NCBI GenBank assembly: GCA_903813345.2
Contig: CAIIXF020000012.1
Location: 33,430,572-33,494,571, forward strand
From: Owenia fusiformis
Taxonomy: Eukaryota > Annelida > Polychaeta > Sabellida > Oweniidae
Length of the DNA stretch: 64,000 nt
Direction of reading: 5' to 3'
The position numbers and the translations under genes are program-made. Below are positions 1 through 64,000 of the stretch, one piece after another (within the stretch, counting starts at the first letter, position 1; the number at the start of each line of letters is the position of its first letter). Below the pieces are notes generated by a model, which worked only from the letters and a program-made list of their open reading frames with translations, was not told where the DNA came from and searched no databases.

Positions 1-316
1 AACATCTTACTTATATCCCCCTCCATAAGTTTCGCAACTGTGAGTTTCCAATTGAATCTCGCCTTTATGTTTATGTTTGGAAATTTAAAAAATCTTTTCA
101 TTTTTTTAAAAATCTTGCAATTAAAAATTTAAACATTCGGACAGGCCTTAACACGCTCTCAAAGTAAAACTACGGGCTGGAAAACTAATATAGGGGGGGG
201 GTGATGAAAATAAGGAAGTTGCCATCCTGCACCCTTAACTTCAATCATGTGACACTTTTTAGTAAACGATATAGGCAACCAAGAGGTAAGAACTTAGAAT
301 AGCCAATATTCTCATC
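1..316. other. Intergenic, nothing recognised
   Basis: AT-rich sequence with an 8-base G run near 183. No gene or repeat recognised. Confidence 0.5.
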
Positions 317-1003
317 ACACAGGAATACCATGACAACGATAAAATCAGTTACCGTTGTCCAAAATGGCGGACATAACCGTCGCTTCAACTCTTTAATCAC
401 TTGGTCCTCGTTTCATGGGATTTTATCATCGCTAATTCTGTGCATGTATTAAGCCCTTGTGATGATGTATCATATGAAATCCCAATTTCTACCAAATGGG
501 GTTGTGAATCGACACAACATAGCGTCTTCGATATCGTCTATGACAACGGAATCTGAATTTGAAATAATTTACAAAGACAACGGCATATGGTAAGATGTGA
601 CAACGGACTATGGTGGATGTATTGCATTGGAACATAGAAAAGTGACAATGGTAAATAAACACTTAAGCGTTGTCTTTACATATACCGTTGTCAAATATTA
701 CCGTCGTCACCCCGATTTTACATCATATTTGGCCCACACCTACTGTTGTCATTTATACAATATCCGTTGTCCTGTGTCATATTCCGATCGGTAAAATTAA
801 AGCCTTTATTTCAATGATAGAACATATTTGACTACTAGTATTTGATCAGTAGGAAAACACTGAGTGGTTGCTGTACCAAAGGAATTTAATCTGGTACTCT
901 ACTTAACATACAGTTCATGAAAATCTAATTGAAATGACGGTTATGTCCGCCATTTGTGACAACGGTATCTGACTTTACCGTTGTCAGTATATCCCGGTGT
1001 GCG
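317..1003. mobile_element. Foldback DNA element with long TIRs and internal ACCGTTGTC repeats
   Basis: Ends are inverted: the left arm (CACACAGGAATACC, then TACCGTTGTC and ATGGCGGACATAACCGTC) matches the reverse complement of the right arm over about 70 bp. The interior is dotted with GACAACGG/CCGTTGTC in both orientations (at least 10), like transposase-binding subterminal repeats. No transposase ORF, so non-autonomous. No target duplication could be fixed. Confidence 0.7.
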
Positions 1004-1795
1004 CATGTTCAATATGCTTTCCGTTATATTAAAACCATTATAAATCATTATACTCAAAACGAAAGAAGTATTCTAAATAATTAAAAGATTTCAAGCAGAC
1101 CAAACATGGGGTTTCTTCTCTCACCTTTTTGAAAAATGATTATATGGATTTATAAGTTGGTCTCGTATTTTTTTAAATTTTGTATTTTGGGCTTGACAAC
1201 TAGGCCTAAACGATGCAATAAAACCAACAACACTCAAAAAAATGAAAGAATCGAAAGGTTTCATTGAGAATGAATAAAAATTGCGTAGGTAATCTGTAAA
1301 ATTAGCCTGCACTTCTAGTAAACAGGGGCGACAGTCGTCTCTGTAAAAATCAACATAAGGGACTTCTATGGTGGGGCATGGGCTAACCAGGATGTTGGCT
1401 TCCAATTTTAAAATGAGCTTAAACTAAACAATAGATCTCTTTTCAAAATTGAGGTTCAAAGTGTATTATATCTAAAAATTATATATCTGCATGCTTTAAT
1501 GGGCGTATTAGCATTTTGTAGATTATTGACAAAGACATACACAGAGTATATTTACTCCTCAATGAGGAAATTACCCGGGAAATTATGATCATGCAGAGAA
1601 AATTGACAGGGAATGTCGATCAGCATTCTAATTACTTATAGTAATTACAGTACTTACTTAATGATATTGTCAACTTGAAAAACCGGAAATGATTTCCGTT
1701 CATATAATGTAATTGCAAATAAACTATTTTGACTGGAAATATTTGCATTATAGTAACTTGATTATCATTTTAGTACTAGATATAGTACATAGAAA
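1004..1795. other. Intergenic, nothing recognised
   Basis: AT-rich with only short shadow ORFs. No coding or RNA feature supported. Confidence 0.5.
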
Positions 1796-2580
1796 CAAGG
1801 CATAAAGATGCAAAATGTCACCATCTGCCATTTGTTACAGACGTCGAACGCCGATAGCCGGACGCCGTCACAAAAATATTTGAGTCTATAACAATAGGTC
1901 AGCACTTGTGGTGGTGACTGAGTCTACAGGGCGTCAAATAAGTCTGTTCTCCCCCCTTAACTTTTTTAATTCAAAGATAACACAGGGCTGGTATATAATC
2001 TTAAATGGAATTTAACTTGCTGATCACACACCAAATTTCAGAGTGATTGGTTAAATTCCAAATTTTTTAGAGTATTTTTAGTGATGTCCATATTTCACTT
2101 TTTTAATAGTCTGTATGTCTCCCCAAGCAGCCCGGAGGGCCTCAATTCTACGAGGATATGATCCTGTATAAATCATCCAGAACGTTTAATTTTAGGTGTT
2201 ATCAACTATTTTGTGATTAAAGATGCCCCTGCTTCAAAGGCTCCCCTGAATGTAACAAATTTTACTCCGTAATGATATTGAGAAACATCGAAATCACCCA
2301 ATGTTGGCATTGTCACTGCATTATCAACTTTTCACTTTTCTTTCACTATACCTGGTAATTTTTCTTGTTTTGACGTAATCAAAGGTCAAAAAACATTGTA
2401 GCAATTTTATTTGGAGGAGTTTATGATTGATTTTTTGAGGGTGATCAGCATTTTCCATAAGCTTCAAAATGATATATGGGAAAGTATGATACATTTAAAG
2501 ATAAAAAGTTAAGGGTGAGAACAGACTTATTTGACACCCTGTATAACAATATGTCATCACTTGTGGTGGTGACTGAGTCT
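1796..2580. repeat. Dispersed repeat (ACATGC...GTCACCA family) seeding the 38-bp array
   Basis: 1796-1925 contains ATGCAAAATGTCACCATCTG, then gccATTTGTTACAGACG and ATAACAATAGGTCAGCACTT. The same order of motifs recurs at 36618-36795, 56395-56570 and twice at 62830-63080, so it is a dispersed family. Its tail is the unit that becomes tandem from about 2540. A 615-bp TA-flanked MITE interrupts it. Confidence 0.7.
1927..2541. mobile_element. TA-flanked MITE inserted in the first 38-bp unit
   Basis: Termini CAGGGCGTCAAATAAG and CTTATTTGACACCCTG are inverted and extend through GTCTGTTCTC and TTAAC. The element is flanked by TA on both sides. Removing it plus one TA restores GAGTCTATAACAATATG, exactly the sequence of neighbouring array units. 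TA duplication fits the Tc1/mariner group. No ORF, so non-autonomous. Confidence 0.85.
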
Positions 2581-4705
2581 ATAACAATATGCCATCACTT
2601 GTGGTGGTGACTGAGTCTATAACAATATGTCATTACTTGTGGTGGTGACTGAGTATATAACAATATGTCATTACTTGTGGTGGTGACTGAGTCTATAACA
2701 ATATGTCATTACTTGTGGTGGTGACTGAGTATATAACAATATGTCATCACTTGTGGTGGTGACTGAGTGTATAACAATATGCCATCACTTGTGGTGGTGA
2801 CTGAGTCTATAACAATATGTCATTACTTGTGGTGGTGACTGAGTCTATAAGAATATGTCACCACTAGTGGTGGTGACTGAGTATATAACAATATGTCATC
2901 ACTTGTGGTGGTGACTGAGTCTATAACAATATGTCATCACTTGTGGTGGTGACTGAGTATATAACAATATGTCATTACATGTGGTGGTGACTGAGTCTTT
3001 ACCAATATGTCATCACTTGTGGTGGTGACTGAGTCTATAACAATATGTCATCACTTGTGGTGGTGACTGAGTCTATAACAATATGTCATCACTTGTGGTG
3101 GTGGCTGAGTCTATAACAATATGTCATCACTTGTGGTGGTGACTGAGTCTATAACAATATGTCATCACTTGTGGTGGTGACTGAGTCTATAAGAATATGT
3201 CATCACTTGTGGTGGTGACTGAGTCTATAACAATATGTCATCACTTGTGGTAGTGACTGAGTCTATAACAATATGTCATCACTTGTGGTGGTGACTGAGT
3301 CTATAACAATATGTCATCACATGTGGTGGTGACGGAGTCTATAAGAATATGTCATCACTTGTGGTGGTGACTGAGTCTATAACAATATGTCATCACTTGT
3401 GGTGGTGACTGAGTCTATAACAATATGTCATCACTTGTGGTGGTGACTGAGTCTATAACAATATGTCATCACTTGTGGTGGTGACTGAGTCTATAACAAT
3501 ATGTCATCACTTGTGGTGGTGACTGAGTCTATAACAATATGTCATCACTTGTGGTGGTGACTGAGTCTATAACAATATGTCATCACTTGTGGTGGTGACT
3601 GAGTCTATAACAATATGTCATCACTTGTGGTGGTGACTGAGTCTATAACAATATGTCATCACTTGTGGTAGTGACTGAGTCTATAACAATATGTCATCAC
3701 TTGTGGTGGTGACTGAATCTATAACAATATGTCATCACTTGTGGTGGTGACTGAGTCTATAACAATATGTCATCACTTGTGGTGTTGACTGAGTCTATAA
3801 CAATATGTCATCACTTGTGGTGGTGACTGAGTCTATAACAATATGTCACCAATAGTGGTGGTGACTGAGTCTATAACAATATGTCATTACTTGTGGTGGT
3901 GACTGAGTCTATAACAATATGTCATCACTTGTGGTGGTGACTGAGTCTATAACAATATGTCATCACTTGTGGTGGTGACTGAGTCTATAACAATATGTCA
4001 TCACTTGTGGTGGTGACTGAGTCTATAACAATATGTAATCACTTCTGGTGGTGACTGAGTCTATAACAATATGTCATCACTTGTGGTGGTGACTGAGTCT
4101 ATAACAATATGTCATCACTTGTGGTGGTGACTGAGTCTATAACAATATGTCATCACTTGTGGTGGTGACTGAGTCTATAACAATATGTCATCACTTTTGG
4201 TGGTGACTGAGTCTATAACAATATGTCATCACTTGTGGTGGTGACTGAGTCTATAACAATATGTCATCACTTGTGGTGGTGACTGAGTCTATAACAATAT
4301 GTCATCACTTGTGGTGGTGACTGAGTCTATAACAATATGTCATCACTTGTGGTGGTGACTGAGTCTATAACAATATGTCATCACTTGTGGTGGTGACTGA
4401 GTCTATAACAATATGTCATCACTTGTGGTGGTGACTGAGTCTATAACAATATGTCATCACTTGTGGTGGTGACTTAGTCTATAACAACATGTCATCACTT
4501 GTGGTGGTGACTGAGTCTATAACAATATGTCATCACTTGTGGTGGAGACTGAGTCTATAACAATATGTAATCACTTGTGGTGGTGACTGAGTCTATAACA
4601 ATATGTCATCACTTGTGGTGGTGAATGAGTCTATAACAATATGTCATCACTCGTGGTGGTGAATGAGTCTATAACAATATGTCATCACTTGTGGTGGTGA
4701 CACAA
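2542..4705. repeat. 38-bp minisatellite, about 57 units
   Basis: Unit is GTCTATAACAATATGTCATC followed by ACTTGTGGTGGTGACTGA, highly homogeneous with point variants. Each unit has a near-palindrome (GTCAtCACTtGTGGTGgTGAC; the variant near 2860 is closer still), so single strands could form serial hairpins. Confidence 0.95.
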
Positions 4706-4740
4706 TTGTGCTGCATTACAATGCAGAACGTATCCAAGAG

Positions 4741-4850
4741 CGAGAAATATCCCAGAATTCAAATGTGAATCTTCCTGTAAAAATATACCTTGAGATACAT
4801 CTTTACAGGAAGAGAGATTCATCTTTGAATTCTGGGTAAATTCCTTTCCT
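4741..4850. mobile_element. Small foldback element, CCCAGAATTCA family (copy 1)
   Basis: Left arm CCCAGAATTCAAATGTGAAT and TTCCTGTAAA pairs with right arm TTTACAGGAAG and TTTGAATTCTGGG across a short loop. Related foldbacks or half-copies lie at 11405-11460, 41060-41120, 50925-51000 and 61380-61495. Confidence 0.75.
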
Positions 4851-6544
4851 TCACATATATATATACCATTTCAATTTGCTCTGAAACGATATGGAGAGAA
4901 TCGGATTAAAAGGCGTCAAGATAGTCCCTTGATAACGTATGAAATGCACGAAAATACCAAAGCGGTGGCTCCTGGTCCTTGGGCATGCAAATGAATCATT
5001 GGCAAATGGATAATTACAATCTATAGAATTATAGGTTGATCCACTCTTCTTCGAAGAACTTCATTTATGCTGAAGAAAGAAGTGAAATACCCTTGGACCA
5101 AGGATGGGTTGATCGCCCAAAGAAGTGAAAAACAATCTTGCGAAAAATTCAAAAAGTATTTGGGGAAAATAAAGCAATGAGTGAATTTTTGGAGGGGGTA
5201 TGAAATAATTACTATAATCAACAATTTAAAGAAGAAGTGGTATTGATTTGTTTGAGATCTATATTCCTGGGACTTTTGAATAAATATGATGTACGTATAT
5301 ACATTACGGGTTTTAATTGATTTATATAACATATATAAAAACTTCATTTAATTAATTATAAAAATGTATTGTATTTTACAGAAATGGTTTTATTTGCGGC
5401 ACGTCTGTCCAAAGATTCTTGATAGCTGATTCGACAGATAAGAATTGAACGTTGTAAATCAATGTTATAAGAAACATGCGATTTGTATTGTTTAGAATCC
5501 TTTTATATTTGTTATCATATGTTATATGATACAGATATCAATGAACTAGTTTCTGAAGAACACGATCGGTTTGTTTGCTAACGGATGACAACGGTTGGCC
5601 AGAGTAAACAAAAGAGTATATCTATTACCAGATCATTGGTAACCTACAATCATATCAATTCAGAAAAATGAGTGTTCGATAATTGGAAAACGATATGATA
5701 ACCCCACGGGTGGCGCCGGTTTTGAAGCAGATTATGTCACTTTTTTGTTACGAGTTCTTATAGCTTTGATTTACGCCCGGGAATTTACGCTTTATCCCAT
5801 CGGATTTCATTGTCCTGTCAGGAAAAATACTCTTATCTTCTTTGTATTTGCATGAACTTATAATTACAACCGTGATAAAAATAGCGAAATGAATGGCTGC
5901 ATTTAAGCTTTTCTTTCAAGGACACTTGACAGAGAATCGCGTTCGATTTTAGCGATCTTTTTATTGTTACAGGTGGCATTTCACAGGGATGTAGACCCTC
6001 TCTCTGTATTGTTATCACCGTGGCATTTCACTTTTCAATTGTATTGGAATTCTATTGTAAATAAAACAGGTTGTTTAAGTCGGGTTTTACGTACATTAAC
6101 GAAATAAGGAAGCAATTGTCAATATTGGATTTAAAAGAATGAACCTTACATCAGATTATCTATCGACCCCTACTCTTTTGTTTTGCGATGACGTTGCTAG
6201 TAAGCGTTCATTATATAACAGCGTCTTGATTTAATTGCTTGGCGGTGGTGAATACAAATTCATTATTTTACGATAAATATGCCTTCTATTTTAGGATAAT
6301 GGATGAGGTGTCAGTATTTTCGGAATTTTTTAAAATCATTATTACAAGATCAGCGCACCAGAGCTACCATTCCAAATACGGCTGAATTTCAATTTTCATA
6401 CAACAATATGGACAATGTAAATACAAAAGCGTGTTGTTATATCAGCTACACAAATTATTTCCAATCAGATGAATTTTGTGTTTCGCATAAAAGACGTACT
6501 TTTATTCTATCGATCAATTCTTCTCTTTTTCATCGTAAATTGAT
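4851..6544. other. Intergenic, nothing recognised
   Basis: AT-rich sequence with only short shadow ORFs. No domain, RNA or clear repeat could be supported. Confidence 0.5.
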
Positions 6545-6910
6545 CACGCCTAACCATCGCAAATTAAGTGCTTTGAAGCAAAAACTATGACAAGGGTTTA
6601 ATAAAAATTAATTTGATGAAATGAAATCTATTTTTTGACGCTGTTCTATGACGCCTACTTACGCGATGGTTAGGCGCGTAATGGGCTAATATTTTCACAT
6701 ATTTTAGGGGAAGGTCTTAAGTTATTTGGGGTACTATTAAAGTCAGTCAGCCTTAAATTTTGAAGAAGTTACATGGCATCAACAGATATGTCTGATTTCT
6801 TGATGATGTTCTCAATCCATGCTCCACGGTTTTGGTCTGGATAACAGCATTATTTAGATATGAGACAGCAGACCTTCCTCTAAAACATGTGGAAATATTA
6901 GCTCATCAAT
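6545..6910. repeat. Two inverted-repeat structures
   Basis: CACGCCTAACCATCGC (about 6547) pairs with GCGATGGTTAGGCGCG (about 6663). Next, GCTAATATTTTCACAT and TTTTAGGGGAAGGTC (about 6686-6717) pair with the reverse complement at 6871-6907. These look like decayed foldback elements. Confidence 0.55.
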
Positions 6911-7660
6911 ACCAGTAATAATGAGATATAGCTTTTTGCAAGGGTTCACTTTTTTGGACCACCCTGTAGGTCAGCAAAAAATGAAATAATACCTGTTATT
7001 AGGTGGCTATCTGCCAACAAAAGAATAAAATAGTGTCCATTTTTTAAACTAGCATAATAAAAAACAAGAAAATCGTTACATAAACATTATTATTTATTTC
7101 CCACTTCCGAGTTAGATTTACAAAAAATAAAAATCTAGAATAATTATCTAAAGTGCAAGAGTCGCATAACACTGAAGGACGTTCATTAAGAGACAAATGG
7201 TCTACTTTTTGCTTATACTTATGTCAGGCTTCTAAACATTAAAGAGAGAATCGGAGATAGCGAGCATGCTAAACAAAAAATTGTGTCAATTTTAGAATAT
7301 TTTTGGCTCATGTCATTCCTTGTCATGTCTATTTTCTAAAAATCACAAAAGTGCATACTTTATTCAAGGAAAACTAAAGATTTTTACAATAATGTATTAT
7401 TTTTCTATAAGAATGGTTACCATTCTTATTATTTGGGAGAATTTAAACATTTTTCACCCATTTTTGCACTTTGAATCATTAATAACTTCACCAATTTATA
7501 ACATATTGTGAATCTTTTGGGAGATATTGTATTTGATATTGTAAGGAATAGATTGGTAGGTCAATTATGCACGTTGCTTGTAACTTTGTCACCCCCTATA
7601 GATCAGATTCTGCCTTTAAGCACAACAAATTTTGTACTGCAAACAAAGGTGACTGAACAT
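6911..7660. other. Intergenic, nothing recognised
   Basis: AT-rich with short shadow ORFs. The end of a repeat with the motif CCACCCTGTAGG is near 6960. Confidence 0.45.
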
Positions 7661-7760
7661 ACTTTAACCCTAACCCTAACCCTTGACCCTAACCCCAAAT
7701 CCTAACCCAAATTCTAATCTTAAAATAATAACCCAAAGCCCTATTTAACCCTAACCCTTA
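7661..7760. repeat. Interstitial telomere-like repeats
   Basis: TAACCC units, first perfect (three in a row at about 7664) then decaying, with another pair at 7747. This is the CCCTAA/TTAGGG animal telomere motif, an internal relic. Confidence 0.85.
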
Positions 7761-8670
7761 ATAAAAATCGGAAATTCGGTCGGCAATCTTCGGATGCAGT
7801 CCTCTCCCCTTCCCTTATGTTTACATAGAATTATCACAGTGTCTTGGTCCACGGCCCATATACCTTTTTCAGGATTACTGCACAACATTACAATTATTTA
7901 CATCATATCTAATTAGTGGACAATTTATATTACAATCACAATACAAGAATAGACCTTTCCAATAAATCCTGATCCCTATTTGTGAACCAAGGAAACTAGG
8001 GTATGTTGGCTAGATTTATGATGTCATACTTTTCAAGCAGCAATGTTTGTAAACCAAATTGAAAGGAGGAAAGGAAAATTAGCAATATTTTGAACATATT
8101 TCTGCTGCGCTGAAATTGTAAGAATGAGATCATAAGCAATAGATGGCATGATTTACTGGATTGGTCTATTCTTTAAATACATAAATGCCATCAGATACTT
8201 AAGGTAGTTATACACTCGTAAGTGTGACTGTATGTAATTCAAAAAGTGGGCGTCACAAACCTCACTATAAGTTTAATAAAAAACATTTAGCCCCCCCCCC
8301 ACGTTGGTATAGGATTTGAAGCTTGTTAACTTCTCAAAATGGTCGATTAAAGCTTTGAAAGCAGCGTCTTTTTAAATTATTTTTCACCAGTACTTGAACA
8401 TACAATTTTCTATATCCTTTGTCAAAGCTAAGTCATTCAGGCCTTTAAGTAATATACATTATTTATTGTTCAGGTGACCAAAACGCCATTAATTGCCTTG
8501 GTCTCGAATGAGAAATAAGAAGTGTCATATCTGCTCGAGACAATGTCACATCTCACTATGACATGTCACATCCCATATGGCATATATCATTTTAGCATGA
8601 TGTTACATCTCTTCATTTTTTTAAGTAAATAAGTAGTTCACAAATGTTTACAAGTTGTCCAGCTTAGCAT
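7761..8670. other. Intergenic, nothing recognised
   Basis: No gene. Contains a 10-base C run near 8290 and short direct repeats of GACAATGTCACATCTC type near 8540-8610. Confidence 0.45.
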
Positions 8671-8855
8671 AGGCGTCAGAAAGGGGCGGGGGGGGGGCAA
8701 TGGGTGTTCTGAGATTGCTGGTCTTATCAGAAATGAACTATTTATAGTTTTTAAAATTATTCGAAGTGCACCAAATAACGCCCAAATACACGGCCTTTGG
8801 CGCCACCTATATTTTTGGAAAATGCACCCCCTTTTCAAATATGGCCAGACGCTCC
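8671..8855. mobile_element. Degenerate MITE, GGCGTCAGA family (copy 1)
   Basis: Starts GGCGTCAGAAAGGGG and ends TTTCAAATATGGCCAGACGC, i.e. inverted GGCGTC-GA termini. A relative with the same internal landmarks (TGCACCAAATAA, CCCCTTTTTCAAATATGG) is at 49339-49565. Confidence 0.6.
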
Positions 8856-9045
8856 CAATTAGTAAATTATATATACACGCAGGTAGTCATTAAATTGCAG
8901 GATATACAGTGTTTTTATGTACAAATTATATACATTTTATTTTGTATTCCATACCTGATGAGGTCTAAGGGACATATTAACCGGGAATATCTTCAATATC
9001 AGGGCAAATGTATTTCGTATGTCCCGCATATGGCGTTATCCGCAG

Positions 9046-10430
9046 TGGCGTAGCCAGGATTTGGTGACCGGGGGTTCTATTTTTATATTATTCACAACCC
9101 CCCCCCCTCTTCATTAGGGTTCCTCAAATAATACAATTTGTACATTTACACCCCCTCCAAAAGTTTGGCAATCCTAACTAACCCATTGGATTATGTATTA
9201 AAAGCATCTTTAAGTTTGAATTCTTATTTGTAAAGAAAAAACTATTTTGGGAGGGGAAATATAATTCATTTTAATGTCTTCATTAAGTTAAGTAGACAAT
9301 TGAATTTGAATTTTATTTAACAAAAACGATGTCTTTATTTACGTTAAGCAAAGTCTGAAAGTAGGCTTTATCAAGAAACCACTCCCATTGAAATAACACA
9401 GGACGTAAAAATGATTTTCAAAAATGACCTTGTAGCTTTGTAACTTTAATGTTCACAAAGTAAAAAAAACAGGCAACGTGCAAAAAAGTCAGACAACTTA
9501 TAATTAATTTTCTGCATCAAAATATATTTTGGTGAATCTTTTACTGAATACATATCCTGAAATCTGATTTGCCCCGAATCTACAATTATTTCGTTTGATT
9601 TCTGGAAGACTCTGGAGCATGATTTGTTTCCAACAAATCAACTATTTCGCACAATTTATTCTTTAACTTTGCAATGATTGATTTTTCTTTGGAAAAGTGA
9701 TTGGTAAATAAATACTGAACAAATGAAAGAATGAATAAATTGAACAAATGCTTGTGTTTATAAATGATATACGCTTTTAAATAATTCATTTCACAACGTT
9801 TTTAATTATTTAACGCAATTGGTTTCGGGGACTTGCCAGCCCAAGGGACGTCCCAAGAAATATTTAAAATTTTAAATGAAATAAAACAAAACAGAGATGT
9901 ACACATTTGAAAGAACATGTGTTTCATCAATGTTACTATTCCAGATATTTATTCGTCAATGTAAAAATCATTCGGAGTATGGGACATCTTAGCATTGTTT
10001 TCAATAACTTCGTATTGGACCAGAACTGGCTTCCTACAAAGGAATGATTTAGCTATTGCCCAAGAGGGGTTATTTTGTCCGAGAAAAAGCATCTTTTAAG
10101 TTAATTGTGCGAAATTATTGTTATTTCTAAATGTAAAATCTCATGCTCTGCGGTCTTCCCAAAATCTCACCCCGTGCCTAAGGTTGCCAACCGTTTTGAG
10201 GGAAATGTAACTTCACTATGACATGTTTTTAACAAAATAAGGCTCTCGTGTTCACCAAAACAAACATCAATTCATTTACTGCTCATATATGTAGTTTTCA
10301 AGTAGCACAGTGATTTAATGTTTCTGGTTATATGTATTTTTCCACAAAATGATATTTTGGGAAATCCTGACCGGGGGTTCGTTCGAACCCACCGAACCCC
10401 CGCTGCCTACGGCTGTGATCCGGGACGTAC
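9046..10430. mobile_element. Possible decayed DNA transposon bounded by GGGGGTTC inverted ends
   Basis: Left end GCGTAGCCAGGATTT plus GACCGGGGGTTC, and right region CCTGACCGGGGGTTCG through CGAACCCCCGCTGCCTACGG. The reverse complement of the right end gives CCGTAGGCAG...GGGGGTTCG, similar to the left end. The interior (1.3 kb, AT-rich) has no transposase ORF. Boundaries uncertain. Confidence 0.4.
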
Positions 10431-11404
10431 GATGGCCATACATCTATCCGCTATACGTCTCACCCCGGGAAGTCCCGTCACAACTATTTCAGCACTGAAC
10501 CAAACAAAAGATAAAGGTGGTAGACGAACTCAGTGAACAAAATTTAAAATTTTAAAAACAAATAATGTGAATCAATTCTTAGTAAACACAGAAAACGAAC
10601 ACATCACAAAGAAAACTCGTCTTGGTGTTCAACTTAGCAAGTTAACACCTCAGCATATGGGAGACATGCTTAGTATTTTAATTAAAATCTCATCAGGTAT
10701 GGAATACGACAGTTATGCACGGTTCGTTTCGATACCCTTGGGATATTCCCTGTATCCAAAACCTCCCAGTGCATAACACCTATGTATCTGTCCTATCATA
10801 TTGCTTTGTGGTCATATTCACAAGGATACGTAGCTGTCCTTTTTATTATTGCTTTGTGTCCACGTTCTCTTTACCTCCTAGACTTTGAAATTGCTGTATT
10901 TCTTCAAACTCAATTGTATAGGTGGCGCTCCTGGGTTGTTCTGAAGAAAATAAGTATACGTTTTTTTCTAAAGTTGTTTTAGAATATGTATAAACAGAGA
11001 GATGAACTTTCATAGAACTAGAAATATCGTCATTACTAATGTACAGTGTACATATGTATGAGGTTATTCATAGGGACAGAATATTTATGGGTTTTATCAT
11101 GAGGTATGAAATTATGAGAAAAGATGTTACATCATCAAAATTGAAAAACCCATACACATTTATGGATATTTTTAATTCTTATGAGTTGAAAATGTTAAAT
11201 ATACAACTGGTACACCTTCCCTTGAATAGGAAATGACATTTGGTAATTTCAGGAAAAAAGAAAAAAAATTGGAATATTTTAGAGAAAATATGCAGGACAG
11301 AATTGTATTTACTGGAAATCGTGAGACAGTTTTGCGAATTTCTAAGTTGCTTTTTATCTCAGTTTATCCCTTTAAATCAGTTGGCTTTGACCATATCCAA
11401 AGAG
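10431..11404. other. Intergenic, nothing firm recognised
   Basis: No gene supported. An inverted GTTATGCAC / GTGCATAAC pair at about 10712 and 10770 hints at a small foldback. Confidence 0.4.
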
Positions 11405-11460
11405 GGGAATAACCCAGAATTCATAGTTGAAATACAGCTATGAATTCTGTGCCATTTCTT
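11405..11460. mobile_element. CCCAGAATTCA foldback family (copy 2)
   Basis: ACCCAGAATTCATAG and CTATGAATTCTG form a hairpin with a short loop. Same terminal motif as at 4741. Confidence 0.65.
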
Positions 11461-12032
11461 CCTTTCCGCATCTACACAAATACTTACATATTCCTCACAT
11501 ATATCGTACTGGCTAGCATTAAAATACAAAATTTGTATTAATCTAAAATTAATCTTTACCTTGGAAAATTAGTCTAGAAAATTAAAAAATTGATAATAAT
11601 GGGTGGTCATAAACATATACAGGGTGGGCAGATGGGAAACACATAAGAGAGGATAATTAAACACATGAGAGACAAGACAATGAAAGTGTAAACCATGCAA
11701 ATGTGTGGATACCATGTGAAACCCAAAACCATTAATGCATCACTTTTACTAAAAATCCAAATGCAAGTATTTAGGAATATATTTTTCAATTCACGGAATG
11801 CAAATTTCAATGGTAATTCAAGTAAAATGGTTTATAACAAAAATGGGCTACGGTGCATATACATGAAACATCCTTTATCAAGGACATGAGAAGTGGGGGG
11901 GGGGTACATTGTGTTCTTGAGCCAATCCCCATGGAGCTCTGCACGCCGAAGAAAAGACTTGAAGAAAAGAAGAACTCTGTTCTCTGGAGAAGCTTGGCTT
12001 TGAGTGCAAGCTATGATGGACACCCTCCCCCT
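11461..12032. other. Intergenic, nothing recognised
   Basis: AT-rich with short shadow ORFs and an 11-base G run near 11896. Confidence 0.4.
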
Positions 12033-12275
12033 TGAAAGAATCCCTGGGACACCCCTGTATATGTCTGTATTTTTAGTTATGCGTTTGGAGTAAACAGTGC
12101 CTTTACCTTGATAAATATATCATGTGAAGGTGACGTCATTGTTGCTATACCATGGAAAGAATCCCTAGGACGCCCCTGTATATGTATATTAAGTTATGTG
12201 TTTGGAGTAATTGCTCAATGCCTTTACCTTAACAAGTATATCATGTGTACGTGACGTCTTTGTTGCTATACCATG
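12033..12275. repeat. Tandem duplication of about 121 bp
   Basis: Two diverged copies, each with GAAAGAATCCC then CGCCCCTGTATATGT, GTTTGGAGTAA and GTTGCTATACCATGG, starting at about 12035 and 12155. Confidence 0.8.
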
Positions 12276-13270
12276 GATGGGAAGAAGGTGATGCCAACAT
12301 TCTGCAGTACAGAGAGAACCTTGGCTAATATTTATTTTAAGTCCCTTACGAGGCATATAGAACAATTGTACTGTCCATCATCCAAATATTTAAAGAATCC
12401 TGTATTTTTCTTTATTCGAAACTTAAAAGCATGAGTGCATGTATTAACACATACACAAAATGCACGAGCGTGGAGCCCCAAAAGATTGTTCTAAACGATG
12501 ATTCAAACATGTTGATGCACTAAAATGACATTGTATTACCACCATCACCGTTCACATTATAAGTAATATATGCAAGCATAATATGCAAGCATTCTACACC
12601 ACTATGCAACTACAATGCAATTATGACACAATTACAACACAAAAAACATAAAATTACTTCATAACATATTCATATATTAATCATATTATTATACAATAAT
12701 TAACAGCATAAAACGATATCAGTGTCTTTATAAAACAGGTGTGGCTAAAATAATTATAGAAAAATATGTTGCGCAAATAAATACAGAAAATCATGCTAAA
12801 ATAACAAATAAAGCAACTTTATAATGACATTCACATAGAGAGGGTACCTGAACTAAGTGAAACATTGTCAAGTTATTATTGGAATCATGAACCATGAACC
12901 AGAAAAGTCTGTAAATTCTTTCAAAATCATGCAGTTTTTCACCATTTTAGGCACTTCCAAGTTATTTTGAGCCAAAATTGCCCCATCTATAAAAAAGCTG
13001 GATTCAAATATATGAAACTTATTTGTATGAAAACTACAAAGAAACACTTTAATAACATAATGATGGCACATCAGTTTCACTGCATTGTTGTGCATCTTGT
13101 ACAAGTTCTATTAAATATGCGCGTATGACTTCAGATAAGTTACTCAGTTTTAATACAGTAGAGTACACTACTGGTTTTCTGCAAGCGCAATTTTATTTAT
13201 TTGTACCTTGGCTATGCTTCAATCAGTTCAGGTAACATGTATGATACATTTACAATAGAGAGCAAGATTA
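12276..13270. other. Intergenic, nothing recognised; distal candidate CPD poly(A) signal
   Basis: AT-rich. On the minus strand AATAAATAAA at about 13190-13200 could be the CPD polyadenylation signal, implying a 3' UTR of about 1.4 kb. This is only a candidate. Confidence 0.3.
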
Positions 13271-13274
13271 ACAG

Positions 13275-13590
13275 AAGTCTACATGTTAACATTAAATCTA
13301 CATGTTGACATTAAATCTACATGTTAACATTAAGTCTACATGTTATGAAAATCTACATTAATATACTTAAGTCTACATTATCACTATGTTAACAAAGTCT
13401 AAGTGTTAAGATAGGTCTATTTCTTAACATTAAGTCTATATGTTAACAAAGTCTAAGCGTTAAGATAAGTCTATTTCTTAACATTAAGTCTATATGTTAA
13501 CAAAGTCTAAGTGTTAAGATAGGTCTTTTTCTTAACATTAAGTCTATATGTTAACAAAGTCTTTATGTTAACAGAGTCTACATGTGTTGA
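13275..13590. repeat. Degenerate tandem repeats of AAGTCTA-ATGTTAACA type
   Basis: Short units (TCTACATGTTAACATTAAG, then a 60-bp higher-order unit with AAGCGTTAAGATAAGTCTAT) repeat with variation. Confidence 0.8.
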
Positions 13591-13799
13591 GATCATGTGA
13601 GAGGTATCACTAACATTGTAACTAAAACTTCATTTCATATACATAAATTAACATCTCAGTGCAACACAATTGCGCACATGATTCAAAACTAAAGTATTCC
13701 AATTGTTGACATGGTTTCGAAACATAAAGCATTAAGAGTGTACATGTACATTAAAATTAATACATTAAACAGTAATTATATCTACATCTATATACAATA

Positions 13800-13994
13800 C
13801 AGGGTGACACAAAAATGCTACCCACATAACGTTGCATAACTTTCAGCACATTAAAACTAAAGTCCATTGAGCAACTCTACAAGAAGTTTTAAATGACTAG
13901 CTCAACTGAATGCCCTAAATGAGCATCGGAATTCATGCGGACAAAAATGTTATGCAACATTATGAGGTTGGGTGGCATTTGTTGTGTCACCTTG
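13800..13994. mobile_element. 195-bp MITE with TA duplication
   Basis: Termini CAGGGTGACACAAAAATGC and GCATTTGTTGTGTCACCTTG are inverted, continuing with ACATAACGTTGCATAAC against GTTATGCAACATTATG. TA on both sides. Same CAGGGTG tips as the element at 1927, so probably a related Tc1/mariner-type family. Confidence 0.8.
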
Positions 13995-13996
13995 TA

Positions 13997-14630
13997 GGTT
14001 ACTTATTAGATCATGAGAACATAAACTGTAAACATTTACAAAGGTTATAATAATAGATAAGCGTTAATACCAATCTTGAGTAAAGAGCATTTTAAACAAT
14101 AATGTACATCGTATATGCAGTTGTAATAATTTTCAAAAAAAATCAACTAGTGAGTGAGTAAAAATGTCTCCCCCTTTCACAAATTGAATTGTACAAAAGC
14201 ACTAGCAAGAACAGGATATATCTACAAAAAGTCATACACCATTGGAAAGAGTATTCAATTTCCAATGATTTGACACATTATACATCAAGATTGTTCATAT
14301 GTTCTGAATATCATATCATTTTGTATTGGCAATTAATATATTGTAGTGATTACTTTAAGGGAGGGGGGGGGGGACATTTCTGTTGGCCCACCCTGTAGAC
14401 ATAGACAAGGCCAAGAAGGGCTTGAGATAGATTAGAGTCTATCGACAACAGGATTATTTGACTTGAAAGCCAACAAATACAGATGTATAAACATTAATAA
14501 AACAAATCTAAAGTAAAAATATCCTTATTAGAATCACAAATAAAAGAAGAGTATTTTTAATAAAGTTATCAATTTTAATATTCAATAATGGTAGTTTAAG
14601 GACCATACTGCAGTGATTATAATATCACAA
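13997..14630. other. Probable CPD 3' UTR, otherwise nothing recognised
   Basis: Lies directly downstream of the CPD stop on the minus strand. AT-rich, with no coding feature. A G run and a CCCACCCTGTAGAC motif occur near 14360-14400. Confidence 0.4.
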
Positions 14631-14893
14631 TCAAACTTTGGTATCTCTTACTTTTTTCTGTGGGAAGACAAACTCATCCTCGGAAGATTCATCGTGATAT
14701 TCGCGTACATTTGAACGCAACAATTTTTTCTTATCTTGATTATTTGAGTATCCATAGAACTCTTCGTCAGAGTCCCCGTCTGTGGACTCTAATTTATGGA
14801 AGCCATTGATTGGTTTATAAGTTGCCGCCTGGCCCTTAGATTTTATCGCAATCACTAATGTCAAAAGTAGCAGCATTACTAGCAGGAAGGAAC
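14631..14893 (-). CDS. CPD: CPD exon 25: TM helix end and cytoplasmic tail with stop
   Basis: 263 nt, residues 1617-1703 and [23 protein letters not shown] completes the membrane helix. The tail carries FHKL and two acidic serine clusters ([16 protein letters not shown]). Such F-x-x-L and acidic/CK2-type elements are reported as trafficking signals of the vertebrate CPD tail (from memory), so a TGN-cycling role is inferred. An AT-rich 50-bp array lies just upstream of the acceptor. Confidence 0.92.
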
Positions 14894-17800
14894 CTGAAAA
14901 TTTCAATATTATGTATTTTCAATATTATGTATTTTCAATATTATAATGTTTTCAATATTATGTATTTTCCGGTTAATATGTATTTTCAATATTTTGTATG
15001 TTTAATATTCTGTATTTTCCGGTTAATATGTATTTTCAATATTTTGTATGTTTAATATTCTGTATTTTCCGGTTAATATGTATTTTCAATATTTTGTATG
15101 TTTAATATTCTGTATTTTCCGGTTAATATGTATTTTCAATATTTTGTATGTTTAATATTCTGTATTTTCCGGTTAATATGTATTTTCAATATTTTGTATG
15201 TTTAATATTCTGTATTTTCCGGTTAATATGTATTTTCAATATTTTGTATGTTTAATATTCTGTATTTTCCGGTTTATGTATTTTGAATATTTTGTATGTT
15301 TAATATTCTGTATTTTCAAGATTATGTATTTTTTAATATATTATGTTCATGTGTTTCCAATATCATGTATTTTCAAGATTATGTATTTTCAAGATTATGC
15401 ATTTCCAATATTATGCATTTTCAATACATGTATTTTCAAGTATGTATTTTCAACATTATGTATTTTCAATATTATGTATTTTCTTGGAACAGCATGTTGT
15501 TTAAAAATGGAACAAATATGTGTAACTTAAAAAAGAACAGCTGACATACAAAGTTTACATAGTTCTCACCTAGCAGCATCATGAAGACAAGAGAAGAATA
15601 ACCAAATATTTTATCTTCTGGCCTAAGGAGGATATCTAAATGTGCAGCGTGCTGCTGGTTGGACACCTGGACAGTCTGAAATGTAAAATTAATGTTAAAT
15701 TCTGAATAATGAAATTCATATCTAAACCATAAAAATGAAGCAAAGGTGTGGCTGGGATCTCAAAATAGGTGAGGCAATGTTAATTAAATAGGTGAGGCAA
15801 TGTTGATTAAATAGGTGAGGCAATGTTGATTAAATAGGTGAGGCATATCTAAAATGGTGTGGCAATGTTAATTAAATAGGTGAGGCATATCTAAAATGGT
15901 GTGGCAATGTTAATTAAATAGGTGAACCATATCTAAAATGGTGTGGCAATGTTAATTAAATAGGTGAGGCAATGTTGATTAAATAGGTGAGGCACAATTA
16001 AATAGGTGAGGCACATTTAAATAGGTGAGGCAATGTTGATTTAATAGGTGAGGCACATTTAAATAGGTGAGGCAATGTTGATTAAATAGGTGAGGCACAT
16101 TGAAAGTGGTGAGGCAAAACTGAGATTAAAGATATATGAAGTGGCCAAAATGAAGCAAAGGTGTGGCTGGGATCTCAAAATAGGTGAGGCAATGTTAATT
16201 AAATAGGTGAGGCAATGTTGATTAAATAGGTGAGGCAATGTTGATTAAATAGGTGAGGCATATCTAAAATGGTGTGGCAATGTTAATTAAATAGGTGAGG
16301 CATATCTAAAATGGTGTGGCAATGTTAATTAAATAGGTGAACCATATCTAAAATGGTGTGGCAATGTTAATTAAATAGGTGAGGCAATGTTGATTAAATA
16401 GGTGAGGCACAATTAAATAGGTGAGGCACATTTAAATAGGTGAGGCAATGTTGATTTAATAGGTGAGGCACATTTAAATAGGTGAGGCAATGTTGATTAA
16501 ATAGGTGAGGCACATTGAAAGTGGTGAGGCAAAACTGAGATTAAAGATATATGAAGTGGCCAATAGAAACCTTCATAGTTTCAGTTGAGAAAAATGTCTT
16601 AATATTTGTTTTTCTGATTATATTTGGTGAGGCTATTGCCTCATCTGCCTTGCCTTGCCTGCCTCATGTATGGCTACAACCATGTGCAGTTTTTCCTTAA
16701 TTCAAATTGTATTTCATAAAACAAAACTTGATTCGACATGTTAGATGAGACTGAAAATTCTTACCTGGGTCTGAGAAATGTGCCCAGGTGCAGAGATTTC
16801 TACTTGGTATTCACCAGGAGGCAGCACCAACCAATATTCTCCCGCGTTTTTATGAATCAATACATGGTGATTATGACCTTTGACCTCCACTTTAGCATCT
16901 TCAAGGAGAGTGTGGAAACGACCTTGTAATTTGCCACGAATACCATTGTGGACCTATAAATTATAACAATATCCTTATTTAAAAAATTGAAAATTGCACA
17001 AAGTTCTCAATACTAACCACATTAAATGCAATGTGCCACATGACCAATCATGCCCCTTGGCAAATGGGGCTTATTTTTCGACATTTACAGTCACTATGTA
17101 TCAGATTAAGGTACCTGTCTGATAACAGCCATTAAAGACTGTTCGTGCTCATTCCACAGCATTGCCAATGCGCTCTCAGTGGGGGCGTGGCAGCATCCCA
17201 AGTTGACTGTCAGCTCTAGACACTTGTGTGCCATGTAGTTGTAGCCCTGCAAGTGAACCAACATATCTTAACAGTGTGCAAATAGTTGCAAGAGTCAGAT
17301 ACTAGCATGACTAAAAATTTTGATTAAATGTACCAAAAGTTGCCAGGAGATTGTTACAAGAAAATCTGCTACTTTGAGTAACATTCATATCATCTTACCT
17401 ACAATTCCCAAGCAGTATGTTGTAATCTTACCTACTTTTCCCAAGTATGTTGTAATTTTACCCACATTGCCCAAGTATGTTGTAATTTTACCTACATTTC
17501 CCAATCATGTTGTAATTTTACCTACATTTCCCAAGTATGTTGTAATCTTACCCACATTTTCCAAGTATGTTGTAATCTTACCTACATTTCCCAATTATGT
17601 TGTAATTTAACCTACATTTTCCATTTATGTTGTAAGTTTGCTTACATTTCCCAAGTATGTTGTAATTTAACCTACATTACCCAAGTATGTTGTAATCTTA
17701 CCTACATTTCCAAAGAATGTTGTAATCTTACCCACACAACCCAAGTATGTTGTAATCTAACTACATTTACCAAATATGTTGTAATTTTGCATACATTTCC

Positions 17801-20800
17801 CAAGTATGTTGTCATTTTACCCACATTTCCAAAGTATGTTGTAATCTTACCCACATTTCCCAAGTATGTTGTAATCTTACCTACATTTACCAAATATGTT
17901 GTTATTTTGCCTACATTTCACAACTATGTTGTCATTTTACCCACATTTCCCAAGTATGTTGTAATCTTACCTACATTTCTCAAGTATGTTGTAATCTTAC
18001 CCACATTTCCAAAGTATGTTGTAATCTTACCTACATTTCCAAAGTATGTTGTAATCTTACCCACATTTCCTAAGTATGTTGTAATCTTACCTTCATTTCC
18101 CAAGTATGTTGTAATCTTACCCACATTTCCCAAGTATGTTGTAATCTTACCTACATTTCCCAAGTATGTTGTAATTTTACCCACATTTCCCAAGTATGTT
18201 GTAATTTTACCCACATTTTCCAAGTATGTTGTAATCTTACCTACATTTCCTAAGTATGTTGTAATCTTACCTGCATTTTGCCACAATGCTGTTTCCCAGT
18301 TGTAGCATTACCAGCTGTCTCCACAGGTGACTGCACACCTAGACAAACATAGTCAATAAACTAATTACTACCTATTGCTAAAATGTAATAGAACTTGAGT
18401 AACAAGTCATGAACAACAGAACTATTTCAATAATAGAATTGTGCGAAATCAAAGTGGAAAATTTCTGCAAGATGTTTCTTTTTAGATCACTGTACGACTA
18501 GCTTGAAGTTCAATGTGCCCCTGTATCAGTTTGTGTACAAACTATTCTAATATGATGTGAGGCTGTTCAAGAAAAACAAAGACCAAACCTTTTTTCTATT
18601 AATGTATAATGAGTAGAATACTAGATTGGGACTAAGAGAAAGTTTTCATATTGGGAGGTCTTCAGATATGAAAGATATTCAGATATACAACTCAAGTTCT
18701 AGTATACCTTTACCTTTGCACTCCGCTGACACTTGGTGTGTTGAATGATAACTGGTGTATATGTTTGCAAACTGGCGGAATATATCATCATGCTGTGTTA
18801 CATTCATCTTGGTATTGTTCCCATTATCTAAAATTCAACACAATTTTATGAATGTACAAAAAAAATGATTGTATATTTCAAAATGTACAATATAGATGGA
18901 GGGGTACACATCGAGTTAACAAAATTATTTGCTCTTCAGAATATCACTCGGTCAAAATGATAAATCATGAATTGTAGGATGTTAGTCATATCATTTAAGT
19001 CTACATTTCCGTGGTCATTTGTAAATCCATTTTGAAAAAGTTGAGTTTTATGTATATCATTTTATGGTGTTGCTTAAAGGCCCCATGTAGAGTTTGAAAA
19101 TATGTTTTTATCACTCATTTACTATTTTTCAGGAATTTAAAAGTTATTTTAGTTTAATATGCTATAGTCTACAATCTACAAAACATATGAACTAAAAAAA
19201 TCAAGTTGACTTACTCTTCATCTCGCTACATGGATATCTGACTAATGGAGCGCCACTTTGTAAGGCAATAGACAGGGAGAAGGGAATATCAGCCATCCAT
19301 CTTGTTACGGCAGAAGTCTCTGGTTGAAGGTCTGTATGCTTCATACATTTACCTTATAACATAAATACAGTACATTCAATATAACCAATTAAGAATGACA
19401 TGGATTAGATATAAGCACCACTTTGTAAGGCAATAGACAGGGAGAAGGGAATATCAGCCATCCATCTTGTTACAGCAGAAGTCTCTGGCTGAAGGTCTGT
19501 ATGTTTCATACATTTACCTTATAACATAAATACACTACATTCAATATAACCAATTAAGAATGACATGGATTAGATATAAGCGCCACTTTGTAAGGCAATA
19601 GACAGGGAGAAGGGAATATCAGCCATCCATCTTGTTACGGCAGAAGTCTCTGGCTGAAGGTCTGTATGTTTCATACATTTACCTTATAACATAAATACAC
19701 TACATTCAATATAACCAATTAAGAATGACATGGATTAGATATAAGCGCCACTTTGTAAGGCAATAGACAATGAAAAGGGAATATCAGCCATCCATCTTGT
19801 TACGGCAGAAGTCTCTGGCTGAAGTTCTGTAGGCTTCATACATTTACCTTATAACATAAATACAGTACATTCAATATAACCAATTAAGAATGAAATGGAA
19901 TAGATATAAGCACCACTTTGTAAGGCAATAGACAGGGAGAAGGGAATATCAGCCATCCATCTTGTTACGGCAGAAGTCTCTGGCTGAAGTTCTGTATGTT
20001 TCATACATTTACCTTATAACATAAATACAGTACATTCAATATAACCAATTAAGAATGACATGGAATAGATATAAGCACCACTTTGTAAGGCAATTGACAG
20101 GGAGAAGGGAATATCAGCCATCCATCTTGTTACGGCAGAAGTCTCTGGCTGAAGGTCTGTATGTTTCATACATTTACCTTATAACATAAATACAGTACAT
20201 TCAATATAACCAATTAAGAATGACATGGAATAGATATAAGCACCACTTTGTAAGGCAATTGACAGGGAGAAGGGAATATCAGCCATCCATCTTGTTACGG
20301 CAGAAGTCTCTGGCTGAAGGTCTGTATGTTTCATACATTTACCTTATAACATAAATACACTACATTCAATATAACCAATTAAGAATAACATGGAATAGAT
20401 ATAAATGCCACTTTGTAAGGCAATAGATAGAGAGAAAGGGATATCATTCATCCATCTTGTCATGGCAGAAGTCTCTGGCTGAAGGTCTGTATGCTTCACA
20501 CATTTACCTTATAACATAAATACATTACATTCAATATAACCAATTAAGAATAACATGGAATAGATATAAATGCCACTTTGTAAGGCAATAGATAGAGAGA
20601 AAGGGATATCATTCATCCATCTTGTCATGGCAGAAGTCTCTGGTTGAAGGTCTGTATGTTTCATACATTTACCTTATAACATAAATACATTACATTCAAT
20701 ATAACCAATTAAGAATGACATGGATTAGATATAAGCACCACTTTGTAAGGCAATTGACAGGGAGAAGGGAATATCAGCCATCCATCTTGTTACAGCAGAA

Positions 20801-23800
20801 GTCTCTGGTTGAAGGTCTGTATGTTTCACACATTTACCTTATAACATAAATACAGTACATTCAATATAACCAATTAAGAATGACATGGAATAGATATAAG
20901 CGCCACTTTGTAAGGCAATAGACAGGGAGAAGGGAATATCAGCCATCCATCTTGTTACGGCAGAAGTCTCTGGTTGAAGGTCTGTATGTTTCACACATTT
21001 ACCTTATAACATAAATACATTACATTAATTATAACCAATTAAGAATAACATGGAATAGATATAAATGCCACTTTGTAAGGCAATAGATAGAGAGAAAGGG
21101 ATATCAGCCATCCATCTTGTTACGGCAGAAGTCTCTGGCTGAAGGTCTGTATGCTTCACACATTTACCTTATAACATAAATACATTACATTCATTATAAC
21201 CAATTAAGAATGACATGGATTAGATATAAGCACCACTTTGTAAGGCAATTGAGAGGGAGAACGGAATATCAGCCATCCATCTTGTTACGGCAGAAGTCTC
21301 TGGCTGAATGTCTGTATGTTTCATACATTTACCTTATAACATAAATACACTACATTCAATATAACCAATTAAGAATGACATGGATTAGATATAAGCACCA
21401 ATTTGTAAGGCAATTGACAGAGAGAAGGGAATATCAGCCATCCATCTTGTTACAGCAGAAGTCTCTGGCTGAAGGTCTGTATGTTTCATACATTTACCTT
21501 ATAACATAAATACACTACATTCATTATAACCAATTAAGAATGACATGGAATAGATATAAGCACCAATTTGTAAGGCAATAGACAGGGAGAAGGGAATATC
21601 AGCCATCCATCTTGTTACAGCAGAAGTCTCTGGCTGAAGGTCTGTATGTTTCATACATTTACCTTATAACATAAATACACTACATTCAATATAACCAATT
21701 AAGAATGACATGGATTAGATATAAGCGCCACTTTGTAAGGCAATAGACAATGAAAAGGGAATATCAGCCATCCATCTTGTTACGGCAGAAGTCTCTGGCT
21801 GAAGGTCTGTATGTTTCATACATTTACCTTATAACATAAATACAGTACATTCAATATAACCAATTAAGAATGACATGGAATAGATATAAGCACCACTTTG
21901 TAAGGCAATTGACAGGGAGAAGGGAATATCAGCCATCCATCTTGTTACGGCAGAAGTCTCTGGCTGAAGGTCTGTATGTTTCATACATTTACCTTATAAC
22001 ATAAATACAGTACATTCAATATAACCAATTAAGAATGACATGGAATAGATATAAGCACCACTTTGTAAGGCAATAGACAGGGAGAAGGGGATATCAGCCA
22101 TCCATCTTGTTACGGCAGAAGTCTCTGACTGAAGGTCTGTATCAGCAGCTTCATATATTTACCTTATAACATAAATACAGTACATTCAATATAACCAATT
22201 AAGAATGACATGGATTAGATATAAGCGCGACTTTGTAAGGCAATAGACAGGGAGAAGGGAATATCAGCCATCCATCTTGTTACGGCAGAAGTCTCTGGCT
22301 GAAGGTCTGTAGGCTTCATACATTTACCTTATAACATAAATACAGTACATTCAATATAACCAATTAAGAATAACATGGATTAGATATAAGCACCACTTTG
22401 TAAGGCAATAGACAGGGAGAAGGGGATATCAGCCATCCATCTTGTTACGGCAGAAGTCTCTGGCTGAAGGTCTGTATGCTTCACACATTTACCTTATAAC
22501 ATAAATACACTACATTCAATATAACCAATTAAGAATGACATGGATTAGATATAAGCACCACTTTGTAAGGCAATAGACAGGGAGAAGGGGATATCAGCCA
22601 TCCATCTTGTTACGGCAGAAGTCTCTGGCTGAAGGTCTGTATGTTTCATACATTTACCTTATAACATAAATACAGTACATTAATTATAACCAATTAAGAA
22701 TGACATGGATTAGATATAAGCACCACTTTGTAAGGCAATAGAGAGGGAGAAGGGAATATCAGCCATCCATCTTGTTACGGCAGAAGTCTCTGGTTGAAGG
22801 TCTGTATGCTTCATGCATTTACCTTATAACATAAATACAGTACATTCAATATAACCAATTAGGAATGACATGGATTAGATATAAGCACCACTTTGTAAGG
22901 CAATAGACAATGAAAAGGGAATATCAGCCATCCATCTTGTTACGGCAGAAGTCTCTGGTTGAAGGTCTGTATGCTTGACACATTTACCTTATAACATAAA
23001 TACAGTACATTCAATATATAACCAATTAAGAATGACATGGAATAGATATAAGCGCCACTTTGTAAGGCAATAGACAATGAAAAGGGAATATCAGCCATCC
23101 ATCTTGTTACGGCAGAAGTCTCTGGTTGAAGGTCTGTATGCTTGACACATTTACCTTATAACATAAATACATTACATTCAATATATAACCAATTAAGAAT
23201 GACATGGATTAGATATAAGCACCACTTTGTAAGGCAATAGACAGGGAGAATGGAATATCAGCCATCCATCTTGTTACAGCAGAAGTCTCTGGTTGAAGGT
23301 CTGTATGTTTCATACATTTACCTTATAACATAAATACAGTACATTCAATATAACCAATTAAGAATGACATGGATTAGATATAAGCGCCACTTTGTAAGGC
23401 AATAGACAGAGAGAAGGGAATATCAGCCATCCATCTTGTCATGGCAGAAGTCTCTGGCTGAAGGTCTGTATGTTTCATACATTTACCTTATAACATAAAT
23501 ACACTACATTCAATATAACCAATTAAGAATGACATGGATTAGATATAAGCGCCACTTTGTAAGGCAATAGACAGAGAGAAGGGAATATCAGCCATCCATC
23601 TTGTTACGGCAGAAGTTTCTGGTTGAAGGTCTGTATGCATCACACATTTACCTTATAACATAAATACAATACATTCAATATAACCAATTAGGAATGACAT
23701 GGATTAGATATAAGCACCACTTTGTAAGGCAATAGACAATGAAAAGGGAATATCAGCCATCCATCTTGTTACGGCAGAAGTCTCTGGTTGAAGGTCTGTA

Positions 23801-26800
23801 TGTTTCATACATTTACCTTATAACATAAATACAGTACATTCAATATAACCAATTAAGAATGACATGGATTAGATATAAGCGCCACTTTGTAAGGCAATAG
23901 ACAGAGAGAAGGGAATATCAGCCATCCATCTTGTTACGGCAGAAGTTTCTGGTTGAAGGTCTGTATGCATCACACATTTACCTTATAACATAAATACAAT
24001 ACATTCAATATAACCAATTAGGAATGACATGGATTAGATATAAGCACCACTTTGTAAGGCAATAGACAATGAAAAGGGAATATCAGCCATCCATCTTGTT
24101 ACGGCAGAAGTCTCTGGCTGAAGTTCTGTATGTTTCATACATTTACCTTATAACATAAATACACTACATTCAATATAACCAATTAAGAATAACATGGAAT
24201 AGATATAAGCACCAATTTGTAAGGCAATAGACAGGGAGAAGGGAATATCAGCCATCCATCTTGTTAAGGCAGAAGTCTCTGGTTGAAGGTCTGTATGTTT
24301 CATACATTTACCTTATAACATAAATACAGTACATTCAATATATAACCAATTAAGAATGACATGGAATAGATATAAGCGCCACTTTGTAAGGCAATAGACA
24401 GAGAGAAGGGAATATCAGCCATCCATCTTGTTACGGCAGAAGTCTCTGGCTGAAGGTCTGTAGGCTTCATACATTTACCTTATAACATAAATACATAACA
24501 TTCAATATAACCAATTAAGAATGACATGGATTAGATATAATCCCCATTTTGTAAGGCAATAGACAATGAAAAGGGAATATCAGCCATCCATCTTGTTACA
24601 GCAGAAGTCTCTGGCTGAAGTTCTGTATGTTTCATACATTTACCTTATAACATAAATACAATACATTCAATATAACCAATTAGGAATGACATGGATTAGA
24701 TATAAGCACCACTTTGTAAGGCAATAGACAATGAAAAGGGAATATCAGCCATCCATCTTGTTACGGCAGAAGTCTCTGGCTGAAGTTCTGTATGTTTCAT
24801 ACATTTACCTTATAACATAAATACAATACATTCAATATAACCAATTAAGAATGACATGGATTAGATATAAGCACCACTTTGTAAGGCAATAGACAGAGAG
24901 AAGGGAATATCAGCCATCCATCTTGTTACGGCAGAAGTCTCTGGCTGAAGTTCTGTATGTTTCATACATTTACCTTATAACATAAATACAATACATTCAA
25001 TATAACCAATTAAGAATGACATGGATTAGATATAAGCACCACTTTGTAAGGCAATAGACAGGGAGAAGGGAATATCAGCCATCCATCTTGTTACGGCAGA
25101 AGTCTCTGGCTGAAGGTCTGTATGTTTCATACATTTACCTTATAACATAAATACAATACATTCAATATAACCAATTAAGAATGACATGGAATAGATATAA
25201 GCACCACTTTGTAAGGCAATAGACAGGGAGAAGGGAATATCAGCCATCCATCTTGTTACAGCAGAAGTCTCTGGCTGAAGTTCTGTATGTTTCATACATT
25301 TACCTTATAACATAAATACACTACATTCAATATAACCAATTAGGAATGACATGGATTAGATATAAGCACCACTTTGTAAGGCAATAGACAGGGAGAAGGG
25401 AATATCAGCCATCCATCTTGTTACGGCAGAAGTCTCTGGCTGAAGTTCTGTATGTTTCATACATTTACCTTATAACATAAATACACTACATTCAATATAA
25501 CCAATTAAGAATAACATGGAATAGATATAAGCACCAATTTGTAAGGCAATAGACAGGGAGAAGGGAATATCAGCCATCCATCTTGTTACAGCAGAAGTCT
25601 CTGGCTGAAGTTCTGTATGTTTCATACATTTACCTTATAACATAAATACAATACATTCAATATAACCAATTAGGAATGACATGGATTAGATATAAGCACC
25701 ACTTTGTAAGGCAATAGACAATGAAAAGGGAATATCAGCCATCCATCTTGTTACGGCAGAAGTCTCTGGCTGAAGTTCTGTATGTTTCATACATTTACCT
25801 TATAACATAAATACACTACATTCAATATAACCAATTAAGAATGACATGGAATAGATATAAGCACCACTTTGTAAGGCAATAGACAGGGAGAAAGGAATAT
25901 CAGCCATCCATCTTGTTAAGGCAGAAGTCTCTGGTTGAAGGTCTGTATGTTTCATACATTTACCTTATAACATAAATACAATACATTCAATATAACCAAT
26001 TAAGAATGACATGGAATAGATATAAGCGCCACTTTGTAAGGCAATAGACAGGGAGAAGGGAATATCAGCCATCCATCTTGTTACGGCAGAAGTCTCTGGC
26101 TGAAGTTCTGTATGTTTCATACATTTACCTTATAACATAAATACACTACATTCAATATAACCAATTAAGAATGACATGGATTAGATATAAGCGCCACTTT
26201 GTAAGGCAATAGACAGGGAGAAGGGAATATCAGCCATCCATCTTGTTACGGCAGAAGTCTCTGGCTGAAGGTCTGTATGTTTCATACATTTACCTTATAA
26301 CATAAATACAATACATTCAATATAACCAATTAAGAATGACATGGAATAGATATAAGCACCACTTTGTAAGGCAATAGACAGGGAGAAAGGAATATCAGCC
26401 ATCCATCTTGTTACGGCAGAAGTCTCTGGCTGAAGGTCTGTATGTTTCATACATTTACCTTATAACATAAATACAATACATTCAATATAACCAATTAAGA
26501 ATGACATGGAATAGATATAAGCACCACTTTGTAAGGCAATAGACAGGGAGAAGGGAATATCAGCCATCCATCTTGTTACAGCAGAAGTCTCTGGCTGAAG
26601 TTCTGTATGTTTCATACATTTACCTTATAACATAAATACAATACATTCAATATAACCAATTAAGAATGACATGGATTAGATATAAGCACCACTTTGTAAG
26701 GCAATAGACAGGGAGAAAGGAATATCAGCCATCCATCTTGTTACAGTAGAAGTCTCTGGCTGAAGTTCTGTATGTTTCATACATTTACCTTATAACATAA

Positions 26801-29800
26801 ATACAGTACATTCAATATGACCAATTAAGAATGACATGGAATAGATATAAGCGCCACTTTGTAAGGCAATAGACAGGGAGAAGGGAATATCAGCCATCCA
26901 TCTTGTTACGGCAGAAGTCTCTGGCTGAAGGTCTGTATGTTTCATACATTTACCTTATAACATAAATACAATACATTCAATATAACCAATTAAGAATGAC
27001 ATGGAATAGATATAAGCACCACTTTGTAAGGCAATAGACAGGGAGAAAGGAATATCAGCCATCCATCTTGTTACAGCAGAAGTCTCTGGTTGAAGGTCTG
27101 TATGTTTCATACATTTACCTTATAACATAAATACAATACATTCAATATAACCAATTAAGAATGACATGGAATAGATATAAGCACCACTTTGTAAGGCAAT
27201 AGACAATGAAAAGGGAATATCAGCCATCCATCTTGTTACAGCAGAAGTCTCTGGCTGAAGTTCTGTATGTTTCATACATTTACCTTATAACATAAATACA
27301 ATACATTCAATATAACCAATTAGGAATGACATGGATTAGATATAAGCACCACTTTGTAAGGCAATAGACAATGAAAAGGGAATATCAGCCATCCATCTTG
27401 TTACGGCAGAAGTCTCTGGCTGAAGTTCTGTATGTTTCATACATTTACCTTATAACATAAATACAGTACATTCAATATAACCAATTAAGAATGACATGGA
27501 ATAGATATAAGCACCACTTTGTAAGGCAATAGACAGAGAGAAGGGAATATCAGCCATCCATCTTGTTAAGGCAGAAGTCTCTGGTTGAAGGTCTGTATGT
27601 TTCATACATTTACCTTATAACATAAATACACTACATTCAATATAACCAATTAAGAATGACATGGATTAGATATAAGCGCCACTTTGTAAGGCAATAGACA
27701 GGGAGAAGGGAATATCAGCCATCCATCTTGTTACGGCAGAAGTCTCTGGTTGAAGGTCTGTATGCATCACACATTTACCTTATAACATAAATACAGTACA
27801 TTCAATATATAACCAATTAGGAAAATTACATCCAATGCTCAGCTCTTCTAAGGAACAACTGGATTAGATATAAGCACTTAAGGCACAAAAGATAATCATG
27901 GATAAAAGGTCAAGGTCAAAATAAGCAGCTTGATATCCATCTACGAGGCCGTAGGTTTCTTTCATGTTATCAATTTATTTCTAATATAAACAACAATTTG
28001 TTTTACAACAATTCATAGGTTGTTCATAAAATAAATTGGCAAATCACAAAATCTGCTATATTTTCAGTTCTTTTTTTGTTATATGTTCATATTTCATATT
28101 TCTACCATTTCTATATTTACTAAATAGGCACTTACATGGAAAATCTGAATCCAAGTCAACCTCATTCTTGTTAGCTTTACCCTCCAGACTTTCACATTGG
28201 CCTTTTATGCCTTTTGCCAAACCATCAGGGTTAAGAGTGGGCAATATGTGGATCCTGGTACGATCAATTAGCTAAAATAGAAATAACAGAAATTCCTTGG
28301 TGAAATATCCAAAATATGTTAAAATTACTCAGTAAAACAATGAATGTTTTAACCTGAATTTACAAAAATAATATATTATTTTAACCATGAAATGCTTGAA
28401 AATGTACTAATTATAAATAAAAAGCTCATAGAAAGGTGCAACATCTTCAATAATTTTCTATGAGCTTAATATTTGTGATTATTATGCACCTCATTAAAAT
28501 ACTCAAATCTGATTGGTTAAGAGCTGCATGGTCTATTGCCATACGTGGCACCAAGATCTCGTTCTTCGCCTCGCCTAGTTTTTTTTTTGAGGATAGGTAT
28601 TCTGGCATACCCACCTCATGGTCATCCAGTATTTGTTTAGTACTCTGCACACACATGTAGTCTAAAACTTAATATTTATTTACATACATTTAAGACATCT
28701 ACAAAAACTGCACAGAATTTTTGTATTATTTTCACAAGTTTACCTCAGTGATTAAGGAATCTTTTCTATAGTTATCCACAAGATGGCGTGCCAGTTGCAA
28801 CATTAACTCAGGACCTGCCATCTCGTTACCATGGATACCAGCAACAAACTTAACCTCAGGGACATCGACACGGTGGTTGCCAGGTGATTTAGCAATCTCT
28901 AGTACCCAGAGTTTGTTCTTTTCCACTGATTCCCCGATACTGAAATGCAACAAGAATTCAATAAGTAAAGAAATACACCATGAATCAAGAAGACAATTTT
29001 TCAAAATTAATTTATATGTTAAAATAGAATAGAATAAAGAATAGAATATAGCATAGAATACTCAAAAAATTAAAAGTATATTCATCAGAAACAAACAATC
29101 ATTCATATCAATGCCAAAAAGGGCTTTAACTTCAAATTGTCCATTCAGAAAAAAAACTGAATTGTCAGCACTCAATTAATCAATGCATAGCTATATTTGT
29201 AACAAATTCAAACATAGTTTTTCTTATTCAAATTCATTATTCGCTGTTAATAATTGGTGTGGTTCAGGACCCTTAGTTCTGCCACTTGCCCTAATCAAAA
29301 GTGTTCGCATAAGCAGGTGTTCACATTTCAAGCTCTTTAAACACATCAGTGTCCATGGAAAAAGTATTGAGAGATGTTTGGATAAACAGGTTTCACTGTA
29401 TTTAGATTCTTCTGGTATATTTGAGCAATCACCTGTAAAGTCTTGTTATATCCTTGTGGTTTGTTGAGATGTTCTTGAGCTGGTACTCCATAGCAATGTT
29501 ACTATGGTACTCCATCTTGCTAACTGCTTTTTCTAAGACAAAGTCAACATCTACAGCCTCATATGGAATGACTGTGAATGCTTTCGTCATTTCCTCATAA
29601 CCTGTAAAAAACACAAATGTTTTTAAAATCTGTAATTTCCATTGTTTTTATTTTGACAGGTGACGGGATTCGTAACTAACGACTGATTGATTTCAATGAG
29701 TTTTCCCTCTTGGTAATGGACTTTGAAAAACTGGTTGCCTATTTCTATATAGCTGTAGGTCGAATGTCTTTATTTGTACATTTTAAGCTGTGTATTGATA

Positions 29801-32800
29801 ATATATGAATATTAGTTAACTGCATGATTTTCAGTTAATTAAAGCTGGACATCGCTCCAAAACGCAATATGTTGACATATATTGTTTTTAAATTTTTTTA
29901 GCTCTAATATAAAGTTTATGTAAATAAAAATTGTTTTTTTCTGCGTTATATCAAAGAACAATCATTTAGTTAAAAAAAATAAAAAGGCGAATGCGGGATT
30001 CGATCGCGGGCCTCCCGCGTGCTAAGCGAGAATTGTACCCCTAGACCACCGTCTTCTAATGAATGTTGGAAGTAATTAAACGCTACTTATTTTGAATGCT
30101 ATGATTCGGAAGTGACGTCACGTTCTTCATTTAGAAACTTTTCCAAAATCATATCGTCGGCGCCGATCGAAGCAATTCAATGAATTATCTTTGAAATGAC
30201 ACATTTATCGTAAGTATATCTACACAAGATTTGCCCCATTTGTTCATCATTCTATAATCTTTCATTAGGCTCAAAATGATAAAGTTCACCCCCGAAACCA
30301 ACCCAAGATTGCGTTTCGGAGCGCAGTCCAGCTTTAACAAAGACATTTTAGCATTAGGCCATTCAGAATTTGATAAATGTTTAATGTCACCTTACTTCTA
30401 TAATTAAGGCAAATTAATTAAGGGTTTTGTCTTTTAAGTTTTCTCCACTGGCTTCTAAGATGTCTCCCTTTATCAAGATGTTAAACATGGAAATTTACCT
30501 TCAGCGCAAGCTTGTATTTGATATTGTCCTTCTGGTAAGACATGGAAATATTCCCCCAGGGATGACACACTCACATTCTGGCCATGCCCAAGGATACGTA
30601 AGGTCGAATCACTCAGTATCCTTCCATCTTTTCCTTTTATAGTCCCTCGTATGCCTAAATCGTAAACATAACTTTATATATGTATACACCCCCAAAATGC
30701 AATCTGATTTTCGACGCCGTTTCGGTGCCAAATTCCGGTGCCGTTTCGGCATAAAATAAAGAGATCATACTCCATTAACATACGTCATCAAAGATCTTTC
30801 TTATGCAACCTGACTTGGTTTCACTCTGAAGTACATATTTTTTCTTAGTTTTTTTCTTTATTCCTGTTAAATACATTGAAATATACAATACATAGACTGC
30901 CAAAGTTAAAAACATTGGTGGCAGTTTTTTGAAAAAATATGTTTGTAATTCTTACGCATTTATAAAACAAACAAGTGATGGAAAGCATCAAGGATGATTG
31001 GCTCCCAGGGATGCCACTCAATATTTTCCAGCAATGAATTTGCAAAAATGTTGTTATTCTGAAATTATGACCGACTGTAAATAATCAAAAGTTCAAAAGA
31101 TTCGAACCAATATCTTGATCATTTCTTGTATGTTATTTTTTGTTTGGAAATAAGACCAAAATTCGAGATCTAAATTCTGATCTGAAGTGAATAAAATGGC
31201 GGCTGTTTGAATTTTGTAATTAAGACAACTGCATATATGGCAGTATATCGAGTTGGAACCCTGGGAGCCAATCCTCCTCGGAAGGCATGAATTATTGTTA
31301 CCCTTTTTGAAATCCATAACTTGAGAAAAGCTTGATATCCTGAGAAATTTCTTTTACCTTGTCTAGATTTCTCGAGAAAATTCTTCAGTGGTTCCAGGTT
31401 CTCTTTATAGACATTAGGCAGATCTTTAGCAACTGGATATTTACAACAGCTTATTGCAGGTGAAACCTTAATAACACAATTACATACATTAAAATTAACA
31501 ATAAAAAGTTAAGCTTGTGTAAATTGAACAGCTTCGATATCTCTAAAATGTATGCCACGGGGGAGGTAGGTGTTCCATTTACAGAGGTTCATTTTACCTT
31601 GGTTGTTTAATGGTATTCTGAAAAGTGTTTCAATTATGAAGATGCATGACAGAGGCTTTTCCACTTCAAAGGTTTACCTTAAATAGGTATCCTTCCTCTA
31701 TATACTGTACTCTCGGTATATCATTCAGGTGCGATTTAGTTTCGCTCTTTTCGCAATTGTGGTAAAATCGCGAAAAATGAAACTCGCAAAATTAATTAAT
31801 TTTTCATGGTTATTTTCATATAGGAATGGTTAAGCATAATGCGACATTTCTGGCTTTACATACCATTAAAGTTCCATGTTTGAGAAAAGCATAATCCATT
31901 AGACTGCCTTCTCTGTCCATGACTTCACTTCCATGTACAACACCAGAGACACCTTTCTCAGCACACAAATTAGCGTTGGCATACGTGTCAGCTAACATGC
32001 GTAATGTGGTTTCACTGTCAGTGACACTCGTCTTTTCACCTGCAGAGTTGATTTGTTTAGAATCAAGTGGATACCTAAAATATGAAAAATTCAGTATTAG
32101 TTTCTTCCTAGAATCATGCAACTATGGATAACATGGCCCATAGTCGAAATGACTTATTCTATAAAATCAATGTTCCACTATCGATATTGCCCATTTACAT
32201 AGCATATGAATGTAAAGGTTTTTGCATACTATATGAAAGTAAAAGGTTCAGGACACTGTTTACCAATTAAAGGAATTTCCTTGCAAGACCATTTCTCTCT
32301 CAATGTTTTGATATGGTCAATATCGATCATTTAAAAATTTGTAGTGCTCATTTCCAGTAGTCTGCCATCTTTTAAGATTTCAAGAAGGAAGTGATGTCAT
32401 CGACATGTCAGGAGAGAAATGGTCTGGCAAGGTATATTCCTTTAAACATATTTAGGAGAAAATACTAGCATATAATAAAGCTTTAAGTGAATATACCTAA
32501 GATTTATGGCTCCACCCTGTAGGTTAATTGCTGTGTGAATGTGTTGCTTCTCAAGGAAATTCTTAAGAAAGTTGACTTCTTCTATTTTCTGAAAGAATAC
32601 AAATTTTGATATTAGTTTTACCTTGTCGTGATTTAAGAATTGTTACAATACACCAAACATGATATAATGGGACTCATTGCTGTTATGGTTTCTGGTGATA
32701 TACTTTTGCACACTTATGGTTCTTTATTCACCAGTGGATAAATATGAAAGCTCTCATAATCATAGGATATCCTGAACTTACACTGTCTAAAAAATTGTTT

Positions 32801-35800
32801 TTGTAGCAATAAGACAGTGGACATTTCACAATAAGATTTTAGATTGATTTTATATGCAATATAAGCAATCTAATGCATTGCATAACCAGTAGTTACATAT
32901 TACATAGGATTCTATGACAGATTTACAAAATGGGTCCAGAAAAAGTGTTCACATTAAGAGGTATTCAGAGGTGTTACAAGTTTCTCTGTACTAAAATAGT
33001 GCTACACCCTTAAATACTGATATCTGTACTATAGTTTGCACATACAGAATCTTGTGTTCCAAATTCAAACTCCAAATGTCGTCCCTTGTAGCTTTCCCCA
33101 GTACAGTCACCCAGCATTGCCTTGGTAACATCTGGGTTGATGTTGATGATCATATGAACAACAACATTATCAAGGATGTTAACAGTCCCTAGGTCCTTTT
33201 TGGCGTAACCTGAAATCAAAATAATGTAATATCAGGGGTTTCATTAGCAGCAGGCAACAGGCGATTTTCAACAGTTGTTTTCACAAAATCGACTGTTGTT
33301 TTTAGGGTCTTTTCAGCTTTTCCATGTTAAATTTCTGATTTCCATTAATTCTCCCTGTTGTTTTCATTTATTTAGCCTGTTGTGAGTGAGAAATTCTAGT
33401 GAAACCCCTAAATATACAGTAAAACTTGTCTTATGAGAACAATCCTGGGATCATAATAAAGTGTTCAATTGGCAGGTGTTCAAATTTGTAGGTTTTTCAA
33501 CAGAAGAACACAAGTTTTACTGTACTGCAATTCTGATCTAAACCTGTAGGCTTTTATGAAATCAGAACACAATTGGGATCAGACTTGTGTTCAATTAGCA
33601 GTTGTTCGATTTAGAGGTTTCCTAACATGAAGGTCTTTGGTAGATTAAGAGAATGAGACAGAAAAAAGTGTTCACATTGAGAGGTATTCAGAGACAGGTG
33701 TTCAAATATATAAAGGTTTACTGTACTGCAAATCTGATCTAAGCCTATAGGCTTTTATGTAAAATGAAACATGACGTTTGAAATAAGAACTCATGTGTGA
33801 TGGCCATTATGTTCTTATGTTCTATATATCCCTACCTTCAAATAAATGTCTTGCGAATCTGACCAAAACCTCGGTTCCTATAGGGTCATCTCCATTGAGC
33901 CCAGCCAGCAGGGCCACATGTGGAACATTGCCTGAAGTAATTCCAGACACCTGCAGGTGGCCTATACTGTGGCCCTCAAATGTACGTCCCAGGCTGGAGT
34001 ACTTTCCAATGTCAGGATGAGATTTGGCTAAAGAGTTAAGCTGATAATCAATATCAGTTGTGTAAGCATCGGTGGCTATGTTGGCACTGATCTGAAAGTC
34101 ATGCTGCTGGGACCAGCTCTCTATGCCGGATTGTGAAAGGGTGAAGTTCACCTGAATGGCCTCATTGGTTCCGACCACAACTGAATGGCTCACAGGAGTG
34201 TAACTGGAGTAGAAATACATAGGGGGTGAATAGGTATGAAGTAAAAATACATAGGGGGTGAATAGGTATGAAGTAGAAATACATAGGGGGTAAATAGGTA
34301 TGAAGTAGAAATACATAGGGGGTGAATAGGTATGAAGTAGAAATACATAGGGGGTAAATAGGTATGAAGTAGAAATACATAGGGGGTGAATAGGTATGAA
34401 GTAGAAATACATAGGGGGTGAATAGGTATGAAGTAGAAATACATAGGGGGTGAATAGGTATGAAGTAGAAATACATAGGGGGTGAATAGGTATGAAGTAG
34501 AAATACATAGGGGGTGAATAGGTATGAAGTAGAAATACATAGGGGGTGAATAGGTATGAAGTAGAAATACATAGGGGGTGAATAGGTATGAAGTAGAAAT
34601 ACATAGGGGGTGAATAGGTATGAAGTAGAAATACATAGGAGGTGAATAGGTATGAAGTAGAAATACATGGAGGGGTGAATAGGTATGAGGTAGAAATACA
34701 TAGGGGTGAATTGTTTTCATATGTTTAATTTTAATCTTGTTATCTAAATATAGAAAAACAAAATAATACTGAAAATTATAATCAAAACAAAATTCCTCAT
34801 AATACAAGTCAATTCTGTTTGCTGGTTCTGGAACCCCTGTCCGTGATTAAAGTGAAATCATTTGTTTTGTAAGACAAAAAGTAAAACAAATGTTATTCCT
34901 TCAAATATAATATGTAAGCTAAATAAATATTCATAGCTACCCTTTTTTAGTTGCAGTCACTGTGTAAGTCCCTGGTGCCAGCAGTCTCCAGTAGTCACCA
35001 TCTAGGGCAGTATGTAGAGAATGATCGATCCCTGCTACAGATATTGTGGCATTCACCAGTGGCAGTCCAGTGAGTCCATCTGTGACAAACCCTCTTACAC
35101 CCTTATGTAACTGAAGTGAATATATAGTCAGATCAATAGTAGCATTGGTTCTTGTGTGATAATCGCCTCGTCACAAAATATATTAGCCTAACCTTATGAG
35201 AGCAGGCCCGTAGCCAGGGGGCCCGACCCTCACTCCCCAGCCAAAATTTATTTCTTCATCATGCAGTTTTTAACTATTCTGAGCGATTTTGGGCCAAAAT
35301 GTGAACCCCTGGAATTTTTTATAAGTAAACCCCCTTGGCAAAAGCTGGCTTCAGGCCTGGAGAGTATAACATGGACATTGTTTTGATGCCAATGGTCCTA
35401 GTATATGTGAACACTCAGTACATGAGATGTGGAATTCACACCGTAGCAGATGTAGTAGGTACCTGTATCAAAGATTGGATGGGAGCTATTAGGCTCTGTT
35501 TGATCTTTAATACAGGCCCCTGTGGGACCATGGTTCACGACTTGAAAACATAATTGTGGCAATTTAACATATTGGCGTTAAGCACATTGGCTATTAGGCA
35601 ACTAGAATTTTATTTTAAGATAATTGTCAAAATTGAAAAGTGATCGTCATTGGTAGTCAGAATTGACCTCTTCTAGCTTACCTAGAACATCTTTATTACA
35701 CATTAATATTGTCATAAGTGAATATCTGGAGTAGTATAAAAAGTAATTGGACTAGTGTGACATTTAAATTGAGGTTTCAAGAAAGTTTGAAGAGCAGATA

Positions 35801-38800
35801 GTACTTCACTCCATGCTTGGCTGACAGAGAGATGCAGAAAAAGTGCAATGTTTACCATGCAAACATTAACTATACAATGTATACTCATGAACTTAATGTA
35901 TTATTTTTCACTCTGGTCCAATAGACGATCTTACCTGAACCATGTATACCACAAGTTGGTATATAAAGCACTTAAGATGAGAAAATAGTAGTATGAGAAG
36001 AGGTCCTTTTCCCATAATGCATTAATTTAGCAGACGATCTTACCTGAACCATGTATACCAGGAGAGGGTACTTGTTGGCCAACCAATAGCTCTCAAGGTC
36101 AGCAGCAAATGGATACTTGGTACACCCAAGCTCTATTGTGATTTCAAAACAGTTGGTGTTTATGTAATTCCAATCTTGCATGCCTCCTAATATGGTAAAA
36201 CAGGAATCATTCAGTGCGGTGGTTGTATGACAATAGAGTACATAACGGAGCATATTATACAACAGTACAACAAGGGTAGTGCAGGGTTCAAACACATGTT
36301 TCATAATCTTGCAAAATACAACATAGTACAGTATGTGTATAAGGGCTTAACATGCAGAGTATATGTATATTCGAAACAAGCTGACTGGCACTTAATATTT
36401 AAGATACATACAGAAGTTTGAAGCAGTTATGGAGATATAACTTAAATCACTTAAAGGCATGGATGAACTTGATGTCAACTGTGAAATGCTCCGAATTTGA
36501 TATGTCGATTGAGTACCGCGAAACCTGCCTAATCTGAATGCAAGTGGAGTCTGAGCCAAAAGTGTTCAGATTGGCAGGTGTTCACATGTTCAGCCTGGAT
36601 GTCTGTAGTCAATTATAAACAAGGCATTAACATGCAAAATATCACCACCTGCTATTTGTTATAGATGCCAAATGCCAAACACCAACCACTAAATGCCAAA
36701 GACCAACTGATGGACACTAAAGGCTGAACGCCAAGTGCCGCCCTCCAAAAAGTTTGAGACAGTAACAATATGTCACTACTTCTGATGGTGACATAAAAAT
36801 GATGCAGAAAAAAGCATTCACATCGAGATATGTTCAGATTAGAGATGCATTCTGATAGGATATTCCAGTTGAACAGTAATCGGAATTGCAAGCAAATTGG
36901 GTCATGGTTTAGGTTATCATGGAGGTCTGGCTTGGGATCCAAAGGGCTTTGGGGCCATTCCAAGTAATAGTATGGTTTTAATTACCATGATGAAGGATTA
37001 TCGATTTTATTGTTACCTGCCACACTGTACCATTGGGCCCCGTTGGTGATGCCATCTTGGAAATATTCCCCAGAGCTTGTCCCACATGGGTGGCCACTAT
37101 GCATGGTTGAATGGGCCTGAAACGTAACAAAATTCAGAATTTTTTTTACACATAATAGGATTTAATTTGTACTGATGCCCTTTCAAGGCCAGGCGTACAT
37201 CCAACAATTACAATCTTCAATTACAGTAAATTAAGTAAAGGATTTTTACTTTTTCCATATACAGATAAATATTTAATGTCTATTGAAAGTACAATCAATT
37301 CCCTTATATCAACTAGATAATGGCAACTCCGCGGAGTAGCAAATCCCAACGAACAAAATATCAATTACCAAATTCAAATCAATTATACTCATTACTTTAG
37401 TTAAAATTGAAAAAATTAGATTTTAGAATTGCGAATTCCTGCAAAGCAGCCATTTTGAATTTTCTGAGGTACAAATCTGAAAAATAATACCATAATTGTG
37501 ATCTACTCCAAAATTCCTTCAATTTGAGTATAATATAGCCATACTTTGAAGCGATCGAAAAATTATTGCGAAATCGTACATTAGACGGCCATTTTGAATT
37601 TTACGAGGCTCGAATCAGAAAAAAGATACAATATTTGCAATCTACTCTTAATTGCTTTTCATTTGAGTATAATAAAGCTATACTTCAGAAAGATCTAAAA
37701 ATTAGCGAAAATTTCTGTTTTTCTGACCCCCCATACACAGCCCCTGGGGGTCAGGATGAAAAACACAGAATATATGTGAAATAGATAAATGTTGTGAATA
37801 TACTGCCAAAATTTCAAACAATAATATTAATTACTTTGGTTTAGAATGAAAAATTTATGATTTTTGCGAAAAAGTCCCGTCATTTCTAAACCGGCGGCCA
37901 TCTTGAAGAAATTTTTTTGCGTAAAACTATTTACCAATATACATCTTTCCACCAAATATGAAGAAAATCCGTGCACTAGTATTTGAGTTATCTTCCAGAC
38001 GAACGGACTGACTGACAGACGGATGGAGGGCTTCACTATATCCCTACCAAACTTCGTTCGTTGGGATAATAAACTCACCAATGAATAGGACTCCGCTAAC
38101 CATCTAAATGCCTTATCATCTGGGCATTTACTATATATGCTATGTCCAAGTCTGATGTCATCATCCCAGGGGTAATTGGCCACAAGGGAGCCCCCGTGGA
38201 GATTGGCGGACAGGACAAATGGATATTCTTTGATCCACTTCATCACAGCTTTTGTCTCTGGCTCCTGCTTTGCATTCTTGGTAGTTGTGTGGAACTGGTC
38301 GGGAAAGTTGCGGTTTAGATCAACATTGTGAGCGTTTGAACGTCCATTCACTCCCATGGCATCCCCTTGCAAAATATATGTAACTTTTGCAATTTTCATG
38401 GATAATACTATTATAACAGGTTAGCCTTAAGTATCCATGCAACAAGTGGTATTTTTGTTGACAAAAAATAAATAAAGTTGATAAATATAAATGAATTAAA
38501 TAACCTTACAGCTAAATACTCATTTTGCTGAAATATTTTTTCAAAATATTTTTACACAACCACTGACTATGCGTCATAGTTTGGATTTCCATGGACTTTA
38601 TGCACCATAGGACTTTATCCACCGTAGTGTGGATTTCCATTAACTATATCCACCATAGTGTGGATTTCCATTAACTATATCCACCATAATGTGGATATCC
38701 CTTAACTATATCCACCATAGTGTGGACTTCCCATAGTGTGGATTTCCATTAACTATGCACCATAGTGTGGATTTCCATTAACTATATCCACCATAGTGTG

Positions 38801-41800
38801 GATTTCCATTAACTATATCCACCATAGTGTGGATTTACATTAACTATATCCACCATAGTGTGGATTTACATTAACTATATCCACCATAGTGTGGATTTAC
38901 ATTAACTATATCCACCATAGTGTGGATTTCCATTAACTATATCCACCATTGTGTGGATTTCCAATAACTATATCCACCATAGTGTGGATTTCCATTAACT
39001 ATATCCACCATAGTGTGGATTTCCATTAACTATATCCACCATAGTGTGGATTTCCATTAACTATATCCACCATAGTGTGGATTTCCATTAAATATATCCA
39101 CCATAATGTGGATTTCTGTTAACTATATCCACCATAGTGTGGATTTCCATTAACTATATCCACCATTGTGTGGATTTCCATTAACTATATCCACCATAGT
39201 GTGGATTTCCATTAATAATATCCACCATTGTGTGGATTTCCATTTACTATATCCACCATAGTGTGAATTTCCATTAACTATATCCACCACAGTGTGGATT
39301 TCTATTAACTATATCCACCATAGTGTGGATTTCCATTAACTATATCCACCATAGTGTGGATTTCCATAAACTATATCCACCATAGTGTGGATTTCCATTA
39401 ACTATATCCACCATTGTGTGGATTTCCATTAACTATATCCACCATAGTGTGGATTTCCATTAACTATATCCACCATAGTGTGGATTTCCATTAACTAATC
39501 CACCATTGTGTGGATTTTCATTAACTATATCCACCATAGTGTGGATTTCCATTAACTATATCAACCATAGTGTGGATTTCCATTAACTATATCCACCATA
39601 GTGTGGATTTCCATTAAATATATCCACCATAGTGTGGATTTCCATTAACTTTATCCACCATAGTGTGGATTTCCATTAACTATATCCACCATAGTGTGGA
39701 TTATTAATAACTATATCCACCATAGTGTGGATTTCCATTAACTATATCCACCATAGTGTGGATTTCCTTTAACTATATCCACCATAGTGTGGATTTCCAT
39801 TAACTATATCCACCATAGTGTGGATTTTCATTAACTATATTCACCATAGTGTGGATTTCCATTAACTATGCACCAAGTACACATTCCTCTACTCACCTTC
39901 ATGTGATGCTTCATGGCCATCAGGATTCATGGTTGGCATGATGTGTATACGTGTCATGTTAACTGCTAGGGACACAAGCTCATTGTGGGCGTAGTTCTCA
40001 CATAGGAATTGAATATACAACAACAGCATCTCTCTGCCTACAACCTCATTACCATGCATGTTGCCAATGTACTTGAACTCCGGCTCACCTAAAGAATAAA
40101 ACAAGCATGTTGCCAATGTACTTGAACTCTGGCTCACCTAAAAACAAGGATGATCCATATAATTGAACCATGGTTCAGAAAAAGAATATAACAAGGATTT
40201 TCCTTTGTATTTTCTTTGAAAAGTAAATATCAAATGTTCTAACAAGAATTAAATCAAATGAGTAACTTAGGTTTATTTTGATTTGCACCACCAATGTTCA
40301 TTGGACTAACAGTTGATTCCAAAAACATTTACTAACATATTTATTTTTCTTGATGTTGAAAACAAAAAAATGAAAATATTTGAAATTCCTACCAGGTTCA
40401 TGCCTGCCAGGATTGTCTGATATCTCAAGGGTCCATAAATCACGATTTTTTACCGATCTTCCAACAGAATACAGCCGAGTGATTCCTGGGTATTTATTGG
40501 CGATGATTTGCATGAACTCAGTCATCTCTTGGTGGTTGTGGTGCTTGAACTGAGTGGGTTCTATAAATTTAGCATTGTCTCTATGTTCACTATCAGAAAG
40601 TTTATTAACATGTTCAACAAGAGAATGCAGTGTTGCTGGGTAGTCAAGGGTAACTGCTGATGATGCACGTGTTGTCATGGTTGCTGCTGTTGGTGTTGTT
40701 TTGGTTGGTTTATCTGTTGCAATTCTGTTGTTGTTATCGTCAGATGCCGCTGTTTGTTTGAGTGTTACGTTAAGAATGGTGGCTGGCCCATCAGTGACAA
40801 CTACGCCATCTATTGTGTATTTCTGGTATCTACAATGTATATTTATATGTTTGAATCTTTCAATTATTCGTCAAATAAACAAAGTCTGCCCCTAGTTATC
40901 AAATAATTTGAGTGGGGGATTAAACATTGACAATTCTGGCCAAAAACATTGTTGTCTGCTGAGTATTAAATTGGGATTTATGATTTCAACAAAAACGCAT
41001 ATGTACATGTCGGTACATGTATAGATGGTAAAGGTTACAAGTATATTGATAACCAAGATGGCGCATACCCAGAATTCATAAAAGGACCTATACCCATATA
41101 AAAACGAATCTCTAAATCCCCCTTTTATAGACAATAAAGATCAAAAGTGTGAGCATTTCAATTACAGGCTACATAAAAAATGGATGTATTTACCCATGCT
41201 GCACTACGGTTATGTTATAGGTCCCAGGCAGTAGAAGTCGCCAGTAATAACCAGAGTCTGTTGATTCAACTAAATGTGCAATTGGATGCTTGTTGGAGTC
41301 AGTTACAAGGATTGAAGCTCCTTTAATAGGGTCCTTGGTGTCTTCATCTGTGATACGTCCTTTGATACCTCTGTGAACCTGTAGTGGAAAGAGTGATGTC
41401 AACGGATTGGGTTAGATCCGATATAAACAAGGTACCGACATGACAAAAATGTTGCCAGTTGGTAATTAATTGCAAAAGCGTATCAGTTGTTACAATCACC
41501 AAGCATTACAAAAACAGAGAACAAAATCTAACGTTACATCAAAATATGATATGAGTAAATCTGAAATAATTTGTTGGTAAATGAGTCAAGAATGGAAAGT
41601 GCAGAATTGCAAAATCATAACTCAGATCACAAGAACAAAATAATAAAAATAATTCCATAATTCTTAGGACATATAACTGATTAAAGTCTGATATCAAACA
41701 TGCCGAAAAAGTGCTTTAAGCATAGACCTGTTACATGTATGCCCTTCCTAAGACCTTTCCCTTCCCAAGGCCACTTCCCTTCTCAAAGCCTTTCCCTTCC

Positions 41801-44800
41801 AAAGGCCCCTTCTCTTCTCAAGGCCCTTCCCAAGGCCCTTCCCTGCATTTTCCATGTATGCTATGAGAATTAATTGTTTAAATATTGGATGGACATAATA
41901 ATCCAAAGGCCCTTCCCAAGGCCCTTCCCTCTATGGTGCTTCAAAAGTTTACCTGTTCCATATATGCAATGAGAGACTCCCTGTTGTTCTGCCACTCCTG
42001 AGGGAGTTGATTGTGTGGAGGGTATTTACAACAGGATAGTTCCACTGTGATCTCAAAGCAGCTACTGTGAAGATAGTTGAAATCCTGCATCCCACCTAAA
42101 AACACAAACACACTTTATCTTTACATACAGGATGTTCAAAAAATAACAGGATTGGATCTGGCATTTTGTTAGTACTAGATCCATGTTAGAATTTTTATTT
42201 TTTTTATTTTAATGCAATTTAATTGGACACAAAACACTGTGATAAATATCACTGTGAAGGGCAAAATGACCATCATGTCATCAGATCTTGGCACCAGTGG
42301 GCTCTTACATCTGTAAAAATTTCAAGTTGAGTAGGTAAGAGTTTTTCTTGAATTTCAATGATATACGAGGGGTGATCCAAAAGTCTTGGACGCCCTGCTC
42401 TATTTTTGTTGGTTTTTGTTAAAATTACTCTAAACTTTCCAATAATAAAGACCAACAACCTAACTACTTTGTGTATTAATTTTATGGAGCAATGATATAT
42501 TTTGTATAGTTTTCTAGATAGTTTTTAATACAGAGACCCTGCCACCCGGAACGGTATTCGCACATGGCAACTTTCAGCCTTAAGTGTTACCGCCATTTCA
42601 CTTGTTTCACAAGTCTTCACCACTATATTTCTTTGAATTTTGAATGTTAAACCATGTTAGTTTACTTCCTTTGTTAGTAGGCAACCAATTAATTGTGTTT
42701 TAATTATAATGTCACATATGACAATGGCCGCACATGTCAAATTCTAAGAAAATGCCATCAGACAAGCAACCCTCATTCTGGTATCATTTTTGCTGCAAGA
42801 TGGCTGCTGAAATGCAGAACACGAAAGAAATCAAAGTGGAACAAAGAATACTACAAGATATTTTGACTATTATTGACCTTGAACAGCTACCATATGCACG
42901 ATACAGTCTATCTATGGCTGCATGTAATTTTCTTCCTTTTCTCCAAGTTGAAAGGATGGTTGAAAGAAAATGTTTTTTACTCATTGAATGAGGTTTAGAG
43001 TAGCACTCCAGCAGCATTTGTATCACATAAGCAATGACGGTTTCATAAATGTCTTCCATTCATTGGTAAAGTGGTATGAAAAATGTGTTCAAATTCGTGG
43101 AAAATATGTTGAAAAGTATGTCTTAATATGTGAAGATGATGATGGCAGATGACACTCAGATTGAAAATCGAAAATTCTCTCATATCATGGCTGGTGTTAG
43201 GTTGTGCACATGCACCTAAAGTATTTGCCATATTATAACAGTTGTGACGTGATTTGCTATATTTATATACCGTTCCGGGTGGCAGGGACCCGGTATTAAA
43301 AGAAATGTAGAAAAGTAGCTAAAATATATTATTTTCTGTTGAAACTTATACATAAAGTTGTTAAGATGTTGATCTTTATTATCTGAAAGTTTCATGTAGT
43401 TATATTAAAAAATAGCAAAGTTAGAGCAGGGCGTCCAAGACTTTTGGATCACCCCTCGTAAAACCAGTTGTAAAAAAACTTGTTAATTTTGTTATGGTTC
43501 AACCCTCATATAACAAAATGTATGTATTATTTTGTATAAATATCTCATGTCGATATTTCATATATAGATATTTTGTGTAAAGTAAAACCTTTACTTAAAA
43601 GTATGAATAAAACCTTTACTTAACAGGTTTTACAGTACATAAAATATCAATATACATGCTCTGAAAAACATGAGAAGGATATTTGAAAAAATCACAAAAT
43701 GAGAGCAGTTTTATCAAAATATAGAACTAAAAAAGGTTTTATAGTACATAAAATATCAATATATATGCTCTGAAAAACATGAGAATGATATTTTTAAAAT
43801 AATCACAAAATAAGAGCATTTTTATCAGAATATATGGATCGCCCCTTGTATATAAGCACCTCTCAATTGTGAATACCTCTCAATGGGAATGTGTTTTATT
43901 GTTCACATTTTTAACCTGTCAATGGCTTGCATGTTAAAAAATCTTAAAATGTGAACACCTGCCAATCTGAACATTTTACTCGAGATAATAATTTCATAGA
44001 TATATTTCATATAAATGCTAATCAAGTATTGCATAAGCTATTTTAATATACATTGTATACATGTCCTGGACTAATATAATTAATATTTCAGTGCGGGTAT
44101 TTTATAAACATATACTATTATACTTGCATAAATAAACAATATTAAAACTACATTAATCCAGATAGATGTGGAATCAAAGATTGTACTGTTCTATGATGAA
44201 TGTTTGCTTTCTGTTTTCAGTTGACAAGCTGGTTTACACACTTCTTGTGAAACCGCATGTAATTGGAATTAGGCTGCCTCTGCCTGGTATATATGTCTAG
44301 GACAATAGACACCCTGGGTATAGTCTGTCACGTGACTTCATGGATGAAGTGTGCGCGAGTGATTCGCATTTTCTTTCGCTTGAGGTTTGTAATCACACTT
44401 TTTACATGTTTTAAGATTTTGTATCTCTGTGAAACTTGTCCCGTACCATCAATGTCTGAAGACGATCTAATTCACCAAATATCTCATCCAAGCGTGTCCC
44501 GGTTAAAGAGAAATTCGCACTTTTGTGTCTCGCAAAATGACGTGTGCGCGAGTAAATCGAATTTTACGAAGGATGGGTGCGCGAGTCTAAAATATTTTTA
44601 TTCACTTGAGACAATTCTGCAAGCTAAGGCAGAATACAACTCACGTGACATTTGTTTTTGTCATCTTAAAGTAGTATGTTAAAGAATAGTTTGCTATTTT
44701 GTAGATGTTTCATGTATGGCACATACATGTCTACGTTTAATGACAATAAATGTTTTGAAATAGCTTGTAGGGCTGTCCGGCATTGCAGGTGAATTAAAAT

Positions 44801-47800
44801 TTGAACCAAAAATTGAATTAAATTTTTGGCGGTCTCATAAAACCGGCAGCATATTCATTTATTGACATCCCATACAAGGGGGGGGGGTCAGAGTTGTTAT
44901 GTAGTTACTCGGCATCCGCCACGATCAGAACCATGTAAGGAATAGTAAGGGGGAGCCCATGATACCAAGTAATATCAAATAATTATAGGAGCTTCTAACT
45001 TCTTCCGCATCCCCACCCTTGGTATACGCAGCTGACAAAATGGATCGGTACGGGTCAAAAGCTGGACCTGTACGGGTTAACGGTTTTATTTGAATTTAAA
45101 ACAGCTATAACTTGCTCAATATTGACTTCTTCGTATCTAAGTTGAAATATATGATCCCTCCGAATGATTTTAAGTACCCCCAAAGTTCACCCGTACAGGT
45201 CCAGCTTTTGACCCATACCGGTCCATTTCGTCAGCTGCGTATACCAAGGGTGGTCCAACATACTTTGTTTTTACAGACTCAGAAATCAATGTTCGCTATA
45301 AATGTAGCAATATAATATGAGCTTTCGTGTACTCAGATCCTCCATTTGTAAAAAACAATTGAAGAACAGCATAATAGAAAGTCAAATACAAAATTGATTT
45401 GCGCCCAAAATAGTTTGGGTAATGATTCCCGTCACTACCATGCATTTGTCCCCAAAGCAAGGTATTCTGATGGGTAAAATCTTGATACCTCCCCCTCCCC
45501 TACTAAAAATGATTTGAATTTGGTTTAAAAATATATACCCCAAGAACACTTTAAGGTATCATAAATTATTGAGGTAGTTATTAGTTAGAAAACACCGTGC
45601 CCTTATAGTATTTATTACAATTCTAGAACAATTTCATGAAACGACTCATAAGGAAATTGTTTTTGTAACTGTTTGTACATTTCATATGTTTTTGAATCAC
45701 CTTGTAACAAAATCAATATTGTGTCTAGCTTGCAGAATTGTTTAAAATGAATATAAATATGTTAGACTCGCGCACCCATCCTTCGTAAAATTCGATTTAC
45801 TCGCGCACACGTCATTTTGCGAGACACAAAAGTGCGAATTTCTCTTTAACCGGGACACGCTTGGATGAGATATTTGGTGAATTAGATCGTCTTCAGACAT
45901 TGATGGTACGGGACAAGTTTCACAGAGATACAAAATCTTAAAACATGTAAAAAGTGTGATTACAAACCTCAAGCGAAAGAAAATGCGAATCACTCGCGCA
46001 CACGTCATCCATGAAGTCACGTGACAGACTATACCCAGGGTGATAGAACAAATACCTAAAGTTACATTTTGATAAACAGCAATATTATTGTGACTGCCAT
46101 CTTACTGGTTGCTATAGTGATGGCTAAACGACCAAACATTGTGGCAAGAATTTTCATGGGTAAAATTTAATTACAAGAGGCTAAAGGTTTACTATACTAG
46201 TACCAGTGGCCTGCCACGCATTAAAGCAAGTGGGCGTAGCACCCACCTGAGATTTGAAAAAACAGGCTTGCACCCATCTGAGAATTCATTCGCACCAACT
46301 TGAAAATGAGAAAATCATGAAAAATGGGCATATTTTGACCAATTTTGGTCTTAATTCTGAAAATCAGATTTTTGCACCTACTTGAGAAAAAATCCTAGGG
46401 AGAACACTGAGTACACATAAAACAATTCTGAAATAACAAAGTTTTTTTTCTATAAAATATTAATGTATTTTTCCAAATAATATTATACTGTGATCCTTTA
46501 TTGCTTGTTTTTAAAGTTTTCTTTAACGAAGATAAGATTTCAAATGTTTCAAGCAAACACTGAATGAACATAAAAGTCTAGAATAAACAATATTACTGAG
46601 GTAAAATCTTTCGACTGGCAATAAATCATTTTTTTGATACCTAACATAATACTATAAGCTGCTTAACTCAAAAACCTACACTGATCTTTTAACCTTTTCT
46701 TTCAAAAGCATCAGTGAAACTACAAAACTCAGTTAAAGTGAAGTATCACATTTCATGTTTAGTTTATAACTGAAGAAGTATTTTATGTTTTGCTTGTCAT
46801 GTATACTGTTAATATGACAGTAAATGCGTCCTCTGTAACACTGACTGAAGTTTTTAAATAAATTGTTTGTAATATACCGTGTACAATATTTAAGTAAAAA
46901 ATGTTTAGTCTGAACACTATTGGGACTGCCTTAAAGTGTTCATACAGACAAGTGTTCATACAGAAAAGTGTTCATACAGAAAAGTGTTCATACAGACAAG
47001 TGTTCATACAGACAAGAGTTCATACAGACAAGAGTTCATACAGACAAGAGTTCATACAGACAAGTGTTCATACAAACAAGTGTTCATACAGACAAGAGTT
47101 CATACAGACAAGAGTTCATACAGACAAGAGTTCATACAGACAAGTGTTCATACAGACAAGTGTTCATACAGACAAGAGTTCATACAGACAAGACTTCATA
47201 CAGACAAGTGTTCATACAGACAAGAGTTCATACAGACAAGAGTTCATACAGACAAGTGTTCATACAGACAAGTGTTCATACAGACAAGTGTTCATACAGA
47301 CAAGTGTTCATACAGACAAGTGTTCATATAGACAAGTGTTCATACAGACAAGAGTTCATACAGACAAGACTTCATACAGACAAGAGTTCATACAGACAAG
47401 AGTTCATACAGACAAGAGTTCATACAGACAAGTGTTCATACAGACAAGACTTCATACAGACAAGTGTTCATACAGACAAGAGTTCATACAGACAAGAGTT
47501 CATACAGACAAGTGTTCATACAGACAAGTGTTCATACAGACAAGTGTTCATACAGACAAGTGTTCATACAGACAAGTGTTCATATAGACAAGTGTTCATA
47601 CAGACAAGTGTTCATACAGACAAGTGTTCATACAGACAAGTGTTCATACAGACAAGTGTTCATACAGACAAGTGTTCATACAGACAAGTATTCATACAGA
47701 CAAGTGTTCATACAGACAAGTGTTCATACAGACAAGTGTTCATACAGACAAGTGTTCATACAGACAAGTGTTCATACAGACAAGTGTTCACTTGTTGAAG

Positions 47801-50431
47801 CTTCTTATCCGTAATCTGTCAGCTCTACAGCAGATTAAAAATGGGATCAAAAAAGCATTCATATTAGGGCTGTTCATCTTAGAGAGGTGTTCATATTAGA
47901 GAAGCTGAGAGGTGTTCATATTAGAAAGGTGTTCAGATATACAGGTTTAACTCACTGTAACCTTTATTGTGTCTTAAATAAGACTTCTTGTGAATTTACC
48001 AGGCAAAATTAATTGAATTTACTACTGAAATAATTGGGAGTTTTATTTGCTTAATGGTAAATTCTCCATATTGTAAAATCAATGACTGTGACACTTGCAT
48101 GTCATCATATTTTTTATTCATTCTATTTTCTTTCTGCTAAGATTGCCATTATACTTTGAGAGTGACATGTGTACTAAAGATTTCCAATAATATAATTCTC
48201 TTTGTCAACAAGGTCAGAGGCCCCTTGAGAAGATAAACAGGCAGACTGTAGTGTACAGTTTAAGATTAGAATTTCAACTTCCTCATGCAATTCCAGCTTC
48301 CTATTTTCTTGTAAAAGTTTACATCCTATCTTATCCCATTCACCTATTAACTACTTGAATACTCAGAAAGATGGATATATATCAGTCACAGAATTTATTA
48401 CTAAAATGACTAGATAACTTTGACATTGAATTCAGTTGTTCAACTTATACAAAATCTGTATTTCCATACTATACATCAAACATTGTATGTACAGTATATT
48501 AATACAGAAATATGGCCAAATCAAGCAAAAAATAATAAAAACCCATATTACATTTCAATATCCCATAAATTATACCTCTTTAACAGTATTGAAGTGTGAT
48601 GTTGATAAAGAACAATGGTTCAATTTATCAAGGTTTCATATTGACTTAACAAAGGTGAATAAATACTGGTTCGTCTAAATTGATATTTTTAATATTATAG
48701 TCCATATTTTCATTAATCAGAATCCGTCTATTAATCTAATGCTTGATTAGACGCTATAGTTCTCAAAGAAAGTACAGGCTATGGATTCAATAATAGTTAA
48801 TCTGTATGTTATTCGACGAGATGCTTCATACAATTTGATCTGACAAAAGGAAATAGTTGAAAATAAATAAAAATCAATATTACTGTGACATCTGATTAAA
48901 AACCATGATAAAAATCAGGAAATAGCTATATTACCACGCGGTTCTAACTTCGACCGTTAATTTGCTGTACCAGATGCTTGGAAATCAAGGATTGCGAGTC
49001 TTATACTGCACCGTTTTTCTTCAAACTTATACCATTAAAAGCAAAACAAAATTGCCTTTCTGGTGGTGCATTACTTTATTGTAAAGAGTCCCTCGTTCTA
49101 GCAGCGTTATGGGACAAAAATGCAGCTGGAAGTAGGGACTCTGTTTAAGAGAATAATGTACCATCAGAAAGGGATTTTTGTTATGCTTTGAATGGAACAA
49201 GTTTGAAGAGAAACGGTGCAGTATGAGACTCGTATTATCCTTGATTTTCAAACATCTGGTAGGTCAAAAATTCAAATTAACGGTTAGGACCGTGTGATTA
49301 TGTCCCCAATAATCTTAGATCTAAAGATAATAACCATGGGTGTCAGAAGGGTGGGGGTGCAAACTCAACCCCTCTGAAATCACATTTTTCATCAGAAAAT
49401 AACTATCTAAAGTCCTTAAAAAATGATCAGATTGCACCAAATAATGACTTCAATGAAAACTTTTCCCCCTGGACCTCCCGAGATGCAGCCTAGCTATCAC
49501 CTGCTGCATCACCTGTATTTTCTAGAAAAACACAACCCCTTTTTCAAATATGGTCTGACGCCCCTGATAACAAAGATAATTTCTCACCTGGGACATCATA
49601 CCAATTAGCTCCATTTGTAACACCTCCGGGGAAATTGTCGCCTTCGCACAAATTGCCTTTAGGCATTGTAAGGTGGTTGTCTGCATAAACGTGCGCAAGG
49701 TGTTTAAATAGATCATTATCAGGTGTTTTACTCTCATGACCTTCGAGAATGTGCGATTTTGAGTCATCGAATGGGTAACTTGCGACTACACTTCCGCCAT
49801 GTAAATTAGCTGACAGAACAAAATGGTTATCCATAATCCATTGCATCATCGCTTCTGTTTCTGGCTGCCGCCTTTCATCTGTCAGTTGCTTCAAAAATTG
49901 ATCCGGGAAGTCCCTGTTGAGGTCTGCGCCATTGGCATTACTACGACCCTTCACCCCTTCACAGTCACCCTCCCAAGCTTTTTCAAAGCCATCAGGGTTC
50001 ATCGTAGGCATGACAAAAATATTGGTTGTGTTGACAAGTTTTGTGAGGCGTTCATCTCGGCCGTATTGCTTTAGTAAGTACTCAATTAGATAGGTAAGTA
50101 TCTGTCGACTGACTGCTTCATTACCGTGCATATTACCAACATATTTAAACATGGGTTTACTTGGATCTTCTGTTCCAACATTGTGAGTTATATGCATGTA
50201 CCAGAGATTTCTGCCTTCAACACTGGATCCAATATTTCCAAGTTTTGCAAGTTTTGGATAATCCTTCTCAAATCCTTGTAACATCAACGTTAATTCATTG
50301 TATTTCCAATAATGATCGGTTTTTGCTACAACACTAATTGAGACTACTGTATGTGTCGTTATTATCCAGAATATGGGCAAAATTGTCCAAAATATGCCTT
50401 TCGAAATTTTTACAAAACTTCCTGTCGCCAT
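14631..50431 (-). CDS. CPD: Carboxypeptidase D, four-domain membrane form (complete gene, 25 coding exons)
   Basis: Metallocarboxypeptidase of the M14B (CPE/N/D) subfamily, expected to remove C-terminal Lys/Arg from peptides in the trans-Golgi and secretory pathway. Coding exons run from 50431 to 14631 on the minus strand. All junctions are GT-AG and the phases add up to 5112 nt (1703 residues plus stop). Residues 1 to about 36 are a signal peptide. Carboxypeptidase domains lie at about 37-329, 417-777, 858-1148 and 1216-1518, each followed by a transthyretin-like beta-sandwich (from 330, 778, 1149 and 1519). A transmembrane helix covers about 1607-1632, with a 71-residue tail. Domains 1 and 2 keep H-x-x-E, N-R, the third His, Tyr and Glu. 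Domains 3 and 4 do not, so they are probably non-catalytic. Vertebrate CPD has three domains of which the last is inactive; this gene has one more. The start at 50431 has a good context and leads directly into the signal peptide; an in-frame ATG at 50482 is the alternative. Expression unknown. Confidence 0.97.
14900..15490. repeat. AT-rich 50-60-bp minisatellite before the CPD exon 25 acceptor
   Basis: Units of TATTTTCAATATTTTGTATG then TTTAATATTCTGTATTTTCC repeat about seven times, with shorter ATTATGTATTTTCA units at both ends. On the minus strand it runs directly into the exon 25 3' splice site. Confidence 0.9.
15570..15675 (-). CDS. CPD: CPD exon 24: membrane-proximal stalk and first half of the TM helix
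   Basis: 106 nt, residues 1582-1616 plus one base. A short stalk ([11 protein letters not shown]) leads into [10 protein letters not shown], the start of the hydrophobic segment completed by exon 25. Confidence 0.9.
15734..16563. repeat. Two near-identical 414-bp blocks of AGGTGAGGCA repeats
   Basis: The block starting AATGAAGCAAAGGTGTGGCT at 15735 recurs at 16150. Within each block, 20-25-bp units (AATAGGTGAGGCAATGTTGA) alternate with variants. Near-identity indicates a recent segmental duplication inside the exon 23-24 intron. Confidence 0.9.
16765..16953 (-). CDS. CPD: CPD exon 23: fourth transthyretin-like domain
   Basis: 189 nt, residues 1519-1581. [12 protein letters not shown] through [15 protein letters not shown]. 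Phase 0 at both ends. Donor ACCCAG|GTAAGA. Confidence 0.92.
17115..17246 (-). CDS. CPD: CPD exon 22: end of domain 4, catalytic Glu lost
   Basis: 132 nt, residues 1475-1518. [19 protein letters not shown] aligns with [19 protein letters not shown]. The Tyr is kept (Y1478) but the general-base Glu is N1489. Together with the losses in exons 18 and 19 this makes domain 4 catalytically dead by sequence. Confidence 0.93.
17385..18270. repeat. 30-bp array built from the CPD exon 21 donor, about 29 units
   Basis: On the minus strand the unit is GTAAGATTACAACATACTTG plus GGAAATGTAG. It begins at the true donor (18271/18270), so each unit boundary recreates TAG|GTAAGA, a near-consensus 5' splice site. 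Read on from exon 21, the unit ends in an in-frame TAG. Units further from the exon are more diverged, some with GTAAAA. Confidence 0.95.
18271..18338 (-). CDS. CPD: CPD exon 21: domain 4 lid; donor repeated in a 30-bp array
   Basis: 68 nt, residues 1452-1474. Ends GKQHCGKMQ, matching GGMQ of active domains. The donor ATGCAG|GTAAGATTAC is followed by about 29 tandem 30-bp units, many repeating ATGTAG|GTAAGATTAC. Confidence 0.9.
18714..18827 (-). CDS. CPD: CPD exon 20: domain 4
   Basis: 114 nt, residues 1414-1451 plus one base. Encodes [20 protein letters not shown] then [10 protein letters not shown], the helix before the lid, with two N-x-S/T sites. Acceptor TTTTAG|ATAATG, donor GCAAAG|GTAAAG. 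Confidence 0.9.
19215..19352 (-). CDS. CPD: CPD exon 19: domain 4, third His lost; parent of the 165-bp array
   Basis: 138 nt, residues 1368-1413 plus one base. [19 protein letters not shown] then [11 protein letters not shown] aligns with [19 protein letters not shown] and [11 protein letters not shown] of domain 1, so the third zinc His is Q1399. This is the only complete copy, with donor AAGA|GTAAGT at 19215/19214. About 51 copies truncated after the SGA codons lie upstream in transcript order (19353 to about 27800). Confidence 0.93.
19353..27830 (-). repeat. 165-bp array of truncated CPD exon 19 with its 3' splice site, about 51 copies
   Basis: Each unit on the minus strand reads ATTTATGTTATAAG|GTAAATGT and then about 105 nt of exon 19 (up to LQSGA), followed by intronic sequence starting TTATATCTAATCC. 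The exon part is in the phase of exon 18, but TAA follows three codons past the truncation, so inclusion would end the protein inside domain 4. No good donor is seen in a unit. Period is 165 with rare insertions of 2-6 bp. Copies fall into sequence subtypes (GACAGGGAGAAGGG, GACAATGAAAAGGG, GATAGAGAGAAAGG) that are interspersed. Confidence 0.95.
28136..28271 (-). CDS. CPD: CPD exon 18: domain 4, Asn-Arg pair lost
   Basis: 136 nt, residues 1323-1367 plus one base. [12 protein letters not shown] is conserved, but DLNRNFP is DLDSDFP (D1363-S1364), removing the substrate-carboxylate site. The donor CCAT|GTAAG leads into the intron that holds the 165-bp exon-fragment array. Confidence 0.92.
28384..28660. 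repeat. Hairpin and MITE-like sequence in CPD intron 17
   Basis: AAAGCTCATAGAAA and TTTCTATGAGCTT form a hairpin (about 28421-28474), followed by a non-coding stretch. The overlapping ORFs on both strands have no family match that I recognise. Confidence 0.4.
28744..28939 (-). CDS. CPD: CPD exon 17: domain 4, zinc motif retained
   Basis: 196 nt, residues 1257-1322. [14 protein letters not shown] then [15 protein letters not shown] keeps H1293 and E1296, unlike domain 3. Confidence 0.93.
29433..29601 (-). CDS. CPD: CPD exon 16: start of carboxypeptidase-like domain 4
   Basis: 169 nt, residues 1201-1256 plus two bases. Contains [18 protein letters not shown], the usual N-terminal helix and strand of these domains. 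Donor TACAG|GTGATT is fixed by continuity into exon 17 (SIGESVE). Confidence 0.9.
29843..30333. mobile_element. 491-bp TTAA-flanked MITE
   Basis: Termini AGCTGGACATCGCTCCAAAA and TTTCGGAGCGCAGTCCAGCT are inverted, flanked by TTAA on both sides, the target duplication of piggyBac and Kolobok superfamilies. No transposase ORF. It carries the tRNA-like sequence described separately. Confidence 0.8.
29986..30055 (-). pseudogene. tRNA-like sequence with AGC anticodon loop, inside the TTAA element
   Basis: The minus strand has an A box TGGTCTAGGGGT, an anticodon arm CTCGC-TTAGCAC-GCGGG (AGC, Ala-type loop on a Pro-like body), a B-box-like GATCGAATCC and a T run after CATTCGCC. The acceptor and T stems do not pair, so a functional tRNA is unlikely. 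Confidence 0.55.
30499..30654 (-). CDS. CPD: CPD exon 15: third transthyretin-like domain
   Basis: 156 nt, residues 1149-1200 plus one base. [12 protein letters not shown] through [14 protein letters not shown] follows the same template as exons 3 and 9. Confidence 0.9.
31358..31466 (-). CDS. CPD: CPD exon 14: end of domain 3
   Basis: 109 nt, residues 1113-1148 plus one base. [17 protein letters not shown] aligns with [17 protein letters not shown] of domain 1. The catalytic Glu is Ala, while the CCKYP landmark remains. Confidence 0.9.
31864..32074 (-). CDS. CPD: CPD exon 13: domain 3 lid region
   Basis: 211 nt, residues 1042-1112. Continues YPLDSKQ through [11 protein letters not shown] and [12 protein letters not shown]. 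Recognisable by position relative to the NGAxWY segment of active domains, but diverged. Confidence 0.9.
32497..32588 (-). CDS. CPD: CPD exon 12: domain 3, third His replaced
   Basis: 92 nt, residues 1012-1041 plus two bases. [15 protein letters not shown] aligns with [14 protein letters not shown], so the third zinc-binding His is Q1035. Confidence 0.9.
33046..33209 (-). CDS. CPD: CPD exon 11: domain 3 central part
   Basis: 164 nt, residues 957-1011. Contains [13 protein letters not shown], matching MPTMNPDG of active domains, but the DLNR segment is absent. The donor TTCT|GTATG at 33046/33045 is inferred mainly from phase continuity with exon 12. Confidence 0.85.
33836..34203 (-). CDS. CPD: CPD exon 10: start of inactive carboxypeptidase domain 3
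   Basis: 368 nt, residues 834-956 plus one base. The zinc motif position reads [12 protein letters not shown] instead of GNMHGNE, so His becomes N937 and Glu becomes D940. The acceptor TTTCTACTCCAG is directly preceded by the 32-bp array and looks like a modified unit of it. Confidence 0.92.
34204..34720 (-). repeat. 32-bp pyrimidine-rich, AG-free array at the CPD exon 10 acceptor, about 15 units
   Basis: On the minus strand the unit is CCTATGTATTTCTACTTCAT plus ACCTATTCACCC and contains no AG dinucleotide. The array ends at the true acceptor TTTCTACTCCAG, which differs from a unit's TTTCTACTTCAT at two positions. It therefore forms an AG-free, pyrimidine-rich tract of about 500 nt ending in the first AG. 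All three minus frames are open across it. Confidence 0.93.
34941..35110 (-). CDS. CPD: CPD exon 9: transthyretin-like domain after CP domain 2
   Basis: 170 nt, residues 778-833 plus two bases. Starts [12 protein letters not shown] and ends [13 protein letters not shown]. Same phases as exon 3. The following intron contains a 32-bp array running up to the exon 10 acceptor. Confidence 0.92.
35205..35670. repeat. Dispersed repeat fragments in CPD intron 8
   Basis: GGCCCGTAGCCAGGGGGCCC and later AACCCCTGGAATTTTT resemble 60410-60540. 35530-35665 (ACTTGAAAACATAATTG, ATATTGGCGTTAAGC, CATTGGTAGTCAG) matches the units at 55090-55800 in a DHX37 intron. Both are dispersed families. Confidence 0.6.
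35927..35952 (-). repeat. Fragment copy of the CPD exon 8 end and donor
   Basis: The last bases of exon 8 with its donor (ATGGTTCAG|GTAAGATCGTC on minus) recur 107 bp downstream in the intron, giving a second good 5' splice site. Confidence 0.85.
36044..36186 (-). CDS. CPD: CPD exon 8: end of catalytic domain 2
   Basis: 143 nt, residues 730-777. Contains GGMQDWNY (Y737) and [10 protein letters not shown] (catalytic E748). The last bases and donor are repeated as a fragment at 35927-35952 in the downstream intron. Confidence 0.94.
36618..36800. repeat. Dispersed repeat, same family as 1796-1925
   Basis: AAGGCATTAACATGC, ATCACCACCTGCTATTTGTT and AACAATATGTCACTACTT occur in the same order as at 1796. 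One tail unit only, not amplified here. Confidence 0.7.
37017..37116 (-). CDS. CPD: CPD exon 7: domain 2 lid segment
   Basis: 100 nt, residues 697-729 plus one base. Encodes the segment ending [12 protein letters not shown], homologous to [12 protein letters not shown] of domain 1. Acceptor TTTCAG|GCCCAT, donor GGCAG|GTAACA. Confidence 0.92.
37310..38070. repeat. Repeat-rich block bounded by inverted ATCCCAACGAAC
   Basis: ATCCCAACGAAC (about 37345) and GTTCGTTGGGAT (about 38057) are inverted. Between them, diverged units of about 130 bp (CCATTTTGAATTTT, AATCTGAAAAA, TTTGAGTATAAT, ATAGCCATACTT) repeat. Likely a non-autonomous element inserted a few bases inside the exon 6 donor side. Confidence 0.55.
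38079..38365 (-). CDS. CPD: CPD exon 6: substrate-binding and third-His exon of domain 2
   Basis: 287 nt, residues 601-696. Contains [11 protein letters not shown] (N618, R619) and [14 protein letters not shown] (H657), all conserved. The donor is followed within a few bases by a mobile-element-like inverted sequence ending at about 38070. Confidence 0.94.
38565..39872. repeat. 31-bp minisatellite in CPD intron 5, about 42 units
   Basis: Unit CCATTAACTATATCCACCAT plus AGTGTGGATTT, with CCATAGTG/CCATTGTG variants. It starts about 25 bp from the exon 5 donor but does not repeat the splice site itself. Confidence 0.93.
39897..40088 (-). CDS. CPD: CPD exon 5: zinc-site exon of catalytic domain 2
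   Basis: 192 nt, residues 537-600. Contains [14 protein letters not shown] with zinc ligands H548 and E551, and IMPTMNPDG. The acceptor (TTTAG|GTGAGCC) has a second diverged copy 49 bp upstream, starting at 40137. The donor CATGAAG|GTGAG abuts a 31-bp minisatellite. Confidence 0.94.
40089..40137 (-). repeat. 49-bp duplication of the CPD exon 5 acceptor and exon start
   Basis: Upstream of the true acceptor (exon start 40088) lies a copy beginning at 40137 that encodes [10 protein letters not shown] after TTTTAG. 49 bp is not a multiple of three, and TGA follows after read-through into the real exon, so it acts only as a decoy. Confidence 0.85.
40393..40829 (-). CDS. CPD: CPD exon 4: linker and start of catalytic domain 2
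   Basis: 437 nt, residues 391-536 plus one base. The transthyretin-like domain ends near VTLKQ. A Ser/Thr/Ala-rich linker of about 30 residues, plausibly O-glycosylated, follows, and then domain 2 begins with the pattern [14 protein letters not shown] and [11 protein letters not shown]. Confidence 0.93.
41194..41378 (-). CDS. CPD: CPD exon 3: transthyretin-like domain after CP domain 1
   Basis: Residues 330-390 plus two bases. Starts [12 protein letters not shown] and ends in [12 protein letters not shown], the usual pattern of the small beta-sandwich that follows M14B catalytic domains. Acceptor TACAG|GTTCAC, donor CATGG|GTAAAT. Confidence 0.93.
41735..41935. repeat. Irregular CCCTTCCCAAGG repeats
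   Basis: About 12-bp CCTTCCCAAGGC-like units in two clusters with a short unique spacer, in the intron between CPD exons 2 and 3. Note that the spacer ends only 12-20 bp from the exon 2 donor. Confidence 0.75.
41953..42095 (-). CDS. CPD: CPD exon 2: end of catalytic domain 1
   Basis: 143 nt, residues 282-329, enters in phase 1 and leaves in phase 0. Contains GGMQDFNY (Y289, equivalent to Tyr248 of CPA numbering) and FEITVELSC with the catalytic Glu E300. Same length and phase as exon 8 of domain 2, which points to internal domain duplication. It follows a 7.5-kb intron full of mobile elements. Confidence 0.95.
42366..43458. mobile_element. 1.09-kb mariner-like foldback MITE with TA duplication
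   Basis: Termini CGAGGGGTGATCCAAAAGTC and the exact inverse GACTTTTGGATCACCCCTCG, TA on both sides. The terminal repeats extend imperfectly for about 190 bp, including CCTGCCACCCGGAACGGTAT at the inner ends (42538 and 43265). The GATCCAAAAGTC tip resembles mariner-type ends. Internal ORFs do not look like transposase. Confidence 0.85.
43618..43850. repeat. Direct repeat of about 117 bp, two copies
   Basis: AGTACATAAAATATCAATAT, then ATGCTCTGAAAAACATGAGA and TCACAAAATGAGAGCA occur at about 43634 and 43744. Confidence 0.8.
44310..46042. mobile_element. 1.73-kb element with about 300-bp TIRs and 5-bp target duplication
   Basis: Starts CACCCTGGGTATAGTCTGTC and ends with its inverse. Arms match almost perfectly for about 285 bp (one mismatch early on), then imperfectly to about 320 bp. 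ATAGA flanks both sides (44305-44309, 46043-46047). Each arm has GTGCGCGAGT three times, like transposase-binding sites. A CAC tip plus 5-bp duplication is shared with Transib/RAG-like transposons, but the assignment is weak. No transposase ORF; the long open frames in the arms are the same sequence read twice. Confidence 0.88.
45013..45253. mobile_element. 241-bp MITE nested in the 1.73-kb element
   Basis: CCACCCTTGGTATACGCAGC at the left and its inverse at the right, extending about 65 bp (TCAAAAGCTGGACCTGTACG). TCC on both sides may be a 3-bp target duplication. Confidence 0.75.
46935..47790. repeat. 16-bp minisatellite, about 53 units
   Basis: Unit GTGTTCATACAGACAA, with GAGTTCATACAGACAA and ACTTCATACAGACAA variants. 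Downstream (47850-47950) are looser GTGTTCATATTAGAGA units, linking it to a dispersed family. All long open frames here are repeat artefacts. Confidence 0.95.
47800..48935. other. CPD intron 1, nothing beyond dispersed repeat tail
   Basis: AT-rich intronic sequence. Only the GTGTTCATATTAGA tail at the left is recognised. Confidence 0.4.
48938..49297. mobile_element. 360-bp foldback element in CPD intron 1
   Basis: Left arm (GGTTCTAAC, CCGTTAATTTG, ACCAGATGCTTGGAAATCAA, TACTGCACCGTTT) is inverted on the right (AAACGGTGCAGTATGAGACT, TTGATTTTCAAACATCTGGT, TTAACGGTTAGGACC). Arms about 110 bp, loop about 130 bp. No ORF. Confidence 0.75.
49339..49565. mobile_element. Degenerate MITE, GGCGTCAGA family (copy 2)
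   Basis: Starts GGTGTCAGAAGGG and ends ATATGGTCTGACGCCCC. Internal TGCACCAAATAATGAC matches the copy at 8671. It ends about 20 bp from the CPD exon 1 donor. Confidence 0.6.
49588..50431 (-). CDS. CPD: CPD exon 1: signal peptide and most of carboxypeptidase domain 1
   Basis: Encodes residues 1-281 plus one base. A lysine-containing N terminus precedes a hydrophobic run (residues 12-36). Zinc ligands H102 and E105 sit in GNMHGNE, substrate-binding N172-R173 in DLNRDFP, and the third zinc ligand H211 in NLHGGS. The donor reads CAG|GTGAG at 49588/49587. Unusually, most of a catalytic domain is in one exon, whereas the same part of domain 2 is split over exons 4-7. Confidence 0.95.
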
Positions 50432-50793
50432 TTTACTCAACAGGTGGTAACATAAACACAATCGTTCGCTTTTTTGATGCAAAAGAATGTTGCGCGAACT
50501 ACTTTCAATTAATCCTTAAATCCTAAGTTTATCATAATAAATTGCCACACGTCTGCTTAGTGCCTGTAATTCATATAACAAAAGAACTTAGAAATTACAT
50601 TTAGGTGTACCTAGATAAGAATAAATAGCAAACGAAAACTTCGAACTATTTTTTCATTACCGGAAGTCGAAGAATATTTTTGAAGGTGTTGCAGGTCACC
50701 ATGCTTTTTAAAAATATTGTAAATAACTAAAGTTTTTTTCATTTTCTATCTTAAATAGATAAGGAATACGGTGTAAGTAAATACAGTTCAGCA
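50432..50793. promoter_or_regulatory. Divergent promoter region between CPD and DHX37
   Basis: The two start codons are 362 bp apart on opposite strands, so both 5' UTRs and both core promoters must lie here unless upstream non-coding exons exist. No convincing TATA box at a fixed distance was seen. A bidirectional promoter is inferred from layout only. Confidence 0.6.
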
Positions 50794-50874
50794 ATGGCAA
50801 GACAAAGGAAACGATTCAATCAGAAGGCAAGGCAAAAAACAGACGTAAAAGTTGATCATTCAGAAGATAAAAAG
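50794..50874 (+). CDS. DHX37: DHX37 exon 1
   Basis: 27 codons of a strongly basic N terminus ([15 protein letters not shown]), plausible nucleolar targeting. Donor AAAAAG|GTGAGT. Confidence 0.93.
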
Positions 50875-53800
50875 GTGAGTCTCAAAATCCTGGTAAAATA
50901 AAATAAAAAATACATGTCCTCAGAATTTACAAATGTATCTTATGTAAATATGAGCTCTAGAGATGTACATAAGGTCGGTTCATCTTTGAATTCTGGGGTA
51001 TCTCCCCCTGGCCTGTAGCCGGCTTTTGCCAAATGGGGGAGGGGCTCAATTTTCAAAATCAAAGTGTTTTGAATTTATCTACATTAGTTCAGTATTTATC
51101 TAATAAATTTCACATAATTCTTCTTGACAATTATTAGAGTTTCTGTGTTTTCAGCTCCAATCTCTTGTTGATGGACATAGCAGAGAAGGATACGATGAAA
51201 GTAACCTACTGGTGCTGCCCTCTAGGAAACGCAAGACTAAAACATTAGCTCAAGATCAACATGTTCCTCAAAAATTGAGTAAAAAACAGCGGAAAAATCT
51301 ACAGAGAATCATTGATAAAAAAGCTAAAAAGTCAAAGGTATGTTGCATAGTTAGGAATTTTGGAGAGCTGAATAAATATGAATATTATACAAATATTTAT
51401 TAATTAATATTGAAGTGAAAACTTGTGAATCTTTCACAAATAATATACCATGAAGCACTCACATAAATGGAATAATAAACTAATGATGTCTAATTAATTC
51501 AATGTGCTCCCGGGTATATATAAAATTAAAATTACACTGGACTAAGTGGTGACTGGTGAATATCATTTGATATTCAATGGAAGTCACATGACTCCATTGA
51601 ATATCGCTTGTTATTTTTCAGTCACTTGAGGACATACACCCAATCAGAGAGTGAGGAATATAACAGTGAAACAATAATTTTGAATATTATTTCACCTATA
51701 CGAGCATTGTCTAATTTGTTTCAGAGTGCTGAATTATTATGTCTACTGCATATACATAATCTTCATGTTTCAGAGGGTTGAAATACTAGAGTCTCTGCAG
51801 AAGGTCCAAGCCAACCCCAAGGAACTCTCGATGCTCATTTCCACATCAGAAGTGACCAGTCAGAGATTCAAAGCAACGTTGGATATCGAACAATCTTCAA
51901 CAGGCCAGATAAAGGTCAACTCAATAAGTGGTAGTAATAAAAAGAAAAGAAAGTTGGAAGAAGATATTGAGATAAAGGATAGTAGTGAAAGCAGCACTGA
52001 TACTTCAGATTACTCTTCGGATGATGACGTAGATGATGAAACCACAAAGGGCAATATTGATGCCGTACAAAATCCAGATGATGCCAAAAACAATGATAAC
52101 AAATCAGATAGAACTGAAGACATTGAATGTAAGTCATCTGCAAATAAAACACCATTACCATCAGTGAGTCCTACTAAAACTAAAGTGAATAACTCAAATG
52201 AACACAGTGCAATAGGAGAAAAACATGATAAGACAACTGGTAAAGTGACAGAAGCAGCAAAGGAGAAGGCTCCAGTGAGATCTGTTATAAATGTTCCAGT
52301 TAACAGAACATCTGAAATACAGGTAAAAATGACATACTAAATTAACTTGAAGCATTATTATACAAAATATACATGAGAAAAGTCTGTCAAATCTTGTATA
52401 TGTGGCTTCAGAAACTCCAGTTGTTGGATGGATTGATAACTCATTATGATATGTGTAAATGGTACCTTTGTCCAAGTTTAGATAAACTTTTTAAATTGCT
52501 CAAAGGTTCAGCTTTAAACTCATTCTACTTTACATGCCTAAATGATACCTTTAATTTTTTTCTTTGTCTTTTTGGTAAAATCTGTAAATTGTTTAAAAAG
52601 AAAAAAATATTTTCCAGGAAAGCCGCCTTAAACTGCCCATATTAGGAGAAGAGCAGCATGTAATGGAGACTATTTCTGAACACCCTGTGGTCATTCTATG
52701 TGGTGCAACTGGGTCTGGTAAAACAACACAAGTTCCACAATTTCTATATGAAGCTGGATATGCCCAGTAAGTTCCTTTATAAAACACCATTATGCACAAT
52801 AAACCTGTATTTCTGAGCACCCTGTAGTTATCCTATGTGGTGCAACAGGTTCGGGTAAAACAACACAAGTCCCACAATTTCTATATGAAGCTGGATATGC
52901 CCAGTAAGTTCCTTTATAAAACACCATTATGCACAATAAACCTGTATTTCTGAGCACCCTGTAGTTATCCTATGTGGTGCAACAGGTTCGGGTAAAACAA
53001 CACAAGTTCCACAGTTTCTGTATGAGGATGGATATGCTCAGTAAGTTCTTTTATAAAACACCATTATGTACAATAAAACCTGTATTTCTGAACACCCTGT
53101 AGTCATTCTATGTGGTGCAACTGGGTCTGGTAAAACAACACAAGTTCCACAGTTTCTATATGAAGCTGGATATGCACAGTAAGTTCCTTTATGAAATACT
53201 ATTATGTACAATAAACTTGTATTTCTGAGCACCCTGTAGTTATCCTATGTGGTGCAACAAGATCGGGTCAATCAACACAAGTCCCTCAGTTTCTATATGA
53301 AGCTGGATATGCTCAGTAAGTTCCTTTATGAAACACTATTATGTACAATAAAATCTGTAACTCTGAGCACCCTGTAGTCATTCTATGTGGTGCAACAGGA
53401 TCAGGTAAAACAACACAAGTTCCACAGTTTCTATATGAAGCTGGATATGCTCAGTAAGTTCCTTTATGAAACAATATTATGTACAATAAAACCTGTATTT
53501 CTGAACACCCTGTAGTCATTCTATGTGGTGCAACAAGGTCTGGTAAAACAACACAAGTTCCGCAGTTTCTATATGAAGCTGGATATGCTCAGTAAGTTCC
53601 TTTATGAAACACTATTATGTACAATAAAATCTGTAACTCTGAGCACCCTGTAGTCATTCTATGTGGTGCAACAGTATCGGGTAAAACAACACAAGTTCCA
53701 CAGTTTCTATATGAAGCTGGATATGCTCAGTAAGTTCCTTTATGAAACAATATTATGTACAATAAAACCTGTATTTCTGAACATTCTGTAGTCATTCTAT

Positions 53801-56800
53801 GTGGTGCAACTGGATCTGGTAAAACAACACAAGTTCCACAGTTTCTATATGAAGCTGGATATGCTCAGTAAGTTCCTTTATGAAATACTATTATGTACAA
53901 TAAACCTATATTTCTGAGCACCCTGTAGTCATTCTATGTGGTGCAACATGATCGGGTAAAACAACACAAGTTCCACAGTTTCTGTATGAAGCTGGATATG
54001 CATAGTAAGTTCTTTTATGAAACAATATTATGTCCAGTAAAACCTGTATTTCTGAGCACCCTGTAGTTATCCTATGTTGTGCAACTGGGTCTGGTAAAAC
54101 AACACAAGTCCCTCAGTTTCTATATGAAGCTGGATTTGCTCAGTAAGTTCCTTTATGAAATACTATTATGTACAATAAACTTGTATTTCTGAGCACTCTG
54201 TAGTTATCCTATGTGGTGCAACTGGGTCGGGTAAAACAACACATTAAGTTCCTCAGTTTCTATACGAAGCTGGATATGCTCAGTAAGTTCCTTTATGAAA
54301 CAATATTATGTACAGTAAAACCTGTATTTCTGAACACCCTGTTGTCATTCTATGTGGTGCAACTGGGTCTGGTAAAACAACACAAGTTCCACAGTTTCTA
54401 TATGAAGCTGGATATGCTCAGTAAGTTCCTTTATGAAACAATATTATGTACAATAAAACCGGTATTTCTGAACACCCTGTAGTTATCCTTTGTGGTGCAA
54501 CAGGATCTGGTAAAACAACACATTAAGTTCCTCAGTTTCTGTATGAAGCTGGATATGCTCAGTAAGTTCCTTTATGTCATGTACAGTAAAACCTGTATTT
54601 CTGAACACCCTGTTGTCATTCTATGTGGTGCAACTGGGTCTGGTAAAACAACACATTAAGTTCCTCAGTTTCTGTATGAAGCTGGATATGCACAGTAAGT
54701 TCTTTTATAAAACACTATTGTGTACAATAAAACCTGTATTTCTGAACACCCTGTTGTCATTCTATGTGGTGCAACAGGATCTGGTAAAACAACACATTAA
54801 GTTCCTCAGTTTCTGTATGAAGCTGGATATGCTCAGTAAGTTCATATGAAATATACAATAAAACCACCTCAAAAAACCACCATTCAATTCAATCACCTCT
54901 CTAACCTACTGGCTTTAGACTTCCAAAAAGAATCTGGAAATGCAAACACCTTCCATTGGGAACACTGAACACCTCTATGGCATTTGGATTAAGCAGGTTA
55001 AAAGGTAGTTAGTAGGTTAAATCACATCTCCGTAAAACCTTGTAATAATGGGTTATATTTTACAATTTAACTGGGCCATATGTGGAATGAAAAAAATGAC
55101 TTGAAAACATGATTGCCCAATTTACCGTATTGGCATTCAGTCCATTGCCCAATAGGCAACTTCTTTTTTGTAATTTAATTGCCAAGAGTTAAATTGATTG
55201 CCATTTGGATTAAACAGGTTTAAAGGTAGTTAGTAGGATAAATCACATCTCTGTAAAACCTTGTAATAATGGGTCATATTTTACAATTTAACTGGGCCAT
55301 ATGAGGAATGAAAAAGTGGCTGTTTTGAGCAGCCCATGTACCAGGGTTCATGACTTGAAAACATGATTGCCCAATTTAAAATATTGGCATTCAGTCTATT
55401 GCCCAATGGGCAAACAGTTTTTCATATTACTATTGGCAATGATGCAGCTGTTTCTATGTCTAAAGTTGAAAACATGATTGCCCAATTTACCATATTGGCA
55501 TTCAGTCCATTGCCCAATAGGCAAACAGTTTTTCAAAATTCATTGCCAAGAGTGAAAATCATTGGTAGTCAGGCAGCTATGAGTTTGGAACCCTTACATG
55601 AACTCTTGATGATTCTTGCCCAATAGGCAAGTAGTTTTTCCTATTACTGTGGGCAATGATGCAACTGTTTCTATGTCTAAGGTTAAAACATGATTGCCCA
55701 ATTTACCATATTGGCATTCAGTCCATTGCCCAACAGGCAAAAAGTTTTTCAAAATTCATGGCCAATAGTGAAAATCATTGGTAGTCAGGCAGCTATGAGT
55801 TTGGAACCCTTGCCTTATATGAACTCCTGATGATTCTTGTTTGTTTCAGTGATGTTGGGATGATTGGAATCACAGAGCCAAGGAGGGTGGCAGCTATTAG
55901 TATGTCAAGGCTCTTAATAATTCTTGTTTGTTTCAGTGATGTTGGGATGATTGGAATCACAGAGCCAAGGAGGGTTGCAGCTATTAGTATGTCAAGGCTC
56001 TTAATAATTCTTGTTTGTTTCAGTGATGTTGGGATGATTGGAATCACAGAGCCAAGGAGGGTGGCAGCTATTAGTATGTCAAGGCTCTTAATAATTCTTT
56101 TGTGTTTCAGTGATGTTGGGATGATTGGAATCACAGAGCCAAGGAGGGTGGCAGCTATTAGTATGTCAAAGCGGGTCGGCACTGAACTGAATCTCTCTAC
56201 ACGGTAATTAATGCCGAGTTATGCCAATGAATTTTTTTTGATTTGACTTACTTTTGCAATTTGACCTTTTTTAGCAACTCAATTTTAATGACTGCCAAAT
56301 TAAACCAAAATGATGGAAGTCAAAATAAGTTTTCAGTGCATAACAAATTATCTGTGATTTGTGAACGAAGGCATCAGCTTAAATTTTCACCATGTAAGTC
56401 CATCAAACGGTGACATATTGTTATAGTCTCAACTTTTTTGTGGATGGTGTTTGGGGGTTGGCATTTGTAACATCACACAACAGTCAGTGTTTGTAACAGC
56501 ATTCAGCATCTGACGGTCAGCATCTGTAACAAACGGCAGGTGGTGACATTTTACATGTTGATGCATTTTTGTTTGTTTGTTCGCTCAGTTGTTTGATTGT
56601 CATTTGTGACTTTGATCATGTTTTAGTGAGGTGTCTTACCAGATTAGATACGAAGGGAACACAACTCCAGATACCAAACTGAAGTTCATGACTGATGGAG
56701 TTCTCCTGAAAGAAGTCCAGAAAGTAAGTCCTTGTAGAACTCTCTTTTTATATCTCATCAGTGGTGGATTGATACATGTTGTAAGCTCCTAGTATTACCT

Positions 56801-59800
56801 TTTCTGCTTGTAATAAAGAAGATATCAAAACCTGAAAGCCATGCTTGGAAAAGGACTAAAATCATGTTTGCTGTTCAGTCAGTTTCTAGAGACCATATAC
56901 ACCATAAAAGTGGCATGTGCACTCTTTAGAGAGAAAACAGTGAATAGCAGAGGTCGGGTAATTTCGGGTTGGGTCAGAAGAAAACAGAACAATGAATTCC
57001 GACACCTCTAGTGGATAGGAAGAAGTATTTTCTTGTTTGAGTTCATCTTATATTTTAGGATTTTCTCTAATATTTTAGGATTTTCTCTATTATTTTAGGA
57101 TTTTCTCCTCAGTAAGTACAGTGTGATCATAATTGACGAGGCTCACGAGCGCAGCATTTACACAGACATTCTCATTGGTCTACTTTCTAGGATTGTACCT
57201 CTCAGACACAAGGTATGTAGCATCATTTGCAGTTGTTAGTGATCTTTCATTTCCACTCTAAAAAGGTTAAAGGCCTCATGCAAAGTTAGAATATATTATT
57301 TAATTTTACATGGGACATTTCCTTTAAGATGTCTACTATTGTTAATAAATTTAGTGCTATTACATAAAGGGAAAAAAGAAGAAAATGGCTGCTTTGTTTT
57401 TTTCATGACTTGTAGTAACCAAAAACATTTTAGAATACAAAATGTGAAAAAAATCTTTAAAAAGTTAAAGCTATAAGTTGTGTGCATGTATATGTATTAT
57501 GTTGTCCCACTCTCTGTAATGAAACCAGTTATAAACATATATGTTGTCCCACTCCTAATGTAAAAATGAAGGTATAAGTATTTTGGAAGTTGGAATGTGA
57601 ATGGATTCTACCCTTTGTCTCATGACATCTGCTTTTCACTCTTACAGAAAGGCTCCCCTCTGAAGCTGGTCATCATGTCTGCAACACTGAGAGTGGAGGA
57701 TTTTACTGAGAACTCTCGCCTCTTTAAGATAAAACCACCAGTTATAGAGGTAAGGAAAAAATAGTTAAAGAGGTAAGATAAAAACAGTTAATAGAGGTAA
57801 GATAAAAACAGTTAATAGAGGTAAGATAAAAACAGTTAATAGAGGTACATTAGAAACTGGTATGATGTTATAGATATAAGATGAAAGAGATTGGTATAAT
57901 ATAAGGGTTATATAAAAGAAAAGTTTTGGAGGCAAAATTAGACTGTTATTCTTGAAATAAATCATTTTAAAAACAACTTCAGTGGTATTTATATCAACAT
58001 TTTCGAGGCAATTTTCTTGTCTGACAACTTACGCTATCTGTGTTATTTATTTATAGATTGAGTCCAGGCAGTTTCCAGTGACTATGCATTTTAACAAACA
58101 CACCCCCCAAGAAAATGCCTACCTAAATGAGGCCTACAGAAAGGTCTGTAAAATACACCGGTCCTTACCAGAGGGAGGGATACTAGTTTTTGTAACAGGC
58201 CAGCAAGAAGTGAACACATTGTGCCGGAAAATACGTGAAACGTTTAAGAGCAAGTTGTCTGACACAAAAAATAAAGGTATGCTACCCTGTAAATGCTTGT
58301 ATGTTACTGTACTTTAACTGAAATTAACTTAATTTGGCGGCCATTTGAATTTTCTGGGATCCGCCAAATTGTTTAAGTCAGCCAAATTAAGTCGCTACCG
58401 AATTCCCTGGTAATTTTAGTAACATGTAAATTAGTACCAGTACATTGTAATATTGCAAGTCTGCCAAATAAAGTAGCCGACAAATGTTCAAAACAGCAAA
58501 TCTGCCAAAATAAGTGGCGCCAAATTAAGTGGATGGATCAGGTAGAGCTGGGGAGCTATGATGGTAGTGGAATGGAACGGATTTTGGAATTTGCATTTAG
58601 AATTCTAAATTTATGGAACTTCAAAACTAATTGACATATTTCAATTCGTAAATAAAGTTTTTTTCAAAAATGTACACTATGAAATCGTAAAATTGATTGA
58701 AAATCATGGTATTTTGAATTTTTACAGTGAATTTTTATAATTTGAATGCATTACCAATTTTCTGGTCATTTTTAAGAATAATGTTTTATGTAGATTCACA
58801 ACCCCTCTCAAGATGGCGATTCAATCAAAATGCCAATTTTCTTTTTTAAAATATTGCCTTTCTGTAGATGGATATTTTTATATCATATGTTTATCTGGAA
58901 GAATTTGCTACTCTGATTGGAAGTGCGTAAATTTTGTATTTCATTGAATTGTAAAATAACTTGTTTCAGCTGTCAAGGAAGATGACAAAGAATCTAGTCA
59001 GATGAAGACAAAAATTCCCAGGGTGCAACTTGATGATTATTCTGTTCTCCCTGAAGATGATGAGTTATCGGAGCAAGATGGTGCTCATGGTAACAACCAA
59101 TCAGATGAAGAGCTCTCAGAGCCTGATGACGATGATACTTTTGTAAGAGAATCAATAATTTATACAATAACTAGATTACAGATAAAAGTTAATATTATAA
59201 CATTTGTCAAAATTGGAAATGAAATTAGATGAAATTAAAGTTTTGTCAAGACTTTTGAAAGTTTCCTATAAATGATAATGATTATCTCCAAAATGAGATG
59301 ATGTTCACTGGTTTGCCATCAGTTTACCCAACTGAAAATCATTTCAATTGTAGGTTTATACAAGTTTTGTTGTATTTCATTTATTGTATTCTAGGATGGT
59401 ATGATCAATTATATTGCCCAAGGAATACTTCCAATATCCTGGCCCTCATATAGAATAACCTTTACATTTTTTATTCTAGGATGATGTCTCTAGAGAGCCA
59501 GGTGACTCACAGAACCCGATCTATGTTCTTCCTCTCTACTCCATGTTACCAACACATAAACAAGCCAAGGTAAATATCTTATTTACATTGCTTCCTGTTC
59601 AGATTAATTTTGAGTTTTTGTATTTAATTGGGTTCCATTGATGTTTTTAGTGATTCGCTTAAATTTTTATTAGAAAAATACCTATTTGATCTGTATAAGT
59701 GTTTCCAATATGCTGGGATTGTCCGAGTCGACAGAAAGGGCAAAGCAAGCCATATGATACAAAAAATCAATTGTGTTAAAGATAAGTTCACCGTTTCTGG

Positions 59801-62800
59801 ATTGCTGTGCATTTGTATGAAATATAACTTTATTCTCAAAGTTATTCTGGAAATTCCTATGTATTCTTTGTATTGTAGGTGTTTGAGGCGCCCCCTGCTG
59901 GCCATAGACTAGTAGTTGTTGCTACAAATGTGGCAGAAACATCACTCACAATACCGAACATTAAATATGTGGTTGACACTGGAAAGGTAGGTAAACTAGT
60001 AGTAGTTGCTACAAATGTGGCAGAAACATCATTTACAATACCTAATGTTCACACTGGAAAAGTAGTAAATTAAGTTTAAATCATTATGTCTTCGATGAAA
60101 TTCCCAAATATTTGCCAGAAACTAGATCTAGATAAATACTGACAAGAAAAATATCAAAAGTTGTTGAATATGTTCCTTTTGGTTCAACAAGAGAGAATAT
60201 GTGGTTAATTATGTTTTTTGGTTCTTTAGTTCCTGATTTCTTAAGCATAGATGTATAGATGCATTTACCAGTGAAGAATGCAATTGCGGTAAAACTTGTA
60301 TATTTTTTGATTCCATTTTAGCAAATCTTGATATTTGAACACCTGCTAATCCAAACACTTTTGGCTGATCCCAATGGTGGTCAGACTAGCTAGATAGGTT
60401 TTACTCTACAGGTCCATAGCCAGGATTTGCCAAGAGTGTTCACTTTTTGAAAAATTCCAGGGGGGTTATCTTGTGAACATTCTGGTCCACAAATGGCCAA
60501 AACACTTAAAAAGTGCTCAGAATGCTCTATATGAATATTAGTTGAATTATTTGATTGCGCACCTTTCAGGTGAAGACGAAGTTCTATGATAAAGTGACAG
60601 GAGTGTCCTCCTTTAAGATCACATGGACATCTAAGGCATCAGCCAATCAGAGGGCAGGAAGAGCTGGTCGAACAGGTCCGGGTCACTGCTACAGGTAAGG
60701 TTGCATCTGATTTCGATTTATAAAAGTCACAAGGGTGACCAAGATTACAAGTCATGTACATATAATGTCCACCTATTTGATCTCAGATGACTGTCATTGA
60801 AAGGAGCATGTAGGTTATCGCAAACAATTTCAAACAATTCTAACTTTAATTATGAATATTTTCTGATCATGAACATGGGTGTATCTTTTAGATCCATTCA
60901 TTATCTTCAAGAAAAGTATATATAATCATAATTTAGTTAATCAGACCTAAGTGATATTGAAGGGGCAATGGACCAATCAACATACTTTTTCAAAAATGTT
61001 GACCTAATTTTCACCAAAAATGCAACCTATTATTATATTGTCTATTATAAGAACTATTTGATAAGCATGTGGATAACCCACATGCTCCTTTTCCAACTTT
61101 TCTCTGTTTTGAGAAATAAATGATTTTGAAGTCAGTCACATTTGTATCACTGAGTATGTTGTTTAGAACTCACCTTGTGAGTGGTGTATTCTTCATGTAT
61201 AATTTGGCTGTACATGTTCAGTGAGTAATGTTTCTGTTTTTTCATTGACAAATGTATTGCAGGTTGTATTCTTCAGCTGTATTCAATGATGAATTTGAAC
61301 TGTTCTCTTCCCCAGAGATCACTAGACGTCCAGTAGATGACCTTCTGCTCCTAATGAAGGTGAGTATAAAGAGGGGAAAATACCCAAATTCATAGGTGAA
61401 CCTATTTCCGTATAAAAATGAACATACAGAAAATCTTCTTTATACTGAGATTGGTTCATATTTTAATTCTGGGATATTTCCCTATAATTCCATGATTCCA
61501 TGAACACTTGAGTGAATCTTCTTTATATAGATGTCATCTTTTAATGATATCGTTACTGACTGTTTTGTGAAAAAGTGCTGTATGTCACTGTAGTTTTAAT
61601 AAAACCAAAAGTTTATTTTTGAGCTTTTCTTATGTTTTTTGCAGGACCTCAATATTGATAAAGTGGTGAATTTCCCATTTCCTAGCCCTCCAGATAGACT
61701 AGCTTTGAAGGTAAGCTTTTTTAATTTCCAAGTTTACTTCAAAAAATCATTGAATCTTTAAAATAGATTGAATTGCCAACAAGGTTAATAGATTGACATT
61801 AGTGGCAAAATACCAATCACAGTAAAACCTGTGAAATTCAAACTTTAACACTTTTGGTACTTCTTAAATTTCTTCCACTTTGGAGGTCCTCCATTTGCAG
61901 ACGTTCATGCAACATTATGCATCGCACAAAAAATACCCTATCACATGCAGCAGTATTAAGTATTGAGTCATTTGGTAATATGTAGTGGGACTCTGAAAAG
62001 TGTCATAAATATTGGTGTGTTTCATATTACAAGTCTCACTGCAGAATGTATCTGATATTTGAACAAAACAAACTATTGATATTTGATCATATAGATATCT
62101 TGACATTGATGTAATTCATTTCAGGCTGCTGAAAAACTACTGCTATCACTAGGGGCCTTGGAGCCCCCTGCTAAACCTCAAAAACCCACACGAAAATCCC
62201 AGAGAGCTGAAATGGACAATCCTAGTGCAAGAATATCTCCTTTAGGGCGTGCCATGGCATGTTTCCCAGTGGCTCCTCGATATGGCAAGATGCTATCTCT
62301 TGGTACGCAGACACTTAAAATATATGAAACATACTAGCTTTAGTATATGCAAAATCAATGCAGAAATGTAGTTTGAATTACTGCCCATAGGTGACACCAA
62401 TGTTTTTATTTGAACATCCTAAACTAAAAAAGGAAAACAAATATTCACTCTCAAAATAATTTAAAATCTGAAATGGAATTGTTTTTTTAGGCCATCAACA
62501 CAACCTTCTGCCCTATGTGATAGCCCTAGTGGCTGCCCTGTCTGTGCAAGAACTTTTTGTGGAGATAGGAGAGCCACCTATTGATGAAACTGAGAAGCAA
62601 GCTTGGAAGAATCGGGTTGGAAAAATGGTCATGTTGAAGAAGACATGGGCTGGGCAGGTATATTATATCAGCTAACTGTTAAATTAATCAATGTATACCC
62701 TCCCCTCCAAAAGTTTGTCAGCGGAAGGTTTTAATTTGATAGTATGTCAAATCCTGTCAATGAATTTAGTTCCTTAATTACAATTGTTCAGAAATATATG

Positions 62801-64000
62801 ACTGATGAATTATTATGTCACTATTAGAAGAGGTGACATGGTGACCTGTCACATGTTGACAGGTGACATGTTGTTATGGTCTCCAACTTTTTTTGTGGTC
62901 TGTGATCGGCATTCGGCGTCTATGACAAATGCCAGGTGGGGACATTTGGCATGTCAATGCCTTGTTTTAAATGCCGACACAAAAACTTGCTTTAATATGT
63001 TGTTATGGTCTCCAACTTTTGTGAACTGTGTTTGGCATTCGGCGTCTGTAACAAATGTCGGTAGGGGCCATCATTGTAGAATAGAGTGTATGGGAAATGA
63101 ATGGCAAGTCTACAACTATATTGACAGCTATATATTCAACCAGTTCTGACATCACTCTGACCCTTGTGATATATCCTGGTAATTATTTTGCTCTTGTAAT
63201 ATGCTTATGGTTTTTTTTATGTGCAGGTTTTTTATGTGCCTAATTTTTGTAGAGAATAAATGAAAAAAATAAGTAAAAAGATAAATTAATAAACTTGAGC
63301 TATTCGTCATCCAGTCCACCTCATTTTGCACAATATTATTAATACATTTTCAGGGCCAAAGTGCATTGCTAGGGGACCCGATGGTGCTTTTGAAGGCAGT
63401 AGGAGCATGTGAATACTGTTGCACTGTATTATTAATACATTTTCAGGGCCAAAGTGCATTGCTAGGGGACCTGATGGTGCTTTTGAAGGCAGTAGGAGCA
63501 TGTGAATACTGTTGTACTGTATTATTAATACATTTTCAGAGCCAAGTGCATTGCTAGGGGACCCGATGGTGCTTTTGAAGGCAGTAGGAGCATGTGAATA
63601 CTTTTGTACTGTATTATTAATACATTTTCAGGGCCAAAGTGCATTGCTAGGTGACCTGTTGGTGCTTTTGAAGGCAGCAGGAGCATGTGAATACTGTTGT
63701 ACTGTATTATTAATACATTTCAGGGGCAAAGTGCATTGCCAAGGGACCTGTTGGTGCTTTTGAAGGCAGCAGGAGCATGTGAATACTGTTGTACTGTATT
63801 ATTAATACATTTTTAGGGCCAATGTGCATTGCTAGGGGACCTGATGGTGCTTTTGAAGGCAGTAGGAGCATGTGAATACTGTTGTACTGTATTATTAATA
63901 CATTTTCAGGGCCAAAGTGCATTGCTAGGGGACCTGATGGTGCTTTTGAAGGCAGTAGGAGCATGTGAATACGCTGGCTGCTCCACAGACTTCTGCTTCC
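50794..64000 (+). CDS. DHX37: DHX37 / Dhr1-type DEAH-box RNA helicase (5' 18 exons; continues past window)
   Basis: DEAH-box ATPase/helicase of the nucleolus. The family (yeast Dhr1/Ecm16, human DHX37) dismantles U3 snoRNA-pre-18S pairing during 40S subunit assembly. Eighteen exons with consistent GT-AG junctions give about 894 residues. Visible in order: basic N terminus; acidic/Ser-rich region (exon 3); motif [10 protein letters not shown] (300-308); motif Ia TEPRRVA (about 329-335); DEAH (397-400); SAT (433-435); acidic insertion (exon 10); motif V ATNVAETS; motif [10 protein letters not shown] (680-687); then winged-helix/HA2 sequence up to the window end. An in-frame stop at 50752 supports the ATG at 50794 (G at -3, G at +4). 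Human DHX37 is about 1157 residues, so roughly the last quarter lies outside. Intronic copies of several exons are described separately. Confidence 0.97.
50925..51005. mobile_element. CCCAGAATTCA foldback family (copy in DHX37 intron 1)
   Basis: Right arm GGTTCATCTTTGAATTCTGG with a diverged left arm (CTCAGAATTTACA). Confidence 0.5.
51155..51337 (+). CDS. DHX37: DHX37 exon 2
   Basis: 61 codons, residues 28-88. Contains [11 protein letters not shown] and [18 protein letters not shown], the conserved basic region before the helicase core of DHX37 proteins. Confidence 0.93.
51480..51700. repeat. Inverted repeat in DHX37 intron 2
   Basis: GATATTCAATGGAAGTCAC and GTGACTCCATTGAATATC-like arms (about 51571-51606) make a stem-loop. 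Probably a MITE remnant. Confidence 0.5.
51774..52322 (+). CDS. DHX37: DHX37 exon 3: acidic/serine-rich region
   Basis: 183 codons, residues 89-271. Starts [19 protein letters not shown] (conserved), then a low-complexity stretch rich in Ser, Asp, Glu and Lys, predicted disordered. Ends TSEIQ|GTAAAA. Confidence 0.92.
52618..52766 (+). CDS. DHX37: DHX37 exon 4: P-loop (motif I); parent of the 137-bp array
   Basis: 149 nt, residues 272-320 plus two bases. Encodes [20 protein letters not shown] and then [19 protein letters not shown]. The donor GCCCA|GTAAGT leads into exon 5. The 3' two thirds with this donor is repeated about 15 times downstream (52770-54845). Confidence 0.95.
52770..54845 (+). 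repeat. 137-bp array of the DHX37 P-loop exon 3' part with donor, about 15 copies
   Basis: Each unit has CTGTATTTCTGA(G/A)CACCC, the P-loop coding segment and GCTCA|GTAAGTTCC. The Walker A codons vary: intact in about half, changed in others (GGG to AGG, AAA to CAA near 53265), with a TGA near 53947. A TTA insertion creating TAA occurs in copies near 54240, 54520, 54655 and 54795 but not in the copy near 54380. Entering a copy after exon 4 would hit a stop (CAC ACC CTG TAG), so the copies cannot be simple cassette exons. Confidence 0.93.
55090..55800. repeat. Tandem and dispersed repeats in DHX37 intron 4
   Basis: Four diverged units containing ATGATTGCCCAATTTA, ATATTGGCATTCAGTC, TTGCCCAATAGGCAA and ATTGGTAGTCAGGC. 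Same family as 35530-35665. Confidence 0.8.
55837..56110 (+). repeat. 87-bp in-frame array of the DHX37 exon 5 acceptor, three extra copies
   Basis: Acceptors TTGTTTCAG|TGATGTTGG at 55850, 55937 and 56024 precede 63 nt of exon 5 (to SMS) and a 24-nt intronic piece with a TTTGTTTCAG tract. The period is exactly 29 codons and has no stop, so using an earlier acceptor adds 29, 58 or 87 residues in frame, each with another TEPRRVAA. Confidence 0.93.
56111..56203 (+). CDS. DHX37: DHX37 exon 5: motif Ia; most 3' of four tandem copies
   Basis: 93 nt. Encodes [20 protein letters not shown] then [10 protein letters not shown]. Only this copy continues past ISMS into the conserved [10 protein letters not shown], so it must contribute the exon end. 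Equivalent acceptors lie exactly 87, 174 and 261 bp upstream (exon starts 56024, 55937, 55850), all in frame and without stops. Confidence 0.93.
56395..56575. repeat. Dispersed repeat, same family as 1796-1925 (inverted)
   Basis: GGTGACATATTGTTATAGTC, TTTGTAACA and GCAGGTGGTGACATTTTACA in reverse order to the 1796 copy. Confidence 0.7.
56627..56723 (+). CDS. DHX37: DHX37 exon 6
   Basis: 97 nt. Encodes [11 protein letters not shown] and [17 protein letters not shown] (motif Ib region, FMTDG). Donor CAGAAA|GTAAGT. Confidence 0.94.
57050..57098 (+). repeat. 20-bp triplication of the DHX37 exon 7 acceptor
   Basis: TATTTTAGGATTTTCTC occurs three times (57051, 57071, 57091). The first two acceptors would shift the frame. 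Confidence 0.9.
57099..57212 (+). CDS. DHX37: DHX37 exon 7: DEAH motif
   Basis: 38 codons. [19 protein letters not shown] carries Walker B/DEAH at residues 397-400. The acceptor region TATTTTAG|GATTTTCTC is present three times with 20-bp spacing (57059, 57079, 57099). Only the last keeps the frame. Confidence 0.95.
57648..57749 (+). CDS. DHX37: DHX37 exon 8: motif III
   Basis: 34 codons. [15 protein letters not shown] contains SAT (433-435), coupling ATP hydrolysis to unwinding. The donor ATAGAG|GTAAGG is followed by three more GTAAGA-type donor copies at 23-24 bp spacing and a decayed fifth. Confidence 0.95.
57750..57850 (+). repeat. 23-24-bp array of the DHX37 exon 8 donor
   Basis: After the true donor at 57750, GAG|GTAAGA recurs at 57773, 57797 and 57821, and decays to GTACAT at 57845. 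A TAG lies in frame in the first unit, so use of later donors would truncate. Confidence 0.92.
58057..58276 (+). CDS. DHX37: DHX37 exon 9: start of RecA2
   Basis: 220 nt. [19 protein letters not shown] then [20 protein letters not shown], the conserved DEAH-family RecA2 entry (motif IV region). Donor AATAAAG|GTATGC. Confidence 0.94.
58330..58530. mobile_element. 200-bp MITE with CTTAATTTGGCG ends
   Basis: CTTAATTTGGCGGCCA and TGGCGCCAAATTAAG are inverted; several GCCAAATTAAGT and GCCAAATAAAGT units lie inside. Confidence 0.65.
58970..59142 (+). CDS. DHX37: DHX37 exon 10: acidic insertion
   Basis: 173 nt. [14 protein letters not shown] is a DHX37 landmark (human INLDHYSVLP, from memory), followed by an acidic stretch to DDDDTF. 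The family has a variable acidic insertion here. Confidence 0.92.
59480..59569 (+). CDS. DHX37: DHX37 exon 11
   Basis: 30 codons ending [17 protein letters not shown], the conserved segment before motif V. A short echo of its acceptor (TATTCTAGGATG) lies at about 59388. Confidence 0.92.
59879..59986 (+). CDS. DHX37: DHX37 exon 12: motif V
   Basis: 36 codons. [20 protein letters not shown] then [17 protein letters not shown] partial, diverged copy of its 3' half sits just downstream in the intron (59996-60072). Confidence 0.94.
59996..60072 (+). repeat. Diverged partial copy of DHX37 exon 12
   Basis: TAGTAGTTGCTACAAATGTG and on to ACTGGAAAAGTAG repeat motif V ([11 protein letters not shown]) ten bases after the true donor. 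The IKYVVD part is shortened to VH. Confidence 0.85.
60300..60540. repeat. Dispersed repeat fragments in DHX37 intron 12
   Basis: GTAAAACTTG, GAACACCTGCTAATCCAAAC (family also at 29270, 36550, 43860) and CCATAGCCAGGATTTGCCAA with AAAATTCCAGGGGGG (family also at 35205). Confidence 0.55.
60570..60694 (+). CDS. DHX37: DHX37 exon 13: motif VI
   Basis: 125 nt. [20 protein letters not shown] then [18 protein letters not shown]; the arginine fingers lie in QRAGRAGR (680-687). Confidence 0.95.
61263..61359 (+). CDS. DHX37: DHX37 exon 14
   Basis: 97 nt. [20 protein letters not shown] then [12 protein letters not shown], start of the winged-helix region. Confidence 0.94.
61375..61495. mobile_element. 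CCCAGAATTCA foldback family (copy in DHX37 intron 14)
   Basis: TACCCAAATTCATAGGTGAA on the left and GGTTCATATTTTAATTCTGG on the right, with short inner inverted segments. Confidence 0.6.
61645..61710 (+). CDS. DHX37: DHX37 exon 15
   Basis: 22 codons, [22 protein letters not shown], with the FPFPSPP landmark of the family. Confidence 0.94.
62125..62302 (+). CDS. DHX37: DHX37 exon 16: ratchet/HA2 region
   Basis: 178 nt. [15 protein letters not shown], then [20 protein letters not shown]. Donor TCTTG|GTACGC. Confidence 0.93.
62491..62657 (+). CDS. DHX37: DHX37 exon 17
   Basis: 167 nt. [20 protein letters not shown] and [13 protein letters not shown]2-type sequence. Donor GGGCAG|GTATAT. Confidence 0.93.
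62830..63085. repeat. Two copies of the 1796-type dispersed repeat (inverted)
   Basis: TTGTTATGGTCTCCAACTTT and GGCATTCGGCGTCT occur twice (about 62870 and 63000), each followed by ACAAATG(C/T)C. Confidence 0.7.
63340..63909 (+). repeat. 93-bp in-frame array of the DHX37 exon 18 acceptor, six extra copies
   Basis: Exon-like starts at 63354, 63447, 63540, 63632, 63724 and 63817 precede the true one at 63910. Each unit is CATTTTCAG|GGCCAAAG plus coding sequence to CEY, then a 30-nt spacer with TACATTTTCAG. A 93-bp unit is 31 codons without a stop; the two 92-bp intervals break the frame for the earlier copies. Confidence 0.93.
63910..64000 (+). CDS. DHX37: DHX37 exon 18 (cut by window end); last of seven copies
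   Basis: [20 protein letters not shown] then [10 protein letters not shown]. Only this copy continues past CEY into the conserved AGCSTDFC; six earlier copies (from 63354) diverge there. Confidence 0.93.

Follow-up and report, generated by a model that had tools for sequence, protein, structure and literature searches.

Splice Junctions and Their Copies in CPD and DHX37

The window, by which we mean the whole stretch of 64,000 nucleotides of the Owenia fusiformis genome that was analysed, contains CPD on the minus strand, for which 25 exons were mapped, and DHX37 on the plus strand, for which 18 exons were mapped, exon 18 being cut by the end of the window. We set the exon boundaries of both genes manually at GT/AG sites, using the joining of the reading frames as the criterion; with these boundaries both proteins are open throughout, and the two exon maps give 82 splice junctions. 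Among solved structures, DHX37 exon 7 finds its best match in DHX37 chains.

When the window was compared with itself by BLAST (E ≤ 0.1, with 6 nt or more to either side of the junction), duplications were found to cross 7 of the 82 junctions, namely the 5' splice sites of CPD exons 8 and 21 and of DHX37 exons 4 and 8, and the 3' splice sites of CPD exon 19 and of DHX37 exons 5 and 18. TRF added the 3' splice site of DHX37 exon 7. Direct reading added the 3' splice site of CPD exon 5, which has one copy with an intact decoy AG, and the 5' splice site of DHX37 exon 12, whose single copy carries an internal deletion. No junction with copies beyond these ten was found among the 82 at the same self-BLAST, TRF and reading thresholds. 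The ten junctions are those named in a preliminary description of this DNA, and tandem or partial copies including the splice site were seen at 10/10 of them by self-BLAST, TRF or direct reading; the unit sizes given there (20–165 bp) and its maximum of about 51 copies, reached at CPD exon 19, are also correct. The features in the window are listed below.

40089–40148, minus strand: CPD exon 5 (39897–40088), one extra copy of the 3' splice site and the first 32 nt of the exon, directly upstream; read by eye, under the self-BLAST threshold
35923–36060, minus strand: CPD exon 8 (36044–36186), 5' splice site; the 29 nt of 36032–36060 recur without change at 35923–35951, the true site lying 109 nt upstream of the copy
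19249–27823, minus strand: CPD exon 19 (19215–19331), 165-bp array, 51.9 copies; the unit is the end of intron 18 plus the first 83 nt of the exon, so that the 3' splice site is repeated
17392–18278, minus strand: CPD exon 21 (18271–18338), 30-bp array, 29.5 copies; the unit is the last 8 nt of the exon plus the intron start, so that the 5' splice site is repeated
52671–54843, plus strand: DHX37 exon 4 (52618–52766), 138-bp array, 15.8 copies; the unit is the last 96 nt of the exon plus the 5' splice site
55833–56169, plus strand: DHX37 exon 5 (56111–56203), 87-bp array, 3.9 copies; the unit is the 3' splice site plus the first 59 nt of the exon
57046–57107, plus strand: DHX37 exon 7 (57099–57212), 20-bp array, 3.1 copies; 3' splice site and exon start, two decoy AGs
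57725–57847, plus strand: DHX37 exon 8 (57648–57749), 24-bp array with 5.1 copies; it takes in the 5' splice site and the 25 nt of exon before it, five decoy GTs (read by eye)
59905–60060, plus strand: DHX37 exon 12 (59879–59986), one extra partial copy of the exon end and 5' splice-site region, internally deleted
63334–63972, plus strand: DHX37 exon 18 (from 63910), 93-bp array, 6.9 copies; 3' splice site and the first 63 nt of the exon
34208–34711, minus strand: near CPD exon 10 (33836–34203), 32-bp array, 15.8 copies, ending about 5 nt before the exon; the pyrimidine-tract region is repeated, not the AG, and the array was not counted as crossing

Frequency of Junction-Crossing Arrays in Other Loci

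Copies of the same kind were found at 15 of 326 predicted junctions (~5%) in 40 other gene loci, which were not picked for arrays and belong to the CCT/HSP60, myosin, MCM, DHX and proteasome gene sets. Compactness was the criterion for choosing loci, and the choice preceded the retrieval of their sequence. All eight MCM loci (minus one distant exon), 12 of 13 proteasome loci, 8 of about 18 myosin loci and, besides the DHX37 copies, 4 of about 10 DHX paralogs were taken; one search contributed 8 of its 13 loci, omitting C222, C12:35.25 Mb, C7:13.37 Mb, a further two whose open frames are long, and the greater part of one gene that had been fetched. One false exon was removed from locus L010 ahead of counting, and a few predicted boundaries were kept although they looked wrong by eye (in one myosin locus the first-exon donor, in one DHX locus the terminal exon). 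A muscle myosin locus was read and left outside the count; the muscle myosin gene of this genome holds a candidate tandem whole-exon duplication or set of mutually exclusive exons.

The rate in the window (10/82) is higher than that of the 40 other loci (P = 0.015, taking 15/340 for the latter). Since the window itself had been picked for this feature, part of its array density must reflect the selection of a striking case.

Junction-crossing TRF arrays were compared with random placement, at several thresholds and on gene models built in this analysis; the P values given here are not corrected for the number of thresholds and depend on those models. The window has 7 crossing arrays as against 3.6 expected (P = 0.04), the independent loci have 13 as against 6.4, i.e. 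about 2-fold (P = 0.008), and the pooled set, window included, has 20 as against 10.0 (P = 0.002). In the independent loci the excess was also seen for arrays with at least 3 copies, a period of at least 20 and a score of at least 60 (8 vs. 2.3, P = 0.001), for those whose units match by at least 90% (9 vs. 3.4, P = 0.004) and for arrays that cross a junction or end within 15 nt of one (19 vs. 11.1, P = 0.012). Its size differs between gene sets, with 7 arrays vs. 2.8 expected for CCT/HSP60, 3 vs. 2.1 for the 20 myosin, MCM and DHX loci and 3 vs. 1.5 for the 12 proteasome loci. An excess of about 2-fold at junctions is likely to be real but modest: boundary-spanning arrays are moderately commoner than random placement predicts. 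A slower decay of neutral copies that are paired with an exon, which would inflate the number of boundary arrays detected, was rejected as the main cause; since the excess persists at 90% unit match or better, such decay is not the whole story.

Structure of the Arrays and Decoy Splice Sites

Across 42 loci, 20 TRF arrays cross a junction, with periods of 17–260 and 1.9–51.9 copies. The exon part of the unit measures 8–97 nt and is shorter than the exon in 20/20 arrays; the units are not complete exons, which speaks against clusters of mutually exclusive exons. Including the cases found only by BLAST or by reading, 12 donor and 13 acceptor junctions are involved, neither 5' nor 3' sites being preferred (binomial P = 1.0). 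Only one array lies wholly within an exon, as against 15.1 expected without constraint; no whole-exon array was seen, but with merely 1.3 expected this shows nothing. A constraint on the reading frame was also considered and discarded as a general rule, as the period is divisible by 3 in 6/7 boundary arrays of the window but in just 3/13 of those in the independent loci.

The preliminary description had reported as a rule that the complete exon sits at the edge of its array. It does, but this is a geometric necessity and no empirical regularity, because head-to-tail duplication of any segment that holds one boundary must put the complete exon there. For the same reason, there is no support for the protection of coding sequence on one side as a property of the process: a tandem of intron end and exon start can only read intron–exon–intron–exon–rest of exon.

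The AG or GT is kept in 149 of 159 decoys from 16 arrays, a count of sequences that resemble the true site, its dinucleotide being part of the comparison (hence slightly biased towards intact sites), to which one array contributes 51 decoys and from which three proteasome arrays are omitted. Two of the 16 arrays have no intact decoy (0/2 and 0/1), and a 17th, with zero decoys at the threshold, was read by eye. Those two small arrays excepted, there is overall no sign of selection against decoys. Recurrent local duplication across exon–intron borders of unrelated genes, yielding many intact decoys, had been proposed beforehand and is supported both in the window and in the 40 other loci. The choice of the true site matters, because read-through past the true donor reaches a stop codon within 84 nt in 10/10 donor cases examined of the 12.

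A donor-like GT lies 30–400 nt downstream of 69 of 80 decoys in nine acceptor arrays, including 7/7 in array P1. At CPD exon 19, 50/50 decoys (at a stricter threshold) have kept their AG and are followed, 144–146 nt further on, by a donor-like AAGGTAAA; the pseudoexons so delimited contain an in-frame stop in 48/50 cases, and the true acceptor is weak (score 2.2). The decoy dinucleotide of this array is conserved at 100%, compared to 96% for the other columns.

The number of copies differs between DHX37 paralogs. Exon 12 has three complete extra copies in L015 and a single partial one in each of L011, L013 and the window, so that copy number at this exon turns over. Repeated copies of exon 18 are likewise present in L011–L015, where their numbers are lower bounds, as the fetched stretches stop inside the arrays.

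Origin of the Arrays

We explain the arrays, with a probability of about 0.66, as mirages, that is, as ordinary local tandem duplications over one exon–intron boundary that are tolerated since half-exon units stay intronic. A short local tandem duplication (~20–260 bp) would by chance span one boundary and give rise to a minisatellite array, which may then expand or contract as units are duplicated, deleted or unequally exchanged. Such arrays would survive because each unit holds just one of the two authentic splice sites of the exon: exon definition would join the true 3' and 5' sites over the complete exon, presumably using the site at the array edge, and the half-exon units would remain intronic. 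A duplication inside the exon would instead break the protein, and a whole-exon duplication would add an exon. The boundary-crossing units, their exon part that is always shorter than the exon, the even share of donor and acceptor junctions, the near-absence of arrays inside exons and the variation in copy number between paralogs are consistent with this explanation. So is the finding that three array units, searched genome-wide with the best candidate regions alone scored, match their own array only, for which reason an introner or mobile element was rejected as the source. Neutral decoys that play no part in splicing would be expected to remain intact in such a proportion.

The same intact decoys could alternatively mean that some are used, as regulated poison exons or alternative ends; the roughly 50 tandem pseudoexons before CPD exon 19, for example, would lower CPD expression if included. 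The AG and donor-like pairs, the stops and the weak acceptor of that exon would suit such a role, and the donor-like GT in many units means that "half exon" is not strictly true of those, so that their silence may need more than exon definition to explain it. However, the dinucleotide of the CPD exon 19 decoys is barely more conserved than the other columns, and amphioxus mirages are reported, in the parts of the two papers cited here, not to disturb splicing (PMC3087553, PMC3902484). We regard such use as improbable. An assembly artefact is far less probable still. Assembling arrays as long as 8.6 kb is difficult, and in one of eight arrays examined, that of L005, the exon parts are identical in 9 copies; in the other seven, however, unit sequences diverge, with a mean identity of 0.71–0.98 at fixed distance, copies of exon 18 recur in five paralog loci and those of exon 12 in three, and two-copy forms exist too.

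The position of the arrays could be due purely to chance, boundary arrays being the random fraction expected in a minisatellite-rich, exon-dense genome, and the window having been noticed as an extreme. TRF arrays occupy 15% of the 292 kb examined, random placement by itself accounts for 6.4 crossings in the independent set, and the window exceeds the other loci; the pooled excess, which is stronger among multi-copy arrays, makes pure chance doubtful. The excess at junctions is also larger than a purely neutral account predicts, which weighs against the explanation preferred above. The excess leaves some room for splice junctions as true genome-wide hotspots, where some process linked to transcription or splicing (polymerase stalling, R-loops, nucleosomes on exons, repair from nascent RNA) would start or expand tandem duplications at about 2–3 times the intronic rate, several percent of junctions adjoining arrays with intact decoys. 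The crossing, multi-copy, high-identity and near-junction counts of the independent loci all point in this direction, but the excess is uneven over gene sets, its P values carry the qualifications given above, and the lack of preference for 5' or 3' sites means that no single splice motif is the trigger. We consider hotspots a tentative possibility. The view that the arrays are seeded by splice junctions, as a cause, goes too far for a 2-fold and uneven enrichment, given that 106 of the 119 TRF arrays of the independent loci cross no annotated junction. Were hotspots real, they would provide a continuing natural test of the spliceosome's choice of edge sites, and new introns and exons could arise from them at any time. 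In any case, where a junction has as many as 51 intact decoys that are nearly identical, nature has set up an experiment on exon definition and the choice of splice sites, one that also bears on the proposal that arrays of this kind contribute to intron gain.

Comparison With Known Systems

The preliminary description knew of no process of this kind, but the class is already known from the mirages of amphioxus (lancelet), described in Adh3, globins, PGBD5 and TnC (PMC3087553, PMC3902484). As far as the cited parts of these papers go, mirages too are tandem units over one exon–intron boundary, 5' or 3', with units of 10–160 bp, AG or GT retained in many units and a copy number that varies, there between haplotypes and here between paralogs. 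The present arrays differ in coming from an annelid, a different phylum, and in reaching a greater length (52 units) than the amphioxus cases in those parts. An amphioxus origin of the DNA was considered and rejected, since the genome has matches to the erythrocruorin linker, an annelid protein family, and, as weaker evidence, none to the GFP family, for which the control search gave no match either; COX1 was not found.

Some of the variable internal tandem repeats in human segmental duplications likewise lie at an exon–intron boundary and are discussed as a route to new introns; in the cited part of that study, however, most are within exons and alter the protein or transcript, whereas here the copies are intronic and the reading frame is unchanged (PMC2812944). 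The Rogers model of intron gain by tandem duplication with proto-splice sites, which is named in PMC3087553, also copies splice signals, but places a new intron inside coding sequence, while here the copies remain in an existing intron. Tandem whole-exon duplication, as in mutually exclusive exons, likewise duplicates exon sequence locally; its copies are entire exons whose open frames have diverged, and here each copy is a partial exon with one authentic splice site.

The class of arrays is thus not new. What this analysis adds is its occurrence in an annelid, a first rate and an enrichment over random placement, the latter two obtained from genomic sequence alone and going beyond the amphioxus work as cited here. 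In those sources mirages come from a handful of lancelet genes (PMC3087553, PMC3902484), and their presence here at 15 of 326 junctions suggests that they are no lancelet oddity.

Junctions of CPD and DHX37

The exons of both genes of the window, which belongs to a genome of 498 Mb, were mapped by reading frames, with boundaries set manually on GT and AG sites; after this placement, both proteins read open throughout. The identity of DHX37 is backed at exon 7 by comparison with solved structures, and the other gene, from its carboxypeptidase-like sequence, we take to be CPD. The genes, and two arrays that end next to CPD exons, are as follows.

Window 14634-50431, minus strand: CPD, 25 exons
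Within the window, plus strand: DHX37, 18 exons
Window 34208-34711: array stopping about 5 nt short of CPD exon 10, AG not included
Window 14901-15483: array stopping about 8 nt short of CPD exon 25, AG not included

A tandem or partial copy lies across 10 of the 82 mapped junctions (seven detected by self-BLAST, one by TRF and two by direct reading), and these are the same ten that the preliminary description had listed.

Read by eye, the CPD translation apparently contains four carboxypeptidase-like units, the third of which has LNGDD in place of the HGNE motif kept in the others. A CPD intron holds a 415-bp duplication with 100% match (window 15732-16563), built of repeats of about 42 bp, which is a nested, recent block duplication. 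In CPD intron 1, two open frames that closely resemble each other stand in opposite orientation about 1.1 kb apart (44263-44679, plus; 45745-46101, minus), possibly a mobile-element remnant.

Boundary arrays in independent genes

Forty gene loci outside the window, not chosen for arrays, were collected by family and protein searches (8 CCT/HSP60, 8 myosin, 8 MCM, 4 DEAH helicase and 12 proteasome), and their exons were predicted by a small program for spliced exons, which had been trained on the window and took the family matches as anchors. By BLAST or TRF, duplications crossed 15 of 326 predicted junctions: 7/100 in the CCT/HSP60 set, 4/164 in the myosin-MCM-DHX set and 4/62 in the proteasome set. 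Window and other loci together, 12 donor and 13 acceptor junctions are affected. Examples are listed here.

CCT gene (L010), exon 5 donor: 53 bp x 20
CCT gene (L005), exon 2 acceptor: 83 bp x 9, exon parts identical
Proteasome gene (L039), exon 2 acceptor: 94 bp x 7.8
Proteasome locus (L049), contig C4:31700200-31710199, minus strand: 127-bp unit over an exon donor

At the last locus a single pair of predicted exons encloses three distinct blocks of the unit, at 97-99% identity, and the largest block has a 254-bp dimer period.

In a muscle-type myosin heavy chain (L016+L017, contig C9:37986009-37994334, minus strand) a single N-terminal head-domain exon is present 12 times over about 8.3 kb. 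The copies are mostly open and diverged in protein sequence, two of them look identical also in the 110 nt upstream, and together they resemble a large cluster of mutually exclusive exons.

Excess of arrays at junctions

The null model represented every TRF array by a single unit, which was given a random position within its collapsed locus; positions that fell inside an exon or covered a whole exon were discarded. For the independent loci the test comprised 119 TRF arrays and 340 junctions, outermost ones included. The P values in the table are uncorrected, over several cuts.

Junction-crossing TRF arrays (observed; expected; P)
Independent loci: 13; 6.4; 0.008
CCT/HSP60 set: 7; 2.8; 0.018
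Myosin-MCM-DHX set: 3; 2.1; 0.35
Proteasome set: 3; 1.5; 0.18
Pooled independent loci, match at least 90%: 9; 3.4; 0.004
Pooled independent loci, period at least 20, score at least 60, at least 3 copies: 8; 2.3; 0.001
Window: 7; 3.6; 0.04

The roughly two-fold excess is likely real. A hotspot at junctions and chance are rival accounts of this same excess, so that the confidence placed in one overlaps with that placed in the other, and a genome-wide count is needed before any hotspot mechanism can be claimed from it. The excess falls short of proof of the earlier proposal that arrays are seeded by splice junctions.

The regular position of the units, acceptor-bearing ones upstream and donor-bearing ones downstream of the complete exon, holds as previously described, but is a consequence of tandem duplication itself. 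If the duplicated segment consists of an intron end (I) and an exon start (E), tandem copies would read I-E, I-E, I-E, rest of exon; by this geometry the complete exon always comes last on the acceptor side and first on the donor side. Unit order, being forced in this way, is uninformative on whether coding sequence is protected on one side, as had been suggested. The informative finding is instead the near absence of arrays lying wholly within exons, one as compared to 15.1 expected without constraint, which is ordinary purifying selection.

Decoy splice sites

Boundary duplication does yield many decoys, i.e., extra copied splice sites inside arrays: in 16 arrays (window, CCT and myosin-MCM-DHX sets) AG or GT is intact in 149 of 159, and many equal the true site in score on a weight matrix derived from the 41 donors and 41 acceptors of the window itself. 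Two small arrays have no intact decoy (0/2 and 0/1), and the 159 decoys taken together show no sign of being inactivated by selection. In all 10 donor-side cases examined, of 12, extending the frame of the true exon into the intron led to a stop within 84 nt; splicing at a decoy donor would therefore give a truncated protein in most cases. At CPD exon 19, a strong donor-like site follows the decoy acceptor after 144-146 nt in 50/50 cases, and 48 of the 50 predicted pseudoexons contain an in-frame stop.

Copy-number changes and proposed origin

Five partial DHX37 paralogs (3' half; L011-L015) lie on the same strand as the window gene, within 180 kb downstream of it (contig CAIIXF020000012.1, 33.506-33.673 Mb); some are without certain exons or carry deletions. 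Repeated copies of the exon 18 acceptor were found in all five, with counts that are lower bounds. Exon 12 was covered in three of the paralog stretches examined; its extra copies are three complete ones in L015 and a single partial one in each of L011, L013 and the window. As copies of both exons are common to paralogs, and those of exon 12 differ in number, the duplication probably predates the paralogs, and exon 12 copy number has been altered since they arose. In the DHX37 exon 4 array mean unit identity declines with distance from 0.87 to 0.79, as expected from stepwise local duplication. Among the best candidates of a genome-wide search, three array units had no matches beyond their own array.

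We propose, as the most likely course, that a short local duplication covering a junction, the products of which are observed, is followed by expansion and contraction of the array, as seen through the paralogs for DHX37 exon 12. The array then probably persists because the true pair of splice sites is present only on the complete exon.

Comparison with known mirages

Among the titles listed by searches of open-licence literature, no report of mirage arrays in an annelid was recognised. The erythrocruorin-linker family, which is an annelid family, has three matches above its cut-off in this genome; a GFP-family match was looked for and not found, which is weak evidence. The array structure has been described before: in two papers on amphioxus, a tandem array whose unit spans one exon-intron boundary with AG or GT copied already bears the name mirage (PMC3087553; PMC3902484). 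According to those papers, mirages apparently do not disturb regular splicing and were proposed as raw material for new introns (PMC3087553; PMC3902484). Variable tandem repeats at an exon-intron boundary may, according to a study of human segmental duplications, form new introns (PMC2812944). Among the amphioxus globin genes, BflGb6 has units of 150-160 bp on its acceptor side and BflGb9 has units on the donor side; the further amphioxus cases are Adh3, with units of 10-72 bp, PGBD5 and TnC (PMC3087553; PMC3902484).

Follow-up and report, generated by a model that had tools for sequence, protein, structure and literature searches.

The window (the whole stretch of Owenia fusiformis DNA analysed, 64,000 nucleotides) carries the CPD gene on the minus strand and a DHX37 locus on the plus strand. 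The CPD gene model comprises 25 exons encoding 1703 amino acids, has its coding end at 14631 and is open to the stop codon. The intron between exons 18 and 19 is occupied by a long tandem array. The features concerned are as follows (a slash marks a splice boundary):

28136-28271, minus strand: CPD exon 18, the last before the array, with donor CCAT/GTAAGT; from the gene model, boundaries matched by the public protein P0001
19249-27823, minus strand: tandem array of 52 units of about 165 bp, with 51 partial upstream copies followed by the front part of the real exon 19
19215-19352, minus strand: real CPD exon 19, 138 nt, phase 1-1; its last 33 nt and donor AAGA/GTAAGT are found in the real exon alone
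18714-18827, minus strand: CPD exon 20, the first after the real exon 19, from the gene model
14631-14893, minus strand: last CPD coding exon, with the membrane anchor and cytoplasmic tail, which would be lost on use of a copy

Tandem Repeats Finder placed the array at 19249-27823 (minus strand) with a period of 165, 51.9 copies and a 95% match. Read on the minus strand, a unit consists of about 60 nt of intron, the acceptor TTATAAG/GTAAAT and about 105 nt of CPD exon 19. This splice core was intact in 52 of 52 aligned units, as expected from the first-pass annotation, which had described about 51 truncated copies of the exon with intact acceptors. All 52 units span an exon-intron boundary, with intron end, acceptor and exon start, and the intact exon 19 (19352-19215) stands at the array edge, the copies lying between it and exon 18. 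At least 52 matches of exon 19 were listed in the Owenia fusiformis genome (498 Mb), all inside the array and corresponding to the real exon and its 51 partial copies. A dispersed repeat or satellite as the source of the unit is unsupported by these listed matches.

Joining exon 18 to an array copy keeps the reading frame in the gene model, so the correct phase claimed for the copies was confirmed. The exon part is open in 50 of the 51 upstream copies; the remaining one (c35) keeps its acceptor and is frameshifted. A TAA shortly after LQSGA had been predicted for every copy. Among the 50 upstream copies whose anchor is exact, this holds for 28, where the stop comes directly after ...GAYI or a variant of GAYI, and fails for the other 22, which stop only after 10-34 further codons. 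The further prediction that use of a copy removes the rest of domain 4, the membrane anchor and the tail agrees with the intact downstream gene model. Skipping of exon 19 (138 nt, phase 1-1) would preserve the frame.

Alignment of the units showed 50 variable columns out of 165. A run of 23 columns, spanning positions -17 to +6 around the splice site, was invariant across the 52 units (permutation P 0.006), although by another count 6% of windows of equal length were as conserved. The exon part carried 19 synonymous and 19 non-synonymous variants, against an expected synonymous share of 0.22-0.27 (P 0.00015-0.0025). Variants present in at least five copies were synonymous rather than non-synonymous by 11 to 2 and rarer ones by 8 to 17 (Fisher P 0.005, with the cut at five copies chosen after the list was seen); these variant tests assume independence and are weakened by the shared ancestry of the units. 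The pattern appears to fit exchange with the functional exon, and selection on single copies fits it less well. The outermost unit was the most divergent from the consensus (identity 0.885), compared with a mean of 0.967 and with 0.977 for the real-exon unit. Just outside the array, the intron at 27860-27885 (minus strand) repeats the intron side of the unit, followed at the joint by a stretch that resembles exon 19. This suggests that the segment is a likely trace of the seed duplication, formed at short homology.

Long tandem arrays in PacBio assemblies can be mis-sized, and the copy number, or even the whole array, could in principle be an assembly product. We consider this very improbable, given that 49 of the 52 units have distinct sequences and that the published read N50 of 25.75-30.75 kb exceeds the 8.6-kb array, if the N50 given in PMC9977687 refers to the same assembly.

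Splice matrices were derived from 44 donors and 45 acceptors, all of them real sites in CPD, DHX37 or the flank, with the exon 18/19 sites excluded. The real exon-19 acceptor scored 2.82 and fell at the 2nd percentile. Decoy acceptors scored higher in 34 of 51 cases (3.55-4.62) and equal in 17. As a donor, AAG/GTAAAT scored 10.2, the 70th percentile of the 44 real donors; it recurs with every unit, and the donor-like site of each unit overlaps the next acceptor. Each unit may for this reason act as a possible 165-nt pseudo-exon. The suggestion that the copies are silenced for want of a donor is contradicted by the presence of this site in every unit. With decoy acceptors equal or better and good donors beside them, splice scores alone do not explain the choice of the real exon 19.

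The exon start at AG/GTAAAT is also the most donor-like of all, ranking first of 46 acceptors, only 5 of which have exon starts reaching the lowest decile of donors. It combines an acceptor with a donor-like motif, as in recursive splicing. Moreover, the junction of exon 18 with a copy rebuilds a donor, CAT/GTAAAT, which scored 5.95 (11th percentile) and so exceeded the donor of exon 19 itself (4.79). The array could thus be imagined as a 51-step ratchet, in which exon 18 would join a copy at the AG/GTAAAT acceptor, the donor would be rebuilt and the intron would be removed stepwise to the real exon 19; early exit would give soluble CPD, and copy number would set its dose. The invariant 23 columns are consistent with such a scheme, but the 6% of equally conserved windows take away from them. 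The rebuilt donor is weaker than the next unit's own AAG/GTAAAT, and the real exon 19 would itself be at risk of the same removal. We regard the ratchet, including its proposed effect on dose, as quite improbable.

A protein search with the CPD model showed 100% identity over 89% of the query to a public Owenia fusiformis CPD record of 1404 aa, P0001. Its exons 1-18 map exactly onto the model, whereas its last exon maps onto an array copy. The C-terminus (...LQSGAYI) lies inside this copy, and nine array copies encode the tail identically. When CPD exons 16-25 (502 aa) were searched against proteins of 276-878 aa, no Owenia record was among the best 120 of 147 proteins, and the top identity was 34%. 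The downstream CPD exons were absent from every Owenia protein among the matches listed.

P0001 ends exactly as the first-pass annotation had predicted for a truncated product, and that much of the prediction stands; the record could nevertheless come from misassigned exon 18-19 reads. The Owenia genome annotation was RNA-guided, and PMC9977687 reports that RNA-seq data back 31,678 of its 31,903 filtered transcripts, an annotation-wide figure that does not show reads over the exon 18-copy junction. P0001 is assumed to derive from that annotation. The array copies share a mean identity of 96% with the real exon-19 unit, and therefore true exon 18-19 reads can be misplaced onto copies. The truncation of P0001 may then be a read-mapping artefact.

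If the record is instead taken at face value, the copies would serve as an alternative terminal exon for a used soluble CPD isoform that retains domains 1-3 plus some of domain 4 and lacks the anchor and tail. P0001 matches this product exactly and is assumed to come from the RNA-guided annotation of PMC9977687, and the 50 open upstream copies and the synonymous excess of the exon part point the same way. On the other hand, the possible misplacement of reads weakens the value of P0001, the rare variants in the copies are mostly non-synonymous, and the CPD tail remains conserved. The unit consensus contains none of the eight poly(A)-signal hexamers tested. We therefore think a used soluble isoform unlikely, although still credible.

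The CPD exons downstream of the array, the membrane anchor and the tail are intact in the genome sequence. The cytoplasmic tail aligns with that of five animals (Lingula, amphioxus, Haliotis, Tubulanus and a caecilian); the Capitella and Aplysia rows showed no alignment at the tail. From the intact downstream exons and the aligning tail, we infer that full-length CPD is very probably still produced. The true exon 19 is presumably still spliced.

Two other observations were made in CPD. Domain 4 (exon 18, 28136-28271) reads DLDSDFP where domain 1 has DLNRDFP and domain 2 has DLNRNFP; to judge by this motif, domain 4 may be catalytically dead. In the intron between two late CPD exons, a 415-bp block occurs twice with a 100% match (15732-16563) and itself consists of 42-bp repeats (Tandem Repeats Finder); this doubling is a recent duplication.

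Arrays across splice edges were also found elsewhere in CPD and in DHX37:

17392-18278, minus strand: second CPD splice-edge array, 30-bp unit, 29.5 copies, carrying the exon 21 donor, with 17 GGTAAG sites
52671-54843, plus strand: DHX37 donor-side array, 138-bp unit, 15.8 copies, of the exon ending at 52766
55833-56169, plus strand: DHX37 acceptor-side array, 87-bp unit, 3.9 copies, of the exon starting at 56111
57046-57107, plus strand: DHX37 acceptor-side array, 20-bp unit, 3.1 copies, of the exon starting at 57099
57725-57847, plus strand: DHX37 donor-side array, 24-bp unit, 5.1 copies, of the exon ending at 57749
63334-63972, plus strand: DHX37 acceptor-side array, 93-bp unit, 6.9 copies, of the exon starting at 63910

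For the enrichment, arrays inside the gene spans were picked by hand, with at least 3 copies and a score of at least 100 required and neighbouring calls merged; a 17-bp array at 47858-47907 (score 63) and the two-copy duplications were excluded. Of the 12 CPD and DHX37 arrays within the window, 7 cross a real splice site, against 1.74 expected (82 sites, P 0.0002). Without the exon-19 array, the figure was 6 of 11 against 1.09 (P 0.00014). Adding the 10-kb flank gave 8 of 14 against 1.83-2.03 (P 0.00005-0.0001), a less trustworthy figure than the window-only ones, as the flank exons were set by hand and differ from the DHX37-locus database protein P0241 in places. Two further arrays stop 5 and 12 nt from an acceptor. 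P0241, mapped as far as residue 935, uses only real exons at its five window arrays, whereas the CPD record P0001 ends within its array. Splice-edge arrays can evidently be passed over in a gene model.

A general constraint on splice motifs in these arrays was unsupported when mismatches per column were compared array by array. The motif was more variable than the rest in the 93-bp DHX37 array (mean 1.0 vs 0.48) and slightly less variable in the 138-bp (0.56 vs 0.88) and 87-bp arrays (0.08 vs 0.13). It was also less variable in a 123-bp array of the flank (0.08 vs 0.38). This flank array has 8 copies and lies at the acceptor of a late DHX37-like exon (L009, 8949-9932). The DHX37 3' exons of the same flank (L009, 7082-10000) differ from P0241 at several residues and may represent a second haplotype or a duplicated end of the gene. 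In CPD, two-copy duplications were seen at two splice edges, the exon 5 acceptor (40051-40150) and the exon 8 donor (35901-36080). Two long short-unit arrays, at 2542-4701 (38 bp, 56.8 copies) and 46934-47790 (16 bp, 53.6 copies), touch no CPD or DHX37 splice site.

A blind sample of helicases was drawn by a PF00270 search, in which 47 of 149 candidates were scored and at least 53 matches were listed; 20 loci with 31 of the 53 were examined. None of these 31 DEAD-domain exon matches elsewhere in the genome was overlapped by an array. In six of the helicase loci, the arrays were read by eye and none lay at a splice site, the nearest being about 25 nt past a donor (L036). Counted as 62 sites, the sample differed from the CPD and DHX37 sites (0/62 vs 8/92, Fisher P 0.02). 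An evenly spaced 200-kb sample of C12, the sequence on which the window occupies 33430572-33494571, held 15 arrays covering 3.4% of bases, compared with 15 arrays covering 25% in the window and its 10-kb flank. Four of the 15 C12 arrays were read in six frames, and one adjoins, without touching it, an exon that we take to be acyl-CoA-dehydrogenase-like. Splice-edge arrays as a genome-wide habit are unsupported by the 31 helicase matches, and their concentration may be local.

We put at about two in three the probability that the CPD array is a tolerated minisatellite of the mirage type known from amphioxus, with leaky use of decoys possible. The 52 units keeping frame and acceptor, the confinement of the listed exon-19 matches to the array and the open 25-exon gene, whose tail aligns with that of five other animals, speak for this reading. 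So do the splice-site position of 6 of the 11 other arrays, the bypassing of arrays by P0241, the undisturbed splicing reported for amphioxus mirages, the shift from common variants (11 to 2 synonymous) to rare ones (8 to 17) and the resemblance at the seed joint. Counting against it are the end of P0001 in the array and the lack of downstream exons in any listed Owenia protein, together with the decoy acceptors (34 of 51 higher, 17 equal), the good donor in each unit and the helicase sample, which showed no splice-edge array.

The seed of such a minisatellite would have been a tandem duplication whose breakpoints lay within exon 19 and within the intron upstream of it, probably at a short stretch of homology. 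The 165-bp unit would then have spread to 51 intronic copies by unequal exchange or slippage. The real exon would stay at the 3' edge of the array, since no copy has the final 33 coding nt or the exon-19 donor. Variants common in the array would have passed through the functional exon by exchange and so would be mostly synonymous. The functional mRNA would come from joining exon 18 with the real exon 19, with splicing mostly undisturbed; a fraction of transcripts may be spliced into a copy, yielding either a truncated CPD that lacks the anchor or an mRNA that is degraded.

On this reading, the CPD array would place mirage-type exon-edge arrays in an annelid. Its copy number makes splice-site choice directly testable, with one true acceptor set against 51 near-identical ones of equal or better score in one transcript. 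Such an array can also cause a gene model in a reference proteome to be truncated, whether through misplaced reads or through genuine use of the copies.

The array can be compared with recursive or dual-specificity splice sites. It likewise has an AG followed directly by the donor-like GTAAAT, and exon 18 joined to a copy rebuilds a donor; it differs in having 51 tandem candidate sites in one intron. A model of intron gain by tandem duplication across AG/GT proto-splice sites is cited in PMC3087553. That model shares with the array a tandem duplication carrying splice signals, but the Owenia copies lie inside an existing intron, and no new one is seen.

The term 'mirage' was reportedly introduced by an earlier paper. 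PMC3087553 and PMC3902484 describe mirages as amphioxus tandem repeats across exon-intron boundaries in Adh3, troponin C and the globins BflGb6 and BflGb9, and similar repeats in lancelet PGBD5. The BflGb6 mirage has 6 and 3 units of 150-160 bp in two haplotypes. Mirages were reported there not to disturb splicing, RT-PCR having suggested normal splicing. The amphioxus mirages resemble the Owenia arrays in their boundary-spanning units in the intron beside an intact exon, many with intact AG/GT, in affecting both exon ends, and in a unit size close to that of BflGb6. Concerted evolution that leaves out the cluster edges, and length instability between haplotypes or tissues, are further traits of the mirage type; of the two edge units of the CPD array, the outer one is divergent and the real-exon one is not. 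No annelid mirage was found in the open-licence PMC literature. The Owenia array differs in its host, an annelid and not a cephalochordate, and in its 51 copies beside the real exon. It has a 23-nt invariant splice core and the AG/GTAAAT dual site, and the public CPD record ends within it, in contrast to the normal splicing suggested by RT-PCR in amphioxus. Judged by these structural features, the CPD array appears to be an annelid member of the mirage type, larger and with a dual splice site.
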